Below, piece by piece: positions 1 through 46,365 of a stretch of 46,365 nt of DNA. The stretch is from the NCBI GenBank assembly GCA_019638835.1, contig JAHBTC010000009.1, forward strand, positions 1 through 46,365, written 5' to 3'. The notes below the pieces were generated by a model that saw nothing but the letters and a program-made list of their open reading frames with translations, had not been told where the DNA came from and ran no database searches. This DNA is from Fimbriimonadaceae bacterium (GTDB lineage: Bacteria; Armatimonadota; Fimbriimonadia; Fimbriimonadales; Fimbriimonadaceae). The position numbers were made by a program, and so were the translations under genes. How positions within the stretch are numbered: position 1 is the stretch's first letter; each line of letters starts with the position of its first letter.

Positions 1-271
1 GACGTTCATCATGCGCGATCATTGCAAGCAGATATGAGGCGTTCCTTGTTACGTCCTGATAGGCACCGGGACTACGATCGCCGGTCGCGTTAAAGCGCTC
101 CAAGAACTCCTCAGATGACTTTTGCGAGTTCTGCCTTGCCGCACTCGATGACTCGGGTTCAAACCAGAGGTTGCCCATGTCCACGAATACCTCAAACCCC
201 TTTCCATGTAGCGTCTCAATTCGCTCACCACGACATCGCCTCGCAATCGCGAGAAGTTGTTCGTAGGTCAC
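1..271 (-). CDS. Hypothetical protein, 3' end cut off by window edge
   Basis: The frame opens with GTG at 271 and stays open to the window edge, about 90 residues (begins VTYEQLLAIARRCRGERIE). A GAGGAG Shine-Dalgarno sequence lies about seven bases before the GTG, and the start is 10 bp after the stop of the large outer-membrane-type gene, so the two are probably co-transcribed. The visible part is hydrophilic and mixed-charge, with no signal peptide or membrane segment, so it is probably cytosolic. I do not recognise a family. An alternative overlapping frame (49-246) reads as arginine-rich shadow and was discarded. Confidence 0.55.
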   Translation of the reverse strand, partial: MTYEQLLAIARRCRGERIETLHGKGFEVFVDMGNLWFEPESSSAARQNSQKSSEEFLERFNATGDRSPGAYQDVTRNASYLLAMIAHDER

Positions 272-281
272 GAGATTCTCC

Positions 282-3200
282 TCAGAACCGGATGCTATAG
301 TCCATGCGGAAACCCCACTGGTTGGCCAGCGTGTTCGAGGGTCGCATGTGTTCCCAGTTCAGGTTTGTCACCGAGATACCGAACGTTTGGTTCGGGCCCG
401 GTTGCTGATTGAACGCCAATGCGAACCAGTGTCGGGTTCGTCGGTTGCCGTTCGTCTCTTCCTGGTTGAGTCGGTATTCAAGCTTGAGCGGCGAGCCACT
501 ATTCGCAAACATCGTCAAATCGATGCCCGCGCCACGGATCAACTGGTTGGTCTTATCGTTGATCTTCTCGTCAAACGCCAGCGCCAACTTCGCATCGTGG
601 AATCCGTTGTATCCGAGGCTCCAGCGGTTGGTGCGCCACTCCGTAGCGACACTGCCCAGAAGGGCTCGGTTATCGTCCTTCAGCGGGTTCGTTTGAACCT
701 CGTGATTGAGCGTCCAAGTTTGTCCGGCTCCCGCGACGAAGCGGAAGTTCCGCACCATGACCTGCTCGTTGTTCGGCATCGTACGGACGTCATAAATGAT
801 GTCGGCGCGAACGGGCGCGTCGCCTTCGGTATCCGTCGAAACGGAGAACACGCGGTCAATTGCGCGCTGCTGAAGCGAGTCAATCTGTGAACGGTAATCG
901 AATCCAAAGCGGAACGATCCGATCGTTGCCCCGAAGCCCATGCCCCGATTCTCCTTTTGCCAAAGGCTCTTGTCGTGGAGCGTGTCGGCCGTAAAGTGGA
1001 ACCTGACGTCATCTAGGAATCCCCAATCTAAGGGCCGGCTGTTGCTAATGCTGACGTTGCCCACGCTTCGGTCGCGCTGACCATCCCAGTTTTGATGTTG
1101 GTACTGCGCGGAGTCCACTTTGATGCCTGCGAACTGGCCACCGCTCATCGTGACATTGCCATTGCGAGTTCCATCGCCACCGTTCATGGCGCGTTGAGTT
1201 CCCCAATCAAGGCGGATACCGCCACCGAAATCGAACCAGAAGCCGTAATTGCGGTTGACTTCATCCTTGGCGTCGCCATCGCGAAGCAAACGAGAATCGG
1301 TAACGCTGACCCCTGCCCGAGGCGTGATCTGAGTTTCAACCGTGTTTGAGGTCAGAGTTTCACGGGTTCCATCCTCAAAATCTGTACGGCTATGTTCCGT
1401 ACGAACCGAAGTCGTTGGCGTTATGTTCGTCGAGTAGACGATCGTATCGCGAACGCCGTCGGGAGTTGTGTCTTCTTCCCCGTCAAACGAACGCTCCTCT
1501 CGCATGACCATGAGGTTCCCCATGTTGCCGAGGTTGCGTTCGAGTTGCATCCGTCGGTACGTTTGATCAATAAAGGATGCGGTGGGGTCAAACCGACCGT
1601 TGTTCCAGAGTTGCAATCCGAACTTCGTCAGGTTGTCAACGGTGATGTTGGCTTGAAGGTTCTCCGTTCCGAACTGCGTCACGCCGTCGTCTTGGATGCC
1701 TTGGAGGCTTGAATACTCTAAACCGATGCGCCGCGACAACGCCCACTTGATGTTGAGTTCGGTCTGATCCTTGCCTCGTAGACCCGAAAGCAGATCACGT
1801 TCGCCGTCGTTCAGGCTACCGAACGCGCGGAACTCACTATCCACTCCGCGCTGGCGATAAAGGATTGAGAGGTCTTTATCCTTGTAGTTGAAGAACTGGC
1901 GTCGCAGGCGACCGTTGATATCGTCGGCTTGGAGCGACGTGAACTCAAGACTCCGACCCGAGAGGTTCATATTGAGTTGGACATTGGTGCGGTTGAGGCC
2001 CGCGTCCGTACCCAAAATTCGTTGCTCCGTGTTCGTAAGTGCGTTCGCGCCGTCAAATGCGTCATCCGTATTCTGGTCGCGGATGCTCAGGTTCACGCCC
2101 GGCATATTGATGTCCACGTTGCGCACGCTGACCCCGCCGGATTCGTTTCGGGCGTTGAACCAGCCAACTCGGATCGCACCGTCCTTCGTCATCTGGTAGT
2201 TACCGCTCCAGAAGTCGCGCGTGAGTCCCGCGCCGTTGAGGAAGAACCGAGGGTCGTTGTTGTTCGGTTTGACGTCCGGCCCCATCATCGTCATCACGTC
2301 GTTGACGTATCCGGCAACTTCTTCGCCGGACATCGCATCGAGGCGGTTAAATGTTTCGTCGGCATCGAGTCGGCGATGAGTGACACTAAACGGTCCGGCC
2401 GCCATGTCAAATGCGTCCGAGTTGAACCTTCCCGCATCGGAACGGATGGCGCGTGCGTTGTAAGTGACGCGCACGGGGCCGTTGAATGCCAGGTTGAAAG
2501 TCTCGCGGCGGATGCCCTGTTCCTTCTCAAGTTGCTTGCGGTCGGCTTCGCGCAGGTCGCCAAATCGGGTGAATCCCTGCTCCACATGTTGATCGGTCCA
2601 GCCGATCTCAAGTCCGTTTCGCGTGAACTGGAAGGCCCGACGGTGGAGACCTGAGCCCCCTTGCGTATTCACCCCAAGTTGGCTGAGTTGGAACTGGCCG
2701 ATGCTCGTATTCGCATTCGCATTGAACGTCGTTCTCTCCAAACCGCGCTCTTTCTCAAGTTGGCCCCGGTCCTCTTCTGCAATATCTTTGAACCGGTTGA
2801 AACCTTGATCCACGACTTGCGAGGCAAAGTTCACGGTGAGGCCCTGATAGCTTAGGCTGATGTCCCGCCAATCAATGCTGCCATTGTCGTCGCCCACGGT
2901 GCGGAAACCTGAGCCAACTCCCAGGTCACCAAGTTGGACACCGCGCATCTGGAAGTTCGATCGCTTGAGTCCACGCTCCTTTGCAAACTGATTGACTTCT
3001 TCGGCGGTGAATCCCGCACCGCGAAGCGTGTCCATTCCTGTGAACCGTCGGTCAATGTCGCGGTAGTCCACGGAAATGGTGCCGCCCCCAACTCGCATAG
3101 ACGCTTGCTGAATGATCGCTTGCCCCGTCCCTTCGTCGGCACCCTGCTGGGTGTTCGATTCGCCGGTCATCAAGTCCATCGAATCCGTGCCGGATCGTTG

Positions 3201-3851
3201 CCCCACAAAGAAGCCACCGCGAAGGCTCATCGCGCCGGAAGAAAAACTGTTGCTCAGGCCGTAGATATCGCTCGTAAGCATGCGACCGTCGGCCGTTCGT
3301 TCGGTAACACCAAGCCCAACCGCGAACGACGCCCCGGGGAGGAGCGAGATGAAACTGCCCTGCGTTCCTTCGCCATTACCGACCGTGCCCGTTTGCGGCT
3401 TGGTTGCGTCGTAGCGATAACTTGCCCGCATGCTGCCGCCGGTAACGCCGACGTTGAGAACAACAAGTCCCGACTCGTGGTCAATCGAATAATCCGTTCC
3501 AGGAGTAAGAATCTTGCCATCCAAATCAAGGCGCTCAGAGTGAGGAATGATGTGGGCGCGCCGAAGCGGAATGCGAGTCGTACCGGCCCGCAACCGGATG
3601 AGTTCCATCCCGTGGGTGCCTCCAACATTAGGAAGCAACATGTCCGCATCGTTGTTCGTGGCACTAAAAGTTTGAAGATTGAATCCGCCCGCTTGTGAAG
3701 GAGGACTGCTCTGCTCTTCAGCCGGAGGATTCTCGGGAGGATTCTGGGGCGCAGGACTTTCCTGCGCGAGCCCAATGGCGGGCCACACAGTCGCTAGCGC
3801 TGCAATCCGCAGCGACGAGGCGAATCTGTTCTTTCCTCCGATACTATTCAT
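282..3851 (-). CDS. Large secreted repeat protein, probable outer-membrane beta-barrel
   Basis: A 1189-residue protein. A signal peptide ends near residue 29 (hydrophobic core then GLAQE) and is followed by a Pro/Glu-rich linker (about 31-55). The rest is rich in alternating polar/hydrophobic strands and Asn/Asp/Gly turns, and the chain ends in a C-terminal Phe (MDYSIRF), the usual signature of an outer-membrane barrel. At least five copies of a roughly 75-residue unit are visible between about 255 and 700. The unit consists of strands, then QGF-RF-D, then D--QLEKE-G--R-TFN, with copies ending near residues 300, 376, 453, 625 and 699. I know no named family for it. It could be a barrel, a long beta-solenoid, or a barrel with a repeated periplasmic insert. 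The start is chosen for its signal peptide; the Shine-Dalgarno sequence is weak. A small hypothetical gene follows 10 bp downstream. Confidence 0.7.
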   Translation of the reverse strand: MNSIGGKNRFASSLRIAALATVWPAIGLAQESPAPQNPPENPPAEEQSSPPSQAGGFNLQTFSATNNDADMLLPNVGGTHGMELIRLRAGTTRIPLRRAHIIPHSERLDLDGKILTPGTDYSIDHESGLVVLNVGVTGGSMRASYRYDATKPQTGTVGNGEGTQGSFISLLPGASFAVGLGVTERTADGRMLTSDIYGLSNSFSSGAMSLRGGFFVGQRSGTDSMDLMTGESNTQQGADEGTGQAIIQQASMRVGGGTISVDYRDIDRRFTGMDTLRGAGFTAEEVNQFAKERGLKRSNFQMRGVQLGDLGVGSGFRTVGDDNGSIDWRDISLSYQGLTVNFASQVVDQGFNRFKDIAEEDRGQLEKERGLERTTFNANANTSIGQFQLSQLGVNTQGGSGLHRRAFQFTRNGLEIGWTDQHVEQGFTRFGDLREADRKQLEKEQGIRRETFNLAFNGPVRVTYNARAIRSDAGRFNSDAFDMAAGPFSVTHRRLDADETFNRLDAMSGEEVAGYVNDVMTMMGPDVKPNNNDPRFFLNGAGLTRDFWSGNYQMTKDGAIRVGWFNARNESGGVSVRNVDINMPGVNLSIRDQNTDDAFDGANALTNTEQRILGTDAGLNRTNVQLNMNLSGRSLEFTSLQADDINGRLRRQFFNYKDKDLSILYRQRGVDSEFRAFGSLNDGERDLLSGLRGKDQTELNIKWALSRRIGLEYSSLQGIQDDGVTQFGTENLQANITVDNLTKFGLQLWNNGRFDPTASFIDQTYRRMQLERNLGNMGNLMVMREERSFDGEEDTTPDGVRDTIVYSTNITPTTSVRTEHSRTDFEDGTRETLTSNTVETQITPRAGVSVTDSRLLRDGDAKDEVNRNYGFWFDFGGGIRLDWGTQRAMNGGDGTRNGNVTMSGGQFAGIKVDSAQYQHQNWDGQRDRSVGNVSISNSRPLDWGFLDDVRFHFTADTLHDKSLWQKENRGMGFGATIGSFRFGFDYRSQIDSLQQRAIDRVFSVSTDTEGDAPVRADIIYDVRTMPNNEQVMVRNFRFVAGAGQTWTLNHEVQTNPLKDDNRALLGSVATEWRTNRWSLGYNGFHDAKLALAFDEKINDKTNQLIRGAGIDLTMFANSGSPLKLEYRLNQEETNGNRRTRHWFALAFNQQPGPNQTFGISVTNLNWEHMRPSNTLANQWGFRMDYSIRF

Positions 3852-4021
3852 TATGCGCCATCCTGGCTAAAACTGAACCCAGAATCCCCACGAATGGACC
3901 GGATTCCCCCCGAGTTCGACAGAAATGACGCCCGTAGGAGTGCCAGGTTTCACAAGATGACCCTAGTTTCCGGACAAATGCCGTCCAATAACCCATTTGG
4001 AAGGGGGCCAAAGGAAGGGCG

Positions 4022-4237
4022 ATGAGCACCACGGAAGGGGTTGTAGTGGCGGTGTTTCCGCAGAGTCAGGCGCAGGAGTTGTTGATGCGGTGCTTGAATC
4101 ACAGCGACGCGGACACACCGGAGTTTTCGGCCGCGCTGGAGACCCTAGCCGACGCAATCCGCGACTCCATCCGCGAGAGTGAATTGCTCACCTTATCCAC
4201 TAACGATTACGAAGAAGTCCAACTTCGTGCAGCGTAG
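4022..4237 (+). CDS. Small hypothetical protein, 71 aa
   Basis: The ATG is preceded by AAGGAAGGGCG, a reasonable Shine-Dalgarno sequence at normal spacing. The product is acidic and mostly helical, with no signal peptide or membrane segment (STTEGVVVAVFPQSQAQELL...). It stands alone between the divergent outer-membrane-type gene and a convergent oxidoreductase gene whose stop lies 17 bp away. I cannot assign a function. Support comes from the ribosome site, open frame and normal amino-acid composition rather than homology. Confidence 0.55.
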   Translation: MSTTEGVVVAVFPQSQAQELLMRCLNHSDADTPEFSAALETLADAIRDSIRESELLTLSTNDYEEVQLRAA

Positions 4238-4254
4238 TTATTTGCTAATCGGGA

Positions 4255-5391
4255 TCATATCTTGACCCATTGCCCGCTTTCGTTACTACGTTCCCAAGCA
4301 TCCAGTACACGCTGATTTCGCAGTCCATCTTCCATATCAGGGCGCATTCGCTGCCCACTCTTCATGCACCGTATTGCGTGCGCTACCAGGTTGATGAACG
4401 TGTGTTCGTAACCGATAATGTGACCCGACGGCCAGTACGGCGCCGCCCACTCATGCGCTGACTCCGTGACATTGATGGTTCGGAAACCCTGGAGACCCTC
4501 GGGGTCGCCCGCATTGTAGTACTCCAGTTCGTTCATTCGCTCCATGTTGAACACAAGGCTCCCTTTACTCCCGTTGATCTCGATGCGGTTGTAGTTGCGG
4601 CGACCGGGCGCAAATCGGGTGGCTTCAATCGTGGCGAGGGTGCCGCCTTCCATCTCGGCGATCGCGATCGCCGCATCGTCGACGGTCACTTGCTTCTTGC
4701 CGCCACTTCCATCGGGTCGTTCAGGAACGAAAGTCTTGAGTTTTCCGCTGAGCGACGTGAACTCTCCGACAAGATGCCGTCCGAGATCAATCACGTGACT
4801 CCCGATGTCTCCCAGTGACCCCGAGCCAGCAAGGTCTTTGTCCAGACGCCACACCCACGGGAAAGCCGGATCGGCGATCCAATCCTGGAGGTAAGTCGCT
4901 CGGTAGTGGAAGATCTGCCCTATCTTGCCCGCTTCAATCATCTTCTTGGCATGGGCAATTGCCGGCGCGAAGCGATAGTTGTGGAAGACCGCACTCATGC
5001 GGCCACCATTCGCAACCGCCGCCGCCATCGCTTCCGCTTCAGCAAGGGTGTTGCCGATCGGCTTTTCGCACCAAACGGTCTTTCCCGCTTGCGCTGCCGC
5101 AATCGTGATCTCGGCATGGCTGTCTCCGGGAGTGCTGACATCAATGACGTCTATCGCGGGGTTCTCAATCACCCGCCGCCAATCAGTTTCCGCGTGTTGC
5201 CACCCGAGTTGGGCAGCCGCATGTTGCACTTTGTCCGGTGTCCGGCCACAAATCGTGTGCATCTCAATTTCGTAGGGCAAATCATCAAAGTACTTGTTGA
5301 CTTGCCGATAAGCGTTGCTGTGGGCGCGCCCCATAAAGGCGTATCCGATCAATCCGACACGAACGGCTGGCTTGGGCATGGCGGGCATCAT
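4255..5391 (-). CDS. Gfo/Idh/MocA family NAD(P)-dependent oxidoreductase
   Basis: This is a 378-residue cytosolic dehydrogenase of the glucose-fructose oxidoreductase / inositol dehydrogenase family. An N-terminal Rossmann motif (VGLIGYAFMGRAHSNAY, about residues 12-28) binds the nucleotide. The family EKP motif is at residues 109-111 (WCEKPIGNT); its Lys takes part in catalysis. The C-terminal alpha/beta domain carries WRLDKDLAGSGSLGDIGSHVIDL, the usual substrate-binding helix with the conserved Asp and His. Such enzymes oxidise or isomerise sugars or cyclitols; the exact substrate cannot be read from sequence. The start could be the second Met (5379). The neighbours give no pathway context: it stands alone and is divergent from the dus gene by 48 bp. 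Confidence 0.9.
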   Translation of the reverse strand: MMPAMPKPAVRVGLIGYAFMGRAHSNAYRQVNKYFDDLPYEIEMHTICGRTPDKVQHAAAQLGWQHAETDWRRVIENPAIDVIDVSTPGDSHAEITIAAAQAGKTVWCEKPIGNTLAEAEAMAAAVANGGRMSAVFHNYRFAPAIAHAKKMIEAGKIGQIFHYRATYLQDWIADPAFPWVWRLDKDLAGSGSLGDIGSHVIDLGRHLVGEFTSLSGKLKTFVPERPDGSGGKKQVTVDDAAIAIAEMEGGTLATIEATRFAPGRRNYNRIEINGSKGSLVFNMERMNELEYYNAGDPEGLQGFRTINVTESAHEWAAPYWPSGHIIGYEHTFINLVAHAIRCMKSGQRMRPDMEDGLRNQRVLDAWERSNESGQWVKI

Positions 5392-5439
5392 GCTACCGAG
5401 GCCCGACGGATTTGGTCAATTGACCGACACAATTAGGGC

Positions 5440-6504
5440 ATGACTCCCCGCCCTGGCTTCAAAGTCGGGCCGATTACGGTGGACCCGCCCCTGCTCCTTG
5501 CTCCGATGGAAGACGTGAGTAGCCTGCCGATGCGCGTTATCGCCAAGCGGATTGCCGGGCCCGGCTTGATGTTCACGGAGTTCGTAAGCGCCATGGCGAT
5601 CCACCATGGAGCGGAGAAGACGTTTCGGAAGATGCGTATTCACCCGGAGGAGCGACCTCTCGGAATTCAGATTTTTGGTGGAGTGCCGGAGATCATGGCG
5701 GAGACCGCACAACACTGTGAAGCCGCCGGAGCAGACCTTATTGACATCAACATGGGGTGCTGGGTGCCCAAGGTCTGTCGCACGGGCTCGGGGGCTGCCC
5801 TCTTGAAAGACCCTGAAGTAGCGACGGCCATCGTCGCGGCGGTTGTCAAGGCCGTAAGGGTTCCGGTGACCGTGAAGGTGCGGGCCGGGTTTGAATACGG
5901 TGCATTCGCCGCGCCGGATTTGGTGCAGCGGTTCCAAGATGTCGGGGCGCAGATGATCACCCTTCATGCACGTTTCGCCAAGCAGGGATTTGAGGGGCAA
6001 GCCGATTGGGATCTGATCAAACAAATGCGGAAAGTCGTCTCGGTGCCTTTGATTGGGAACGGAGATGTGAAGTCAGGCGAGGACGCGATTCGGATGCTGA
6101 ATGAAACCGGATGCGATGGCGTGATGGCTGGGCGAGCAGCGATCTCTAATCCGTGGCTGCTTCAATCCATACGGTGCGCAATCACGGGAGAGCCCGAAAC
6201 TGCAAAACCGACCCTCGATGAACGTCTTGAGGTCGTGATGGAACACGCCCGAATGATGGTGGCATACCGGAGCGATTCGGATACTCTTGCCGAGGCAAAG
6301 GAGTTACCGACCTTCGCGGAATGCGAACGGCGGGCGATCACCTCGCTCCGGGGACAGTTACCCCTCTATGTGAAGGGCGTTTTCGGAGCGAGCGAATACC
6401 GTGCCCGACTCTCGCGGGTGAATACCCTTGCGGAGTTACAAGTGGTGATGGATGAAGTGCGGGCGACCGCGCGTGACCACGAGACCCTGACCACCGGGGC
6501 TTAG
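5440..6504 (+). CDS. dus: tRNA-dihydrouridine synthase, DusB-like
   Basis: A 354-residue FMN enzyme that reduces specific uridines in tRNA to dihydrouridine using NADPH. The TIM barrel opens with PLLLAPMEDVSSLPMR (flavin binding). The catalytic Cys is residue 107 in DINMGC. Further family motifs are TVKVRAGFE (phosphate/FMN contacts), LHARFAKQGFEGQADW, PLIGNGDV and VMAGRAAISNPWL. The residue after the catalytic Cys is Trp instead of the usual Pro (NMGCWVPKV), which is unusual. The C-terminal helical domain is present and length is normal. There is no clear Shine-Dalgarno sequence; a CACAAT hexamer lies 6 bp before the ATG. It is the only gene of its transcript and converges with mazG. Confidence 0.92.
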   Translation: MTPRPGFKVGPITVDPPLLLAPMEDVSSLPMRVIAKRIAGPGLMFTEFVSAMAIHHGAEKTFRKMRIHPEERPLGIQIFGGVPEIMAETAQHCEAAGADLIDINMGCWVPKVCRTGSGAALLKDPEVATAIVAAVVKAVRVPVTVKVRAGFEYGAFAAPDLVQRFQDVGAQMITLHARFAKQGFEGQADWDLIKQMRKVVSVPLIGNGDVKSGEDAIRMLNETGCDGVMAGRAAISNPWLLQSIRCAITGEPETAKPTLDERLEVVMEHARMMVAYRSDSDTLAEAKELPTFAECERRAITSLRGQLPLYVKGVFGASEYRARLSRVNTLAELQVVMDEVRATARDHETLTTGA

Positions 6505-6671
6505 CACTTTTTAGGGTGGTGGTCGCCTCACCCGGGCGCGGGAGCATATCTTGGTGCTCATTCGCTCAGCGGGGGAGACGTAAATGAACACGGGCGCGTC
6601 CTGAAGCCATGGGAACTCTTGACGTTGAGCATCAACACCATAAGTTGGATGTATCCCACCAAGAATAATCT

Positions 6672-7694
6672 CTACAAAGAAGACGAATTCTTAGCAGCTA
6701 CCCAAAGATCATCCCATTCTTGAGGTGTGAGTTCTTCTAATGGCTTACCGGCAACTCGCTCCATTGCCTGGAAACGAGCCGTGAAGCGATCTACCATGAG
6801 GCGCAAGGCCGATTCGGGCTCAACGTTTGCCCACCTAGCCAGGTTTACGACGGTGAAGAGCAAGTCCCCGATTTCGCTTGCCGTAGCGTCTGCATCGCCA
6901 CTCGCCCAGGCAGCACGCAACTCACGACACTCTTCGTCCAGTTTCGCCCAAACCCCCTCGGCGTCTTGCCACTCGAAACCCGCCCGCGCGGCCCGCTTGC
7001 TAACGTCATAGGCGCGCAACAACGAAGGCAAACTTCGCGGAACTCCCGCAAGTCTCGAAGCGAGAACTTCTCCCTCTTTCTCGGCGGCTTTGATACGGTC
7101 CCACTGCGAAAGAACCTCGGCCTCGGTCTTTGCCGCGCTATCTCCGAACACATGGGGGTGTCTTCGTACCAGTTTGTCTACCAGTTCTTTCGCTACTTCG
7201 TCCGTATTGAAAGCACCATCTCTGTCTTGCATTTGGGCGTGCAATACCGGTTGCAAGAGGACGTCTCCGAGTTCTTCCTGTAAGCCGTGCAAGTCGCCGG
7301 ACTCAATGGCCTCAATCAGTTCGTGAGACTCTTCAATCAAATGTCGGGTAAGAGACTGGTGAGTTTGGGCCTGATCCCAAGGACATCCACCGGGGCCAAG
7401 CAAACGATCTACGATCCAAATGACTCCCGCCAGACCTCCGGGATTCTCAACACTCTGGGCGGGAATCACTACTTCGTCATCAATATCGTGGAGCCCGGCG
7501 AGAGTCGTGGCGACTCCGTCCTGCCAAACGGGTGTTTCGGCCACAAAAATCCCGCGGGCGCGATCCTGGATCGCCGCCGCACTAAAGCCAAGGAATAATT
7601 GATGCGCGCGGGCGTCCGGCACTAGTAGCACCGGAGCCTCATGCACTTGGTAGGAGCCCGTTAGACCAAGCCGAAGTAGCGGCTCGGGCAGCAT
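6672..7694 (-). CDS. mazG: Nucleoside triphosphate pyrophosphohydrolase MazG with N-terminal extension
   Basis: A 340-residue protein. Residues from about 88 on are a full MazG: a first helical domain (DRLLGPGGCPWDQAQTHQSL, then EESHELIEAIESGD and EELGDVLLQ, giving the EExxE..ExxD metal site) and a second MazG-like repeat (WAKLDEECRELRAAW, EIGDLLFTVVNLARW). Such enzymes hydrolyse NTPs, including non-canonical ones, to NMP and pyrophosphate. The first ~85 residues match nothing I recognise; in YabN-type proteins this place holds a tetrapyrrole methylase domain, but this segment is far too short for one. The ATG lies 2 bp after the stop of the foldase gene (TAAGGATG), so the two are translationally coupled. 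Confidence 0.9.
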   Translation of the reverse strand: MLPEPLLRLGLTGSYQVHEAPVLLVPDARAHQLFLGFSAAAIQDRARGIFVAETPVWQDGVATTLAGLHDIDDEVVIPAQSVENPGGLAGVIWIVDRLLGPGGCPWDQAQTHQSLTRHLIEESHELIEAIESGDLHGLQEELGDVLLQPVLHAQMQDRDGAFNTDEVAKELVDKLVRRHPHVFGDSAAKTEAEVLSQWDRIKAAEKEGEVLASRLAGVPRSLPSLLRAYDVSKRAARAGFEWQDAEGVWAKLDEECRELRAAWASGDADATASEIGDLLFTVVNLARWANVEPESALRLMVDRFTARFQAMERVAGKPLEELTPQEWDDLWVAAKNSSSL

Positions 7695-7696
7695 CC

Positions 7697-8710
7697 TTAC
7701 TCCTGCTCGAAGAGTTGCTTCAGCATCGTGTCAAAAGGGGTGCCCTGATAATCGACCCGCGCGGCCTTTCGGGCTTCACGAAGCATGCGAGGCATATTGT
7801 TCCGAACAATTCCTCGATCAAGGAGCATCTTTCGCTTGATCGCTTCCTTTACGGAAGCAAACGGAATCACTTCACTGGCAAGAATGTCCTCTACGAAGAA
7901 TCGAACTCGGGTGTTGTTGCTCCGCACCCACGAAGTCAGCCCGCCCTTCGCAGTACCGACAATGATTGGGCGAGCATCGGTGCCGAGACTCTCTTCCGTG
8001 ACCGGGCCAAGATAACCGCCGGCGATCCGCGAAGCCTCAATGCTGTATTTTTCGGCAACTTCAGCAAACGGCGTTCCGGCGGCGAGTTCGCCATCCACCT
8101 TTCGTTGGGCATCGTCCGTCGCAACCGCGATCACGCGCAAGACAAACCGCTTGGGAATCGTGTAAAGCGTCGTCTTATTCCCGTTGTAATAGGCTTCGAC
8201 TTCTTGGTCAGTGACCGTTACTCCTTGAGTGAGAATGCGGTACTCACAGAGGTCAATGATTGCCTCGCGGCGTAGATCGGCTTCGGTAAGCCCAAGCGCA
8301 AGGAGACCTTCCATGATGCCGGGTGCCGCCGCGAGTTTCAGCTTCATTTGGGCATCAATGTCGGCGTCGTTCGGATAAACGCCTCGGTCGCGCGCAATCT
8401 GGAGGAGAAGAATCTCGTCGATCATTTGCTGCAACATGAGGAAGCCCGGAGCGAGTTCAACAAACTGACCGTTTACGAGGCGACCGACGTTGGGCATGAC
8501 CTGCATGCGCTTGATGTAATCACGGCCCTGGATGCGGTTTCCATTGACGACAATTAGCGTGGTTTCAGAACTGACATCGGTGACGCGGGCCGGGGGTGGA
8601 TTGACTGGAGGAGCGTCTGCTTGCGCTAATGCCGCAGTAGGGGCGACGACGCCTGCAAGGAGAAGCCCAAGCGCGAAAGTAGTAACCGAAACACGCATCG
8701 TAAAAATCAT
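7697..8710 (-). CDS. Periplasmic SurA/PrsA-like peptidyl-prolyl isomerase (foldase)
   Basis: About 337 residues. A signal peptide (MRVSVTTFALGLLLAGVV...ALAQA) is followed by a Pro-rich linker. A helical SurA-N-like chaperone domain comes next (VNGNRIQGRDYIKRM, LQQMIDEILLLQIARDRGVYPNDADID). A parvulin-type domain then includes VLRVIAVATDDAQRKVDGELAAGTPFAEVAEKYS and GGYLGPVTEESLG. It most likely helps fold secreted or outer-membrane proteins; whether the isomerase active site is functional cannot be judged. The longest frame begins at 8749, but the first residues there are basic and lack SD support; ATG 8710 or 8698 gives a proper signal peptide. It lies between a pseudopilin-like gene and mazG, all on one strand. 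Confidence 0.8.
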   Translation of the reverse strand: MIFTMRVSVTTFALGLLLAGVVAPTAALAQADAPPVNPPPARVTDVSSETTLIVVNGNRIQGRDYIKRMQVMPNVGRLVNGQFVELAPGFLMLQQMIDEILLLQIARDRGVYPNDADIDAQMKLKLAAAPGIMEGLLALGLTEADLRREAIIDLCEYRILTQGVTVTDQEVEAYYNGNKTTLYTIPKRFVLRVIAVATDDAQRKVDGELAAGTPFAEVAEKYSIEASRIAGGYLGPVTEESLGTDARPIIVGTAKGGLTSWVRSNNTRVRFFVEDILASEVIPFASVKEAIKRKMLLDRGIVRNNMPRMLREARKAARVDYQGTPFDTMLKQLFEQE

Positions 8711-8764
8711 AACGAACCAACGGCCTCGGATGCATCGTGAAAGGCCCACGACGCAGGCAATTGG

Positions 8765-9628
8765 CTACTGTCCCCAGACGCCTTGGAAGGTAGCGGGGGT
8801 CTCCCATAGTCCTTCCAGATAAGGTGGGCGGTGCGAAACGTACGCGCCAGAAGGGGCAAGTCGGATCAGATTTCCATCAACCGTCACCGCGTTGATGCCT
8901 TGATTGTGTCGGCCCGAAACCCTTTCGCCCCGAAAGTCACCGCCCGCACTCCCGCGAAACGCGAGGCGGGTAACGGTCTTCGTGTCCTTATCAAAGAAGA
9001 AGTTGCTATTGTCCCAGCCTATGCAGAACCCGTTGTCGCTGGCCGGGCCCTCAGAGTTGAGGTTCGGAACCGGGTCGTAACTGCCTTGAGCACCCTGATT
9101 GGAGGTCTCGGCAATCAACACGGTCTCGTCTGGCTTTGTGATGTCGCCGGTGGGAAGCGCTGACATCGTGGCGTACATCCCGTATGTAAGAGGCACGACC
9201 CGCTCAAATCCGCTCCCGAACAGGAGGACGTCACTATGCTCGTCTGCGTGGGCGGCCGGGCAAGAAAACTCCGCAGACTCTCGCAAGTGATCGCCGAGTG
9301 GCGAAAGCCATACAAGAGCCCCACTGTTCCCGTCTTTGGTTGAGCCGACCGAGACATTGCCTTCCGGAGTGATTTCGTAAAGAGGCGGGAATCGGTCGTC
9401 GTTTCCCGTGGCATAGCTTTGCAACGCCTTGGCGATTCCGCCCATGTTGGTTTTGCAAACGTAGTCTTTTCGCTGGTCATCGAATATGCGATATACCGGC
9501 CAAAGGGCAATCGACACGATGACGATGATCCCGATGATCCACCGCCAATCCTTGCCGCTCATGTACTCGGACTTCGCGGAGCCCTCTGGTTCATCGGGCG
9601 CGAAGTCGTCAGCGGCAAATAGAATCAT
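8765..9628 (-). CDS. Membrane-anchored pseudopilin-like protein
   Basis: 287 residues. A short acidic cytosolic N-terminus precedes one transmembrane helix (WRWIIGIIVIVSIALWPVY, about 29-47). Next is CKTNMGGIAKALQSYATGNDDRFPPL, which strongly resembles the region just after the pilin helix in Armatimonadota prepilin-like proteins (CLSNMKQIG..LYMSDTDDLFP). The C-terminal part has the SGRHNQGINAVTVDGNLIRL segment typical of H-X9-DG type pseudopilins. The N-terminal GFTLIE cleavage motif is missing, so it is not an ordinary prepilin peptidase substrate; it is probably a permanently anchored paralogue. Its ATG overlaps the stop of the LCP gene by 4 bp (ATGA). Function unknown. Confidence 0.65.
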   Translation of the reverse strand: MILFAADDFAPDEPEGSAKSEYMSGKDWRWIIGIIVIVSIALWPVYRIFDDQRKDYVCKTNMGGIAKALQSYATGNDDRFPPLYEITPEGNVSVGSTKDGNSGALVWLSPLGDHLRESAEFSCPAAHADEHSDVLLFGSGFERVVPLTYGMYATMSALPTGDITKPDETVLIAETSNQGAQGSYDPVPNLNSEGPASDNGFCIGWDNSNFFFDKDTKTVTRLAFRGSAGGDFRGERVSGRHNQGINAVTVDGNLIRLAPSGAYVSHRPPYLEGLWETPATFQGVWGQ

Positions 9629-10983
9629 TCGATTGAGGATAGCGTCTGCTTGCCGTCAGTTCGGGACTCTTCTTCATCCACCGGGTCAGCCGGAGGATTC
9701 TCTTGCGGAGTATCCCAAGGCAAACGAGGTGTTCGGTTGTCCCCATTCGGTTTGTTGCGTTTCGGGTCTGTCTCCGGATCGGTTGGCGGCTCGGTGGTGG
9801 GATCTTCTCCGGTGCTTGACGGCGGATCATTCTCGGGGATTTCTTGTTCCGGAGGAGTTGCAAGGTCCTCGATCGGCGCAGAGTCAATTGGAGTACGGGA
9901 TTGAATCGGCTCATCCAGCACCTCTTCCGGAGCGTGCTGCTCAAAAATTTCGTTGACCTGCTCCCGCAATTCAACATCCCGTTGCCGTCCCACCCGGCGC
10001 CCATTGCGGATGAAGCCCATTTGCGTCAAAAGAACTTCTAACTCATCGTATTTGACTCGAAGGTTTGAAGTACCTGGTATGTCCAATACGGGCACCATCT
10101 CAAGCCGGATGTCGGACTCCTCAACCATCTTGGAAAACCGCATGAGAGCCGTCAATTCGTCGCCCGTCAGCCCGCCACCTGTCATGCGAACACCTTGATT
10201 CATGAAGTGCGGGAGATTCTGCCACCGCGCCAACATGGCGTTCTTCACCGCAACCATAAACGCCTTCTGGCGCTTCTGCCGTTCAAAGTCGCTGTCGGAA
10301 TGGCGGAAGCGTACAAATCCCATCGCCTCGTAGCCATTCAGATGTTGCGGACCGGGGTGCAAATCGATGTGTAAGTCAGCCCAGTTATCGTCGTACTTCA
10401 TCCGCTTTTCGACGAAGATGTCAACGCCGCCCGCCATATCCACAAGGTCTTGGAATGCTACGAAGTCAAGGTCTACGACTCGGTGGATCGGTAAGCCAAG
10501 GAGGTCGGTCGCATACGCAGCAGTCAGGTTTGGACCACCAATTACATACAGCGCATTCACCTTATTCGGGCGAACTCCCGGCATGTTATTCACCCACACG
10601 TCGCGGGGAATCGAAATGCCTCTTATGGTGTTCTTCGCGAAGTTCAACTGAACGACCATCATCATGTCGCTCCGACCTTTTCGGGTTTTCTTCGCGCCGT
10701 TCTGCACGTATACGTCGTTATCGCAACCAAGTACAAGGAGGTTGATGACGTCAGGGGTGACGCCATTCTCCGCAAACGCCTCGGCCGGGTCGCGGTTCGT
10801 AACCTGATCCCGAATCAATGTCATCAACGATTCGCTTTGGCCGGCCCACCCCATTACCGTTCCTCCCACGAGAAAAACGACGAGGTAGAGGCTGTAGAGG
10901 AGTCCGAGGAAGAACCGGCCCCAGAACGAAGGTTGATCGCTTCGTGCCATGTGCAACAGAGACGAGGAGCCCTTGCTCCCCAT
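9625..10983 (-). CDS. LytR-CpsA-Psr (LCP) family cell-wall glycopolymer ligase
   Basis: About 452 residues. A short N-terminal cytosolic stretch is followed by one membrane helix (FFLGLLYSLYLVVFLVGGTVMGWAG), then the extracytoplasmic LCP domain. Motifs include INLLVLGCDND, the RSDMMMVVQLN Arg/Asp motif, ISIPRDVWVN, KVNALYVIGGPN and GFVRFRHSDSDFERQKRQKAF. LCP enzymes transfer lipid-linked glycopolymers to peptidoglycan or related acceptors. The last ~110 residues are Pro/Glu/Asp/Thr-rich and probably disordered. ATG 10983 is preceded by TATATC five bases upstream and by no Shine-Dalgarno; ATG 10950 is the alternative start. It is the first gene of a run with the pseudopilin-like, foldase and mazG genes. 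Confidence 0.87.
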   Translation of the reverse strand: MGSKGSSSLLHMARSDQPSFWGRFFLGLLYSLYLVVFLVGGTVMGWAGQSESLMTLIRDQVTNRDPAEAFAENGVTPDVINLLVLGCDNDVYVQNGAKKTRKGRSDMMMVVQLNFAKNTIRGISIPRDVWVNNMPGVRPNKVNALYVIGGPNLTAAYATDLLGLPIHRVVDLDFVAFQDLVDMAGGVDIFVEKRMKYDDNWADLHIDLHPGPQHLNGYEAMGFVRFRHSDSDFERQKRQKAFMVAVKNAMLARWQNLPHFMNQGVRMTGGGLTGDELTALMRFSKMVEESDIRLEMVPVLDIPGTSNLRVKYDELEVLLTQMGFIRNGRRVGRQRDVELREQVNEIFEQHAPEEVLDEPIQSRTPIDSAPIEDLATPPEQEIPENDPPSSTGEDPTTEPPTDPETDPKRNKPNGDNRTPRLPWDTPQENPPADPVDEEESRTDGKQTLSSIE

Positions 10984-11099
10984 CCATAGATATACTCTAG
11001 GACGTCGGCGGACACTCCCAGGATGCGGGACTAGGAAAATCCTTTGGGCACCTTGGCTTTGGCATCTTCTGTGCATAACTCGCCGTAGAGAACTTACGA

Positions 11100-11774
11100 A
11101 TGAGGCGAAAAGGGTTCACTTTGATTGAGGTTCTGGTGGTCATTGCGATCATCGCGATCCTTGCTGCCTTTTTGTTCCCCGTATTTGCCAAAGCCAAAGC
11201 CCGAAGCAAGCAGACCGCGTGCCTCAGCAATATGAAGCAAATCGGGACCGCGTTTGCGCTGTACATGAGCGACACCGACGACCTGTTCCCGAACGGCTTG
11301 GACGCAGTGGATAAGTTCCAACCCATGATCTGGGAGTCCGAACCCGAATTTTTCGCCCAAATTCCGGATATGCCGCTTCTGAGCGACTTGCTTCAGCCGT
11401 ATCTAAAGAATCGAGAGGTCTTCCACTCTCCTGCCGACTACGGACTAAAAGTTCTGGACGACCGCCCGTGGTTACCTCTTGTCGCTCAACCGTCGGTGTA
11501 CGGCAAGTTTGGATCAAGTTACTTTTATCGCACCGAGTTGACTTTCCGTCGGATCTACCACTCTTCATTGCCTCAACCCAGCGAGAGCAACATGATGGAG
11601 ACCGCTTCAGGTGCATGGCATGCAGGTGCTCCGTTGATGGACGAGAGCATTCAGCCGGAAGAATGGCAGAAAAGGATCATGACTTATCGTTATAACCTCT
11701 TATACACCGACTTCCACGCCCGTTCGGTGTCTTTCGCTCAACAGAACGAAGCATGGGCCGTGCCGATTCAGTAG
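11100..11774 (+). CDS. Prepilin-type (type II pseudopilin-like) protein
   Basis: 224 residues. The class III signal is complete: MRRKG/FTLIEVLVVIAII, with cleavage after Gly5, Phe at +1 and Glu at +5, then a hydrophobic helix. After it comes FPVFAKAKARSKQTACLSNMKQIGTAFALYMSDTDD, the pattern found in the large families of prepilin-like proteins of Armatimonadota. It would be processed by a prepilin peptidase and built into a pseudopilus or displayed on the cell surface; the partner machinery is not in this window. The C-terminal half has the conserved ...LLYTDFHARSVSF segment. It is divergent from the LCP gene, and its 3' end overlaps the alkyltransferase-like gene by 22 bp. Confidence 0.9.
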   Translation: MRRKGFTLIEVLVVIAIIAILAAFLFPVFAKAKARSKQTACLSNMKQIGTAFALYMSDTDDLFPNGLDAVDKFQPMIWESEPEFFAQIPDMPLLSDLLQPYLKNREVFHSPADYGLKVLDDRPWLPLVAQPSVYGKFGSSYFYRTELTFRRIYHSSLPQPSESNMMETASGAWHAGAPLMDESIQPEEWQKRIMTYRYNLLYTDFHARSVSFAQQNEAWAVPIQ

Positions 11775-12082
11775 CCCTCCGCGAGCAACTCGTTGAGATT
11801 GTCAGCGCGATCCCGGCCGGTAAGTGGGCGAGTTACTCGGGCGTTGGATCCGCCATGCTTCCCCCTCAATCCGGTCGAATTGTCGGCCAAATGATGAAGC
11901 GATACGGAGCCGATCTCCCTTGGTGGCGTGTCGTGACCGTAGACGGACGCATCGCACTCATGAAACTGGATCCAGTCGCCGGCAAGGAACAAGTAGAACG
12001 ACTACGCTCCGAGGGTGTGAAATACGAGAACGATAGACTTGACCGAGAATTCCACTATCATCCGTTGGATTACGACAGGTAG
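11753..12082 (+). CDS. Alkyltransferase-like (ATL) DNA-binding protein
   Basis: A 109-residue protein with the fold of the C-terminal DNA-binding domain of O6-alkylguanine-DNA alkyltransferase. The winged-helix part reads IVSAIPAGKWASYSGVGSAM...SGRIVGQMMK. Where true transferases have the acceptor PCHRV, this protein has PWWRVV, so the methyl-accepting Cys is replaced by Trp. In known ATLs the protein binds alkylated guanine without repairing it and hands the lesion to nucleotide excision repair (established for the family). The usual ATL motif is PWHRV; here the His is also Trp. The gene overlaps the prepilin gene by 22 bp upstream and the end of smc by 13 bp, convergent. Confidence 0.85.
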   Translation: MGRADSVALREQLVEIVSAIPAGKWASYSGVGSAMLPPQSGRIVGQMMKRYGADLPWWRVVTVDGRIALMKLDPVAGKEQVERLRSEGVKYENDRLDREFHYHPLDYDR

Positions 12083-15000
12083 GCGGACTCGGTCTGAAGA
12101 TACGCCTCTGGCACCACTTCTTTCACGATCTCGGGATCTGGCACGCGTACCGGAATGATTGTGCTGACTCCCGGTTCCTGCATTGTAACGCCGTACCACA
12201 AGTCGGCGGCAGCGATGGTTACGGGGTTATGGGTGATGAGCACGAACTGGGTTGTCTCTCCCATCCCCTTCAGTCGTTCAATAAACCGCTCAACATTGCG
12301 TCCGTCGAGGGGCGCATCCACTTCGTCAAGAATGACAAGCGGCGTGGGGCGTACTTGCAACAGCGCAAACAAGAATGCGATTGCCGACAGTGCCCTTTCG
12401 CCGCCTGAAAGCAAATCGAGCCGTTGTCGCCGCTTTCCGGGAAGTGTGACCTGAATCTCCACTCCACTTTCCAGAGCATTCTCAGGATCGGTGAGTTCCA
12501 GTTCGGCTTCTCCTCCGGGGAATAGCAGACGGAACTGGTCGGCGAACGCGCCCTGAACAAGCGTGAAAGCGTCGCGGAACTTGGTCTTGGTGAGGCGATC
12601 GAGTTCGACCATAGCGCCTTCGATGTCAGCGATGCTTTGCTCAACATCCTGCTTCTGGCCGTCAAGTTCGTTGAACCGTTCCGAAAGTCGGTCGTAGGCG
12701 TCAATTGCTCCGACGTTCACCTCGCCCATAGCACGGACTTCGCGCCGAAGACTCGCTACTTCGCGCAGGGCTTCGGGCGGCAAATGAACAGTCCCCACGC
12801 GTTCTCGGGCTTCGTCCACCGACATTCCATAGTCTTGCAACAACCGCTCAACGACGTTTGCTCGGCGCGAGTCTGCCCTCGCCCAGTCCACTTCGGCACG
12901 TCGGATCGCCTCCGATTGTGCGGTGAGCGATGCCATCGCCAAGGAACGGTCGCGCTCACTTTCGGTGCGCTGGGCAAGAAGCATGTGACGCTGTTCTCGA
13001 GCCTCGGATCGTCGGGCACCGAGTACCTCCGTCTGCTTTGTGAACTCCGCCTGGCGCGATTCCGCATCGATTCTTGCTTCGGTCCATCGTTCGCGTTCCG
13101 GGCCGAGAGTGGTTTGTCGTGAGTTACGATACGTCTCCGCTTCCTCTAATCGGGCAACGCGGCGTTCGGCCTCGATGCGGCGACGTTGGGCATCGCTCGC
13201 TTCCCTTTCGGCGTCTTGTAGGCGGGCTGAAGCACTCTGGGCATCCGCCGAATGGGCGGCAACCAACGCTAATGCCTCATCTCGCTTGGCCTCAAGGGGC
13301 TCCGGATCGGGAGCCTCACGGTTTTGCGTAGCGACCTCTACGAGTTCTGCTTGCTCCTTTTTGAGTCGATCTTGCTCGCGAACCGCAGCATTTCGCTCGG
13401 CTTCCAGTCGCTGTTTCCATGTGCGGGCCTCATCTCGTTCTAGCTGGAGCGAGGCGATCTCGGCGCGTAGTCGTTCGGCAGTTTCCGCGCTTTCGGCCCG
13501 GAGGGCTTCATTCCCATTTTCGCGGGTGAGGGCAGCGAGTTGCTTTTCAAACGAAGCAATCTCGTGCTCAAGGTCTGAGAGTTCGGCGCGCCTTTGCACC
13601 ACACCAACATTCGTCCGTGCCGTGCGTCCGCCGCTTACTGCGCCGCCCGCAAACACGACTTCTCCATCTAAAGTAACGAGTCGACTCCAACCACTTGTCC
13701 GGGCGAGTGCGAGGGCACGCTCAAGCGTTTCGACGACCAAAACGCGCCCAAGCAATGACTCGACCACCGACCGATGCTCGGGGAGGCATCGCACGAGGTC
13801 GGAGGCTCGCCCGCGCACCCCGTCACTCTTGGCCAACCGAAGGAGTTCGTCAGACGGGTGGAACGGCCGCATCAGTGAGATCGGTTGGAACGTGGCCCGA
13901 CCCAACCGCTTGTCCTTCAGCATCTGAATCGCGGTCTTTGCGTCCCGTTCCTGCTCAACGATAAGGTCGTTGACGGAGGCCCCCAATGCGGTTTCAATGG
14001 CGGTCGCGAGTTCGGTATCGGTCTCAATCGCCTCGCCCACCGGGATGTATTCCGCTGACAGTTCCCGACTTCGTGCGGCCATGAGCACGGCTTTTGAACC
14101 TTGCGCGACCCCTTCGTAAGATTCTAAAGTTGCCTCTAAGCCGCGCCGCCGACCAATGAGGGCCGACATCTGCTCCTGAATCCGCTGTCGTTCAGCGCCG
14201 GCCGTTCGTTCGGCTTCTTCAGCCGTGAACCTCGCTTGCCGGGCGGCTTCTCGTTCCGCTGTGAGTTTGGCTACTTGGGACTCAATGGCGTCGAGATTCT
14301 TCGTTGCCTCGGCGAGACCTTCTTCGAGTTCGGGAAGTGCCGCGACAATCCCTTCCAGTTCTTCGGCGACTCGCACCATTCGCGCGGCCCGCGCCCCGGC
14401 CTCGGCCTCAGCCCGCTCCCATGCTGTCCGGGCGGCACGCACTTGCGCTAAGTCCGCTTCTGCGGTCTTCAACCTTTCGTTGAGCGCAACGGCTTCGCTA
14501 TCGACCTTGCTCAACTCTGCCTTCAGGTCGCGGAGTCGCTGCTGTGCCGCAGACTCTTCCTTGGTGGCGGTCGCAAGTTCAGCGGCGGCGTTGTCTGCCG
14601 CCTCTTCTGCCCTCGTGCCTTCTTGTTCCAGGTTCGACTCAATATCAGCGAGGCCCTCAAGTTTGCCGAGTGCGACTTGCGCATCAGCTCTTGCTCGCTC
14701 CGCATTGCGCTCCGCTTCCGCAAGTTCAGCGGTGATCTGCTCGATTTCCGATTCTAAGTCTTCGATCTTTACCGCTAAGTCTACAAGTCGGGTTTCAGCA
14801 ACAAGGGCGTCGGCTTCGGCTTTCTCGCTGGCTTCTTTCGCGGCGGCAATCGCGGCGGAGTGACGCTCAAGATCCGCCTCAGACTCACCTAAGTCTCGAA
14901 TAAGGAGGTCGGCTTCAAGCTCTTGTAGCCGGGCGGCTAGCGACTTGTACGCCTTCGCGACTCGAGCCTCTTCTTCAAGCGGTTCCCGCTGGACTTCTAA

Positions 15001-15591
15001 CTCCAAAAGGACGTCATTCACCCTCTCCAGTTGAGTGCGCGCATGGCCGAGTCGGCGCTGGGCTTCGTTTCGTCGGGCCCGATACCGCTGGACGCCCGCC
15101 GCTTCGTCAATCCAGTCTCGACGTTGTTCGGGACTGGCCGCCAGCGCCTGGTCAATCTCCGACTGGGAAACGATCGCGTACCCTGCCTTCCCAAGACCCG
15201 TATCGGCAAGCAGATCGGCGACATCGCGTAGACGACAGGAGCGCCCATTGATCGCAAACGAGCTATCTCCACCCCGGGTAAGGCGTCGCTGGATACTCAC
15301 CTCTACGGCTTCAATTGGCAGCACCCCGTCCTCGTTATCAAAGAAGAGGGTCACTTCGGCATACCCGACGGGCTTTCGGGCGCGTGATCCCGCGAAGATC
15401 ACCTCAATGCCCGTTTGGGCGCGAATGTGTCGCGAGTTGGTTTCGCCCAGACCCCACAAGATTGCGTCTACGACATTCGATTTGCCGCAGCCGTTCGGTC
15501 CAATGATCGCTGACAACGGAGCGTTGAGTTCGAACTCCGTTCGGTCGGCAAATGTTTTGAACCCGACGATCCTGACTCGCTTGAGACGCAT
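12070..15591 (-). CDS. smc: Chromosome segregation protein SMC
   Basis: 1173 residues, normal length. The N-terminal ATPase half has Walker A GPNGCGKSN at residues 31-39. Two very long coiled coils (Glu/Ala/Arg-rich) flank a hinge at roughly 510-660 (SYEGVAQGSKAVLMAAR, VPVGEAIETD-like segment, TLDGEVVFAGGAVSGG). The C-terminal half carries the ABC signature LLSGGERALSAIAF and Walker B LVILDEVDAPLDGRN. As a dimer with ScpA/ScpB it compacts and separates sister chromosomes. ScpA and ScpB are not in the window. Its complement strand shows long arginine/serine-rich open frames, an artefact of the repetitive coiled-coil coding sequence. There is no strong Shine-Dalgarno (CGAGAGA lies just before ATG). 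Confidence 0.97.
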   Translation of the reverse strand: MRLKRVRIVGFKTFADRTEFELNAPLSAIIGPNGCGKSNVVDAILWGLGETNSRHIRAQTGIEVIFAGSRARKPVGYAEVTLFFDNEDGVLPIEAVEVSIQRRLTRGGDSSFAINGRSCRLRDVADLLADTGLGKAGYAIVSQSEIDQALAASPEQRRDWIDEAAGVQRYRARRNEAQRRLGHARTQLERVNDVLLELEVQREPLEEEARVAKAYKSLAARLQELEADLLIRDLGESEADLERHSAAIAAAKEASEKAEADALVAETRLVDLAVKIEDLESEIEQITAELAEAERNAERARADAQVALGKLEGLADIESNLEQEGTRAEEAADNAAAELATATKEESAAQQRLRDLKAELSKVDSEAVALNERLKTAEADLAQVRAARTAWERAEAEAGARAARMVRVAEELEGIVAALPELEEGLAEATKNLDAIESQVAKLTAEREAARQARFTAEEAERTAGAERQRIQEQMSALIGRRRGLEATLESYEGVAQGSKAVLMAARSRELSAEYIPVGEAIETDTELATAIETALGASVNDLIVEQERDAKTAIQMLKDKRLGRATFQPISLMRPFHPSDELLRLAKSDGVRGRASDLVRCLPEHRSVVESLLGRVLVVETLERALALARTSGWSRLVTLDGEVVFAGGAVSGGRTARTNVGVVQRRAELSDLEHEIASFEKQLAALTRENGNEALRAESAETAERLRAEIASLQLERDEARTWKQRLEAERNAAVREQDRLKKEQAELVEVATQNREAPDPEPLEAKRDEALALVAAHSADAQSASARLQDAEREASDAQRRRIEAERRVARLEEAETYRNSRQTTLGPERERWTEARIDAESRQAEFTKQTEVLGARRSEAREQRHMLLAQRTESERDRSLAMASLTAQSEAIRRAEVDWARADSRRANVVERLLQDYGMSVDEARERVGTVHLPPEALREVASLRREVRAMGEVNVGAIDAYDRLSERFNELDGQKQDVEQSIADIEGAMVELDRLTKTKFRDAFTLVQGAFADQFRLLFPGGEAELELTDPENALESGVEIQVTLPGKRRQRLDLLSGGERALSAIAFLFALLQVRPTPLVILDEVDAPLDGRNVERFIERLKGMGETTQFVLITHNPVTIAAADLWYGVTMQEPGVSTIIPVRVPDPEIVKEVVPEAYLQTESAYLS

Positions 15592-15636
15592 TCTCTCGGG
15601 GGTCCAAGACGCTCTGACACAGCGTGATGACGCGCC

Positions 15637-16299
15637 CTATTCGTCCGAGTTATCCACAGCCTCGTAAGTTTGCGGGGGCATGACAGCCGGGGGGCACTGA
15701 AGCGAGAAAGTGCCGCAGGCGGCTAAATCGAAGTAATCCTGTCCCCCTAATCTGGCGACGGGAAGGAAGCCGCCGGCTCCCTGTGCGGCCGAGACGAGAT
15801 CCGGTCGGACATGGGCCAGAAGAACTTCGCCAATCACATATGCCGTGCTCCCAGGGCCGTCGCCGTGACTCACGATCTGGTGCAATCGGCACTCAAACGA
15901 TGCGGGAGATTCAAGCACACGAGCGGGCCGAACTCGCTCGCTTTCGACTTCCGTGAAACCGGAGAGTTCCCACTTGTCCACTTCACCCGGATACTCGCCC
16001 GCCGCGACATTCATCCCTTCGACCATGTTTCGATCTACGAGATTGACCACAAACTCACGGGTCTCCTCAATATTGACCAGAGTCTCTTTTCGTTCACCGT
16101 TCCGGCCCCGCACCGGAGAAAAACAAAGTGACGGGGGGGCAATGCCCCCGAGCATAAAGTAGGAAAACGGGGCAACATTTCGGGCTCCCGCATTCGACAT
16201 CGTGGAAACAAACGCAATGGGGCGAGGGACAATAAGGTTTGCGAGCAGATCGTAAATCTGCCCCGGAGACATCTGTTGCGGGTCAAATCGCGCGCTCAC
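15637..16299 (-). CDS. Flavin reductase-like, FMN-binding split-barrel protein
   Basis: About 220 residues from GTG 16299. The start ARFDPQQMSPGQIYDLLANLIVPRPIAFVST is the standard opening of this family (IVPRPIA-VST binds FMN phosphate). Further motifs are NVAPFSYFMLGGIAPPSLCFSP and KETLVNIEETREFVVNLVD. These proteins bind FMN and typically act as NAD(P)H:flavin oxidoreductases or flavoprotein esterase-like enzymes; the substrate is unknown. An in-frame ATG at 16344 would overlap the upstream gene by 43 bp and add residues that do not fit the family. The GTG is 2 bp after the stop of the dienelactone-hydrolase gene, so the pair is probably translated together. Confidence 0.85.
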   Translation of the reverse strand: MSARFDPQQMSPGQIYDLLANLIVPRPIAFVSTMSNAGARNVAPFSYFMLGGIAPPSLCFSPVRGRNGERKETLVNIEETREFVVNLVDRNMVEGMNVAAGEYPGEVDKWELSGFTEVESERVRPARVLESPASFECRLHQIVSHGDGPGSTAYVIGEVLLAHVRPDLVSAAQGAGGFLPVARLGGQDYFDLAACGTFSLQCPPAVMPPQTYEAVDNSDE

Positions 16300-16301
16300 G
16301 A

Positions 16302-16994
16302 TTAGGTGAGATTTTGCCGGAAAAACGCGAGAAGTTTCTGCCAAGCATCCATCGCGGCTTCTCCATCATAGACCTCCGGTCGGTCGTCGTTGAAGAAGGC
16401 ATGGCTCACCCCGGCATACGTATGAAAATCGTGCTCTTTGCCGAGCGCTGTGAGTTGAGCCGATAGTTCTCGCACCGCTTCGGGAGATGCGTACTCGTCG
16501 TTCTCGGCAAAGATGCCGAGTACAGGAGCGTGGAGTTTCTGATAGTTCGGATGGACATGGGGATGGATGCCGTAGAAGTTCGCCGCCGCCCCAATATGAG
16601 GATGGAGTGTCGCCGCATACATCGCAAGTTTTCCTCCCATACAGAATCCAACCACGCCGACCTTTTCGCCGTCTACGCGATCGTCTCCAAGCAAGAAATC
16701 CACGCCTCCTTGCACCATTTCGGCCGCGCGAGCAATGTTGAGGGCCATCATCAGAGAGCCGGCCTCGTCAGGCTCGGTGGTCTGTTGGCCGTCGTAAAAG
16801 TCAGGGGCCAACACGACAAATCCTTCATCCGCCAAACGATCCGCTACGCACTTGATGTGATCGACGAGACCCCACCACTCTTGGATGAGGATGACTCCGG
16901 GTCCGCTATCTCCGACTAAGTAGCCTTGGAACTCTTGTTCGTGTCGCGAAAAGCGGATCATCTCACCCATGTCATTTGATTTTACGGCATTCAC
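16302..16994 (-). CDS. Dienelactone hydrolase family alpha/beta hydrolase
   Basis: 230 residues from GTG 16994 (222 from ATG 16970). The catalytic triad is visible: nucleophile Cys118 in GFCMGG, Asp166 in FAENDE and His198 in GVSHAFF. Glu39 in IQEWWG is the residue that holds the Cys inactive until substrate binds in classic dienelactone hydrolases. The fold is complete. In known members it opens cyclic dienelactones during aromatic-ring breakdown, but many are general carboxyl esterases. GTG 16994 overlaps the EVE gene stop by 4 bp (GTGA). Alternatively ATG 16970 has a TAAAAT box eight bases upstream and may be used for a leaderless internal transcript. Confidence 0.88.
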   Translation of the reverse strand: MNAVKSNDMGEMIRFSRHEQEFQGYLVGDSGPGVILIQEWWGLVDHIKCVADRLADEGFVVLAPDFYDGQQTTEPDEAGSLMMALNIARAAEMVQGGVDFLLGDDRVDGEKVGVVGFCMGGKLAMYAATLHPHIGAAANFYGIHPHVHPNYQKLHAPVLGIFAENDEYASPEAVRELSAQLTALGKEHDFHTYAGVSHAFFNDDRPEVYDGEAAMDAWQKLLAFFRQNLT

Positions 16995-17476
16995 ACCTTC
17001 GGTGGTGCCAATCCGATGAGTTCATGGACCACTTGCCACTCTTCTTCCGTTACCGGCATGACGCTCAGGCGTTGTCCTCGTTGCAGAACCATCATGTCAC
17101 TCAGTCTTGGGTGAGACCGGAGTTCATCAAGGGTGAGGATACGGGGCCAGATCACGGGTTCAGCAACGTCCACCCCCATCCATCGCGGATTTTCGGGCGG
17201 ACTCTTCGGATCGTAGTACTTGTGCTTCGGGTCAAATTGGGTGGGATCGGGGTAGCCGCCGCGCACGATCTTCATGGTCCCCGCAATCCCAATCGGTGCG
17301 GTCACCGAGTTGTAGAAAAAGGCGAAATCCCCGGGTTGGAATTTGTCGCGCATGAAGTTGCGGACGGTGTAGTTCCGGCAACCCTCCCACAAGTCCGGTC
17401 CCTTCTTCTTGGCCAAATCGTGAATCGAATACACGTCAGGCTCGCTCTTCATCAACCAGTACGCCACGGCCTTCAC
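16991..17476 (-). CDS. EVE domain protein
   Basis: 161 residues, essentially a single EVE domain (PUA-like fold). Typical features are [39 protein letters not shown] at the N-terminus, [33 protein letters not shown] and PRWMGVDV, and the C-terminal [16 protein letters not shown] proteins bind modified bases in DNA or RNA (established for several family members); the target here is unknown. The start is GTG at 17476. It is first of a three-gene coupled set with the dienelactone hydrolase and flavin-reductase-like genes, divergent from leuB. Confidence 0.9.
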
Positions 17477-17498
17477 TCATACCCGCTTCCGGGCTCGG

Positions 17499-17504
17499 TA
17501 TTAT
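17499..17504 (+). promoter_or_regulatory. Candidate -10 box for leuB, leaderless arrangement
   Basis: TATTAT stands seven bases before the leuB ATG and there is no Shine-Dalgarno sequence. With normal spacing, transcription would begin at or next to the start codon. I see no convincing -35 hexamer 16-18 bp upstream, so the call rests on position and similarity to the other cases in this window. Confidence 0.4.
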
Positions 17505-17511
17505 CCGACTC

Positions 17512-18582
17512 ATGCCTGCGAAAGTGGCCGTGCTTCCCGGAGACGGAATTGGCCCGGAAGTGATTGACGAAGCGGTCAAAGTGTTGCGTGCCGCTGGAGT
17601 AGACGCCGAATACGAGTACGCCCTGGTGGGTGGGGCGGCGATTGATGCGACGGGTGAGCCGTTGCCTGCCGAGACACTGACCGTATGCCGCGCGAGCGAC
17701 GCGGTCCTTCTTGGGGCGGTCGGTGGCCCGAAGTGGGACAACATCCAGCCGGCTCACTTACGTCCCGAGATCGGGGCGTTATTGCCGCTTCGAAGCGAGT
17801 TGAATCTATACGCGAATGTTCGACCCGCACGAACCATGCGACCTCTTGTTCACGCTTCACCTCTCAAAGAGGGCCGGAGCATGATTGACCTCGTTGTCGT
17901 ACGCGAACTGACAGGGGGTATCTACTTCGGTGATCGAACGCGAAGCGAGGACGGACGCAAAGCCGTGGACTCGATGGTCTACACCCGCGATGAGGTGGAA
18001 CGCATCACGGCGCGGGCGTTCGAAGTTGCGCGGGCTCGCCGGAAGCAAATCGTAAGCGTGGACAAAGCGAACGTCTTGGAGACAAGCCGATTGTGGCGCG
18101 AGACCGTTTCCGAGTTTGCGGCGCAAAATCCTGACGTCAGCGTGAGCCATATGCTGGTGGACAACTGCGCGATGCAACTCATCCGCGACCCAAGCCAATT
18201 CGACGTGATTCTGACGGAAAACATGTTCGGGGACATCCTGAGCGATGAAGCAAGCGCGGTCACGGGGAGCCTCGGGCTGTTGCCGTCCGCGAGCCTGAGC
18301 GATCCTATTGGGGACAAGGTGTTTGGCCTCTACGAGCCGGTGCATGGCTCCGCGCCGGACATCGCGGGCCAGGGAAAAGCGAATCCCTTGGCGGCTATTT
18401 TGAGTTCGGCAATGATGATGCGCTTCTCGTTCAAAGACAACCGGACAGCAGACCGAATTGAAGCGGCCGTCGAAGCCGCCCTTGATGAGGGGTTGCGAAC
18501 GGCGGACATTTTTGAGAACGAAAGTCGCCTTGTGACCACGAGCGAAATGGGTGACGCGGTCGCGGCCAAATTGCGCCCGTGA
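17512..18582 (+). CDS. leuB: 3-isopropylmalate dehydrogenase
   Basis: A 356-residue NAD-dependent decarboxylating dehydrogenase; it oxidises 3-isopropylmalate to the precursor of leucine. N-terminal [30 protein letters not shown] (NAD/substrate loop); [10 protein letters not shown] and [12 protein letters not shown] (substrate-binding Arg/Tyr); [13 protein letters not shown] (catalytic Lys); and the signature [27 protein letters not shown] followed by [14 protein letters not shown]. Length and motifs point to LeuB rather than isocitrate or tartrate dehydrogenase. LeuA, LeuC and LeuD are not present in this window. A hairpin and a palindromic repeat follow the gene. Confidence 0.96.
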
Positions 18583-18603
18583 CCGGTGTGGCATACGGAT
18601 CTG

Positions 18604-18620
18604 GCTCGCCCTCGGCGAGC
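18604..18620. terminator. Hairpin after leuB
   Basis: GCTCGCC, a three-base loop, then GGCGAGC form a perfect 7-bp stem 21 bp after the leuB stop. There is no T-tract, so it may be an RNA-stabilising hairpin or a Rho-assisted terminator rather than a classical intrinsic terminator. Confidence 0.4.
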
Positions 18621-18640
18621 TAAGCGGGCGGATCCTTGCT

Positions 18641-18675
18641 CTTCCCCCGCCGAGCGAAGCAGACAGGGGGGAGAG
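18641..18675 (+). repeat. Dispersed palindromic repeat, copy 1
   Basis: A 35-bp element with C-rich and G-rich arms around a GCCGAGCGAAGC core. An almost identical element in reverse orientation sits at 33383-33416. It can fold as a hairpin (arms CCCCC / GGGGG). It lies in the spacer between convergent leuB and pckA, the usual place for REP-type elements. Confidence 0.6.
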
Positions 18676-18855
18676 ATTCACATTGGGCAGACGACGCCAC
18701 AGGCGGCGCAAACACCATGCAATCACTCTTCCCGTCCCTCACTCCATCGTAGCGGTGGAATATTGACGCGACCCTTCGGAGACAAGTCGGCGATGCCGCA
18801 ACATCGTGATGTTACGGCAAAGAGTTTGAAGGTATTGATTCAGAGCGAAACGCTC

Positions 18856-20397
18856 TTACAGGAACTTCTGAGCATTGGCATCCATACGGGCCTTCAACTC
18901 GTTCGCCTTGGCGTCGTACGCATCCTTGTCGGCCCAGGTGTTGCGGGGCATGAGCAGTTCGCTTGGCACACCTTCCACCGCGACCGGGACAGACAAGCCA
19001 AAGATCGGATCCTTCTGGAACTGCCCGGCCGCAAGTCCACCCGGACGGAACGCTTCACGAATCATTTGCCGGGTGTACGACAACTTCATTCGGCTACCGA
19101 CTCCGTACGGCCCGCCTGTCCAACCGGTGTTGATCAGCCAGACCTCCGAACCGTGCTCAGCGATCTTTTTTCGAAGTAGCTCGGCGTAAACCTTGGGGGG
19201 CAACGTCATGAACGGTTTACCGAAGCAAGCACTGAACGTCACCTCTGGCTCGGTCACGCCCGCTTCGGTGCCCGCCACTTTGGCGGTATAGCCATTGAGG
19301 AACTGGATCATCGCTTCTTCCGGTGAAAGTTTCGCGATGGGGGGCAAGACGCCAAACGCATCAGCGGTGAGGAACACAATGTTCTTCGGGTGTCCGCCTC
19401 GGCTCGGGAACACCGCATTCTCAATATGCTCCAGGGGGTAGGCGCAGCGAGTGTTCTCCGTCAGCGATCCGTCATCGTAATCGGCGACGCGCGTCTCTTC
19501 GTCCAACACGACGTTCTCCAACACGCTTCCGAATCGGATCGCATCCCAAATCTCGGGCTCGCCCTCCTTGCTCAAGCGAATGCACTTCGCATAACAACCA
19601 CCTTCAATGTTGAATACACCGTCCTCATCCCAGCCGTGTTCATCATCTCCGATGAGGCTTCGCTCGGGATCGGCACTCAGAGTCGTTTTGCCGGTACCAC
19701 TTAGGCCGAAGAAGAGGGCCGTATCACCTGCCGGACCGATGTTCGCGCTGCAGTGCATGCTCATCACTCCCTTCAACGGAAGGATGTAATTCATGATGCT
19801 GAAGACACTCTTCTTCATCTCCCCGGCGTAGCGGGTCCCCATGATGACGACCATCTTACGAGTGAAGTCCAGGGCGATGATGGCATCGCGTTCTTTCCCA
19901 TCCACCATCCGTGGATAGGCCTCGATTCCCAGATCAATCACTGTCCAATCGGGGTCAAAGTTTGCAAGTTGTTCCGCCGTCGGCCGGATCAGCATTTGCC
20001 GAATGAACTGCGCGTGATAGGGGCTTTCAACGATGAATCGGACGCGCAGTTGGTGGGTGGGATTTGCTCCCGCGAGGGTGTCCACGATATCAATCGTGTG
20101 TCCCGCAATCTTCGACTCTGCGTAGCGAAGGAGTTCGCCGAAATCCTCGGGGGACATCGATTGATTGGCTTCCCACCAGACGTGGGGTTCGGAGTTCGCA
20201 TCCTTGACGACGTACTTGTCGTTGGGAGTGCGTCCCGTGTACTTTCCGGTGTAGGCAACGAGCGCACCGGTACTTGAAAGTTTGAAACTCGGTCGTCGCG
20301 AGAGCGCGTCCTCGATGAGTTGGGGAATGGACCGATTCTTGTGAATCACTGCCGCTTTGGAGAGGTCGATCGAGGTCAAAGTGTCCGGTTGCGTCAT
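18856..20397 (-). CDS. pckA: Phosphoenolpyruvate carboxykinase (ATP)
   Basis: 513 residues from ATG 20397 (preceded by a GGGGG-containing ribosome site). The ATP-type kinase P-loop GLSGTGKTTLS is at about 231-241, directly followed by DPERSLIGDDEHGWD. Other motifs are TGRTPNDKYVV, the substrate/metal site GTRYAGEMKKSVFSIMNY, and INTGWTGGPYGVGSRMKL. It converts oxaloacetate plus ATP to phosphoenolpyruvate, the first committed step of gluconeogenesis. Length fits the ATP-dependent class, not the larger GTP class. A 6-bp hairpin (AGAGCG/CGCTCT) overlaps the stop codon but has no T-run. It is divergent from phhB-aroC. Confidence 0.97.
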   Translation of the reverse strand: MTQPDTLTSIDLSKAAVIHKNRSIPQLIEDALSRRPSFKLSSTGALVAYTGKYTGRTPNDKYVVKDANSEPHVWWEANQSMSPEDFGELLRYAESKIAGHTIDIVDTLAGANPTHQLRVRFIVESPYHAQFIRQMLIRPTAEQLANFDPDWTVIDLGIEAYPRMVDGKERDAIIALDFTRKMVVIMGTRYAGEMKKSVFSIMNYILPLKGVMSMHCSANIGPAGDTALFFGLSGTGKTTLSADPERSLIGDDEHGWDEDGVFNIEGGCYAKCIRLSKEGEPEIWDAIRFGSVLENVVLDEETRVADYDDGSLTENTRCAYPLEHIENAVFPSRGGHPKNIVFLTADAFGVLPPIAKLSPEEAMIQFLNGYTAKVAGTEAGVTEPEVTFSACFGKPFMTLPPKVYAELLRKKIAEHGSEVWLINTGWTGGPYGVGSRMKLSYTRQMIREAFRPGGLAAGQFQKDPIFGLSVPVAVEGVPSELLMPRNTWADKDAYDAKANELKARMDANAQKFL

Positions 20398-20487
20398 CGT
20401 TGGCCCCCACGGGCACCTTTGCCCATGGCGAAATTTAGTGTACCGTTGGGCTATCGGGCGTCCCAAAGGACGACCGGGCTTTTTACC

Positions 20488-20784
20488 ATGAGCGACCTGA
20501 GCTACAACAAACTGTCCAGTGACGAAATCGAATCATCCCTGAAGGGCGTTCCAGGCTGGAACGTTGAGGATGGGGCCCTGACGAGGACTTGGGAGTTTGA
20601 CTCGTATGCATCGGGGGCCGTGTTCGCCGGCGCCGTCGCTCATTTGGCGGATTCCTTCAACCATCACCCCGACCTGACGATTGGCTATCAGAAAGTGACA
20701 GTTACGTTACGCACCCACGACGCGGGCGGCGGTTTGACCAGTTACGACTTCGAGTTGGCGCGTAGAATCAACGACAGACTCTGA
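20488..20784 (+). CDS. phhB: 4a-hydroxytetrahydrobiopterin (pterin-4a-carbinolamine) dehydratase
   Basis: 98 residues, normal family length. Conserved region [38 protein letters not shown]-like contains the active-site His pair (NHHPDL) and the later His. It removes water from 4a-hydroxytetrahydropterin so that the cofactor of aromatic amino-acid hydroxylases can be recycled. No hydroxylase is seen here; free-standing homologues are also common. The stop overlaps the aroC start by one base (TGATG), so the two are translationally coupled. The upstream in-frame extension to 20320 lies over the pckA promoter and was rejected. Confidence 0.9.
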
Positions 20785-21869
20785 TGTCCAGTTCACGCGG
20801 AACCCTCTTTCGGATCACAACCTTCGGCGAATCACACGGCGGTGCCGTGGGAGTGGTCGTGGATGGGTGTCCACCTCGGTTCCCGATCACGGCATCGCTG
20901 ATCCAGGAGGCGCTTGATCGACGACGACCGGGGCAGAGCCGACTCACCACTCAGCGCCGCGAAACCGATACCGTTGAGATCCTTAGCGGGGTCGAAGATG
21001 GACTGACTTTGGGGACACCCATCATGATGGTGGTCCGCAATGAGGACGCCCGTCCGAACGACTACGGCAATATGCAGGAAGCATATCGACCTTCTCACGC
21101 CGAATTTACTTATGAGCAGAAGTACGGCATTCGGGCAAAAAGCGGTGGGGGGCGAAGTTCCGCCCGAGAAACCGTGGGACGAGTCGCGGCGGGTGCGCTC
21201 GCGGAAGCCATTCTGCGCGAAAAATTTGGGATCGAAATCGTGGCGTGGGTAGACCGCGTGGGAACTGTCGAATCCGTAGTTGATCCCGAAACCGTTACCC
21301 GCGAAGAAGTTGATGCGACGGACGTAAGGTGCCCTGATCCCGGGGCGGCCGCAAAAATGATCGAAGCAATCGAGAGCATCCGGCGGGAAGGCGATTCCCT
21401 CGGGGGCACGATTCGCGCCGTGGCTCGCAATGTGCCGGTCGGGTGGGGCGAACCGATCTTCGACAAGTTGGAGGCGACACTCGCTAAGGCGATGATGAGC
21501 CTGCCTGCCACCAAATCCTTCGAGGTCGGTAGCGGTCTTGCCGGGACGCTCATGCGGGGGAGTGAGCACAATGACATCTTCGTTGCCGATGATGCAGGGC
21601 GAATCACCACGGAGACGAACCATAGCGGGGGCATCCAGGGCGGAATCAGTAATGGGATGCCGATTCTGCTTCGAGTGGGTTTCAAGCCGACAGCGACGAT
21701 CTCGCAGGAACAAGCGACCGTAACTCCAAGTGGAGAATCCACGACTCTCGCCGCGAAGGGACGACATGATCCGTGCGTGTTACCGAGAGCGGTTCCAATC
21801 GTGGAGGCGGAGATAGCGAGTTGCCTTCTCGATTGTTGCCTGATTCAGCAAAGCCGCAACCTCACTTGA
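20784..21869 (+). CDS. aroC: Chorismate synthase
   Basis: 361 residues. It makes chorismate from 5-enolpyruvylshikimate-3-phosphate with reduced FMN, the last step of the shikimate pathway. Signature stretches are [23 protein letters not shown] at the start, [54 protein letters not shown] and [17 protein letters not shown]. Length and motifs are normal. It follows phhB with a 1-bp overlap, and its 3' end overlaps the convergent lipoprotein gene by 8 bp. Confidence 0.97.
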
Positions 21870-22305
21870 AGATGCGGTTGATTTCTGTTTCCCAATAGAA
21901 CTTATCTTCCGGTAGAGCCAACTCTAACTGTTTGTCGAGGAGTTGTCGCGCCGTCGGTTTGTATTTCGGGTCGACGCCGATGGCCGCTTCAATCACCGGA
22001 ACGGCTTTCGCCTGAAGTTCGAGCGTCGGTTGCGCCAAGGTCTTCGAGATGAAACTCTCACTGGAACTCGTGACTACCTTCAGGTCCTTGAGTTCGCTGA
22101 CAATCACTTCCGCCTGAGCCTGAACCACCATCGGGTCTTCGGTGGTCTCGACATCCATCATGGACTCGGCGGGAGCGACCGCGACTTGTCCGCCACCACC
22201 GGAGGTCGTTTGACTTTCGCCACAAGATGCAAGGAGCGGCCACGCTCCCAGAAGAACGAGTCCCATCGTCCATTCGGGCCGTAAACGAATCCTTAACGCT
22301 CTCAT
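21862..22305 (-). CDS. Putative lipoprotein, unknown function
   Basis: 147 residues from ATG 22305. The N-terminus is basic, then hydrophobic, ending in a lipobox LLASC (lipidated Cys near residue 28). A Gly/Ser/Val linker follows, then a helical domain ([15 protein letters not shown]..., [48 protein letters not shown]). No family recognised. A GGGGAG ribosome site lies about ten bases upstream. The gene is divergent from pstB, with only 22 bp between the two start codons, so their promoters must overlap. Confidence 0.65.
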
Positions 22306-22327
22306 CTGGCTACAATCTCCCCTGTTC

Positions 22328-23119
22328 ATGTCTTTGACCGCAGAAAATGCGCCAATCGCTCTCAAGGGGAGGCTTGAGGCCCACGGAATCAGTTTCCATT
22401 ACGGGTCAAAGCAGGCCCTCCGCGATGTGACGCTCACCTGCGAACCCCAGCGGATCACGGCCCTCATTGGACCGTCCGGGTGTGGGAAGAGTACTTTCTT
22501 GCGCTGCCTCAACCGGATGAACGACCTGATTGATGGCACCCGCATTGAGGGCAAAGTACTACTCGACGGCATTGACATCTACAGCCCCGAAGTAGACGTT
22601 GTGGAACTGAGGAAGGTGGTGGGGATGGTTTTCCAAAAACCGAACCCGTTCCCGATGTCAATCTTTGATAACATCGCTTATGGGCCGCGCATTCACGGCA
22701 CCCATTCAGGACAAGACTTGAAGGACCATGTGGAGAAGTGCTTGACTTCGGCATTCCTGTGGGATGAGGTCAAAGATGACTTGCACAAGAAGAGTGGAGC
22801 GGAACTCTCGGGCGGTCAACAGCAACGACTGTGCATCGCCCGGACAATCAGTGTGAACCCCGAGGTCATCCTGATGGACGAGCCATGCTCGGCTCTTGAC
22901 CCGATCTCCACCGCAAAGATTGAGGAGTTGATGGCGAACCTCAAACAGAACTTCACCATCGTCATCGTAACCCACAACATGCAACAAGCCCAGCGAGTGA
23001 GCGACGTGACCGCATTCTTCGATATCGGTCATATCGTGGAGCAGGGCCCCACGATTGACCTCTTCACCCGCCCCAAACAAAAGCGGACGGAAGACTACAT
23101 TTCAGGACGATTTGGCTAG
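22328..23119 (+). CDS. pstB: Phosphate ABC transporter ATP-binding protein PstB
   Basis: 263 residues. Walker [10 protein letters not shown] at 48-56; the PstB-typical [11 protein letters not shown] and [30 protein letters not shown] signature [13 protein letters not shown]; Walker [14 protein letters not shown]; and the H-loop ITHN-type [13 protein letters not shown]. It powers high-affinity phosphate import with PstS, PstC and PstA. None of these partners, nor PhoU, is next to it here, so it is an orphan in its local context. No Shine-Dalgarno; a TACAAT hexamer lies 11 bp before the ATG, inside the very short divergent spacer. Confidence 0.93.
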
Positions 23120-23177
23120 TAAAGGTGCTGGATTTGTGCCCTCACCCGCGCAAAGTCAGAGGATTTCCGGGGAATCT

Positions 23178-23981
23178 ATGGCCATGAGTGCGTTGCCTTC
23201 AATGATCGCAGACGCCCGTTTGCTCGTGGACCGGGAAGGCCGCTTGCAAGCGAGCAACGCGCGCGCCGCCGCACTCTTAGACCTCCAGGAAAACGCTTTG
23301 GGCGTGCCCTTGGTGGATCTCATCCCAGGCTCCGAACGCGCTCCCCTCCTCTCATGGTGGGCGAGTGAGGATGCTTCGATCACCTTGAACCTTGACACGG
23401 GATCAGTTCACGTTTCGCGTGAAATCCAACCGTCGGGATTCTGGGAACTGACCCTGAAAGAAATCACGGATTCTTTGACTCGGAGTGGTGCAAAAGAGCC
23501 AGTTTCGACGTCCGAAATATCAGATTCTCTTGCTTCAGGTGCCTTACCCTTATGGATAACAACTGTACTCGCCGCCGATACGCGCCCCGAGGTTTTCGCG
23601 CTTGTCAAGTCGCTCGGCCCCGTGCTGGGCGCCCCGGGCGGATGTCTTTTTCTGCTCGATGGCTCAAAGCTGGTTCCCTCCGCAGAGTGGGGGGGAGTCG
23701 TCGCCGCCCGTGACCACGAACTAAGCGTCAGCGACTCGTGGTCTCTCCGCATGGGCGGGAGTATTGACAGCCGGACCCTGCCTTCCGGTGTATCTAGCCG
23801 TCACGTGGTGACGGCCCATGATGAGTTCACGTTCTGTACCCCGATTGCCGCCCAAGGTCAGGTTCTCGGGGTTTTGACTACGCGATATCGCATGAACCCG
23901 GGGATTGACTCTGAGTCCGAGGCCGCCCAGCGCGCCATTGCCGCCGTGCTCGCCCAAGTGCTCGTTCGCATCAGCGAGTAA
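23178..23981 (+). CDS. PAS/GAF-like sensory domain protein
   Basis: About 267 residues. The N-terminal part (ARLLVDREGRLQASNARAAALLDLQENALGVPLVDLIPGSER) reads as a PAS domain. The C-terminal part (EVFALVKSLGPVLGAPGGCLFLLDGSKLVPSAEWGG ... FCTPIAAQGQVLGVLTTRY ... AAQRAIAAVLAQVLVRI) has the pattern of a GAF domain. There is no kinase, cyclase or DNA-binding output, so it is either a standalone sensor or signals to a partner. The start is uncertain: ATG 23178 or 23184 (after GGGGA), or GTG 23136. It lies just after pstB and could report on phosphate status, but that is only inference from position. Its end overlaps the HAD gene by 11 bp. Confidence 0.6.
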   Translation: MAMSALPSMIADARLLVDREGRLQASNARAAALLDLQENALGVPLVDLIPGSERAPLLSWWASEDASITLNLDTGSVHVSREIQPSGFWELTLKEITDSLTRSGAKEPVSTSEISDSLASGALPLWITTVLAADTRPEVFALVKSLGPVLGAPGGCLFLLDGSKLVPSAEWGGVVAARDHELSVSDSWSLRMGGSIDSRTLPSGVSSRHVVTAHDEFTFCTPIAAQGQVLGVLTTRYRMNPGIDSESEAAQRAIAAVLAQVLVRISE

Positions 23982-24567
23982 CCCAATCCCACACGCTATT
24001 CAGATCGGAAACCGCTTGCTGCGGCCGGATGTGATAAGCCTGCCAACCGCGTTCCCGCGCCGCTTCAACGTTGGGCAGGCTGTCGTCCACAAACACAATC
24101 TGTTTTCCGCTTGCCTTGGTGGCTCGTTCGACGGATTCGTAGGCAGCAGGCTCCGGTTTGTTGGCCCCGATTTCATGGCTTGCAACGCGTATATCCAAGT
24201 TGGCTACCGTCGGATAAAGCGCGGGATCGGACATCTGTCTCCAGTGCGGCGCGTTAGTGTTCGAAAAGCACCCAACGCCAAACCCACTCTTGCGAACCCT
24301 TTGGATGAACTCTGCAATTCCCGGATACTCGCCGATCAAGATGCGCTGGTGGAACTCCGTGGCGCGGTCGCTGGGGATGCCGTAATGGGCGGCAAGTTCT
24401 CGCAAGTAGGTTTCTTCACCGGTTTCAGCCCCCTGAAAGCGCCGAAGAACCTCGCAGGTCGCCAGAGGTGACTCTGGCAATTCAATGCCCATCGTTGCCC
24501 CGATCTCATCCCAACGATGGCGGATTCGCACCATCACACCACCCAAATCGAGAATCAGCCAGCGCAT
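23971..24567 (-). CDS. HAD superfamily hydrolase
   Basis: 198 residues, haloacid dehalogenase fold with a helical cap. Motif I is WLILDLGGVMV (nucleophile Asp; the second Asp of the usual DxD is replaced by Gly, as in the subgroup containing YihX-like and epoxide-hydrolase N-terminal phosphatases). Motif II is GCFSNTNAPHW, motif III Lys is in IGANKPEPAAYE, and motif IV is IVFVDDSLPNVEAARERGW. Probably a small-molecule phosphatase, substrate unknown. It is convergent with the PAS/GAF-like gene and is the last host-type gene before the phage-like block, whose end is 46 bp upstream. Confidence 0.88.
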   Translation of the reverse strand: MRWLILDLGGVMVRIRHRWDEIGATMGIELPESPLATCEVLRRFQGAETGEETYLRELAAHYGIPSDRATEFHQRILIGEYPGIAEFIQRVRKSGFGVGCFSNTNAPHWRQMSDPALYPTVANLDIRVASHEIGANKPEPAAYESVERATKASGKQIVFVDDSLPNVEAARERGWQAYHIRPQQAVSDLNSVWDWVTR

Positions 24568-24613
24568 GCCTCATCTAACCCGAGGCAAAGTTCACCGACG
24601 CGGGATGGCTAGG

Positions 24614-27600
24614 CTACGCAAAGTTCTGCCCGTCGTAGGAGCGATACGCGCGGATTTCATCTTCTTGCTTGACCCAAAGCGTAATCCGGCGCCGGCCATC
24701 ATTTTCAAACGATTCCGCCGTGGCAACGCCTTCCGTCTCTACCGTGCCAACCCCGACGATCGCCACGGGTCCAACGAGAACATTGTTTGCCGTGTCGCGA
24801 AGTTCGCCGTAAATCACCCCGGTAGGAGAGCCCACCACCCAATATAGCCAGGACAGTCCGTCTGGCGAGATCCATGCTGCTGGGAAGTGTGATTCAGTTT
24901 CCATGATTGTTGTGGAAGAGGTCCAAGTATTGCCCGCGTCCAAGGTGGACTTGAATAGTAGTGCGCCCTCATCGGTCCACCAAACGGTGAGGGGCCCGCT
25001 CGACGCGCTTCGATGAAACCGGATTGCCGCCGCGTCGGCTCCGTGGCCCAGCCCCGAATCGGTGAGAGAGTTGCCCAAATGATCGCTAACACGAACCCTC
25101 AGTTCATTCCCCCGCAAGTAAGCGATCGCGGATCTCTGGTCGGGCCCGACATCGGCAGCGAGGGCAGTTCCGATGTCAGGTTCGATCCTAGTGATGGCAT
25201 AGACCCCTCGCCATGGGCGAACAAGGGCAATGCGGCCGCTCGCATCGTGAACCTCAAACTCCGGTTCGGTGTGATCCAGAGCGTGCTGGTGTTGCCTCAA
25301 CCGCCATCCAGGAACGCCGGGGGCAGAGTCCGTCAACCAATCTTCCCCACCGGGAGCCAAGAGCCGCAACGACTCATTGGCGAGCCACCACCGGGGTTCG
25401 TCGGCGCCGACCCAAGTCTCCTGCGCCCACTCACCATCTGGCACTCCGTTTGCGCTGCGGGAGCGAACCGGAAAGTGCGCGAGGGGCGGCACTTCGGCGA
25501 CGGTGTTAACGATCGCCGTCCGAAGTTCTAAAGGGTTGGCTGCCATCCACGGAAAAGTGAACGAGTTCGGCTCGGCGAGAGCAAGCGTGTTGCCTTCGGT
25601 GGCCGTGAACCAATGGGTCAACTCGTCGGCTACTCCGTCGGTAGGTGCAGTCCCTTCCCAAACACAGCGTTTCGCAGCGAGATGGTCAATCACGGTGGAA
25701 ACAAATGGCTGACCAAGAATCGCAGGCGGGTTGATCCACCCGTCGTCGTACCAATCCCAGTGCCCCGCACGCCATACTGGACCAAGAGGCCACACGTGGG
25801 TGCCGCGCATCGGTTGCTCTCTCACAAATCTCGGAAGTTCTGGCGAGCGACGAAACACGGGCCACTCCAACTCTGCCGTTCCGCCAGGGGAGGTCAACGT
25901 GAGCCGGAGGCCAACCTTCGCGCCTTGTCGCCCCCCAAATAGCCCGTGGAGAGCAGATCGAATTGGTTCGCTCAACCAAGTGGAGGACGCACCATCGAGT
26001 TCGGTATCCGATCCCTGATCATCTACGGTGCCTCCGCCGTCATCTATCGCCCATCCGCCGACGTACACGGCGTCGGCGCGGCGCAAGAACGGCCGATCCA
26101 CTTCCGGAGGCTCGTTCTCCTCGTAGACAGTCCCTTCGTCTCGGCTGGTCACGAACCGAGTCGTTGCCGCCACGCCCGAAGTAACGGGCCACCGCCAAGT
26201 CACGGCGAGCCCGGGAGCCAGGTACGGCGGCTCTTCCAATGAAAGTAAATCGAACCAAACGGTTATCTCCTCAACTCCCGTGTCGGCGGTCATGGTCAGC
26301 GGATCGAGACCGGTCACTTCCCCTCCCTCGACGGACAATCGGGGCTCACTCGCGGGGTCCGTCGCGATCTCCTCGTCCACCGCAATCACGTCCACCTGAA
26401 ATCGGTGAACCCCCAGCCAACGGCGTCCGCCCACAAAGGTGTCGAGGAATGGCGTGTGGGCAGACTGCTCAAGGGCGCAGGCAAAGAGCGAACTCCGAGA
26501 TTTTGTTCGCTCAAGTGCAGGGAGTGACGAGTGTTCTAACCATTGGGTGCGGAACCGCGACCAGAACTCGTTTCGGTCCATCGGCTCGCCGTCTACCGGC
26601 CAATGGGCAAAGAAGGCAAACGTGCTCCAATGCGGGTGGCCCCACGTCGTCCAATAACGAACGAGGGGGTTGTCATGGTGCCACGCGCCGATCAAGTCAG
26701 GATTCTCGGAGATACTCTCTACGGACGACGGGAACACCACCGCTGTCGCCTCGCCAGGGCCTGGGATATACGCCGGATCGTCGCCGCACAGCGTCTCTGG
26801 GTTCGCTCCGGTAGTGATTGTGCGACTGGCCCGGCACGGCGCCCACAACGAAACCCCGAACGGTGCCTCCCAATCGTGAGGCCCGTTGCGGAGCACGTTT
26901 AGGCGGGCCCCCGTGCTCGGGAAGGCGACAACGGTCTCATGAGACTCGCCGCCCCCTGAGGCACCCAATACCAGAACCCCGTCGTCGCAGTCCCGTGCTC
27001 GCCAGAGGGTTGCCGCCGGGAAGCCGCCACGCTCCGCCAGCACCGCAAAACATTCGTTCAAGCGGCCGATACGGCGAGGCAAATCGGGGAACAACCACAC
27101 GTCGCCGCGCGCCGTTTCGCCCCGGACCGTCGCGGGCGCGGTTGCCCCCGGCGAAGGGCAGTTGCGGAAAGCCACAGACCGGGTGGTTTGGTGCAGGTGT
27201 TCGCCCCACGTGTACTCGCTGACGACAATGCCCGCCGGCGAGGCGAGCCCAAACGAGCATCCACTCCCGGCCGGAACATCGAACGGCGGAAGCGTCACCG
27301 GGAGCAATTGCCAATCATCCTCTGTGCCTACCCGAAACCGCCACCCGCCACTCACCACTTGGTTGAGTGTGAGGTCAAAGTCGAACGAACCGGGGCCGCT
27401 CTCACCAGAGATTGCGTTGCCGCCGGAGACGTGCGCCGGAATTCCCGCAACCGGGATGTAAGCCGGGCCACACCCCGAACTGGTAAGTGACGCGCCCCCC
27501 AGTGTGGTCGCCAGCACCCCGTCAACCCACAACTCGATGTCGGTGGCCGAGAACCGCAACCCTGAGCCCGTCCCCAGCGCGTACAGTTCCACGCCCCGGA

Positions 27601-27892
27601 ACCGAACGCTGAGTGAGAGCGAAGCGCGGAACCCCAATCCCGAATCCGTCCAGCCACCGGGCGGTGCGTTCGGGCCCTCATAACGCACAAGCCAATTGCC
27701 GCTCCCGCCGGTCTCCCCGGTGCTCACAGATAGCCGAATCCCGAGCGCGGTGGTGGAAGTTGTGTTTACGTACTGGGTTTCCAACTCGGCGTCATGGAAG
27801 CGCGAATGGAGCCCATAACCGCTGTGGGAGGCAGACGAAGTGACGCCCCACTCGAGACAGTCCCAAGCGGCGAGAAGACCGTTGATCGGCAC
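24614..27892 (-). CDS. Large tail-tip / receptor-binding candidate protein
   Basis: 1092 residues from GTG 27892, which follows the SGNH gene stop by seven bases with AAGGG as ribosome site. Rich in Trp, Gly, Ser and Thr and almost wholly beta-type, with repeated aromatic-Gly strands. Several segments suggest carbohydrate-binding or jelly-roll modules (GSGNWLVRYEGPNAPPGGW near the start). Near the end, PLTVWWTDEGALLFKSTLDAGNTWTSSTT and the following stretch look like sialidase/BNR-type propeller repeats. It has no recognisable catalytic motif. As the last gene of the tail module after the hub and a hydrolase, it is most simply the adhesin or tip fibre. This is assignment by position and composition, not by family. 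Confidence 0.6.
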   Translation of the reverse strand: MPINGLLAAWDCLEWGVTSSASHSGYGLHSRFHDAELETQYVNTTSTTALGIRLSVSTGETGGSGNWLVRYEGPNAPPGGWTDSGLGFRASLSLSVRFRGVELYALGTGSGLRFSATDIELWVDGVLATTLGGASLTSSGCGPAYIPVAGIPAHVSGGNAISGESGPGSFDFDLTLNQVVSGGWRFRVGTEDDWQLLPVTLPPFDVPAGSGCSFGLASPAGIVVSEYTWGEHLHQTTRSVAFRNCPSPGATAPATVRGETARGDVWLFPDLPRRIGRLNECFAVLAERGGFPAATLWRARDCDDGVLVLGASGGGESHETVVAFPSTGARLNVLRNGPHDWEAPFGVSLWAPCRASRTITTGANPETLCGDDPAYIPGPGEATAVVFPSSVESISENPDLIGAWHHDNPLVRYWTTWGHPHWSTFAFFAHWPVDGEPMDRNEFWSRFRTQWLEHSSLPALERTKSRSSLFACALEQSAHTPFLDTFVGGRRWLGVHRFQVDVIAVDEEIATDPASEPRLSVEGGEVTGLDPLTMTADTGVEEITVWFDLLSLEEPPYLAPGLAVTWRWPVTSGVAATTRFVTSRDEGTVYEENEPPEVDRPFLRRADAVYVGGWAIDDGGGTVDDQGSDTELDGASSTWLSEPIRSALHGLFGGRQGAKVGLRLTLTSPGGTAELEWPVFRRSPELPRFVREQPMRGTHVWPLGPVWRAGHWDWYDDGWINPPAILGQPFVSTVIDHLAAKRCVWEGTAPTDGVADELTHWFTATEGNTLALAEPNSFTFPWMAANPLELRTAIVNTVAEVPPLAHFPVRSRSANGVPDGEWAQETWVGADEPRWWLANESLRLLAPGGEDWLTDSAPGVPGWRLRQHQHALDHTEPEFEVHDASGRIALVRPWRGVYAITRIEPDIGTALAADVGPDQRSAIAYLRGNELRVRVSDHLGNSLTDSGLGHGADAAAIRFHRSASSGPLTVWWTDEGALLFKSTLDAGNTWTSSTTIMETESHFPAAWISPDGLSWLYWVVGSPTGVIYGELRDTANNVLVGPVAIVGVGTVETEGVATAESFENDGRRRITLWVKQEDEIRAYRSYDGQNFA

Positions 27893-27899
27893 TGAGCCC

Positions 27900-28841
27900 T
27901 TACAGCACTCCGAAGCGATGGCGGGCGACGACCAGGGGCGCGGAGAGGGAGGTTCCGGCATTCAGGATGCGGGCGACGGGCACGGGCCACGGAACCCCAA
28001 CGGGCCACGACGCCGGAATGGTCGCCGTAGAGCCCCCGTAATGAACGACGGCGACGGTGTCGGCGGCGGCCGTTTTGGTCACCTCGGCTCCCCCCGGATA
28101 GTCCACATCGGCGGGGACGGAGGCCAACGTTTCGCCCTGCACGGGCGGCGTCAAGGCGAGAGAACGCGGGCCGCCGACCAAGGCGGTTGCGATCCCCCGT
28201 GCGAGGTGCGCGTAGCCAATCGCGTTGAAATGGGTGTTGTCCCCGCTCAGATACCACTGCGGGGCCCACCGCGCGGTCATGAAGTCGTGGGGGCTGGCGT
28301 GGGCCACCCTCCGTCCGAGCCGTTGCTGGGTGCGACAGGCGTCCTTGTGGCCGTTGATCATTGCTTCGACGATCGTGTCCATGCCGATGACACCGCTACT
28401 ATTGATCGGTGTCCGGCTCAGACTGAGCACCCGCAGGTTGTCGGCGGCAAACATCTCCGCGAACAGCGCATCGTAGAGCGCCTTGGCGGCAGCGCGGTCG
28501 GGGGAGCCCGTGGTGTTGTTGCCCGAAAGGCAGATCAGAACGTCGGGCTGATAGGTTTCGATGCGGTTGCGCACAATCCCCGTGAGTTGGTCCACACGGT
28601 AACCCCCGTTGCCTTCGTGCCGCCAATCGCGGCCGAAGTTGCCCAGGTCTTCCTGTTGCGTGGTTAGCCCACCCACAAACTCCCACTGGGCGTAACCCCA
28701 GGTGTTCATGATCTTCTTAAACGGGCTGCGCCAGCCGCTGAGTGAGCCGGTGCCGGAGGTGAGCGAGTCGCCGAAGGCCATCACGCGGACCATGCGGCCG
28801 TCGGCGAAGAGGGACGAGAAATCGGTTTGGTATTCGTTCAT
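27900..28841 (-). CDS. SGNH/GDSL-type hydrolase of the tail module
   Basis: 313 residues. Block I MAFGDSLTSG has the nucleophile Ser26; block III is GNNTTG (107-109, oxyanion Asn); block V is DNTHFNAIGY with Asp201 and His204. The fold fits esterases that remove acyl groups from polysaccharides. The last ~80 residues (after ALTPP) form a small beta domain that may join the tail. In phage tails such enzymes deacetylate or trim the surface glycan of the target cell (family knowledge); here that role is inferred from its place between tail genes. There is no signal peptide. Confidence 0.82.
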   Translation of the reverse strand: MNEYQTDFSSLFADGRMVRVMAFGDSLTSGTGSLSGWRSPFKKIMNTWGYAQWEFVGGLTTQQEDLGNFGRDWRHEGNGGYRVDQLTGIVRNRIETYQPDVLICLSGNNTTGSPDRAAAKALYDALFAEMFAADNLRVLSLSRTPINSSGVIGMDTIVEAMINGHKDACRTQQRLGRRVAHASPHDFMTARWAPQWYLSGDNTHFNAIGYAHLARGIATALVGGPRSLALTPPVQGETLASVPADVDYPGGAEVTKTAAADTVAVVHYGGSTATIPASWPVGVPWPVPVARILNAGTSLSAPLVVARHRFGVL

Positions 28842-28853
28842 GCAGGAATGGGA

Positions 28854-28991
28854 TTAGGAGAGGGGGTTGGTTTGTTTGCGGCGAGCGCGGGCAAGTTGGT
28901 CGCCACCGCGCCGGACTACGCGGCGGGATTGGATGCGCCACCGGTGGCGCAGAGCGATGTCGGAAAGGGTGACGCGGGGTCGGTAGGTCAT
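28854..28991 (-). CDS. Small basic phage protein, 45 aa
   Basis: ATG 28991 overlaps the stop of the hub gene by 4 bp (ATGA), the junction style used throughout this block. Product MTYRPRVTLSDIALRHRWR... is strongly Arg-rich (12 Arg in 45) and ends QTNPLS. It is too short for most gene callers. Function unknown; its charge suggests nucleic-acid binding or a role in tail assembly. Confidence 0.5.
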   Translation of the reverse strand: MTYRPRVTLSDIALRHRWRIQSRRVVRRGGDQLARARRKQTNPLS

Positions 28992-31087
28992 GAAGGCTCC
29001 ATCTCATCCCCGATCTGCTCGGCAACGTAGACGGCCTCCCGCCACTGCAGGGTCTCCTCCTCGCGCACGAATCGGCACCCAAAGGATCGGATGCGGTACA
29101 CGCCCTTCCCTTCGATCTGCACCGCGTCGCCCCGCCACAACAGCCGCCCATCCCCCGCAAGGAGCGCGTCCGTGTGGAACTCGGCCAGGCGGCGGGCGCG
29201 GCTTTTCTGCGCGAACAGCCCTGCGCACACCGCATCGGCGGTCGCTTGGTTCGTGATGGCGGGGTCCACAAGGCCGAACCGGCGCGTCGCGCCCAGCCAG
29301 TTTTCGGGCCGCTCCGCCGGAAGGGTCGCCGGGTTCGCCGAGTCGGCATCACGGAGTACGGCTTCCACGGGGCGCCGGATAGCGGCATCCCAACCGGTGA
29401 CGCGGACCTCGTTCGCCTCGGGTTCCAGCCACTCCTCGCGCCATTGACGGACCACACCATCTTCCGGGGCGGTTCGCGTCCGTTTGAGGGTGATCGCGGG
29501 CTCGGTAGGCAGGTCTTCGGGCTTCGTCGCGAAGAACTCAACGCCCTCTGCTCCGGGCCGGAACCCGTAGATCCAGTCCGGAGCGAAGGTGTCCATCAGC
29601 CTTTCCAGCCACTCGGCCGCCGAGTCGCCGACCTCCGCTGCCACCGCCCACGCTTCTGTGGCGGGCAGGGCAAAGTCCGACTCGCTGATGGTTTGGGCTT
29701 CGACACCCGATAGGGCCGCGATCTCCCCGATCACGTCGCTCAAGAGCCGCCCATCCCAAGGTGTGAGGTCACGGAAGCGCGTCTCAGCGAGCACCCGGAA
29801 CGGGTCGAACACCTCCCATTGGCCGAACCGCGCCTTCTCGGAGGCGGCATCTATGCCCGAGACCCCACCGACCACGCCTTCGAACACCGTAAGTTCGCCA
29901 AGAGTGGCCCGGAACGGACGGTTTGCGCTCGTCCAACTTCGCTCGTCGAAGTTGCCTTCGGGATCGTGGAGCGTAAAGTCGAACGCCACTCCCGCCGGGT
30001 CTTCCGGGACGCTCAGCACCGCTTCCGTCACCAAATCGGTCAGCGAATACTCATCGTCGGCGGTGTTTTCGAACTGCGGCGCGTACGTCACCTGCACACC
30101 GACAAGGAACGGGGTGTAGCCAGGGTCGGTGGTGGAGAAATCGGTCCGGACGCGGGTCTCGCTCAGTACTCCGTCGGGGACGAAAGGAGCCTCGCTCCAA
30201 TCCACCAGGCTGGTGGTGACCTCCTGCTCGCCAGTGCCAAATCCTGGCCAAGCGATAAGGTGGGTGGCTTCGGATTCCTCGTCGGTTTCGGGCGGTTCGG
30301 CCCAACTAGTGCGGACGGTGTGCGCGTACCCTTCACTTGGGAACCGGAGAGGCGCGATCTGCACCTGCGCGGCCCCCGATGGCACGTCGAACCAGAACTT
30401 TCCGGCAGGAATGATCGTGGGGTCGCTCTCGTCTAGCCCATCGAATACGTGACGGAAACCGTTGCCAAACTGAGACCAAACGAGCAGTTCCCGGCCGCGC
30501 ATCGGGAGCAGGATGAGTTGGTACACCTGGCCCGAACGGATGTCTCCGCTCCGGTTCCCGCTAATCCTCCCGTACCCCTGGGTGCTGCCATCTCGGAGAA
30601 TTTCAGCGGTGCCATCGCTCCAAAAGACGAGTGCGACTCCGTCTCCCGGGTCGGCGGTGTCGTTCCAGCCGCAACGGAGCAAGATACGCTGTTCGCCCGC
30701 GCCATAGCCGAACCACGCCACCCAAAAACCTCGGTTTCGGGTGTACGTGTCGGTGGTGATCCCCCCGGCAGGCAGGCCCGTCGGCGGCCCCGATGCCCGG
30801 GCGAGCCATGGACCCTTTCCGCTTTGGTCGCGCCTCTCCTCCCACTCGGTTCCCAGGTCGAAGTCGGCCAGGCCCAACTTAGCGTATTCGCCGGTGTCCT
30901 GTCGGTACCAGTCGTCGAAGAGGGGGCGCGGGCGGAGCATCAGCGTGTATGTGATCGGGTCAATCCACGTGTTGTGGAAGGTCGCGCCATCGAGTTCGCC
31001 CGCAAGTTCCATCCCGGCCGCCGCCAGAGTGAGGCGGTCGCGCCGGAGTCGCCGTTGGGCGTGATCGATCACGAGGCTCAACGCCAT
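28988..31087 (-). CDS. Tail hub / baseplate-like protein
   Basis: 699 residues. The first ~350 residues are beta-rich with a concanavalin-like look (GFWVAWFGYGAGEQRILLRCGWND...). The later part has features of gp27 / late-control-D type hubs: RATLGELTVFEGVVGGVSGID, LTPWDGRLLSDVIGEIAALSGVE, EWLERLMDTFAPDWIYGFRPGAEGVEF, then GDAVQIEGKGVYRIRS near the C-terminus. No separate distal-tail gene is present, so the N-terminal part may play that role. Its ATG overlaps the preceding frame by 10 bp and its stop overlaps the next small gene by 4 bp. Annotation is by position and weak family likeness. Confidence 0.65.
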   Translation of the reverse strand: MALSLVIDHAQRRLRRDRLTLAAAGMELAGELDGATFHNTWIDPITYTLMLRPRPLFDDWYRQDTGEYAKLGLADFDLGTEWEERRDQSGKGPWLARASGPPTGLPAGGITTDTYTRNRGFWVAWFGYGAGEQRILLRCGWNDTADPGDGVALVFWSDGTAEILRDGSTQGYGRISGNRSGDIRSGQVYQLILLPMRGRELLVWSQFGNGFRHVFDGLDESDPTIIPAGKFWFDVPSGAAQVQIAPLRFPSEGYAHTVRTSWAEPPETDEESEATHLIAWPGFGTGEQEVTTSLVDWSEAPFVPDGVLSETRVRTDFSTTDPGYTPFLVGVQVTYAPQFENTADDEYSLTDLVTEAVLSVPEDPAGVAFDFTLHDPEGNFDERSWTSANRPFRATLGELTVFEGVVGGVSGIDAASEKARFGQWEVFDPFRVLAETRFRDLTPWDGRLLSDVIGEIAALSGVEAQTISESDFALPATEAWAVAAEVGDSAAEWLERLMDTFAPDWIYGFRPGAEGVEFFATKPEDLPTEPAITLKRTRTAPEDGVVRQWREEWLEPEANEVRVTGWDAAIRRPVEAVLRDADSANPATLPAERPENWLGATRRFGLVDPAITNQATADAVCAGLFAQKSRARRLAEFHTDALLAGDGRLLWRGDAVQIEGKGVYRIRSFGCRFVREEETLQWREAVYVAEQIGDEMEPS

Positions 31088-31506
31088 CCGGATCGCTCCT
31101 GATTGGCATAGTCGGCCGCACGGCGAGCGGATTCTTGCTGCACGATTTCGCGGAGGAGTCGGGCGATGCGGTCGAATGGATCACCACTCATCGTCAAAGG
31201 CACATGCGGCCGAGGGAGGCTCATCGGCTCTGCGATTGGTTGGCGGACGGTTCGCTGACTGTAATCGCGTGGTTGGGGACGACTTACGAGCGGCAATTCA
31301 GGCACCCGTAACGCCACCAAACGCGGTCGGGGTGGGGTCTGGGGCGACGGCGAAGCGGAGGTTGGGGCCGGCAATTGTGCGGGGTAGGTTTGGGGAGGTT
31401 TTTCGTTTTGTGGTGCTCGATTTGGTATGGGAACAGGTGTCTGTACTGGTACCCATTCCTCGACATCTTTGTCTCGTGTCAGGATGAACGTGCCTCCCGT
31501 GGGCAC
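31078..31506 (-). CDS. Short Pro-rich protein at the tape-measure position
   Basis: About 142 residues from GTG 31506 (an ATG at 31629 in the same frame would give 183 but overlaps the frameshift extension of the chaperone). The first ~95 residues are Pro-rich (PVPIPNRAPQNEKPP..., SASPSPQTPPRPR). The last ~35 form an amphipathic helix (DPFDRIARLLREIVQQESARRAADYANQ). In siphophages this slot, after the tail chaperone and before the hub, holds the tape measure, normally 600-1500 residues. Either this is a drastically reduced tape measure or the particle has almost no tail tube. There is no Shine-Dalgarno, so start is uncertain. The stop overlaps the hub start by 10 bp. Confidence 0.5.
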   Translation of the reverse strand: MPTGGTFILTRDKDVEEWVPVQTPVPIPNRAPQNEKPPQTYPAQLPAPTSASPSPQTPPRPRLVALRVPELPLVSRPQPRDYSQRTVRQPIAEPMSLPRPHVPLTMSGDPFDRIARLLREIVQQESARRAADYANQERSGWR

Positions 31507-31570
31507 TCCACTGCGCCGGGGGGAGAGGAGCGGCGGCCGGGTTGCTCGCCTGACCAAGCCCGGAGTGGGG

Positions 31571-32094
31571 TTAGTCGTCCAAATCGGGGGCAAGTTCCTC
31601 CTCCCACTGCCGCAAAGCGGCAAAGTCATGGCTCATCCAGTCGGCGTACGGGACGCCCTCAAGCTCGGCAGGGTGACTACCCCACCCGTCGCGCGCCCCG
31701 CGCAACTGCCGCCGCAGTCGTGGCGAGGCGCTCACTCTTTTTTTGCCTGCTCCGCCAGTTCTTCTTCGGCCCGTTGCGCCGCATTGAGGCTGGCCGCGTT
31801 CAGGGCTTCCACCAGATAACCGAAGGCGTTTCCCGCCTCATTTGCGAACCGCACCGATTCTAGATGGTTGAGGCGCGGTTCAAGGCTGAGTTCGGCGACC
31901 ACATACGCCGCGCGGAGGGTCGTCGCGTCATCCCCGCTGCCGCAAAACTGAGCGAATTGGTGCGCGCCTTCGCGGAGTTGCTCAAGCACTGCCCATCGCT
32001 GTTCGTTGCGGAACCGCCAGGTCTCACCATCAGGCATGATGATCGAGAGTTCGGGTTCGGGGGCGGCGTATCGCGCGATCAACTGGTCAATCAC
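31571..32094 (-). CDS. Tail assembly chaperone, long (G-T) form by -1 frameshift
   Basis: At 31744-31738 the minus strand reads GCA AAA AAA GAG TGA. A -1 slip on A AAA AAA bypasses the TGA and continues for 55 further residues to TAA at 31571. The extension is coding-like: it starts RVSASPRLRRQL and includes GVPYADWMSHDFAALRQWEEEL before ending DLDD. A -1 slip here to make a longer chaperone is conserved in many long-tailed phages (established knowledge). The combined product would be about 174 residues. Only experiment can confirm the shift. Confidence 0.6.
31732..32094 (-). CDS. Tail assembly chaperone, short (G-type) form
   Basis: 120 residues from GTG 32094, which overlaps the tail-tube stop by 4 bp (GTGA); the longer frame from 32136 lies inside the tube gene. 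Mostly helical and acidic: MPDGETWRFRNEQRWAVLEQLREGA..., ending NAAQRAEEELAEQAKKE. Its place between tail tube and the tape-measure slot is that of lambda gpG and its relatives. The last codons contain a seven-A slippery run, which lets some ribosomes shift and make the longer form described separately. Confidence 0.7.
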   Translation of the reverse strand: MIDQLIARYAAPEPELSIIMPDGETWRFRNEQRWAVLEQLREGAHQFAQFCGSGDDATTLRAAYVVAELSLEPRLNHLESVRFANEAGNAFGYLVEALNAASLNAAQRAEEELAEQAKKE

Positions 32095-32894
32095 GCAGCG
32101 GTCTCCGTCACCGTCACCGCGCCCCGGCTTGTCCACGCGAAGTCGGTGGTGACGAGATCTCCGTCGGCTACGGAGAATTGCATCCCCGCAAACATAAAGT
32201 CGCCCGCATACTCTGCCCCGCCATCGGCCCGGCTCATGAGCGTGATTGCCACCGGATCATCGGCGGCGTTCAGCGACTTTTCTAGCAGGCTGGTGGTGCC
32301 ACTCGGGCTCGCGGGGTAATCGCCACTCTCCGGCCCTTGCCCGAGCAAGTCCACCCGGATCATTTGGGGTTCGCCGGGGTTGTGCCGGTGTTCCCACCGC
32401 GTAGCAACCATAGGCAGGGCGACCGTCACTCCGTTGATCGTCAGGCTCAGAGTGACCGCGCTGAGGTTTGGGGCGGCATGGGCGAGGTTCAACCCCAGTA
32501 CCCCATCGGTCGGGATGAGAAGGTCGAACCGGGCGCGGAAGCCGCGTTCGACCAGCACGGGCCATCGCCACAGGTCGCCGACTGCGCTGCCTTCGGCGTG
32601 GCGGAAATCGGCCCGGAACCAACCCCGTCGGATGTGCGCACGCCAGTCTTCACCACCGGCGGTCGCAGCAGAAACGTTTAGGTGGGTCACCCGCAGGGGT
32701 GCCGTGAGCATGCTCGTCTGGGTGGTTTCGATGATGGCGTGGCGTTTCGTTGGCTGGGCGCGACGGGCCGAGGTGGTGATGGGCCGCGCGTCGACCGTTT
32801 CGGTTTCGACCCGGTAGCGCACGGCCTTCACCGTGCCCAAAAGGTTCTCCCCGCCCGCGCTGAAGGCGGCGAGGTCAAATGTGGTGGCTCTCAT
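32091..32894 (-). CDS. Major tail tube protein candidate
   Basis: 267 residues, beta-rich and without signal peptide. It has a duplicated look: segments about 60-115 and 150-200 share polar strand patterns (...LRVTHLNVSAATAGGEDWRAHIRRGWFRADF..., and ...FAGMQFSVADGDLVTTDFAWTSRGAVTVTETAA at the end, typical of tail-tube C-termini). Position directly before the chaperone and after the tail terminator supports the call. Length is within the range of tube proteins carrying an extra domain. No Shine-Dalgarno sequence is visible. It is divergent from the small plus-strand membrane genes, 32 bp away. Confidence 0.6.
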   Translation of the reverse strand: MRATTFDLAAFSAGGENLLGTVKAVRYRVETETVDARPITTSARRAQPTKRHAIIETTQTSMLTAPLRVTHLNVSAATAGGEDWRAHIRRGWFRADFRHAEGSAVGDLWRWPVLVERGFRARFDLLIPTDGVLGLNLAHAAPNLSAVTLSLTINGVTVALPMVATRWEHRHNPGEPQMIRVDLLGQGPESGDYPASPSGTTSLLEKSLNAADDPVAITLMSRADGGAEYAGDFMFAGMQFSVADGDLVTTDFAWTSRGAVTVTETAA

Positions 32895-32926
32895 GTATTC
32901 AAGTTCGGTGCGGGTAAGTTAGGGTG

Positions 32927-33040
32927 GTGAGCGGAAATGCCCCGTTGATCTCGGGATCGGTTTGGATGGTCGTGGCCGGCGGCGCGGCGATCCTCGTCGG
33001 TCTCGTGTGGATGTTTTGGACGCAGATGCGTCGCCGATGA
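32927..33040 (+). CDS. Micro-membrane protein, 37 aa, plus strand within the phage-like block
   Basis: GTG 32927 (or GTG 32924, or ATG 32966) opens a frame whose middle is one transmembrane helix (WMVVAGGAAILVGLVWMFW) followed by TQMRRR and stop. Its TGA overlaps the next gene's ATG by 4 bp (ATGA at 33037-33040), good evidence that both are translated. Its C-terminus (MFWTQMRRR) is like that of its neighbour (MFYAIVRRR). Too short for most gene callers. Function unknown; small holin, antiholin or stress peptide are options. Confidence 0.5.
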   Translation: MSGNAPLISGSVWMVVAGGAAILVGLVWMFWTQMRRR

Positions 33041-33252
33041 GGAAGGGACGCGCGGTTGGGCCGATGTCAGACGTTATAGAAACTGTGGAAGCGGTTCACG
33101 AGAACCAATTGATGCGCGAAGCCGCCAAGTTCGGAACGATGCGCAAGCGGATGGTCTGCGCGGAAGGCGTGTATTGGACTATGGTGGCAAGCGGGGCAGC
33201 GTTTGTTTTTGGCGCGGCGTGGATGTTCTACGCAATCGTGCGTCGCCGCTGA
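33037..33252 (+). CDS. Small membrane protein, 71 aa, plus strand within the phage-like block
   Basis: From ATG 33037 (overlapping the previous stop) or ATG 33064. An N-terminal amphipathic, charged helix (SDVIETVEAVHENQLMREAAKFGTMRKRM) leads into one C-terminal membrane helix (YWTMVASGAAFVFGAAWMFYAI) closed by VRRR. The triple Arg suggests a cytosolic C-terminus. No signal peptide. It is transcribed against all surrounding phage genes. A TTCTCC/GGAGAA hairpin lies 24-38 bp after the stop. Function unknown. Confidence 0.55.
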   Translation: MRKGRAVGPMSDVIETVEAVHENQLMREAAKFGTMRKRMVCAEGVYWTMVASGAAFVFGAAWMFYAIVRRR

Positions 33253-33616
33253 GATTTCGTTTTTCCCGGTTTCTCCTTCGGAGAAGCGGAAAGTTTGATA
33301 TGACTTCCGCGCAGGGGGGTGAGATCACGAGAATCAAGCTTTGCTTGTGCCCCGCCGTTGGCGTCGGTACCCCTCGTCTTTTCTCCCCCGCTGTCCGCTT
33401 CGCTCGGCGGGGAGAGTGAGGGCTCAGAGAGTTCGGCGGGAACTCTTAGTCGGGTTCGCGGGACAGCATGGATCCGTTCCATCCCAAAGGTTGTAATAAC
33501 GCTCATGGCTGCTTCCGGGCAGGGGTGCGTCACCTTGTTTCGGAGCCTCAACATCAAGATGTCATTGCATCGGTAAATCGGATTTGAGAAGAAAAATTGC
33601 TATCATGCACCCCCTC
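33253..33616. other. Non-coding spacer with hairpins inside the phage-like block
   Basis: About 360 bp without a convincing gene. It holds a TTCTCC-TTC-GGAGAA hairpin at 33276-33290 that may end the plus-strand micro-membrane transcript, the second palindromic repeat (33383-33416), and an AT-rich stretch near 33580-33606 just before the end of the tail-terminator gene. A minus-strand open frame crosses it (33228-33557) but its translation is built from the repeat and has no ribosome site, so I reject it. Confidence 0.5.
33383..33416 (-). repeat. Dispersed palindromic repeat, copy 2
   Basis: Reverse complement of this stretch aligns with 18641-18675 almost base for base around a GCCGAGCGAAGC core, with the same C-rich and G-rich arms. 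One copy is in a host spacer and one inside the phage-like block, which suggests the block has long shared the host's repeat family. Confidence 0.6.
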
Positions 33617-34033
33617 TCACTCCCGACTCACCGCCACCCGGCACCGAAATCCCACCGCCACCCCAACGCGTCCGTCCCGCTCCTCACCCGGAGACGGAGA
33701 AACGGAAACCGAAAACACTTCCGGTAGGTAGCCACCAGAAACCGCAAGCAAGGGCAACCGCAACCCATCTACTTTATCCAACCGGAACGCATCCAAATCG
33801 GTTGCGGGCACCGGCCACTCGCCGGACACCGTGAACTCGGCAACCACCTCGTCCGCCAGCGGCGACAGGAAGGCCAGGCGGCAAACCGAAAGGACGACAC
33901 GCGCTTCTGGGGGGCCGTCGAACCCTCCGGGCGACTCGGGGGCGGCAACCCCGGCGACGATGCGGCACTCAGGCCACGCCGTCGCCACGGCCGCAACCAC
34001 TTCATCACGTACGGCAAGTAACAGATCCTTCAT
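33617..34033 (-). CDS. Tail terminator / tail completion candidate
   Basis: 138 residues from ATG 34033, which overlaps the previous stop by 4 bp (ATGA); the frame's upstream extension lies in the stopper gene. N-terminal helix MKDLLLAVRDEVVAAVATAWP, then mixed strands (ARVVLSVCRLAFLSPLADEVVAEFTVSGEWP, VGVAVGFRCRVAVSRE). The start resembles phage tail-terminator proteins that cap the tail tube and join it to the head. Position after the stopper supports it. Followed by 360 bp of non-coding sequence instead of the tail tube. Confidence 0.6.
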   Translation of the reverse strand: MKDLLLAVRDEVVAAVATAWPECRIVAGVAAPESPGGFDGPPEARVVLSVCRLAFLSPLADEVVAEFTVSGEWPVPATDLDAFRLDKVDGLRLPLLAVSGGYLPEVFSVSVSPSPGEERDGRVGVAVGFRCRVAVSRE

Positions 34034-34326
34034 CCGTCGGCACGCTCCAGGGGCCATTCCGCGTGGTCGAGGGGAGGCAGTGCGTTGAAGATGAGTGGCT
34101 CCCCGCTCACGACCCACGTCACACCGTCTATGAGGAGGCGGTCTCCGCGACGGATGTCGCCCCCGACTGCGCCTCGCCATTGCCCTGCGAGGATTCCATC
34201 CCGCGACTCCAGAGGCGTGAACTGCCCCAATGCGGAACCGACCGCCTCCCAAGAGACGCCGACTTCAACCCCCGAGACCACCAACGGAACCCGCCGAATC
34301 ACGGTTGCCGTATGCGGATTCAACAT
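34030..34326 (-). CDS. Head-tail stopper (head closure) protein
   Basis: 98 residues from ATG 34326 (TGATG overlap with the connector stop; a TTG one codon earlier also exists). Small beta-barrel pattern: TATVIRRVPLVVSGVEVGVSWEAV, then GDIRRGDRLLIDGVTWVVSGEPLIF. This GDRL...G..W.V arrangement is typical of head-closure proteins of HK97/SPP1 type. It plugs the portal after DNA packaging and provides the tail docking face. Position between connector and tail terminator agrees. Confidence 0.7.
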   Translation of the reverse strand: MLNPHTATVIRRVPLVVSGVEVGVSWEAVGSALGQFTPLESRDGILAGQWRGAVGGDIRRGDRLLIDGVTWVVSGEPLIFNALPPLDHAEWPLERADG

Positions 34327-34910
34327 CAAATTCGCACCCTCCGGTACCGCTGCTGAACCCGGTCAGCCCGCGCCCGCAGGAAGGCAACCGACGCTTCGGG
34401 GTCGGACGCACGCATCGCCAAAGCACCTTGCCGCAGATACGAATACGGCGTGCTTGGCGCGTGAATCCTTTCCAGAACCCGCGCGGCCGCCAGATCCATC
34501 ACGGCCGACCAAGCGTCGTCGGCGATCGTTTCGGCAAACCCCGGAACTCCGGTCACCACAACGGGCGTGTCTCCGCCAACCCGGAACGCGAACCGAAGCC
34601 ACGTCCCCGGTCGGCCGGGAACGGTGGGCTCAAGATACGCGTCGCTGCCGAGAGTGAGGGAGTTTGTCCCCCACTCCACCGCCGTCAAGGACACCCAGCC
34701 GCCGTCGAGGTCCAACCACGATGCATTGACGGGTTGATACGAGCGCGACGCCGCACCTGCCGCCAAAAAGGGCGCAAACCCGGATTCGGACTCCCATCCC
34801 GCAACCGCCGCCGAAATCTCATCCGCCAACACCACTCCCGGAGCCGAAGCCCCGAGCGTGGTGAGAAAGGCGGTGAGTTCGGCGGGGGTCGGCCATGCTG
34901 CCTTTCCCAT
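34326..34910 (-). CDS. Head-tail connector (gp6-like adaptor)
   Basis: 194 residues. N-terminal helix AAWPTPAELTAFLTTLG, central VNASWLDLDGGWVSLTAVEW beta region, and C-terminal helices (DDAWSAVMDLAAARVLERIHA, ASVAFLRARADRVQQRYRRVRI). This is the layout of HK97 gp6-type adaptors that ring the portal. It starts eight bases after the capsid stop. Confidence 0.7.
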   Translation of the reverse strand: MGKAAWPTPAELTAFLTTLGASAPGVVLADEISAAVAGWESESGFAPFLAAGAASRSYQPVNASWLDLDGGWVSLTAVEWGTNSLTLGSDAYLEPTVPGRPGTWLRFAFRVGGDTPVVVTGVPGFAETIADDAWSAVMDLAAARVLERIHAPSTPYSYLRQGALAMRASDPEASVAFLRARADRVQQRYRRVRI

Positions 34911-34917
34911 CCGCGTC

Positions 34918-36426
34918 TTAGAGCCCGGTCACCGTGCAGGCGGCGGCGTCTCGATAGGAGGCCAGTCCAACTCGAACGTGGGCCCGGACGACAAGGGTGT
35001 TCTTCGCAAAGTAATCCTCGTGCGACTCGCTGACGGCGAACGTGACGCCTTTGCGAACGATGAGGGGGAAGAAACGCGAATCCATGACGAGTGCTGTGCC
35101 TTCGGAGAGGGCTTCGCTCTGGGTAATGGCGATCCCCATAAGGCGGCGGGTCATGTCGTCGCTCGGGTGGCCCATGATGTATTGGCCGTCGGTCGTCCGC
35201 GCCAAGACCAGTTTCAGATAGTCATTGGGGTGGAAGACGACGAGGTTCGGGGACGCGCCGCCGTTGCCAGAGCCGCTGCTGCGGACTTTGTTCATCGCCT
35301 TTGCGATGGCGTCAATGATCGGGTCGCTTCCCTTTGCCTGAGTTTGGATGCCGGTCAGATTCAGGATGCCGCGCAGGTTTGGAGCAGTGCCGTTCCCGCT
35401 GGTGACCTGGGTATCCACCGATTGCCGGAGCATAGAGGTCAGTCGGTCTTGGAGCAGTGCGCGCATTCCGGCTTCGTCTTCCATCTGTTCCTCCGTCACC
35501 GGTATGGTGGTGCCGATCCGGCGGATATCGGTGGTGGCTTCGGTGTACGCAAGGGCGGCTTCGTCTAGCTTTGCGCCTTCTGCCTTGGGATTTGCCGCGT
35601 TTGTAAACGTCGTTTCGCGCATAAACTTATACGCGTTTTGGGTGGTAGGGACAATCGGAAGGAAGTCCACCAATTGGGGCGGACGTTGGACAGATGGGAC
35701 AACGATTCCACTTCGATCCACCATGGGAGCGAATCCTGCCGTGGTCGCGAACAGCGTCTTGAGTTCGAGAGCGGAAGGCACATCCACTTCAAGTTCGGTC
35801 TCAGGCAGACCGCGCGACGAACGATTCTCCCATACGGAGTGATCGAGAATTGCGTCAGCTAATGACAATGAACGATGCGGCGCGGCCAAGGTCAGGCGGC
35901 CGGTCGCTTTGGTTTCGACTTGCGATTCAGATTGCATTTCGGGTTCGGTTTTGGGGGCCTCTTTCACGGAGGTGGCAACCGCCAAAGGATTGGCGGGCAT
36001 GGTGACGAGGGAGACTTCGCGGACTTCGAGCCCGGTCAAGCGTCGAACCGGGCGGCCATCGCGCATCACTCTCTCCGCAGACCGGGGGATGAAGCCGATG
36101 GACAGTCCAACAGCTTTGCCCCGCGCCAGACGTTCTTGAGCGATCGTACGGGCGGCTTGGGCTTCTGGAGTGCTGTGGAACTGCATCCGGACGCGTAGGC
36201 CGTGCGTGTCCTCGCGGGCACTCTCGATCGTAGCGACAGGTAATCGGGTGGCGTCGTGCCCCACGGCACCAAACCCCTCATCAACGAGCGCAGATAGGTT
36301 GAGATAAGCCCCCGGAGCGATCTCATCCCCCGCGCGATCCAGAATCCCTTTGACGGAAGCGTAACCTTCCAGCACGCCATTGTCCATCCAAGTTGCTTCT
36401 TTGACTTCGTAGTGGGCAGTTTCCAT
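34918..36426 (-). CDS. Fused HK97-type prohead protease and major capsid protein
   Basis: 502 residues. Residues 1-150 are a S78-type prohead protease: DNGVLEGYASVKGILDRAGDEIAPGAY, catalytic His57 in VGHD, Ser109 in GLSIGF and Glu137 in LEVREVSLVTMPANP. A short Glu/Lys linker (about 151-180) follows with no long scaffold helix. The rest is an HK97-fold capsid: ATTAGFAPMVDRSGIVVPSVQRPPQLVDFLPIV, the KFMRETTFTNAANPKAEGAKLDEA E-loop region, RRIGTTIPVTEEQMEDE, PNLVVFHPNDYLKLVLARTTDGQY and IVRKGVTFAVSESHEDYF. The protease would free the capsid by self-cleavage. ATG directly follows the portal stop (TAAATG). Confidence 0.9.
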   Translation of the reverse strand: METAHYEVKEATWMDNGVLEGYASVKGILDRAGDEIAPGAYLNLSALVDEGFGAVGHDATRLPVATIESAREDTHGLRVRMQFHSTPEAQAARTIAQERLARGKAVGLSIGFIPRSAERVMRDGRPVRRLTGLEVREVSLVTMPANPLAVATSVKEAPKTEPEMQSESQVETKATGRLTLAAPHRSLSLADAILDHSVWENRSSRGLPETELEVDVPSALELKTLFATTAGFAPMVDRSGIVVPSVQRPPQLVDFLPIVPTTQNAYKFMRETTFTNAANPKAEGAKLDEAALAYTEATTDIRRIGTTIPVTEEQMEDEAGMRALLQDRLTSMLRQSVDTQVTSGNGTAPNLRGILNLTGIQTQAKGSDPIIDAIAKAMNKVRSSGSGNGGASPNLVVFHPNDYLKLVLARTTDGQYIMGHPSDDMTRRLMGIAITQSEALSEGTALVMDSRFFPLIVRKGVTFAVSESHEDYFAKNTLVVRAHVRVGLASYRDAAACTVTGL

Positions 36427-37608
36427 TTACTTCGGATTGGCTCCCGGCGAATAGCCAAGGAGAGTCGCGGCCGCATCCCGGTCCAGGAGTCCGGCAGTAA
36501 AGTCCGCGCGTACACGCTCGTGGCGGGCATCCTGATCTTCCTGCAGGGCGCGGACCTCTTCGGTCTCGAACCGGAAGCGCCATCCCGGCATCGGCTCAAA
36601 CTCGGCGAGAAGTTGGTCGTTTAGTGCATCGGCAACCGCGTTCCACTTCGGTACCAAAAACTGCTCGATCGCGGCTTCTCTCGCCTCGCGGAAGTTGCTG
36701 AATGTGGAGCGTTCCCACCCTGCCCCAAGGCCAAGGACGATCGCAGGTACACCCAGTACGGCGGTGATGCGCTCCTCCGTGAGGCGCGGCATCTGGTGCA
36801 GAGCCATTTGTTCGGGAGAGAACCCGATCGGGGCGACATCTAAGGGCACGGACGGGAAGACCACGCCACCCGCGTTGTCTCCACTGGCCACTTGTTGCAA
36901 CAAGCGCTTCGTGTCATTCACGAACTGCGGGGTGAGCCCAATCGCTTCACCGGGGTCACGCACGGAGACCAGCAAACCGGGTGCGGGGGCTCGCATCAGA
37001 GACTGTTGATAGCGGGCGATCAAGTTGTCGGTGATGACTTCGCGCATGGCTGGCAGAAGGGCTGACTTGCCGCGCAAAGGCATATCCGGGTCGAGGCACT
37101 CCACGATGTGAATCACGTCCTCACTCGGAAGCCAGGTTTCCCGAACTCCGGCCCGCAAGCGATAGCCTGCCAGCCGGTTGGTTGTTCCGGGGATCGCCTC
37201 GGGCTCGACCGCCGACGACGGAAGCCAATCGAGGCCGATCACCCTTCCATCAGTACCGCGCACCTTATGGATATAAGCGTTGCCGTCCAAGATGAGTTGG
37301 GTGAGAACGGCTTGCCAAAGGGCGCGGCCCGAAATCTTGCTCGGCTCACCGAGAGACTCATGAGGGGCGTTGGCGACCCGTGCCGCCGGGTGGTCGGGCA
37401 CGGAGATCCAACCGAATTCAGACGCCTGCTCCACCAAGAGCGCCGGCTCAGTGAAGGTGCGGGCCGCCCATTGGACAACAGACATCACCACTGAGTTCTG
37501 TTCGGCTTCGCTCCTCCTCCAGGCATGGGTACCGAGTGAAAGCATGCCACTTGCCCAAACATTCTTGGGTTCGGACTTCCGCGACCAAGGCCAACGGAAT
37601 GAGATCAC
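36427..37608 (-). CDS. HK97-family phage portal protein
   Basis: 393 residues from GTG 37608, whose GTGA overlaps the terminase stop by 4 bp. Family features: VMSVVQWAARTFTEPALLV, LILDGNAYIHKVR, the GLDWLPSSAVEPE strand, VIHIVECLDPDMPLRGKSALLPAMREVI, DNLIARYQQSLMRAPAPGLLVS, and the crown region TEERITAVLGVPAIVLGLGAGWERSTFSNFREAREAAIEQFLVPKW. It forms the dodecameric DNA gate of the head. Full length for the family. Confidence 0.92.
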   Translation of the reverse strand: MISFRWPWSRKSEPKNVWASGMLSLGTHAWRRSEAEQNSVVMSVVQWAARTFTEPALLVEQASEFGWISVPDHPAARVANAPHESLGEPSKISGRALWQAVLTQLILDGNAYIHKVRGTDGRVIGLDWLPSSAVEPEAIPGTTNRLAGYRLRAGVRETWLPSEDVIHIVECLDPDMPLRGKSALLPAMREVITDNLIARYQQSLMRAPAPGLLVSVRDPGEAIGLTPQFVNDTKRLLQQVASGDNAGGVVFPSVPLDVAPIGFSPEQMALHQMPRLTEERITAVLGVPAIVLGLGAGWERSTFSNFREAREAAIEQFLVPKWNAVADALNDQLLAEFEPMPGWRFRFETEEVRALQEDQDARHERVRADFTAGLLDRDAAATLLGYSPGANPK

Positions 37609-38798
37609 GCTACCCACGCCGCCCCACGGTCTCCATAGACGGCGAGGGCCAACGCGCAAACGCAGTCGTCGTGTCCTCCGGGCGGCCCTTCTAAGCGGAG
37701 ATGGCCTCCGGGCCGGGTGCGATACGCAAATCCTTCAAGTTCTTCGGTCTGTTCGGTTCGATCCATCAAGTTGAGTTCGCCGCGCTCAAGGCGCGCGGCC
37801 AGGCCTTCGATTAGCCGGGTCTTACTGTTTGCCGTGAAGACAAATGGGCGGACAGCCGCACCACGTTGGCGAAGCATGTCCACTACCGGGTCCCCGACAC
37901 CCGTCGAATCCACCCACGCCCAAGCCTGATATTCGCGAAGCGTCCTGGCGACGCGGTCGGCGATTGCAGACCACCCGAGCCCACGAAATCGGTCCACCGC
38001 CACCTGCTTGCCGTCGGCGCGGATCACCGCGACGACGGTCCAGTCCCGGGCGCGACCCAAGTCCACTCCGGCCCGATACTCATGGGCCGGTTGATAGGTT
38101 TCGTTCGCAACTCGGCCTGCGTCCACGGCGGTGCGGACATTGGCGAACACCGCGCCTTCTTCCATGCCGAACTCGGCGAGATACTCCTGCCGGAAAACAC
38201 GTTCGGGCATCTCGCCTCGCGCGGCTTCCACTTCACCGGAAGGCAGGTAAGGGTTCTCATGGCTGGGAGCCGAGAAACGTGCCCATTCGGGATCGCTTTC
38301 GCCCCGTTGCCATAAACCGAAGAACGCTCCTCTACCTTTAGGAGTGCTGTAAAGCGTTGCGGTTCCGGCCTCGTCGGTCAGGGTCGGGCGAAGCACCTCA
38401 TACCAAGCAATCTCGAGTTCGCGAACGGCGGCGGCTTCGTCAATCACAATGTGCCGAAACTTGCGCCCGCGTCCTGCGTCCGGATTGTCCAGGCTGCCGA
38501 TCTCGATCGAACCGCCGTTGAAGAATTCCATCCGGCGATCGGTCTCGCTGACCCTGGTGCTGGCGGGGAGGAGGTGGCGGCGGAGGACGCGCCAGGGCTC
38601 GGCGGCCATCCGAAAAGTTGGCGCGAACCAACCTACCGTGCCGCCTTGTAGCGCCCAGCGAGCGCATTCCACTACGCCGACCGTAGTCTTGCCCCATCGC
38701 CGCCCACACGCGACCACTTTGAACCGAGCGCTACTTTGCAGGATTCGCCGTTGGCCGGTGTGACACCGAGGAAGAACGACGACGCGGTGATCGCTCAT
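37605..38798 (-). CDS. Terminase large subunit
   Basis: 397 residues from ATG 38798 (ATGA overlap with the small subunit). Packaging ATPase: Walker A CGRRWGKTT at 31-39 and Walker B HIVIDEAA at about 116-123. RNase-H-like nuclease: first Asp246 in GVDLGRARDW, Asp297 in WVDSTGVGD, and Asp377/378 in GGHDDCVCALAL. All expected active-site residues are present, so the motor should work. Whether it cuts at a specific site or by headful cannot be read from sequence. Confidence 0.93.
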   Translation of the reverse strand: MSDHRVVVLPRCHTGQRRILQSSARFKVVACGRRWGKTTVGVVECARWALQGGTVGWFAPTFRMAAEPWRVLRRHLLPASTRVSETDRRMEFFNGGSIEIGSLDNPDAGRGRKFRHIVIDEAAAVRELEIAWYEVLRPTLTDEAGTATLYSTPKGRGAFFGLWQRGESDPEWARFSAPSHENPYLPSGEVEAARGEMPERVFRQEYLAEFGMEEGAVFANVRTAVDAGRVANETYQPAHEYRAGVDLGRARDWTVVAVIRADGKQVAVDRFRGLGWSAIADRVARTLREYQAWAWVDSTGVGDPVVDMLRQRGAAVRPFVFTANSKTRLIEGLAARLERGELNLMDRTEQTEELEGFAYRTRPGGHLRLEGPPGGHDDCVCALALAVYGDRGAAWVA

Positions 38799-39034
38799 GC
38801 GCCGTCCCACGGTGGGTCGCGGAAGACCACCTCCACATGAATACGGGGCGGCTCTTGCGGTGCCACAGTTTCCATCTGTGCGAGAAGTTCTTTGAGTGCC
38901 GTGACGTTCCCTTTACGGGCCGAGTCAATCAGTGCCGCAACCACTTCATGCGCCCCCCGAGCTTCGTCGCGGGCCAAGGCCTCTTGGAGCAGTCGCGCGA
39001 GGTCGGTAGTGCCAGAAGTACGGCGACGGGGCAA
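38795..39034 (-). CDS. Terminase small subunit candidate
   Basis: 79 residues from TTG 39034 (the longer frame from 39082 overlaps the upstream membrane gene). Mostly helical: TDLARLLQEALARDEARGAHEVVAALIDSARKGNVTALKELLAQMETVAP. The second helix pair resembles small subunits that precede TerL in other phages. No clear DNA-binding helix-turn-helix is evident. The call rests on size, helix pattern and coupling (ATGA) to TerL. Confidence 0.6.
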   Translation of the reverse strand: MPRRRTSGTTDLARLLQEALARDEARGAHEVVAALIDSARKGNVTALKELLAQMETVAPQEPPRIHVEVVFRDPPWDGA

Positions 39035-39038
39035 CGGT

Positions 39039-39221
39039 CTAGAGGGTCGCTCCCGGTATGCCGAACGAAGCGGCGGCCCCACTCAGCGCTCCGAAGAGCC
39101 ATCTCTTCAGGGCGATTGCCCAATTGAAATTGCCCTCCGTGGCGGCCCAGGCTTGGACATCGGTGAGGGCGGCGGCAAGCAATCCGCTTGCGGCGCCGAC
39201 GAGAATGATTTTTCCATTCAT
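39039..39221 (-). CDS. Small membrane protein, holin-like (1)
   Basis: 60 residues: KIILVGAASGLLAAALTDVQAWA membrane helix, a short loop (TEGNFNWAIALKRW), then a second Gly/Ala-rich hydrophobic stretch (LFGALSGAAASFGIPG). Two membrane segments with both ends on one side fit a small class II holin. It lies between the lysin and terminase genes. Function is inferred from size, topology and position. Confidence 0.5.
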   Translation of the reverse strand: MNGKIILVGAASGLLAAALTDVQAWAATEGNFNWAIALKRWLFGALSGAAASFGIPGATL

Positions 39222-39243
39222 AAGTTGTTGGGTTGGCGGTCGG

Positions 39244-39462
39244 CTAGCGACGCGATCGGGTTCCGCGATGGTCGCTCATTTGGTCGGCGAGTCGTTCGAT
39301 TGCACGTTGAACGCCGTCGAGCGACTGCCGGAAATCAGTCATCAGGCTCACGATGGTTTCCCGGTCAGCCTGCCAAGCCTTCAGCACTTGCCAGATCAGG
39401 ACTCCCGAGACAAGCGCGAATGGCCCGTGCACAGCGAGGGCAGAAATCGTGGGTTCAGTCAT
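39244..39462 (-). CDS. Small membrane protein, BhlA/UviB holin-like (2)
   Basis: 72 residues. N-terminal membrane helix (ALAVHGPFALVSGVLIWQVLKAW) followed by a charged coiled-coil-like tail (ADRETIVSLMTDFRQSLDGVQRAIERLADQM). This layout, one helix then W-V-K and an acidic/basic helix, is that of BhlA/UviB-type holin-like proteins. ATG 39462 overlaps the CHAP lysin gene end by 8 bp, so lysin and holin-like gene are coupled. Confidence 0.6.
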   Translation of the reverse strand: MTEPTISALAVHGPFALVSGVLIWQVLKAWQADRETIVSLMTDFRQSLDGVQRAIERLADQMSDHRGTRSRR

Positions 39463-39955
39463 CCCGGGTAAGAAGAATTCCTTTCATGTTCTTGGTCCAG
39501 CGCCGGGTACGCCGGTAGACGCCGTCGCCATCGCGGCTTCCGGCAGCGTTCGTGTTTCCTTCAATGGTGCGGATCCAGACTCCAACAGGAGTCCTGATGA
39601 CTTGCACGATGAAGCCCATGTGTCCGGTGCCGTTATCGCGACACCAAGCGAAGGCGTCGGCGCGGCGAACTTCGCCCGGGTCGTTGGTAACACGAAATCC
39701 ACCAGATCGCACCCACGAGCAAACACTTGCCGGTCGTAGGGGTAGCCGGTTCTTTTCTCCGCCCGCCGCAAGCCAATGATGAGCGACAAACGCGGCGCAC
39801 CACGGATAACCCGGCCCGAGTCCGACCGTTTTGAGATACTGCGCGACTTCTTGACCGCGGTTCGCACCTCGTTCGCGGACTCGCCGTTGGTCGGCGTCAT
39901 GGGCCGCAAGGATAAGCGAGCGTTCGGCGACGGCTTTGCTGTTCTTGATTGCCAA
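39455..39955 (-). CDS. CHAP-domain endolysin (amidase/endopeptidase)
   Basis: 166 residues from TTG 39955, preceded by GGAG six bases upstream. Active site of CHAP family: Cys53 in YPWCAAFVAHHW, His112 in GTGHMGFIVQV and Asn134 in IEGNTN. The N-terminal RERGANRGQEVAQYLKTVGLGPG matches the usual stretch before the Cys. These enzymes cut peptidoglycan peptide or amide bonds. No signal peptide, so it needs a holin to reach the wall; two holin-like genes follow directly. No separate cell-wall-binding domain. Confidence 0.87.
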   Translation of the reverse strand: MAIKNSKAVAERSLILAAHDADQRRVRERGANRGQEVAQYLKTVGLGPGYPWCAAFVAHHWLAAGGEKNRLPLRPASVCSWVRSGGFRVTNDPGEVRRADAFAWCRDNGTGHMGFIVQVIRTPVGVWIRTIEGNTNAAGSRDGDGVYRRTRRWTKNMKGILLTRDD

Positions 39956-40013
39956 TCGGTTCTCCAAACGTACATCACTGGAGGTAGCCGCTTGGTGTGA
40001 CGCGTCCCACGCC

Positions 40014-40469
40014 CTATCCCGTTTCCCGCATTCGCCGCCGCGCTCGACTTCTCGCCTGTCTCACCCCCACCGGAGTCATGTGAAGAAGAGTTCCCACATC
40101 GCTATCCTCAAATCCGAGCAGCCCCAAGAGAACAATGGTCTTGCCCGGTTCGGCAAGATCCGCCGCCGCCCATGCAGCTTCAATCTCGGGCCAAGGATCA
40201 GTGGTCGGCTCGGAGATCAAACTTACGTCTGACGTTTCCACTTCCCATCGCCGACGGGTCTTCCGCAAGTAGTCGGTGACCACGTGGTGGGTGGCCTTCG
40301 CCGCATAAGGAATTGGGTCCACGGGCATCGGCACCTGTATCAACTTCAGAAGTGCGTCCTGCACCAAATCCTCGCGGTCTTCGCGGGTGGCTCTCGGGTA
40401 TGTGCGGAGACGGATTTCAACCACTTGACGGAGAATCGGGCGCACGCATTCAGGCCACGATCCGGCCAC
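40014..40469 (-). CDS. Sigma-70-like (ECF-type) factor of the phage-like block
   Basis: 151 residues from GTG 40469. N-terminal region 2-like helices: RLRTYPRATREDREDLVQDALLKLIQ (the DREDLVQD/L pattern), then PIPYAAKATHHVVTDYLRKTRRRWEVE (region 2.3/2.4, DYLRK). C-terminal region 4-like helix-turn-helix: TIVLLGLLGFEDSDVGTLLHMTPVGVRQARSRARRRMRE. It has no anti-sigma partner nearby. Near the promoter-proximal end of the block, it is well placed to switch on the whole set. It could also be a late-gene activator of related fold rather than a true sigma factor. Confidence 0.75.
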   Translation of the reverse strand: MAGSWPECVRPILRQVVEIRLRTYPRATREDREDLVQDALLKLIQVPMPVDPIPYAAKATHHVVTDYLRKTRRRWEVETSDVSLISEPTTDPWPEIEAAWAAADLAEPGKTIVLLGLLGFEDSDVGTLLHMTPVGVRQARSRARRRMRETG

Positions 40470-40809
40470 GGCGCACCTCCGCTTCGATTCGCTTCGTCTC
40501 CAGTATGGCCTGTTGAAGGTTCACGAGAATGGCGTCTCTCCGAACCTGCAAGGGGAGGGGAATTGGCAGGGCCAGGGCCATTTCACCAAGTCTCGCCACC
40601 GTCAATAGGGCCACGCGGACGCCTCGAGGGTCGTCGGGCAGAAACTGGTCTTCAACAAGACGAAAGTGGAGAACGGCGGGGTCTTCTCGGTTTGCGCGTG
40701 TGTCGTGCGGGCGGTGAGCGCGGACGGTCATACGTCCATCGGGGTCGGCATCTACTCTGCGCCAGTCATTCAAGACTTCCAGCAGAGCGCGCCAGGTTTC
40801 ATTGTTCAT
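40450..40809 (-). CDS. Hypothetical protein, first gene of the phage-like block
   Basis: 119 residues, cytosolic and helical: NETWRALLEVLNDWRRVDADPDGRMTVRAHRPHD, then LRLVED-like strand and QVRRDAILVNLQQAILETKRIEAEVRRGRIVA. Not recognised. It overlaps the sigma-like gene by 20 bp and lies just behind an AT-rich spacer, so it is probably the first gene of the transcript and may be a regulator. An upstream TATCCCA sits directly before ATG; ribosome site weak (GGAA). Confidence 0.55.
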   Translation of the reverse strand: MNNETWRALLEVLNDWRRVDADPDGRMTVRAHRPHDTRANREDPAVLHFRLVEDQFLPDDPRGVRVALLTVARLGEMALALPIPLPLQVRRDAILVNLQQAILETKRIEAEVRRGRIVA

Positions 40810-40817
40810 TGGGATAG

Positions 40818-40890
40818 TTCCGGCACCTCATCGATATTGCATCCAATAGGATACATTTGTCTACTATACACGAGAGTGGGCGGCGTGTTG
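40818..40890. promoter_or_regulatory. AT-rich control region upstream of the phage-like block
   Basis: This spacer is clearly richer in A/T than its surroundings and holds an inverted repeat ATCC-AATA-GGAT around 40840-40855, next to TTTGTCTACTATAC. It is the only sizeable spacer before the first gene of the block, so it probably carries its main promoter and an operator. I cannot assign -10/-35 boxes with confidence; if the block's own sigma factor recognises it, consensus boxes would not be expected. Confidence 0.4.
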
Positions 40891-40941
40891 GGACAGCCCT
40901 TGCCGTGAGACTGGCGAGGGGTGTGGAAAACTTGGGGAAAA

Positions 40942-41625
40942 CTACTGCGTGCGTCGGATTCCGTCGCTTGCCCGGAGAACGGCACCGCTTCGCATCCGAT
41001 ATTCAACCTCAAGCATTCGCTCGCCGTTTCCGCCCATGATCGGCACCGAGAAAACATTGACGGAGGCGAACCAAGTGGACCAGTCGCTCCCTGCCCAGCG
41101 CCACCGCATATTGGTCGCATTCGCCGCGCCGGATGCCCAAACACTTACCTCGTCTCGATCGGTTTCGGGCATGTCGAGTTCCACCATCACGGGGTAGTCG
41201 TCGAACCGCGCACCACCCAGCCAAACCCATACGGGGCCGGAGGGGCCGACGGCCTTGCCTACTCCCATCTCTCGAAGATCTGACGTGAGGAGCGCCTGCC
41301 GGTGCGGTGGGCTTTCCATCCAGAGCTTTACGGTGTCTTGCGCACCCTGAGTGTTGAGAGCAAGATTCTCGGCCACTCGCTCAAAGTCTGCGTAACCCGC
41401 CTGCCTGACCCGTTCGCCGGGCCCTTGGTTCCGTGAATCCGTGTGCGAAAAGCGATCTTCCCGCGCTAGTTCGGCGGCATACCTTTGCGCCGCAAGGTCA
41501 AGCAACGCGTTGCGCTTGAGAGGGCCGAGGTTCTCCTCAATACGTATCCCATTCACCCACGCAACAACCTCTTCCTGAGGGGTCTGCGCCGGGCTGAGAA
41601 GAGCCAGAGCGAGCAATGCAACCAT
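40942..41625 (-). CDS. Secreted CAP-domain (SCP/PR1-like) protein
   Basis: 227 residues from ATG 41625 with signal peptide MVALLALALLSPAQT. The CAP domain includes VVAWVNGIRIEENLGPLKRNALLDLAAQRYAAELAREDRFSHTD (the SHTD His site), GPGERVRQAGYADFERVAENLAL (Glu-Asn), TVKLWMESPPHRQALLTSDLREMGVG (PPHR). About 90 extra residues follow the domain. Bacterial CAP proteins are extracellular with unclear function. The leader contains a GGGG/CCCC hairpin at 41644-41655. It is the first host-type gene on the right of the phage-like block and might not belong to it. Confidence 0.88.
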   Translation of the reverse strand: MVALLALALLSPAQTPQEEVVAWVNGIRIEENLGPLKRNALLDLAAQRYAAELAREDRFSHTDSRNQGPGERVRQAGYADFERVAENLALNTQGAQDTVKLWMESPPHRQALLTSDLREMGVGKAVGPSGPVWVWLGGARFDDYPVMVELDMPETDRDEVSVWASGAANATNMRWRWAGSDWSTWFASVNVFSVPIMGGNGERMLEVEYRMRSGAVLRASDGIRRTQ

Positions 41626-41721
41626 GGACGTATGCAAATGAACGGGGGAGCCCCCCTTTTGTTTCGGTCGGACCCATTTGGACCGAACCTCACCTGGCAC
41701 TTTTACCAGAAGAAGTGACGC

Positions 41722-41752
41722 ATTATGCTGATTTAGGTGCTTTTTCCTGCAA
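41722..41752 (-). promoter_or_regulatory. Possible promoter of the CAP-protein gene
   Basis: On the minus strand TTGCAG (41752-41747) and CATAAT (41727-41722) are 19 bp apart, with the start codon about 97 bp further on. The spacing is slightly long, so this is tentative. Confidence 0.3.
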
Positions 41753-41762
41753 ACTCCCGACC

Positions 41763-41799
41763 TAAAACAAAGATGCCCCCAAGGTCGAAACCTAGAGGG
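41763..41799 (-). terminator. Intrinsic terminator after the TlpA-like gene
   Basis: The minus strand reads CCCTCTAGGT, a TTCG tetraloop, then ACCTTGGGGG, a ten-pair stem with one mismatch, followed by the T-rich CATCTTTGTTTT. It lies about 20 bp after the stop of the gene at 41820. Confidence 0.7.
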
Positions 41800-41819
41800 C
41801 AACGGCGACTTGATCCGAG

Positions 41820-42881
41820 TTAGATCTTCGACTTGTAGAGCGCGATTTTCTGGGTGAGCATCGCACCGAACCCGTCATTCACTGGGCCGTAGGTTTCCTC
41901 ATCTGCCTTGACGACCTCGAATGCTGCTTCCGCTGCCTTCAAAGCATCGGCAAACATCTCGTGCATGGCATAGATTTCGCTCGCATAGTAGTTGACGATC
42001 GGATCCTTCTCTTCGCCACTCTTCATCACTTCCTTGATGATCTCAAGGCCGAGAGCCTTGTCGTTGCGCGGAGCGGAACTGACCTGCATGGCAAAACTGC
42101 CGAGAAGTTGTCGCTCGTCGGAAGTTGCGGTCATCGCTCGGACTGCGCCCATGAACTCATCCTTCGGACCGGCAACCAAGATATCCAGCCGAACACTTCC
42201 GACCATCATCTTCTTCTGAACATCGTCGCCGACCTCAATCTGCGCGAGCCGATTGAGTGCCTCAACGCGATTGGTCGCCGACTGAACGCGGATGCCCTCA
42301 AGTTCCTCGGCAAACTTGCGGTATTCGGCTTCCGCCTTCATGGCGGCGTCGAACTCTTCAACCGACGCCTTGAGATCGAAGGATCCGTTGACCACCTGTT
42401 CCAGTGGTTCGTCCATGGACATCGGGTGACCGATCCACTGCACGACACCATCCTTCACGATGAAGGCGGTCGGGATGCCACCCTGTTGCGCGGCTTCCAT
42501 CCAGCCGTCCGCCATCTTCGTGCCGGAATCCATCGCAACGTGGTAGTCCATCTTGTCGCCCATTTGGGTGACGAAATCTCTCACTTGCTTCGGAACATCA
42601 TCGCCTTGCTCCCAGACGCTGACCCCGATCATCTTCACCTTGCCTTCGTACTTCTTCGCCAGTTCGGTGAGATGAGGGATGCTCGTGCGGCACGGGCCAC
42701 ACCAGGTCGCCCAAAACTCGACCACATAGATTCCTCTCTTCAGGGATTCGACCGGTTCGCCCTTTACCCACGAACTGACGGTGAGTTCAGGGGCGGCTAC
42801 GCCGGGCTTCAATGTTTGGGCCGATGCCACGCTCGCGGCAACTGCCAGCGCGAGAAGACCGACCGCTCGGAACATCTTCAT
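41820..42881 (-). CDS. TlpA-like periplasmic thioredoxin with C-terminal helical domain
   Basis: 353 residues from ATG 42881. Signal peptide [23 protein letters not shown] thioredoxin domain of TlpA/ResA type has the redox motif CGPC at 61-64 ([15 protein letters not shown]) and the cis-Pro loop GIPTAFIV. The last ~160 residues form a helical, tetratricopeptide-like domain ([21 protein letters not shown]..., [26 protein letters not shown]). It probably reduces or handles disulfides in the cell envelope, partner unknown. The longer frame from 43124 overlaps the divergent DUF1579-like gene and was rejected. No Shine-Dalgarno; TAAAAT lies seven bases before ATG. Confidence 0.88.
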
Positions 42882-42888
42882 CAAAAGG

Positions 42889-42894
42889 ATTTTA
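42889..42894 (-). promoter_or_regulatory. Candidate -10 box of the TlpA-like gene, leaderless arrangement
   Basis: TAAAAT on the minus strand, seven bases before ATG 42881, with no ribosome site. The -35 region is not clear. Confidence 0.4.
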
Positions 42895-42931
42895 CGTTTT
42901 TCTTGTCCGGTCGCGTCTCCAAGTCCGACCG

Positions 42932-42961
42932 TTGGCAACTTTGCGAGGGGTCGGATAGAAT
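42932..42961 (+). promoter_or_regulatory. Promoter of the DUF1579-like gene, leaderless arrangement
   Basis: TTGGCA (42932-42937), 18 bp spacer, TAGAAT (42956-42961). The ATG is five bases after the -10 box, so transcription should begin at or within the first codon. This is the clearest promoter in the window. Confidence 0.55.
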
Positions 42962-42966
42962 GAGAT

Positions 42967-43512
42967 ATGCGAAACATCATTGCTCCCGCATTGCTCGTTT
43001 TGTTCGCTATGGGTGCCAGTGCGACGGCAACCGCCCAAGAGATGCCACCGATGCCATCTACCGAGAACGTGCAGAAACTCTCGTGGCTCGTCGGGTCATT
43101 CAAAGGCAATGACACATTCTTCATGGAGGGTCAAGAAGCGTCTGGCAGCAGCACGAACGTCGGCTCAATGATCCTTCAAAATCGATACCTTCGTATGGAC
43201 GTGACGTACGAGATTCCTGGTCTGGGCAAGATGGACGGGATGATGCTTCTCACTTACAACAACGCGAAGGAGAAATACGAAGGATTCTGGGTTGATAGCA
43301 TGTCCGATTACACCATGCGCGCCTATGGCGTCATGGAAGGAAACAGCCTGAAACTCGTGAGCGAGGAAGTGGACGACCCGATGATGGGTGGCAAGGTGGT
43401 CTACCACATCACCTACACAAAGAATGCGGACGGATCCGTGACCATGAAACTTGACCTGAAAATGGGCGATGACATGATGCCCATGATTCGGTCAGAAATG
43501 AAGAAGGGATAA
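42967..43512 (+). CDS. Secreted DUF1579-like protein
   Basis: 181 residues. Signal peptide [24 protein letters not shown]. The mature part follows the DUF1579 pattern: [19 protein letters not shown] (start of the lipocalin-like barrel), [54 protein letters not shown]. Proteins of this family are small beta-barrels of unknown biochemical role, often secreted. Divergent from the TlpA-like gene, 85 bp between starts. Ends at a strong bidirectional terminator. Confidence 0.8.
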
Positions 43513-43529
43513 CGGCTCTTCTTGCCATA

Positions 43530-43572
43530 ACACCGGGCCAGCACATAGTAGCTTAGGCCCGGTGTTTCGTTT
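43530..43572. terminator. Bidirectional terminator between convergent genes
   Basis: Perfect inverted repeat ACACCGGGCC (43530-43539) and GGCCCGGTGT (43556-43565) with a 16-base loop, followed by TTCGTTT on the plus strand and AT-rich sequence on the minus side. It serves the genes ending at 43512 and 43574. Confidence 0.75.
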
Positions 43573-43573
43573 C

Positions 43574-45055
43574 TCAGAACCCCCGTGAAGAAGACCCCAA
43601 TGTCTGGAACCCCCGGTTGGCGGGTGAGTAGGCGCGCTCTCCCGGATCAAACGAGGTTCCGTCCCCGGTCGTTGACGTCGTCGGTAACGTGTCCAGCACG
43701 TTGATCGCGTGGAGAAGGGCTTCCATCGCATTTGCATGGGTTTGCCCGATCCACTCGACCCGGTCAGCGGTGGAACCGGTCGTAGCGGCCTCGACGCCAT
43801 CAATGTAATGTCCGCGATCAAGCAATCGATCTGTGCCGGAATTGCCCGATGCGATATCGCCGGCTTGTTCAGCCGCATCGTAAGCTCCGCTCGCACTGTC
43901 ATAGGCTTCGTACGCGCTTCCTCCGAATCGGTCACCGAGTTGCCCGGCACCCCATTCTTGGGCCGCACTCCACCAATCGTCTTGAACTGCCTTAGCGCGC
44001 AAAAAGTGGCCAAGGAGTTTGCTCGGCGCCGGTGCGCGGCAGATGATGAAGTTCCGCACGGCAAACGTTTCATCATGACCCTCGGCGACGACCCTGAGGG
44101 ACTTGATCGGATAAGCCAAGAAACCGTCGTGGCCAGGAATTGGCTTGGGCCGAAACTCGTCCGCATAAACCACTTCGGTGAACTCGCCGAGGCGATGCTC
44201 CATGCGAACGATACGACCCAACTCGTCTGTCCGGATCACAGGTTCAAAGGGCACGATCACTTCGATCGTTGTGCGCGAATAATGAGTGGGGATCACTCGG
44301 TAAAAGAACTTGCCGGGATTCCACAACCATCGTCCGCGCGGGATCTCTGAAACCGCGTCCTCGGGTCCCGTGGTAACGGCGAGTCGCTCAATCTCCTCGA
44401 ATGACGTTCCGGCTCGCGTGAACATCCCCCGCATTTTGTTTTCGGCTTCATAAAGCGGGCGCAGAGCACGATCGAATTGGCCCAGCACGTTCCCGAGCAG
44501 TCGGTTCTCAATGACATCGAGGCTGTCGGCCTGCAACATCACAATCTCCTCCGGCTTGAGGAGGGCGGCCGCCGCACGTTGTGCTCCGCCTTGGAGGTCA
44601 CGCGGCTTGGTCCGAGCGAGAATGGACCATAAGAGCTGTTGACAATCCTGCTGCTCTACGTTGCTCGTGCTGAAACGCCGAATAATGTTCTGGATCAAGT
44701 CTGCCCGTAATCCCGCGAATGGAGCCGAGAGGTAGCCCATTCCCCGTGACGGTCCGTGCGAATATCCTCGCAAACAAAAAGACTGAAACTCTCCGCGGTA
44801 GCGCCCCGGCATGAGCCGAAGCGATCCATCCGTCTGGGCTGCCGGAAAATCTTGGAAACCGCTCGGAGTCCAACTGTCAAGGAAGTCGAGCCCTTTCTCG
44901 GCGGTTTCGAACCGCACATTGAGTACGGGTTCCTTGCGAAGCAACCCGGCAACGCGACCGATATCAAGCGGATTACCACCGCCCGGCAGCCGGATCTGCG
45001 CCATTCCCGTGCTGGCTAAAGCCAGAAGAATCAAAAGACTGCTGCCACGTTTCAT
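43574..45055 (-). CDS. Secreted protein of unknown function
   Basis: 493 residues from ATG 45055. Signal peptide KRGSSLLILLALASTGMAQ. After it, a mixed alpha/beta region (RKEPVLNVRFETAEKGLDFLDSW), a stretch GEFQSFCLRGYSHGPSRGMGYLSAP resembling secreted proteins seen next to pilus or cell-envelope genes, and long helices (about 130-220). Two Cys residues (SFCLRG, EQQDCQQ) could form a disulfide. The last ~140 residues are Gly/Ala/Ser/Asp-rich and low in hydrophobicity. Not recognised. ATG 45055 has TAAAAT seven bases upstream; the alternative ATG 45064 overlaps that box. Confidence 0.65.
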   Translation of the reverse strand: MKRGSSLLILLALASTGMAQIRLPGGGNPLDIGRVAGLLRKEPVLNVRFETAEKGLDFLDSWTPSGFQDFPAAQTDGSLRLMPGRYRGEFQSFCLRGYSHGPSRGMGYLSAPFAGLRADLIQNIIRRFSTSNVEQQDCQQLLWSILARTKPRDLQGGAQRAAAALLKPEEIVMLQADSLDVIENRLLGNVLGQFDRALRPLYEAENKMRGMFTRAGTSFEEIERLAVTTGPEDAVSEIPRGRWLWNPGKFFYRVIPTHYSRTTIEVIVPFEPVIRTDELGRIVRMEHRLGEFTEVVYADEFRPKPIPGHDGFLAYPIKSLRVVAEGHDETFAVRNFIICRAPAPSKLLGHFLRAKAVQDDWWSAAQEWGAGQLGDRFGGSAYEAYDSASGAYDAAEQAGDIASGNSGTDRLLDRGHYIDGVEAATTGSTADRVEWIGQTHANAMEALLHAINVLDTLPTTSTTGDGTSFDPGERAYSPANRGFQTLGSSSRGF

Positions 45056-45063
45056 CACGGTCA

Positions 45064-45069
45064 TTTTAG
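45064..45069 (-). promoter_or_regulatory. Candidate -10 box, leaderless arrangement
   Basis: TAAAAT on the minus strand seven bases before ATG 45055. The box overlaps a second in-frame ATG, which would be inside the promoter and so is unlikely to be the real start. Confidence 0.4.
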
Positions 45070-45108
45070 CGGGTCATCGGCAGGTTCCAGCGGTAAAACA
45101 CTCTTGTC

Positions 45109-45714
45109 ATGCCTCAACTCATCCTCGTTCGTCACGGACAGTCACTCTGGAACCTCGAGAATCGATTTACGGGATGGGTGGATGTACCTCTCACCGCGCA
45201 GGGAGAGGATGAGGCAAGAATGGCCGGAGAAAGATTACGCGGTAAGTCCATCGCGGTGGCGTACACGAGCGTCCTTACCCGCGCAAACCACACCTTGAGG
45301 CTCATCATGGAGACGGCTGGACTTGAAGTTCCCGTGATTCGCGACCAAGCCCTGAACGAACGCGACTACGGCGACTTGGCGGGGCTCAACAAAGACGACA
45401 TGAGAGCCAAGTACGGCGAAGAGCAGGTCCATATCTGGCGGCGAAGTTACGATGTTCCACCACCCGGTGGGGAGAGTCTGAAGATGTGCCGCGAGCGAAC
45501 CGAACCGTTTTTTGAGCGAGCCATCATGGGTGATATTCGACAAGGCAAAGACGTGTTGGTATGCGCCCACGGCAACAGCAACCGCTCCATTGTCATGGCG
45601 CTTGAATCCATGTCACCCGACGATGTTCTCGCCCTAGAACTTGCGACCGGCATTCCGCGCGTATATCAACTTGAGCGCGATGGCACCGTCACGGGCATCG
45701 AAACCTTGCACTAA
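45109..45714 (+). CDS. gpmA: 2,3-bisphosphoglycerate-dependent phosphoglycerate mutase
   Basis: 201 residues. Histidine phosphatase fold: His9 in [10 protein letters not shown] (phosphohistidine), [28 protein letters not shown], Glu84 in [30 protein letters not shown], and His154 in [13 protein letters not shown]. The ENRFTGW and NERDYG stretches separate dPGM from general phosphatases. It interconverts 3- and 2-phosphoglycerate in glycolysis and gluconeogenesis. It is shorter than the E. coli enzyme by about 50 residues, as in other short dPGMs. A strong AAGGAGG follows the stop and serves the next gene. Confidence 0.93.
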
Positions 45715-45733
45715 GGAGGTACAACGCGACCCC

Positions 45734-46150
45734 ATGAGTGACCGGATCGTTTTAGGGTGGCGCGAACGCGTCTCGCTTCCCGATTGGGGGATCGAAGACA
45801 TCATCGCGAAGATTGACACCGGGGCCCGGACAAGCTCAATTCATGTGGAAGACCTTGTCGACATTGGCGAAGGCAAGATTCAGTTCAGAGTGGTCACGAA
45901 TCGGCGCAAACGGCAGTATGCCCTTGTCGAATGTACGGAACATAAGAAAACGATCGTCCGATCAAGTTCGGGCCATGCGACGGAACGACATGTGGTTCGC
46001 ACTCGGCTAACACTTGCCGGGGTCACCCGCGAAGTCGAGATCAACCTCACCGCACGACACACGATGACAAACCGAATGTTGGTCGGCCGAACGAGCCTGA
46101 GCGAGTCTTTCCTCGTTGATCCTTCCATCGAGTTCCTGACCTCACTCTAA
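45734..46150 (+). CDS. RimK-associated retropepsin-like (ATP-grasp-linked) protease family protein
   Basis: 138 residues. The core AKIDTGARTSSIHVEDL carries the Asp-Thr-Gly of aspartic proteases and is the signature of the DUF785 / putative ATP-dependent zinc protease family, which is usually next to rimK. VVRTRLTLAGVTREVEINLTARHTMTNRMLVGRTSLS completes the fold. The ribosome site AAGGAGG is about 14 bases before the ATG, longer than usual. Followed by rimK 28 bp later. Function presumed linked to RimK-made glutamate tails (inference). Confidence 0.85.
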   Translation: MSDRIVLGWRERVSLPDWGIEDIIAKIDTGARTSSIHVEDLVDIGEGKIQFRVVTNRRKRQYALVECTEHKKTIVRSSSGHATERHVVRTRLTLAGVTREVEINLTARHTMTNRMLVGRTSLSESFLVDPSIEFLTSL

Positions 46151-46178
46151 CAATCACGAATCACTATCGGAAAAGGAT

Positions 46179-46365
46179 ATGCGCATTACCATCCTTTCAA
46201 GGTCGCCTCGCTCGTACAGCACCCGCCGACTGCGTGAAGCCGCGCGGGAAGCCGGGCTCGAAGTTGAGGTCAAAGACACGCTTCAGTTTGCGATTGCTCT
46301 TGAACAGCAGTCGCCATTCTTGATGTATCGGGGACGCAGATTCACCCCCGGCGATGCCGTGATTC
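46179..46365 (+). CDS. rimK: RimK-family ATP-grasp ligase, 5' part only
   Basis: The first 62 residues are visible: MRITILSRSPRSYSTRRLREAAREAGLEVEV...YRGRRFTPGDAVI, then the window ends. The SRSPRSYSTRRLREAA start and the GDAVI turn match the N-terminal domain of RimK (ribosomal protein S6 glutamate ligase) and its paralogues. The upstream gene of the DUF785 family agrees. AAAAGGAT lies just before ATG. Whether it modifies S6 or another substrate needs the missing part. Confidence 0.8.
   Translation, partial: MRITILSRSPRSYSTRRLREAAREAGLEVEVKDTLQFAIALEQQSPFLMYRGRRFTPGDAVI

Follow-up and report, generated by a model that had tools for sequence, protein, structure and literature searches.

A block of 16.2 kb in a MAG of the family Fimbriimonadaceae (positions 24614–40809) holds minus-strand genes for an HK97-type head and tail, a sigma factor and lysis proteins. 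With moderate confidence, it is best explained as a domesticated temperate siphophage that the host keeps in order to make short-tailed particles filled with DNA, most probably as a gene transfer agent (GTA). Gene content and motifs, vertical inheritance at the same place, congruent trees, purifying selection, split loci in some relatives, a truncated small terminase (TerS) and a short tape-measure slot are shown, and the packaging, transfer, regulation, release and delivery by such a particle are inferred.

Gene content and setting

The window, the whole stretch of DNA that was analysed, is an entire 46-kb contig (46,365 nucleotides) of a 2.74-Mb MAG in 207 contigs. An earlier note made from the sequence alone had described about 16 kb of co-oriented sigma factor, lysis, terminase, portal, capsid and tail genes, and this held for both the open reading frames (ORFs) and their families (Table 1). 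In the order of transcription, an unknown gene (g1) and the sigma factor are followed by an endolysin, two membrane proteins, the TerS slot, the large terminase (TerL), portal, capsid, tail and hub genes, an SGNH hydrolase and a 1115-aa protein (g19). One correction concerns a gap in the block: 722 bp between g12 and g13 (32895–33616) contain no convincing gene, and this region is missing from a relative, G046. The gap was also considered as a repeated element and rejected, since no more than ~58 bp of it is found again, in three copies on another contig.

Table 1. Genes of the cluster in order of transcription, and the conserved host flank. Percentages are identities to the G046 counterpart.
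Feature	Coordinates	Strand	Assignment
g1	40450..40809	-	119-aa protein linked to sigma gene; 40%; no family found
g2	40014..40469	-	Small sigma factor, sigma-70 region 2; 31%
g3	39455..39967	-	CHAP endolysin; 58%
g4	39244..39462	-	Holin-like small membrane protein; 51%; no confident family
g5	39039..39221	-	Holin-like small membrane protein; 41%
g6	38795..39082	-	Truncated TerS
g7	37605..38810	-	TerL, T4 gp17/G20C type; phrog_2 7e-42; Terminase_6N
g8	36427..37659	-	Portal; PF04860 6.5e-37; 52%
g9	34918..36426	-	S78 prohead protease fused to HK97 major capsid protein; PF04586 + PF05065
g10	34326..34910	-	Head-tail adaptor; phrog_442
g11	34030..34329	-	Head closure Hc1; phrog_501
g12	33617..34039	-	Tail completion-type protein; conserved in G046 and second genus
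g13	32091..32894	-	Tail tube protein, by fold
g14	31732..32136	-	Conserved small tail gene at tail-assembly-chaperone position
g15	31571..31735	-	54-aa ORF after g14; 50-aa ORF at equivalent place in phage Sc-Yong805-2
g16	31078..31629	-	183-aa proline-rich ORF in tape-measure slot, strongly reduced
g17	28988..31087	-	Baseplate hub; C-terminal ~370 aa with gp27/VgrG-type hub fold (E down to 4e-14)
g18	27900..28841	-	SGNH/GDSL hydrolase; PF13472 9.9e-11; 50%
g19	24614..27961	-	1115-aa protein; homologues after hub in related phages
Conserved host flank	20784..24567		Chorismate synthase, ABC ATPase, P, HAD; syntenic in G046; ABC-P-HAD also on G047 cluster contig

Some assignments are less firm than others. 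The start of g12 is uncertain; the listed ORF spans 33617–34252, and an internal ATG was assumed. For the g13 model, the top structural matches are mostly tail proteins such as tubes and hubs, among them lambda gpV and the tube of the Rhodobacter capsulatus GTA (RcGTA), each of them weak alone, and the top-scoring match is an unrelated fold. It is likely that g2 encodes the regulator of the cluster, regulation by this sigma factor being inferred; a sigma-70 region 2 gene adjoins the portal in a second genus of the family too. The product of g19 is likewise inferred to be, in all likelihood, a tail fibre or receptor-binding protein. Scans for sigma-70 promoters and terminators gave results at or below chance.

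The earlier note had also claimed that an integrase, a repressor, a replication gene, a tRNA and border repeats are lacking, which held. Of those window genes that were tested, none belongs to an integrase, repressor or replication family, no tRNA was found in the window, and the check for direct repeats at the borders returned only weak matches, none convincing. Where a Pfam family could be assigned, the flanking genes of the window are of metabolic or host type, with no integrase among them. An integrase in a longer contig would have refuted the note's reading as a domesticated particle; the flank of G046, the complete relative, yielded neither an integrase nor a replication gene and encodes ClpX, trigger factor, an aminotransferase and TerC. 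Its proposal of a constant place between the HAD and CAP genes held in part: HAD forms the left border in all three species of the genus, whereas the right border varies, with CAP, g1 and the sigma gene in inverted orientation in G046. Of the criteria for membership among GTAs, a complete packaging and particle gene set with an intact TerL is met, and so is the lack of genes for integration, excision or replication alongside the cluster (in the window and the G046 flank). The criterion for an active temperate phage, namely integrase, attachment sites, and lysogeny and replication genes, is not met.

Distribution and inheritance

Relatives were found by a hub-profile scan of GTDB, and their family, Fimbriimonadaceae, was taken from titles. 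The portal as a single-protein query gave no matches in GTDB and IMG/VR; the hub alignment did work. The phylum guessed in the earlier note, Armatimonadota, held, the relatives being Uphvl-Ar2 and Fimbriimonadaceae MAGs. Those in the window's genus (UphvI-Ar2 group) are Armatimonadetes bacterium Uphvl-Ar2 (CP021424) and UBA2785 (G046, G047). All three sequenced species of this genus (G000, G046, G047) carry the cluster at the identical place beside ABC transporter–P–HAD; the G047 contig stops inside the capsid gene, leaving portal and TerL unread. The second genus includes Uphvl-Ar1, ACE_ARM7, ACE_ARM8 and others, and six of its eight species have the cluster, three of these six in a form split between two loci or contigs. 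The TerL–portal–lysis part is ~1.2–1.6 Mb apart from the capsid–tail/hub part in G080 and G081, and the parts are on two contigs in G084. They lie close together yet rearranged in G077 and G078. G083 has TerL, lysin and portal scattered over 25 kb with an in-frame portal–SGNH fusion, and no capsid or hub was found there. The portal is near the Dus gene in five of the second-genus species carrying the cluster. Sporadic presence among relatives would also have spoken against domestication; absence is limited to two species, which are nested inside the second genus, so that loss is the simplest reading.

The cluster has diverged as much as the host backbone in the closest pair, G046 and G047. Nucleotide identity is ~94% in the cluster and 94% in the backbone (~6% difference each), and dS is 0.09–0.26 for the cluster and 0.18–0.27 for three backbone genes. 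Horizontal exchange, raised by the low dS of the cluster against the high dS of HAD and P in this pair, was rejected, because the backbone comparison shows the P–HAD island to be divergent and the cluster to equal the backbone. The expected agreement of gene tree and species tree held on the nine shared genomes: cluster proteins and host proteins (chorismate synthase, Dus, ABC ATPase, PEPCK) give trees that are the same at every split. The deeper history is left open because a single-gene tree, weakly supported, did not join the two genera as sisters.

Another expectation of the note, dN/dS below 1, held as well, the main genes having 0.02–0.18 over several species pairs: 0.02–0.05 for the capsid, 0.04–0.07 for TerL, 0.05–0.10 for the portal, 0.07–0.11 for the hub and 0.10–0.18 for g19, in comparison with 0.05–0.08 for the host Dus gene. 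Constraint is weaker in some pairs for the head-closure and holin-like genes (dN/dS up to ~0.5). In G080 and G081, where the cluster is split, purifying selection acts on each of the two parts, and the ATPase and nuclease motif residues of TerL are invariant in eight genomes. The capsid and tube genes of G077 are frameshifted, suggesting an assembly error because the host chorismate synthase is also split in this assembly. The cluster satisfies the criterion that it be inherited vertically along with the host and kept under purifying selection. As far as MAGs allow, these comparative tests make domestication likely, with inheritance linked to the host and not viral spread.

GC content is higher in the cluster than in its flanks, by 4–6 points in G000, G046 and G047 and by 1–4 points in the second genus, and no such excess is seen in three lineage II prophage clusters. 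Alphaproteobacterial GTAs are reported to have elevated GC (PMC7360931), and also amino acids of lower cost than those of their viral homologues. Here the values for carbon and cost were not clearly lower and gave no clear separation of the groups; that this signature of known GTAs is not clearly present counts against the GTA reading.

Small terminase and tape measure

The g6 protein retains the central helix and C-terminal tail of a TerS and has lost the N-terminal helix-turn-helix (HTH). TerS lacks the HTH in both G000 and G046, where the open frames cannot extend upstream, whereas the second genus has a full Sf6-type TerS with the HTH (PF20901, 1e-27 to 1e-29). Since the alignment of g6 to Sf6-type proteins is short, its identification rests on the place directly before TerL and the shared C-terminal tail. 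Loss of the HTH has been proposed as a trait of GTA-type TerS, and in RcGTA it is held to abolish sequence specificity (PMC6854486). By analogy with RcGTA, the truncated TerS would therefore make packaging non-specific in the window's genus, packaging itself being inferred; in the second genus, which keeps the HTH, packaging could still be site-specific. The criterion of a TerS without the N-terminal DNA-recognition domain is thus met in the window and G046 and not in the second genus.

The particle gene set, claimed to be complete, held except for an ordinary tape measure gene, which the window does not have. Its slot holds the 183-aa proline-rich ORF (173 aa in G046 and about 160–187 aa in G047) and is shortened relative to phage relatives, with 593 aa in Sc-Yong805-2 and about 500–590 aa in other related phages and prophages. 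In the second genus it is reduced to 73–86 aa. The tape measure of RcGTA is ~216 aa (PMC7296036). A proline-rich ORF of 183 aa would be an unusual tape measure, which counts against the reading as a GTA.

Proposed function and known systems

In the favoured reading, the linked sigma factor g2, perhaps with g1, would turn the operon on in some cells, and the capsid, protease, portal and tail proteins would assemble into particles. TerL with a TerS devoid of its DNA-recognition domain would then load the heads with host DNA irrespective of sequence, one headful at a time, the holin-like proteins and CHAP endolysin would release the particles through lysis, and the hub, SGNH hydrolase and g19 would dock them on kin cells for delivery. 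The domestication put forward in the earlier note is supported, the truncated TerS adding support; packaging of host DNA and its transfer are still inference.

RcGTA (Rhodogtaviriformidae) is similar in being a chromosomal head–tail cluster without replication or integration genes that is vertically inherited (PMC6854486, PMC7296036, PMC7360931), and it shares the TerS without HTH, the short tape measure and the elevated GC. On the other hand, it belongs to another phylum, and the likeness is one of families and folds, not of a homologous cluster. The window cluster differs in its protease–capsid fusion and SGNH gene, in a linked sigma factor where RcGTA has the activator GafA (PMC9638019), and in that transfer has not been shown for it. 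The Brachyspira hyodysenteriae GTA VSH-1 (Brachygtaviriformidae) is also comparable, with a 16.3-kb cluster, TerL outside the delineated cluster and co-diversification with the host genus (PMC9662315), although the likeness is not sequence-based and the Armatimonadota system has no functional data. Synechococcus phage Sc-Yong805-2 (OR075997) and the IMG/VR contigs L140–L143 have the same head–tail gene order; the hub is 31.5% identical in the former and 31–36% in the IMG/VR contigs, which share the tail module. Unlike the window cluster, Sc-Yong805-2 is a full 41-kb temperate phage with an integrase and an S24 repressor. GTA is a functional class, and the system is placed in none of the named viriform families (Rhodogtaviriformidae, Bartogtaviriformidae, Brachygtaviriformidae).

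Nearly all GTAs whose genes are known belong to Alphaproteobacteria or Brachyspira, and a 2026 paper counts its own element among the very few outside Alphaproteobacteria (PMC12946183). No GTA from Armatimonadota was found in the literature searched (subscription papers were outside its scope), where the sole co-mention places the GTA in an alphaproteobacterial MAG. If true, the present case would be a new and independent GTA in the little-studied Fimbriimonadaceae. Intermediate states exist for TerS (full or truncated), the tape-measure slot (73–86, 160–187 and ~500–590 aa) and the locus (one or two), and the order of the domestication steps is therefore directly testable.

Alternative explanations

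Several points stand against the GTA reading: it is based on MAGs without any experiment, the second genus has a TerS with HTH, two of its eight species lack the cluster, and G077 has frameshifts. The strongest rival, which is nevertheless unlikely, is a killing particle kept by the host like the PBSX-type defective particles of Bacillus subtilis, which would package host DNA and act as a weapon against relatives and not in transfer. PBSX-type particles can package host DNA, and PBSX kills and does not deliver DNA. Such a weapon is expected to have the same gene set, a headful-type TerL and host-linked inheritance, and the cluster does encode lysis proteins and a long tail-tip protein. However, TerL and portal are under purifying selection and TerS has lost its recognition domain, both of which fit a particle selected for packaging DNA; the tail is reduced and not elaborated, and no immunity gene was recognised.

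The remaining explanations are very unlikely. A decaying cryptic prophage without function would account for the lack of lysogeny and replication modules, the shrunken tape measure and the two second-genus species without the cluster, but not for the low dN/dS, intact motifs, trees congruent over two genera and retention after splitting into two loci. An active mobile element (a temperate phage, a satellite or a helper-dependent prophage) with its replication and integration genes elsewhere is suggested by the related full temperate phages such as Sc-Yong805-2 and by the HTH of the second-genus TerS; against it are the same place in every species of the window's genus, host-like divergence, identical trees, split loci, and the lack of an integrase and border repeats. 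A repurposed particle with protein or other non-DNA cargo would fit the SGNH enzyme in the cluster and the portal–SGNH fusion of G083 without a detected capsid or hub, but is opposed by the invariant nuclease and ATPase residues of a strongly constrained TerL.

A second, dispersed packaging system in the family

In most of the other genera of the family there is a second packaging system, which is dispersed and co-varies with the host. Profile matches to its TerL occur in 48 of 85 family genomes, mostly adjoining a Mu-type portal, and a protease–decoration–capsid module lies at a separate locus, among core host genes; in G052 the two loci are separated by genes for ketol-acid reductoisomerase, signal peptidase and a class I tRNA synthetase, among others. 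Tail genes belonging to this system were not identified. Its TerL is found together with its capsid in 39 genomes (Fisher p 1.5e-9), and its TerL is present in none of the nine genomes carrying the window's system; shared ancestry inflates both tests. A bolder reading, which we would neither urge nor set aside, is that Fimbriimonadaceae domesticated phage particles twice, once as the family-wide dispersed system and once as the window's cluster in two genera lacking it; one of these genera would have lost the recognition domain of TerS, and the tape-measure slot would have shrunk progressively. A tree of the second-system TerL was set aside in favour of distance correlations, as its support was weak, several genera were not monophyletic and the thorough search was incomplete. 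The capsid of this system has a mean identity of 66%, against 70% for chorismate synthase (23 genomes), and its distances correlate with those of the host (Mantel r 0.48, p 0.0005) and of TerL (r 0.67).

A second packaging system in the family

A second, dispersed packaging system is present in about half of the 85 genomes of the family. It consists of two loci, one for TerL and a Mu-type portal and the other a protease-decoration-HK97 capsid module, both of which lie amid core host genes. The TerL of this system was found in none of the nine genomes carrying the head-tail cluster of the window. Co-variation of the dispersed system with the host has also been observed.

Representative loci of the dispersed packaging system
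Locus	Genome	Contig stretch and positions
TerL and Mu-type portal	G061	L066:11789-14205
TerL and Mu-type portal	G024	L063:13237-15586
TerL and Mu-type portal	G052	L065:3741-6098
Capsid module	G052	L153:8041-11696
Capsid module	G061	L154:8262-11846

Related clusters and local variation

Larger prophage-like clusters with the same tail type as the window's cluster occur in three genomes, G077 (L052-L053), G012 (L037-L038) and G001 (L035-L036), where the ORFs in the tape-measure slot are of 503-589 aa; G077 contains both kinds of cluster. G083 encodes an 841-aa in-frame fusion of a portal protein with an SGNH/GDSL hydrolase (L027:14861-17383), and neither capsid nor hub was found in this genome.

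Within the window's genus, the SGNH hydrolase and the 1115-aa protein form a single open frame in G047 (L057:3384-7622), whereas the window and G046 have a separate gene for each. The P-HAD island adjoining the cluster is only ~61-82% identical between G047 and G046 (L057:300-3300 against L021), in contrast to their flanks (~94%). Between g12 and g13, the window has 722 bp (32895-33616) without a convincing gene, a stretch absent from G046. A different contig, C113, carries three copies of a ~58-bp segment of this stretch, spaced by ~100 bp.
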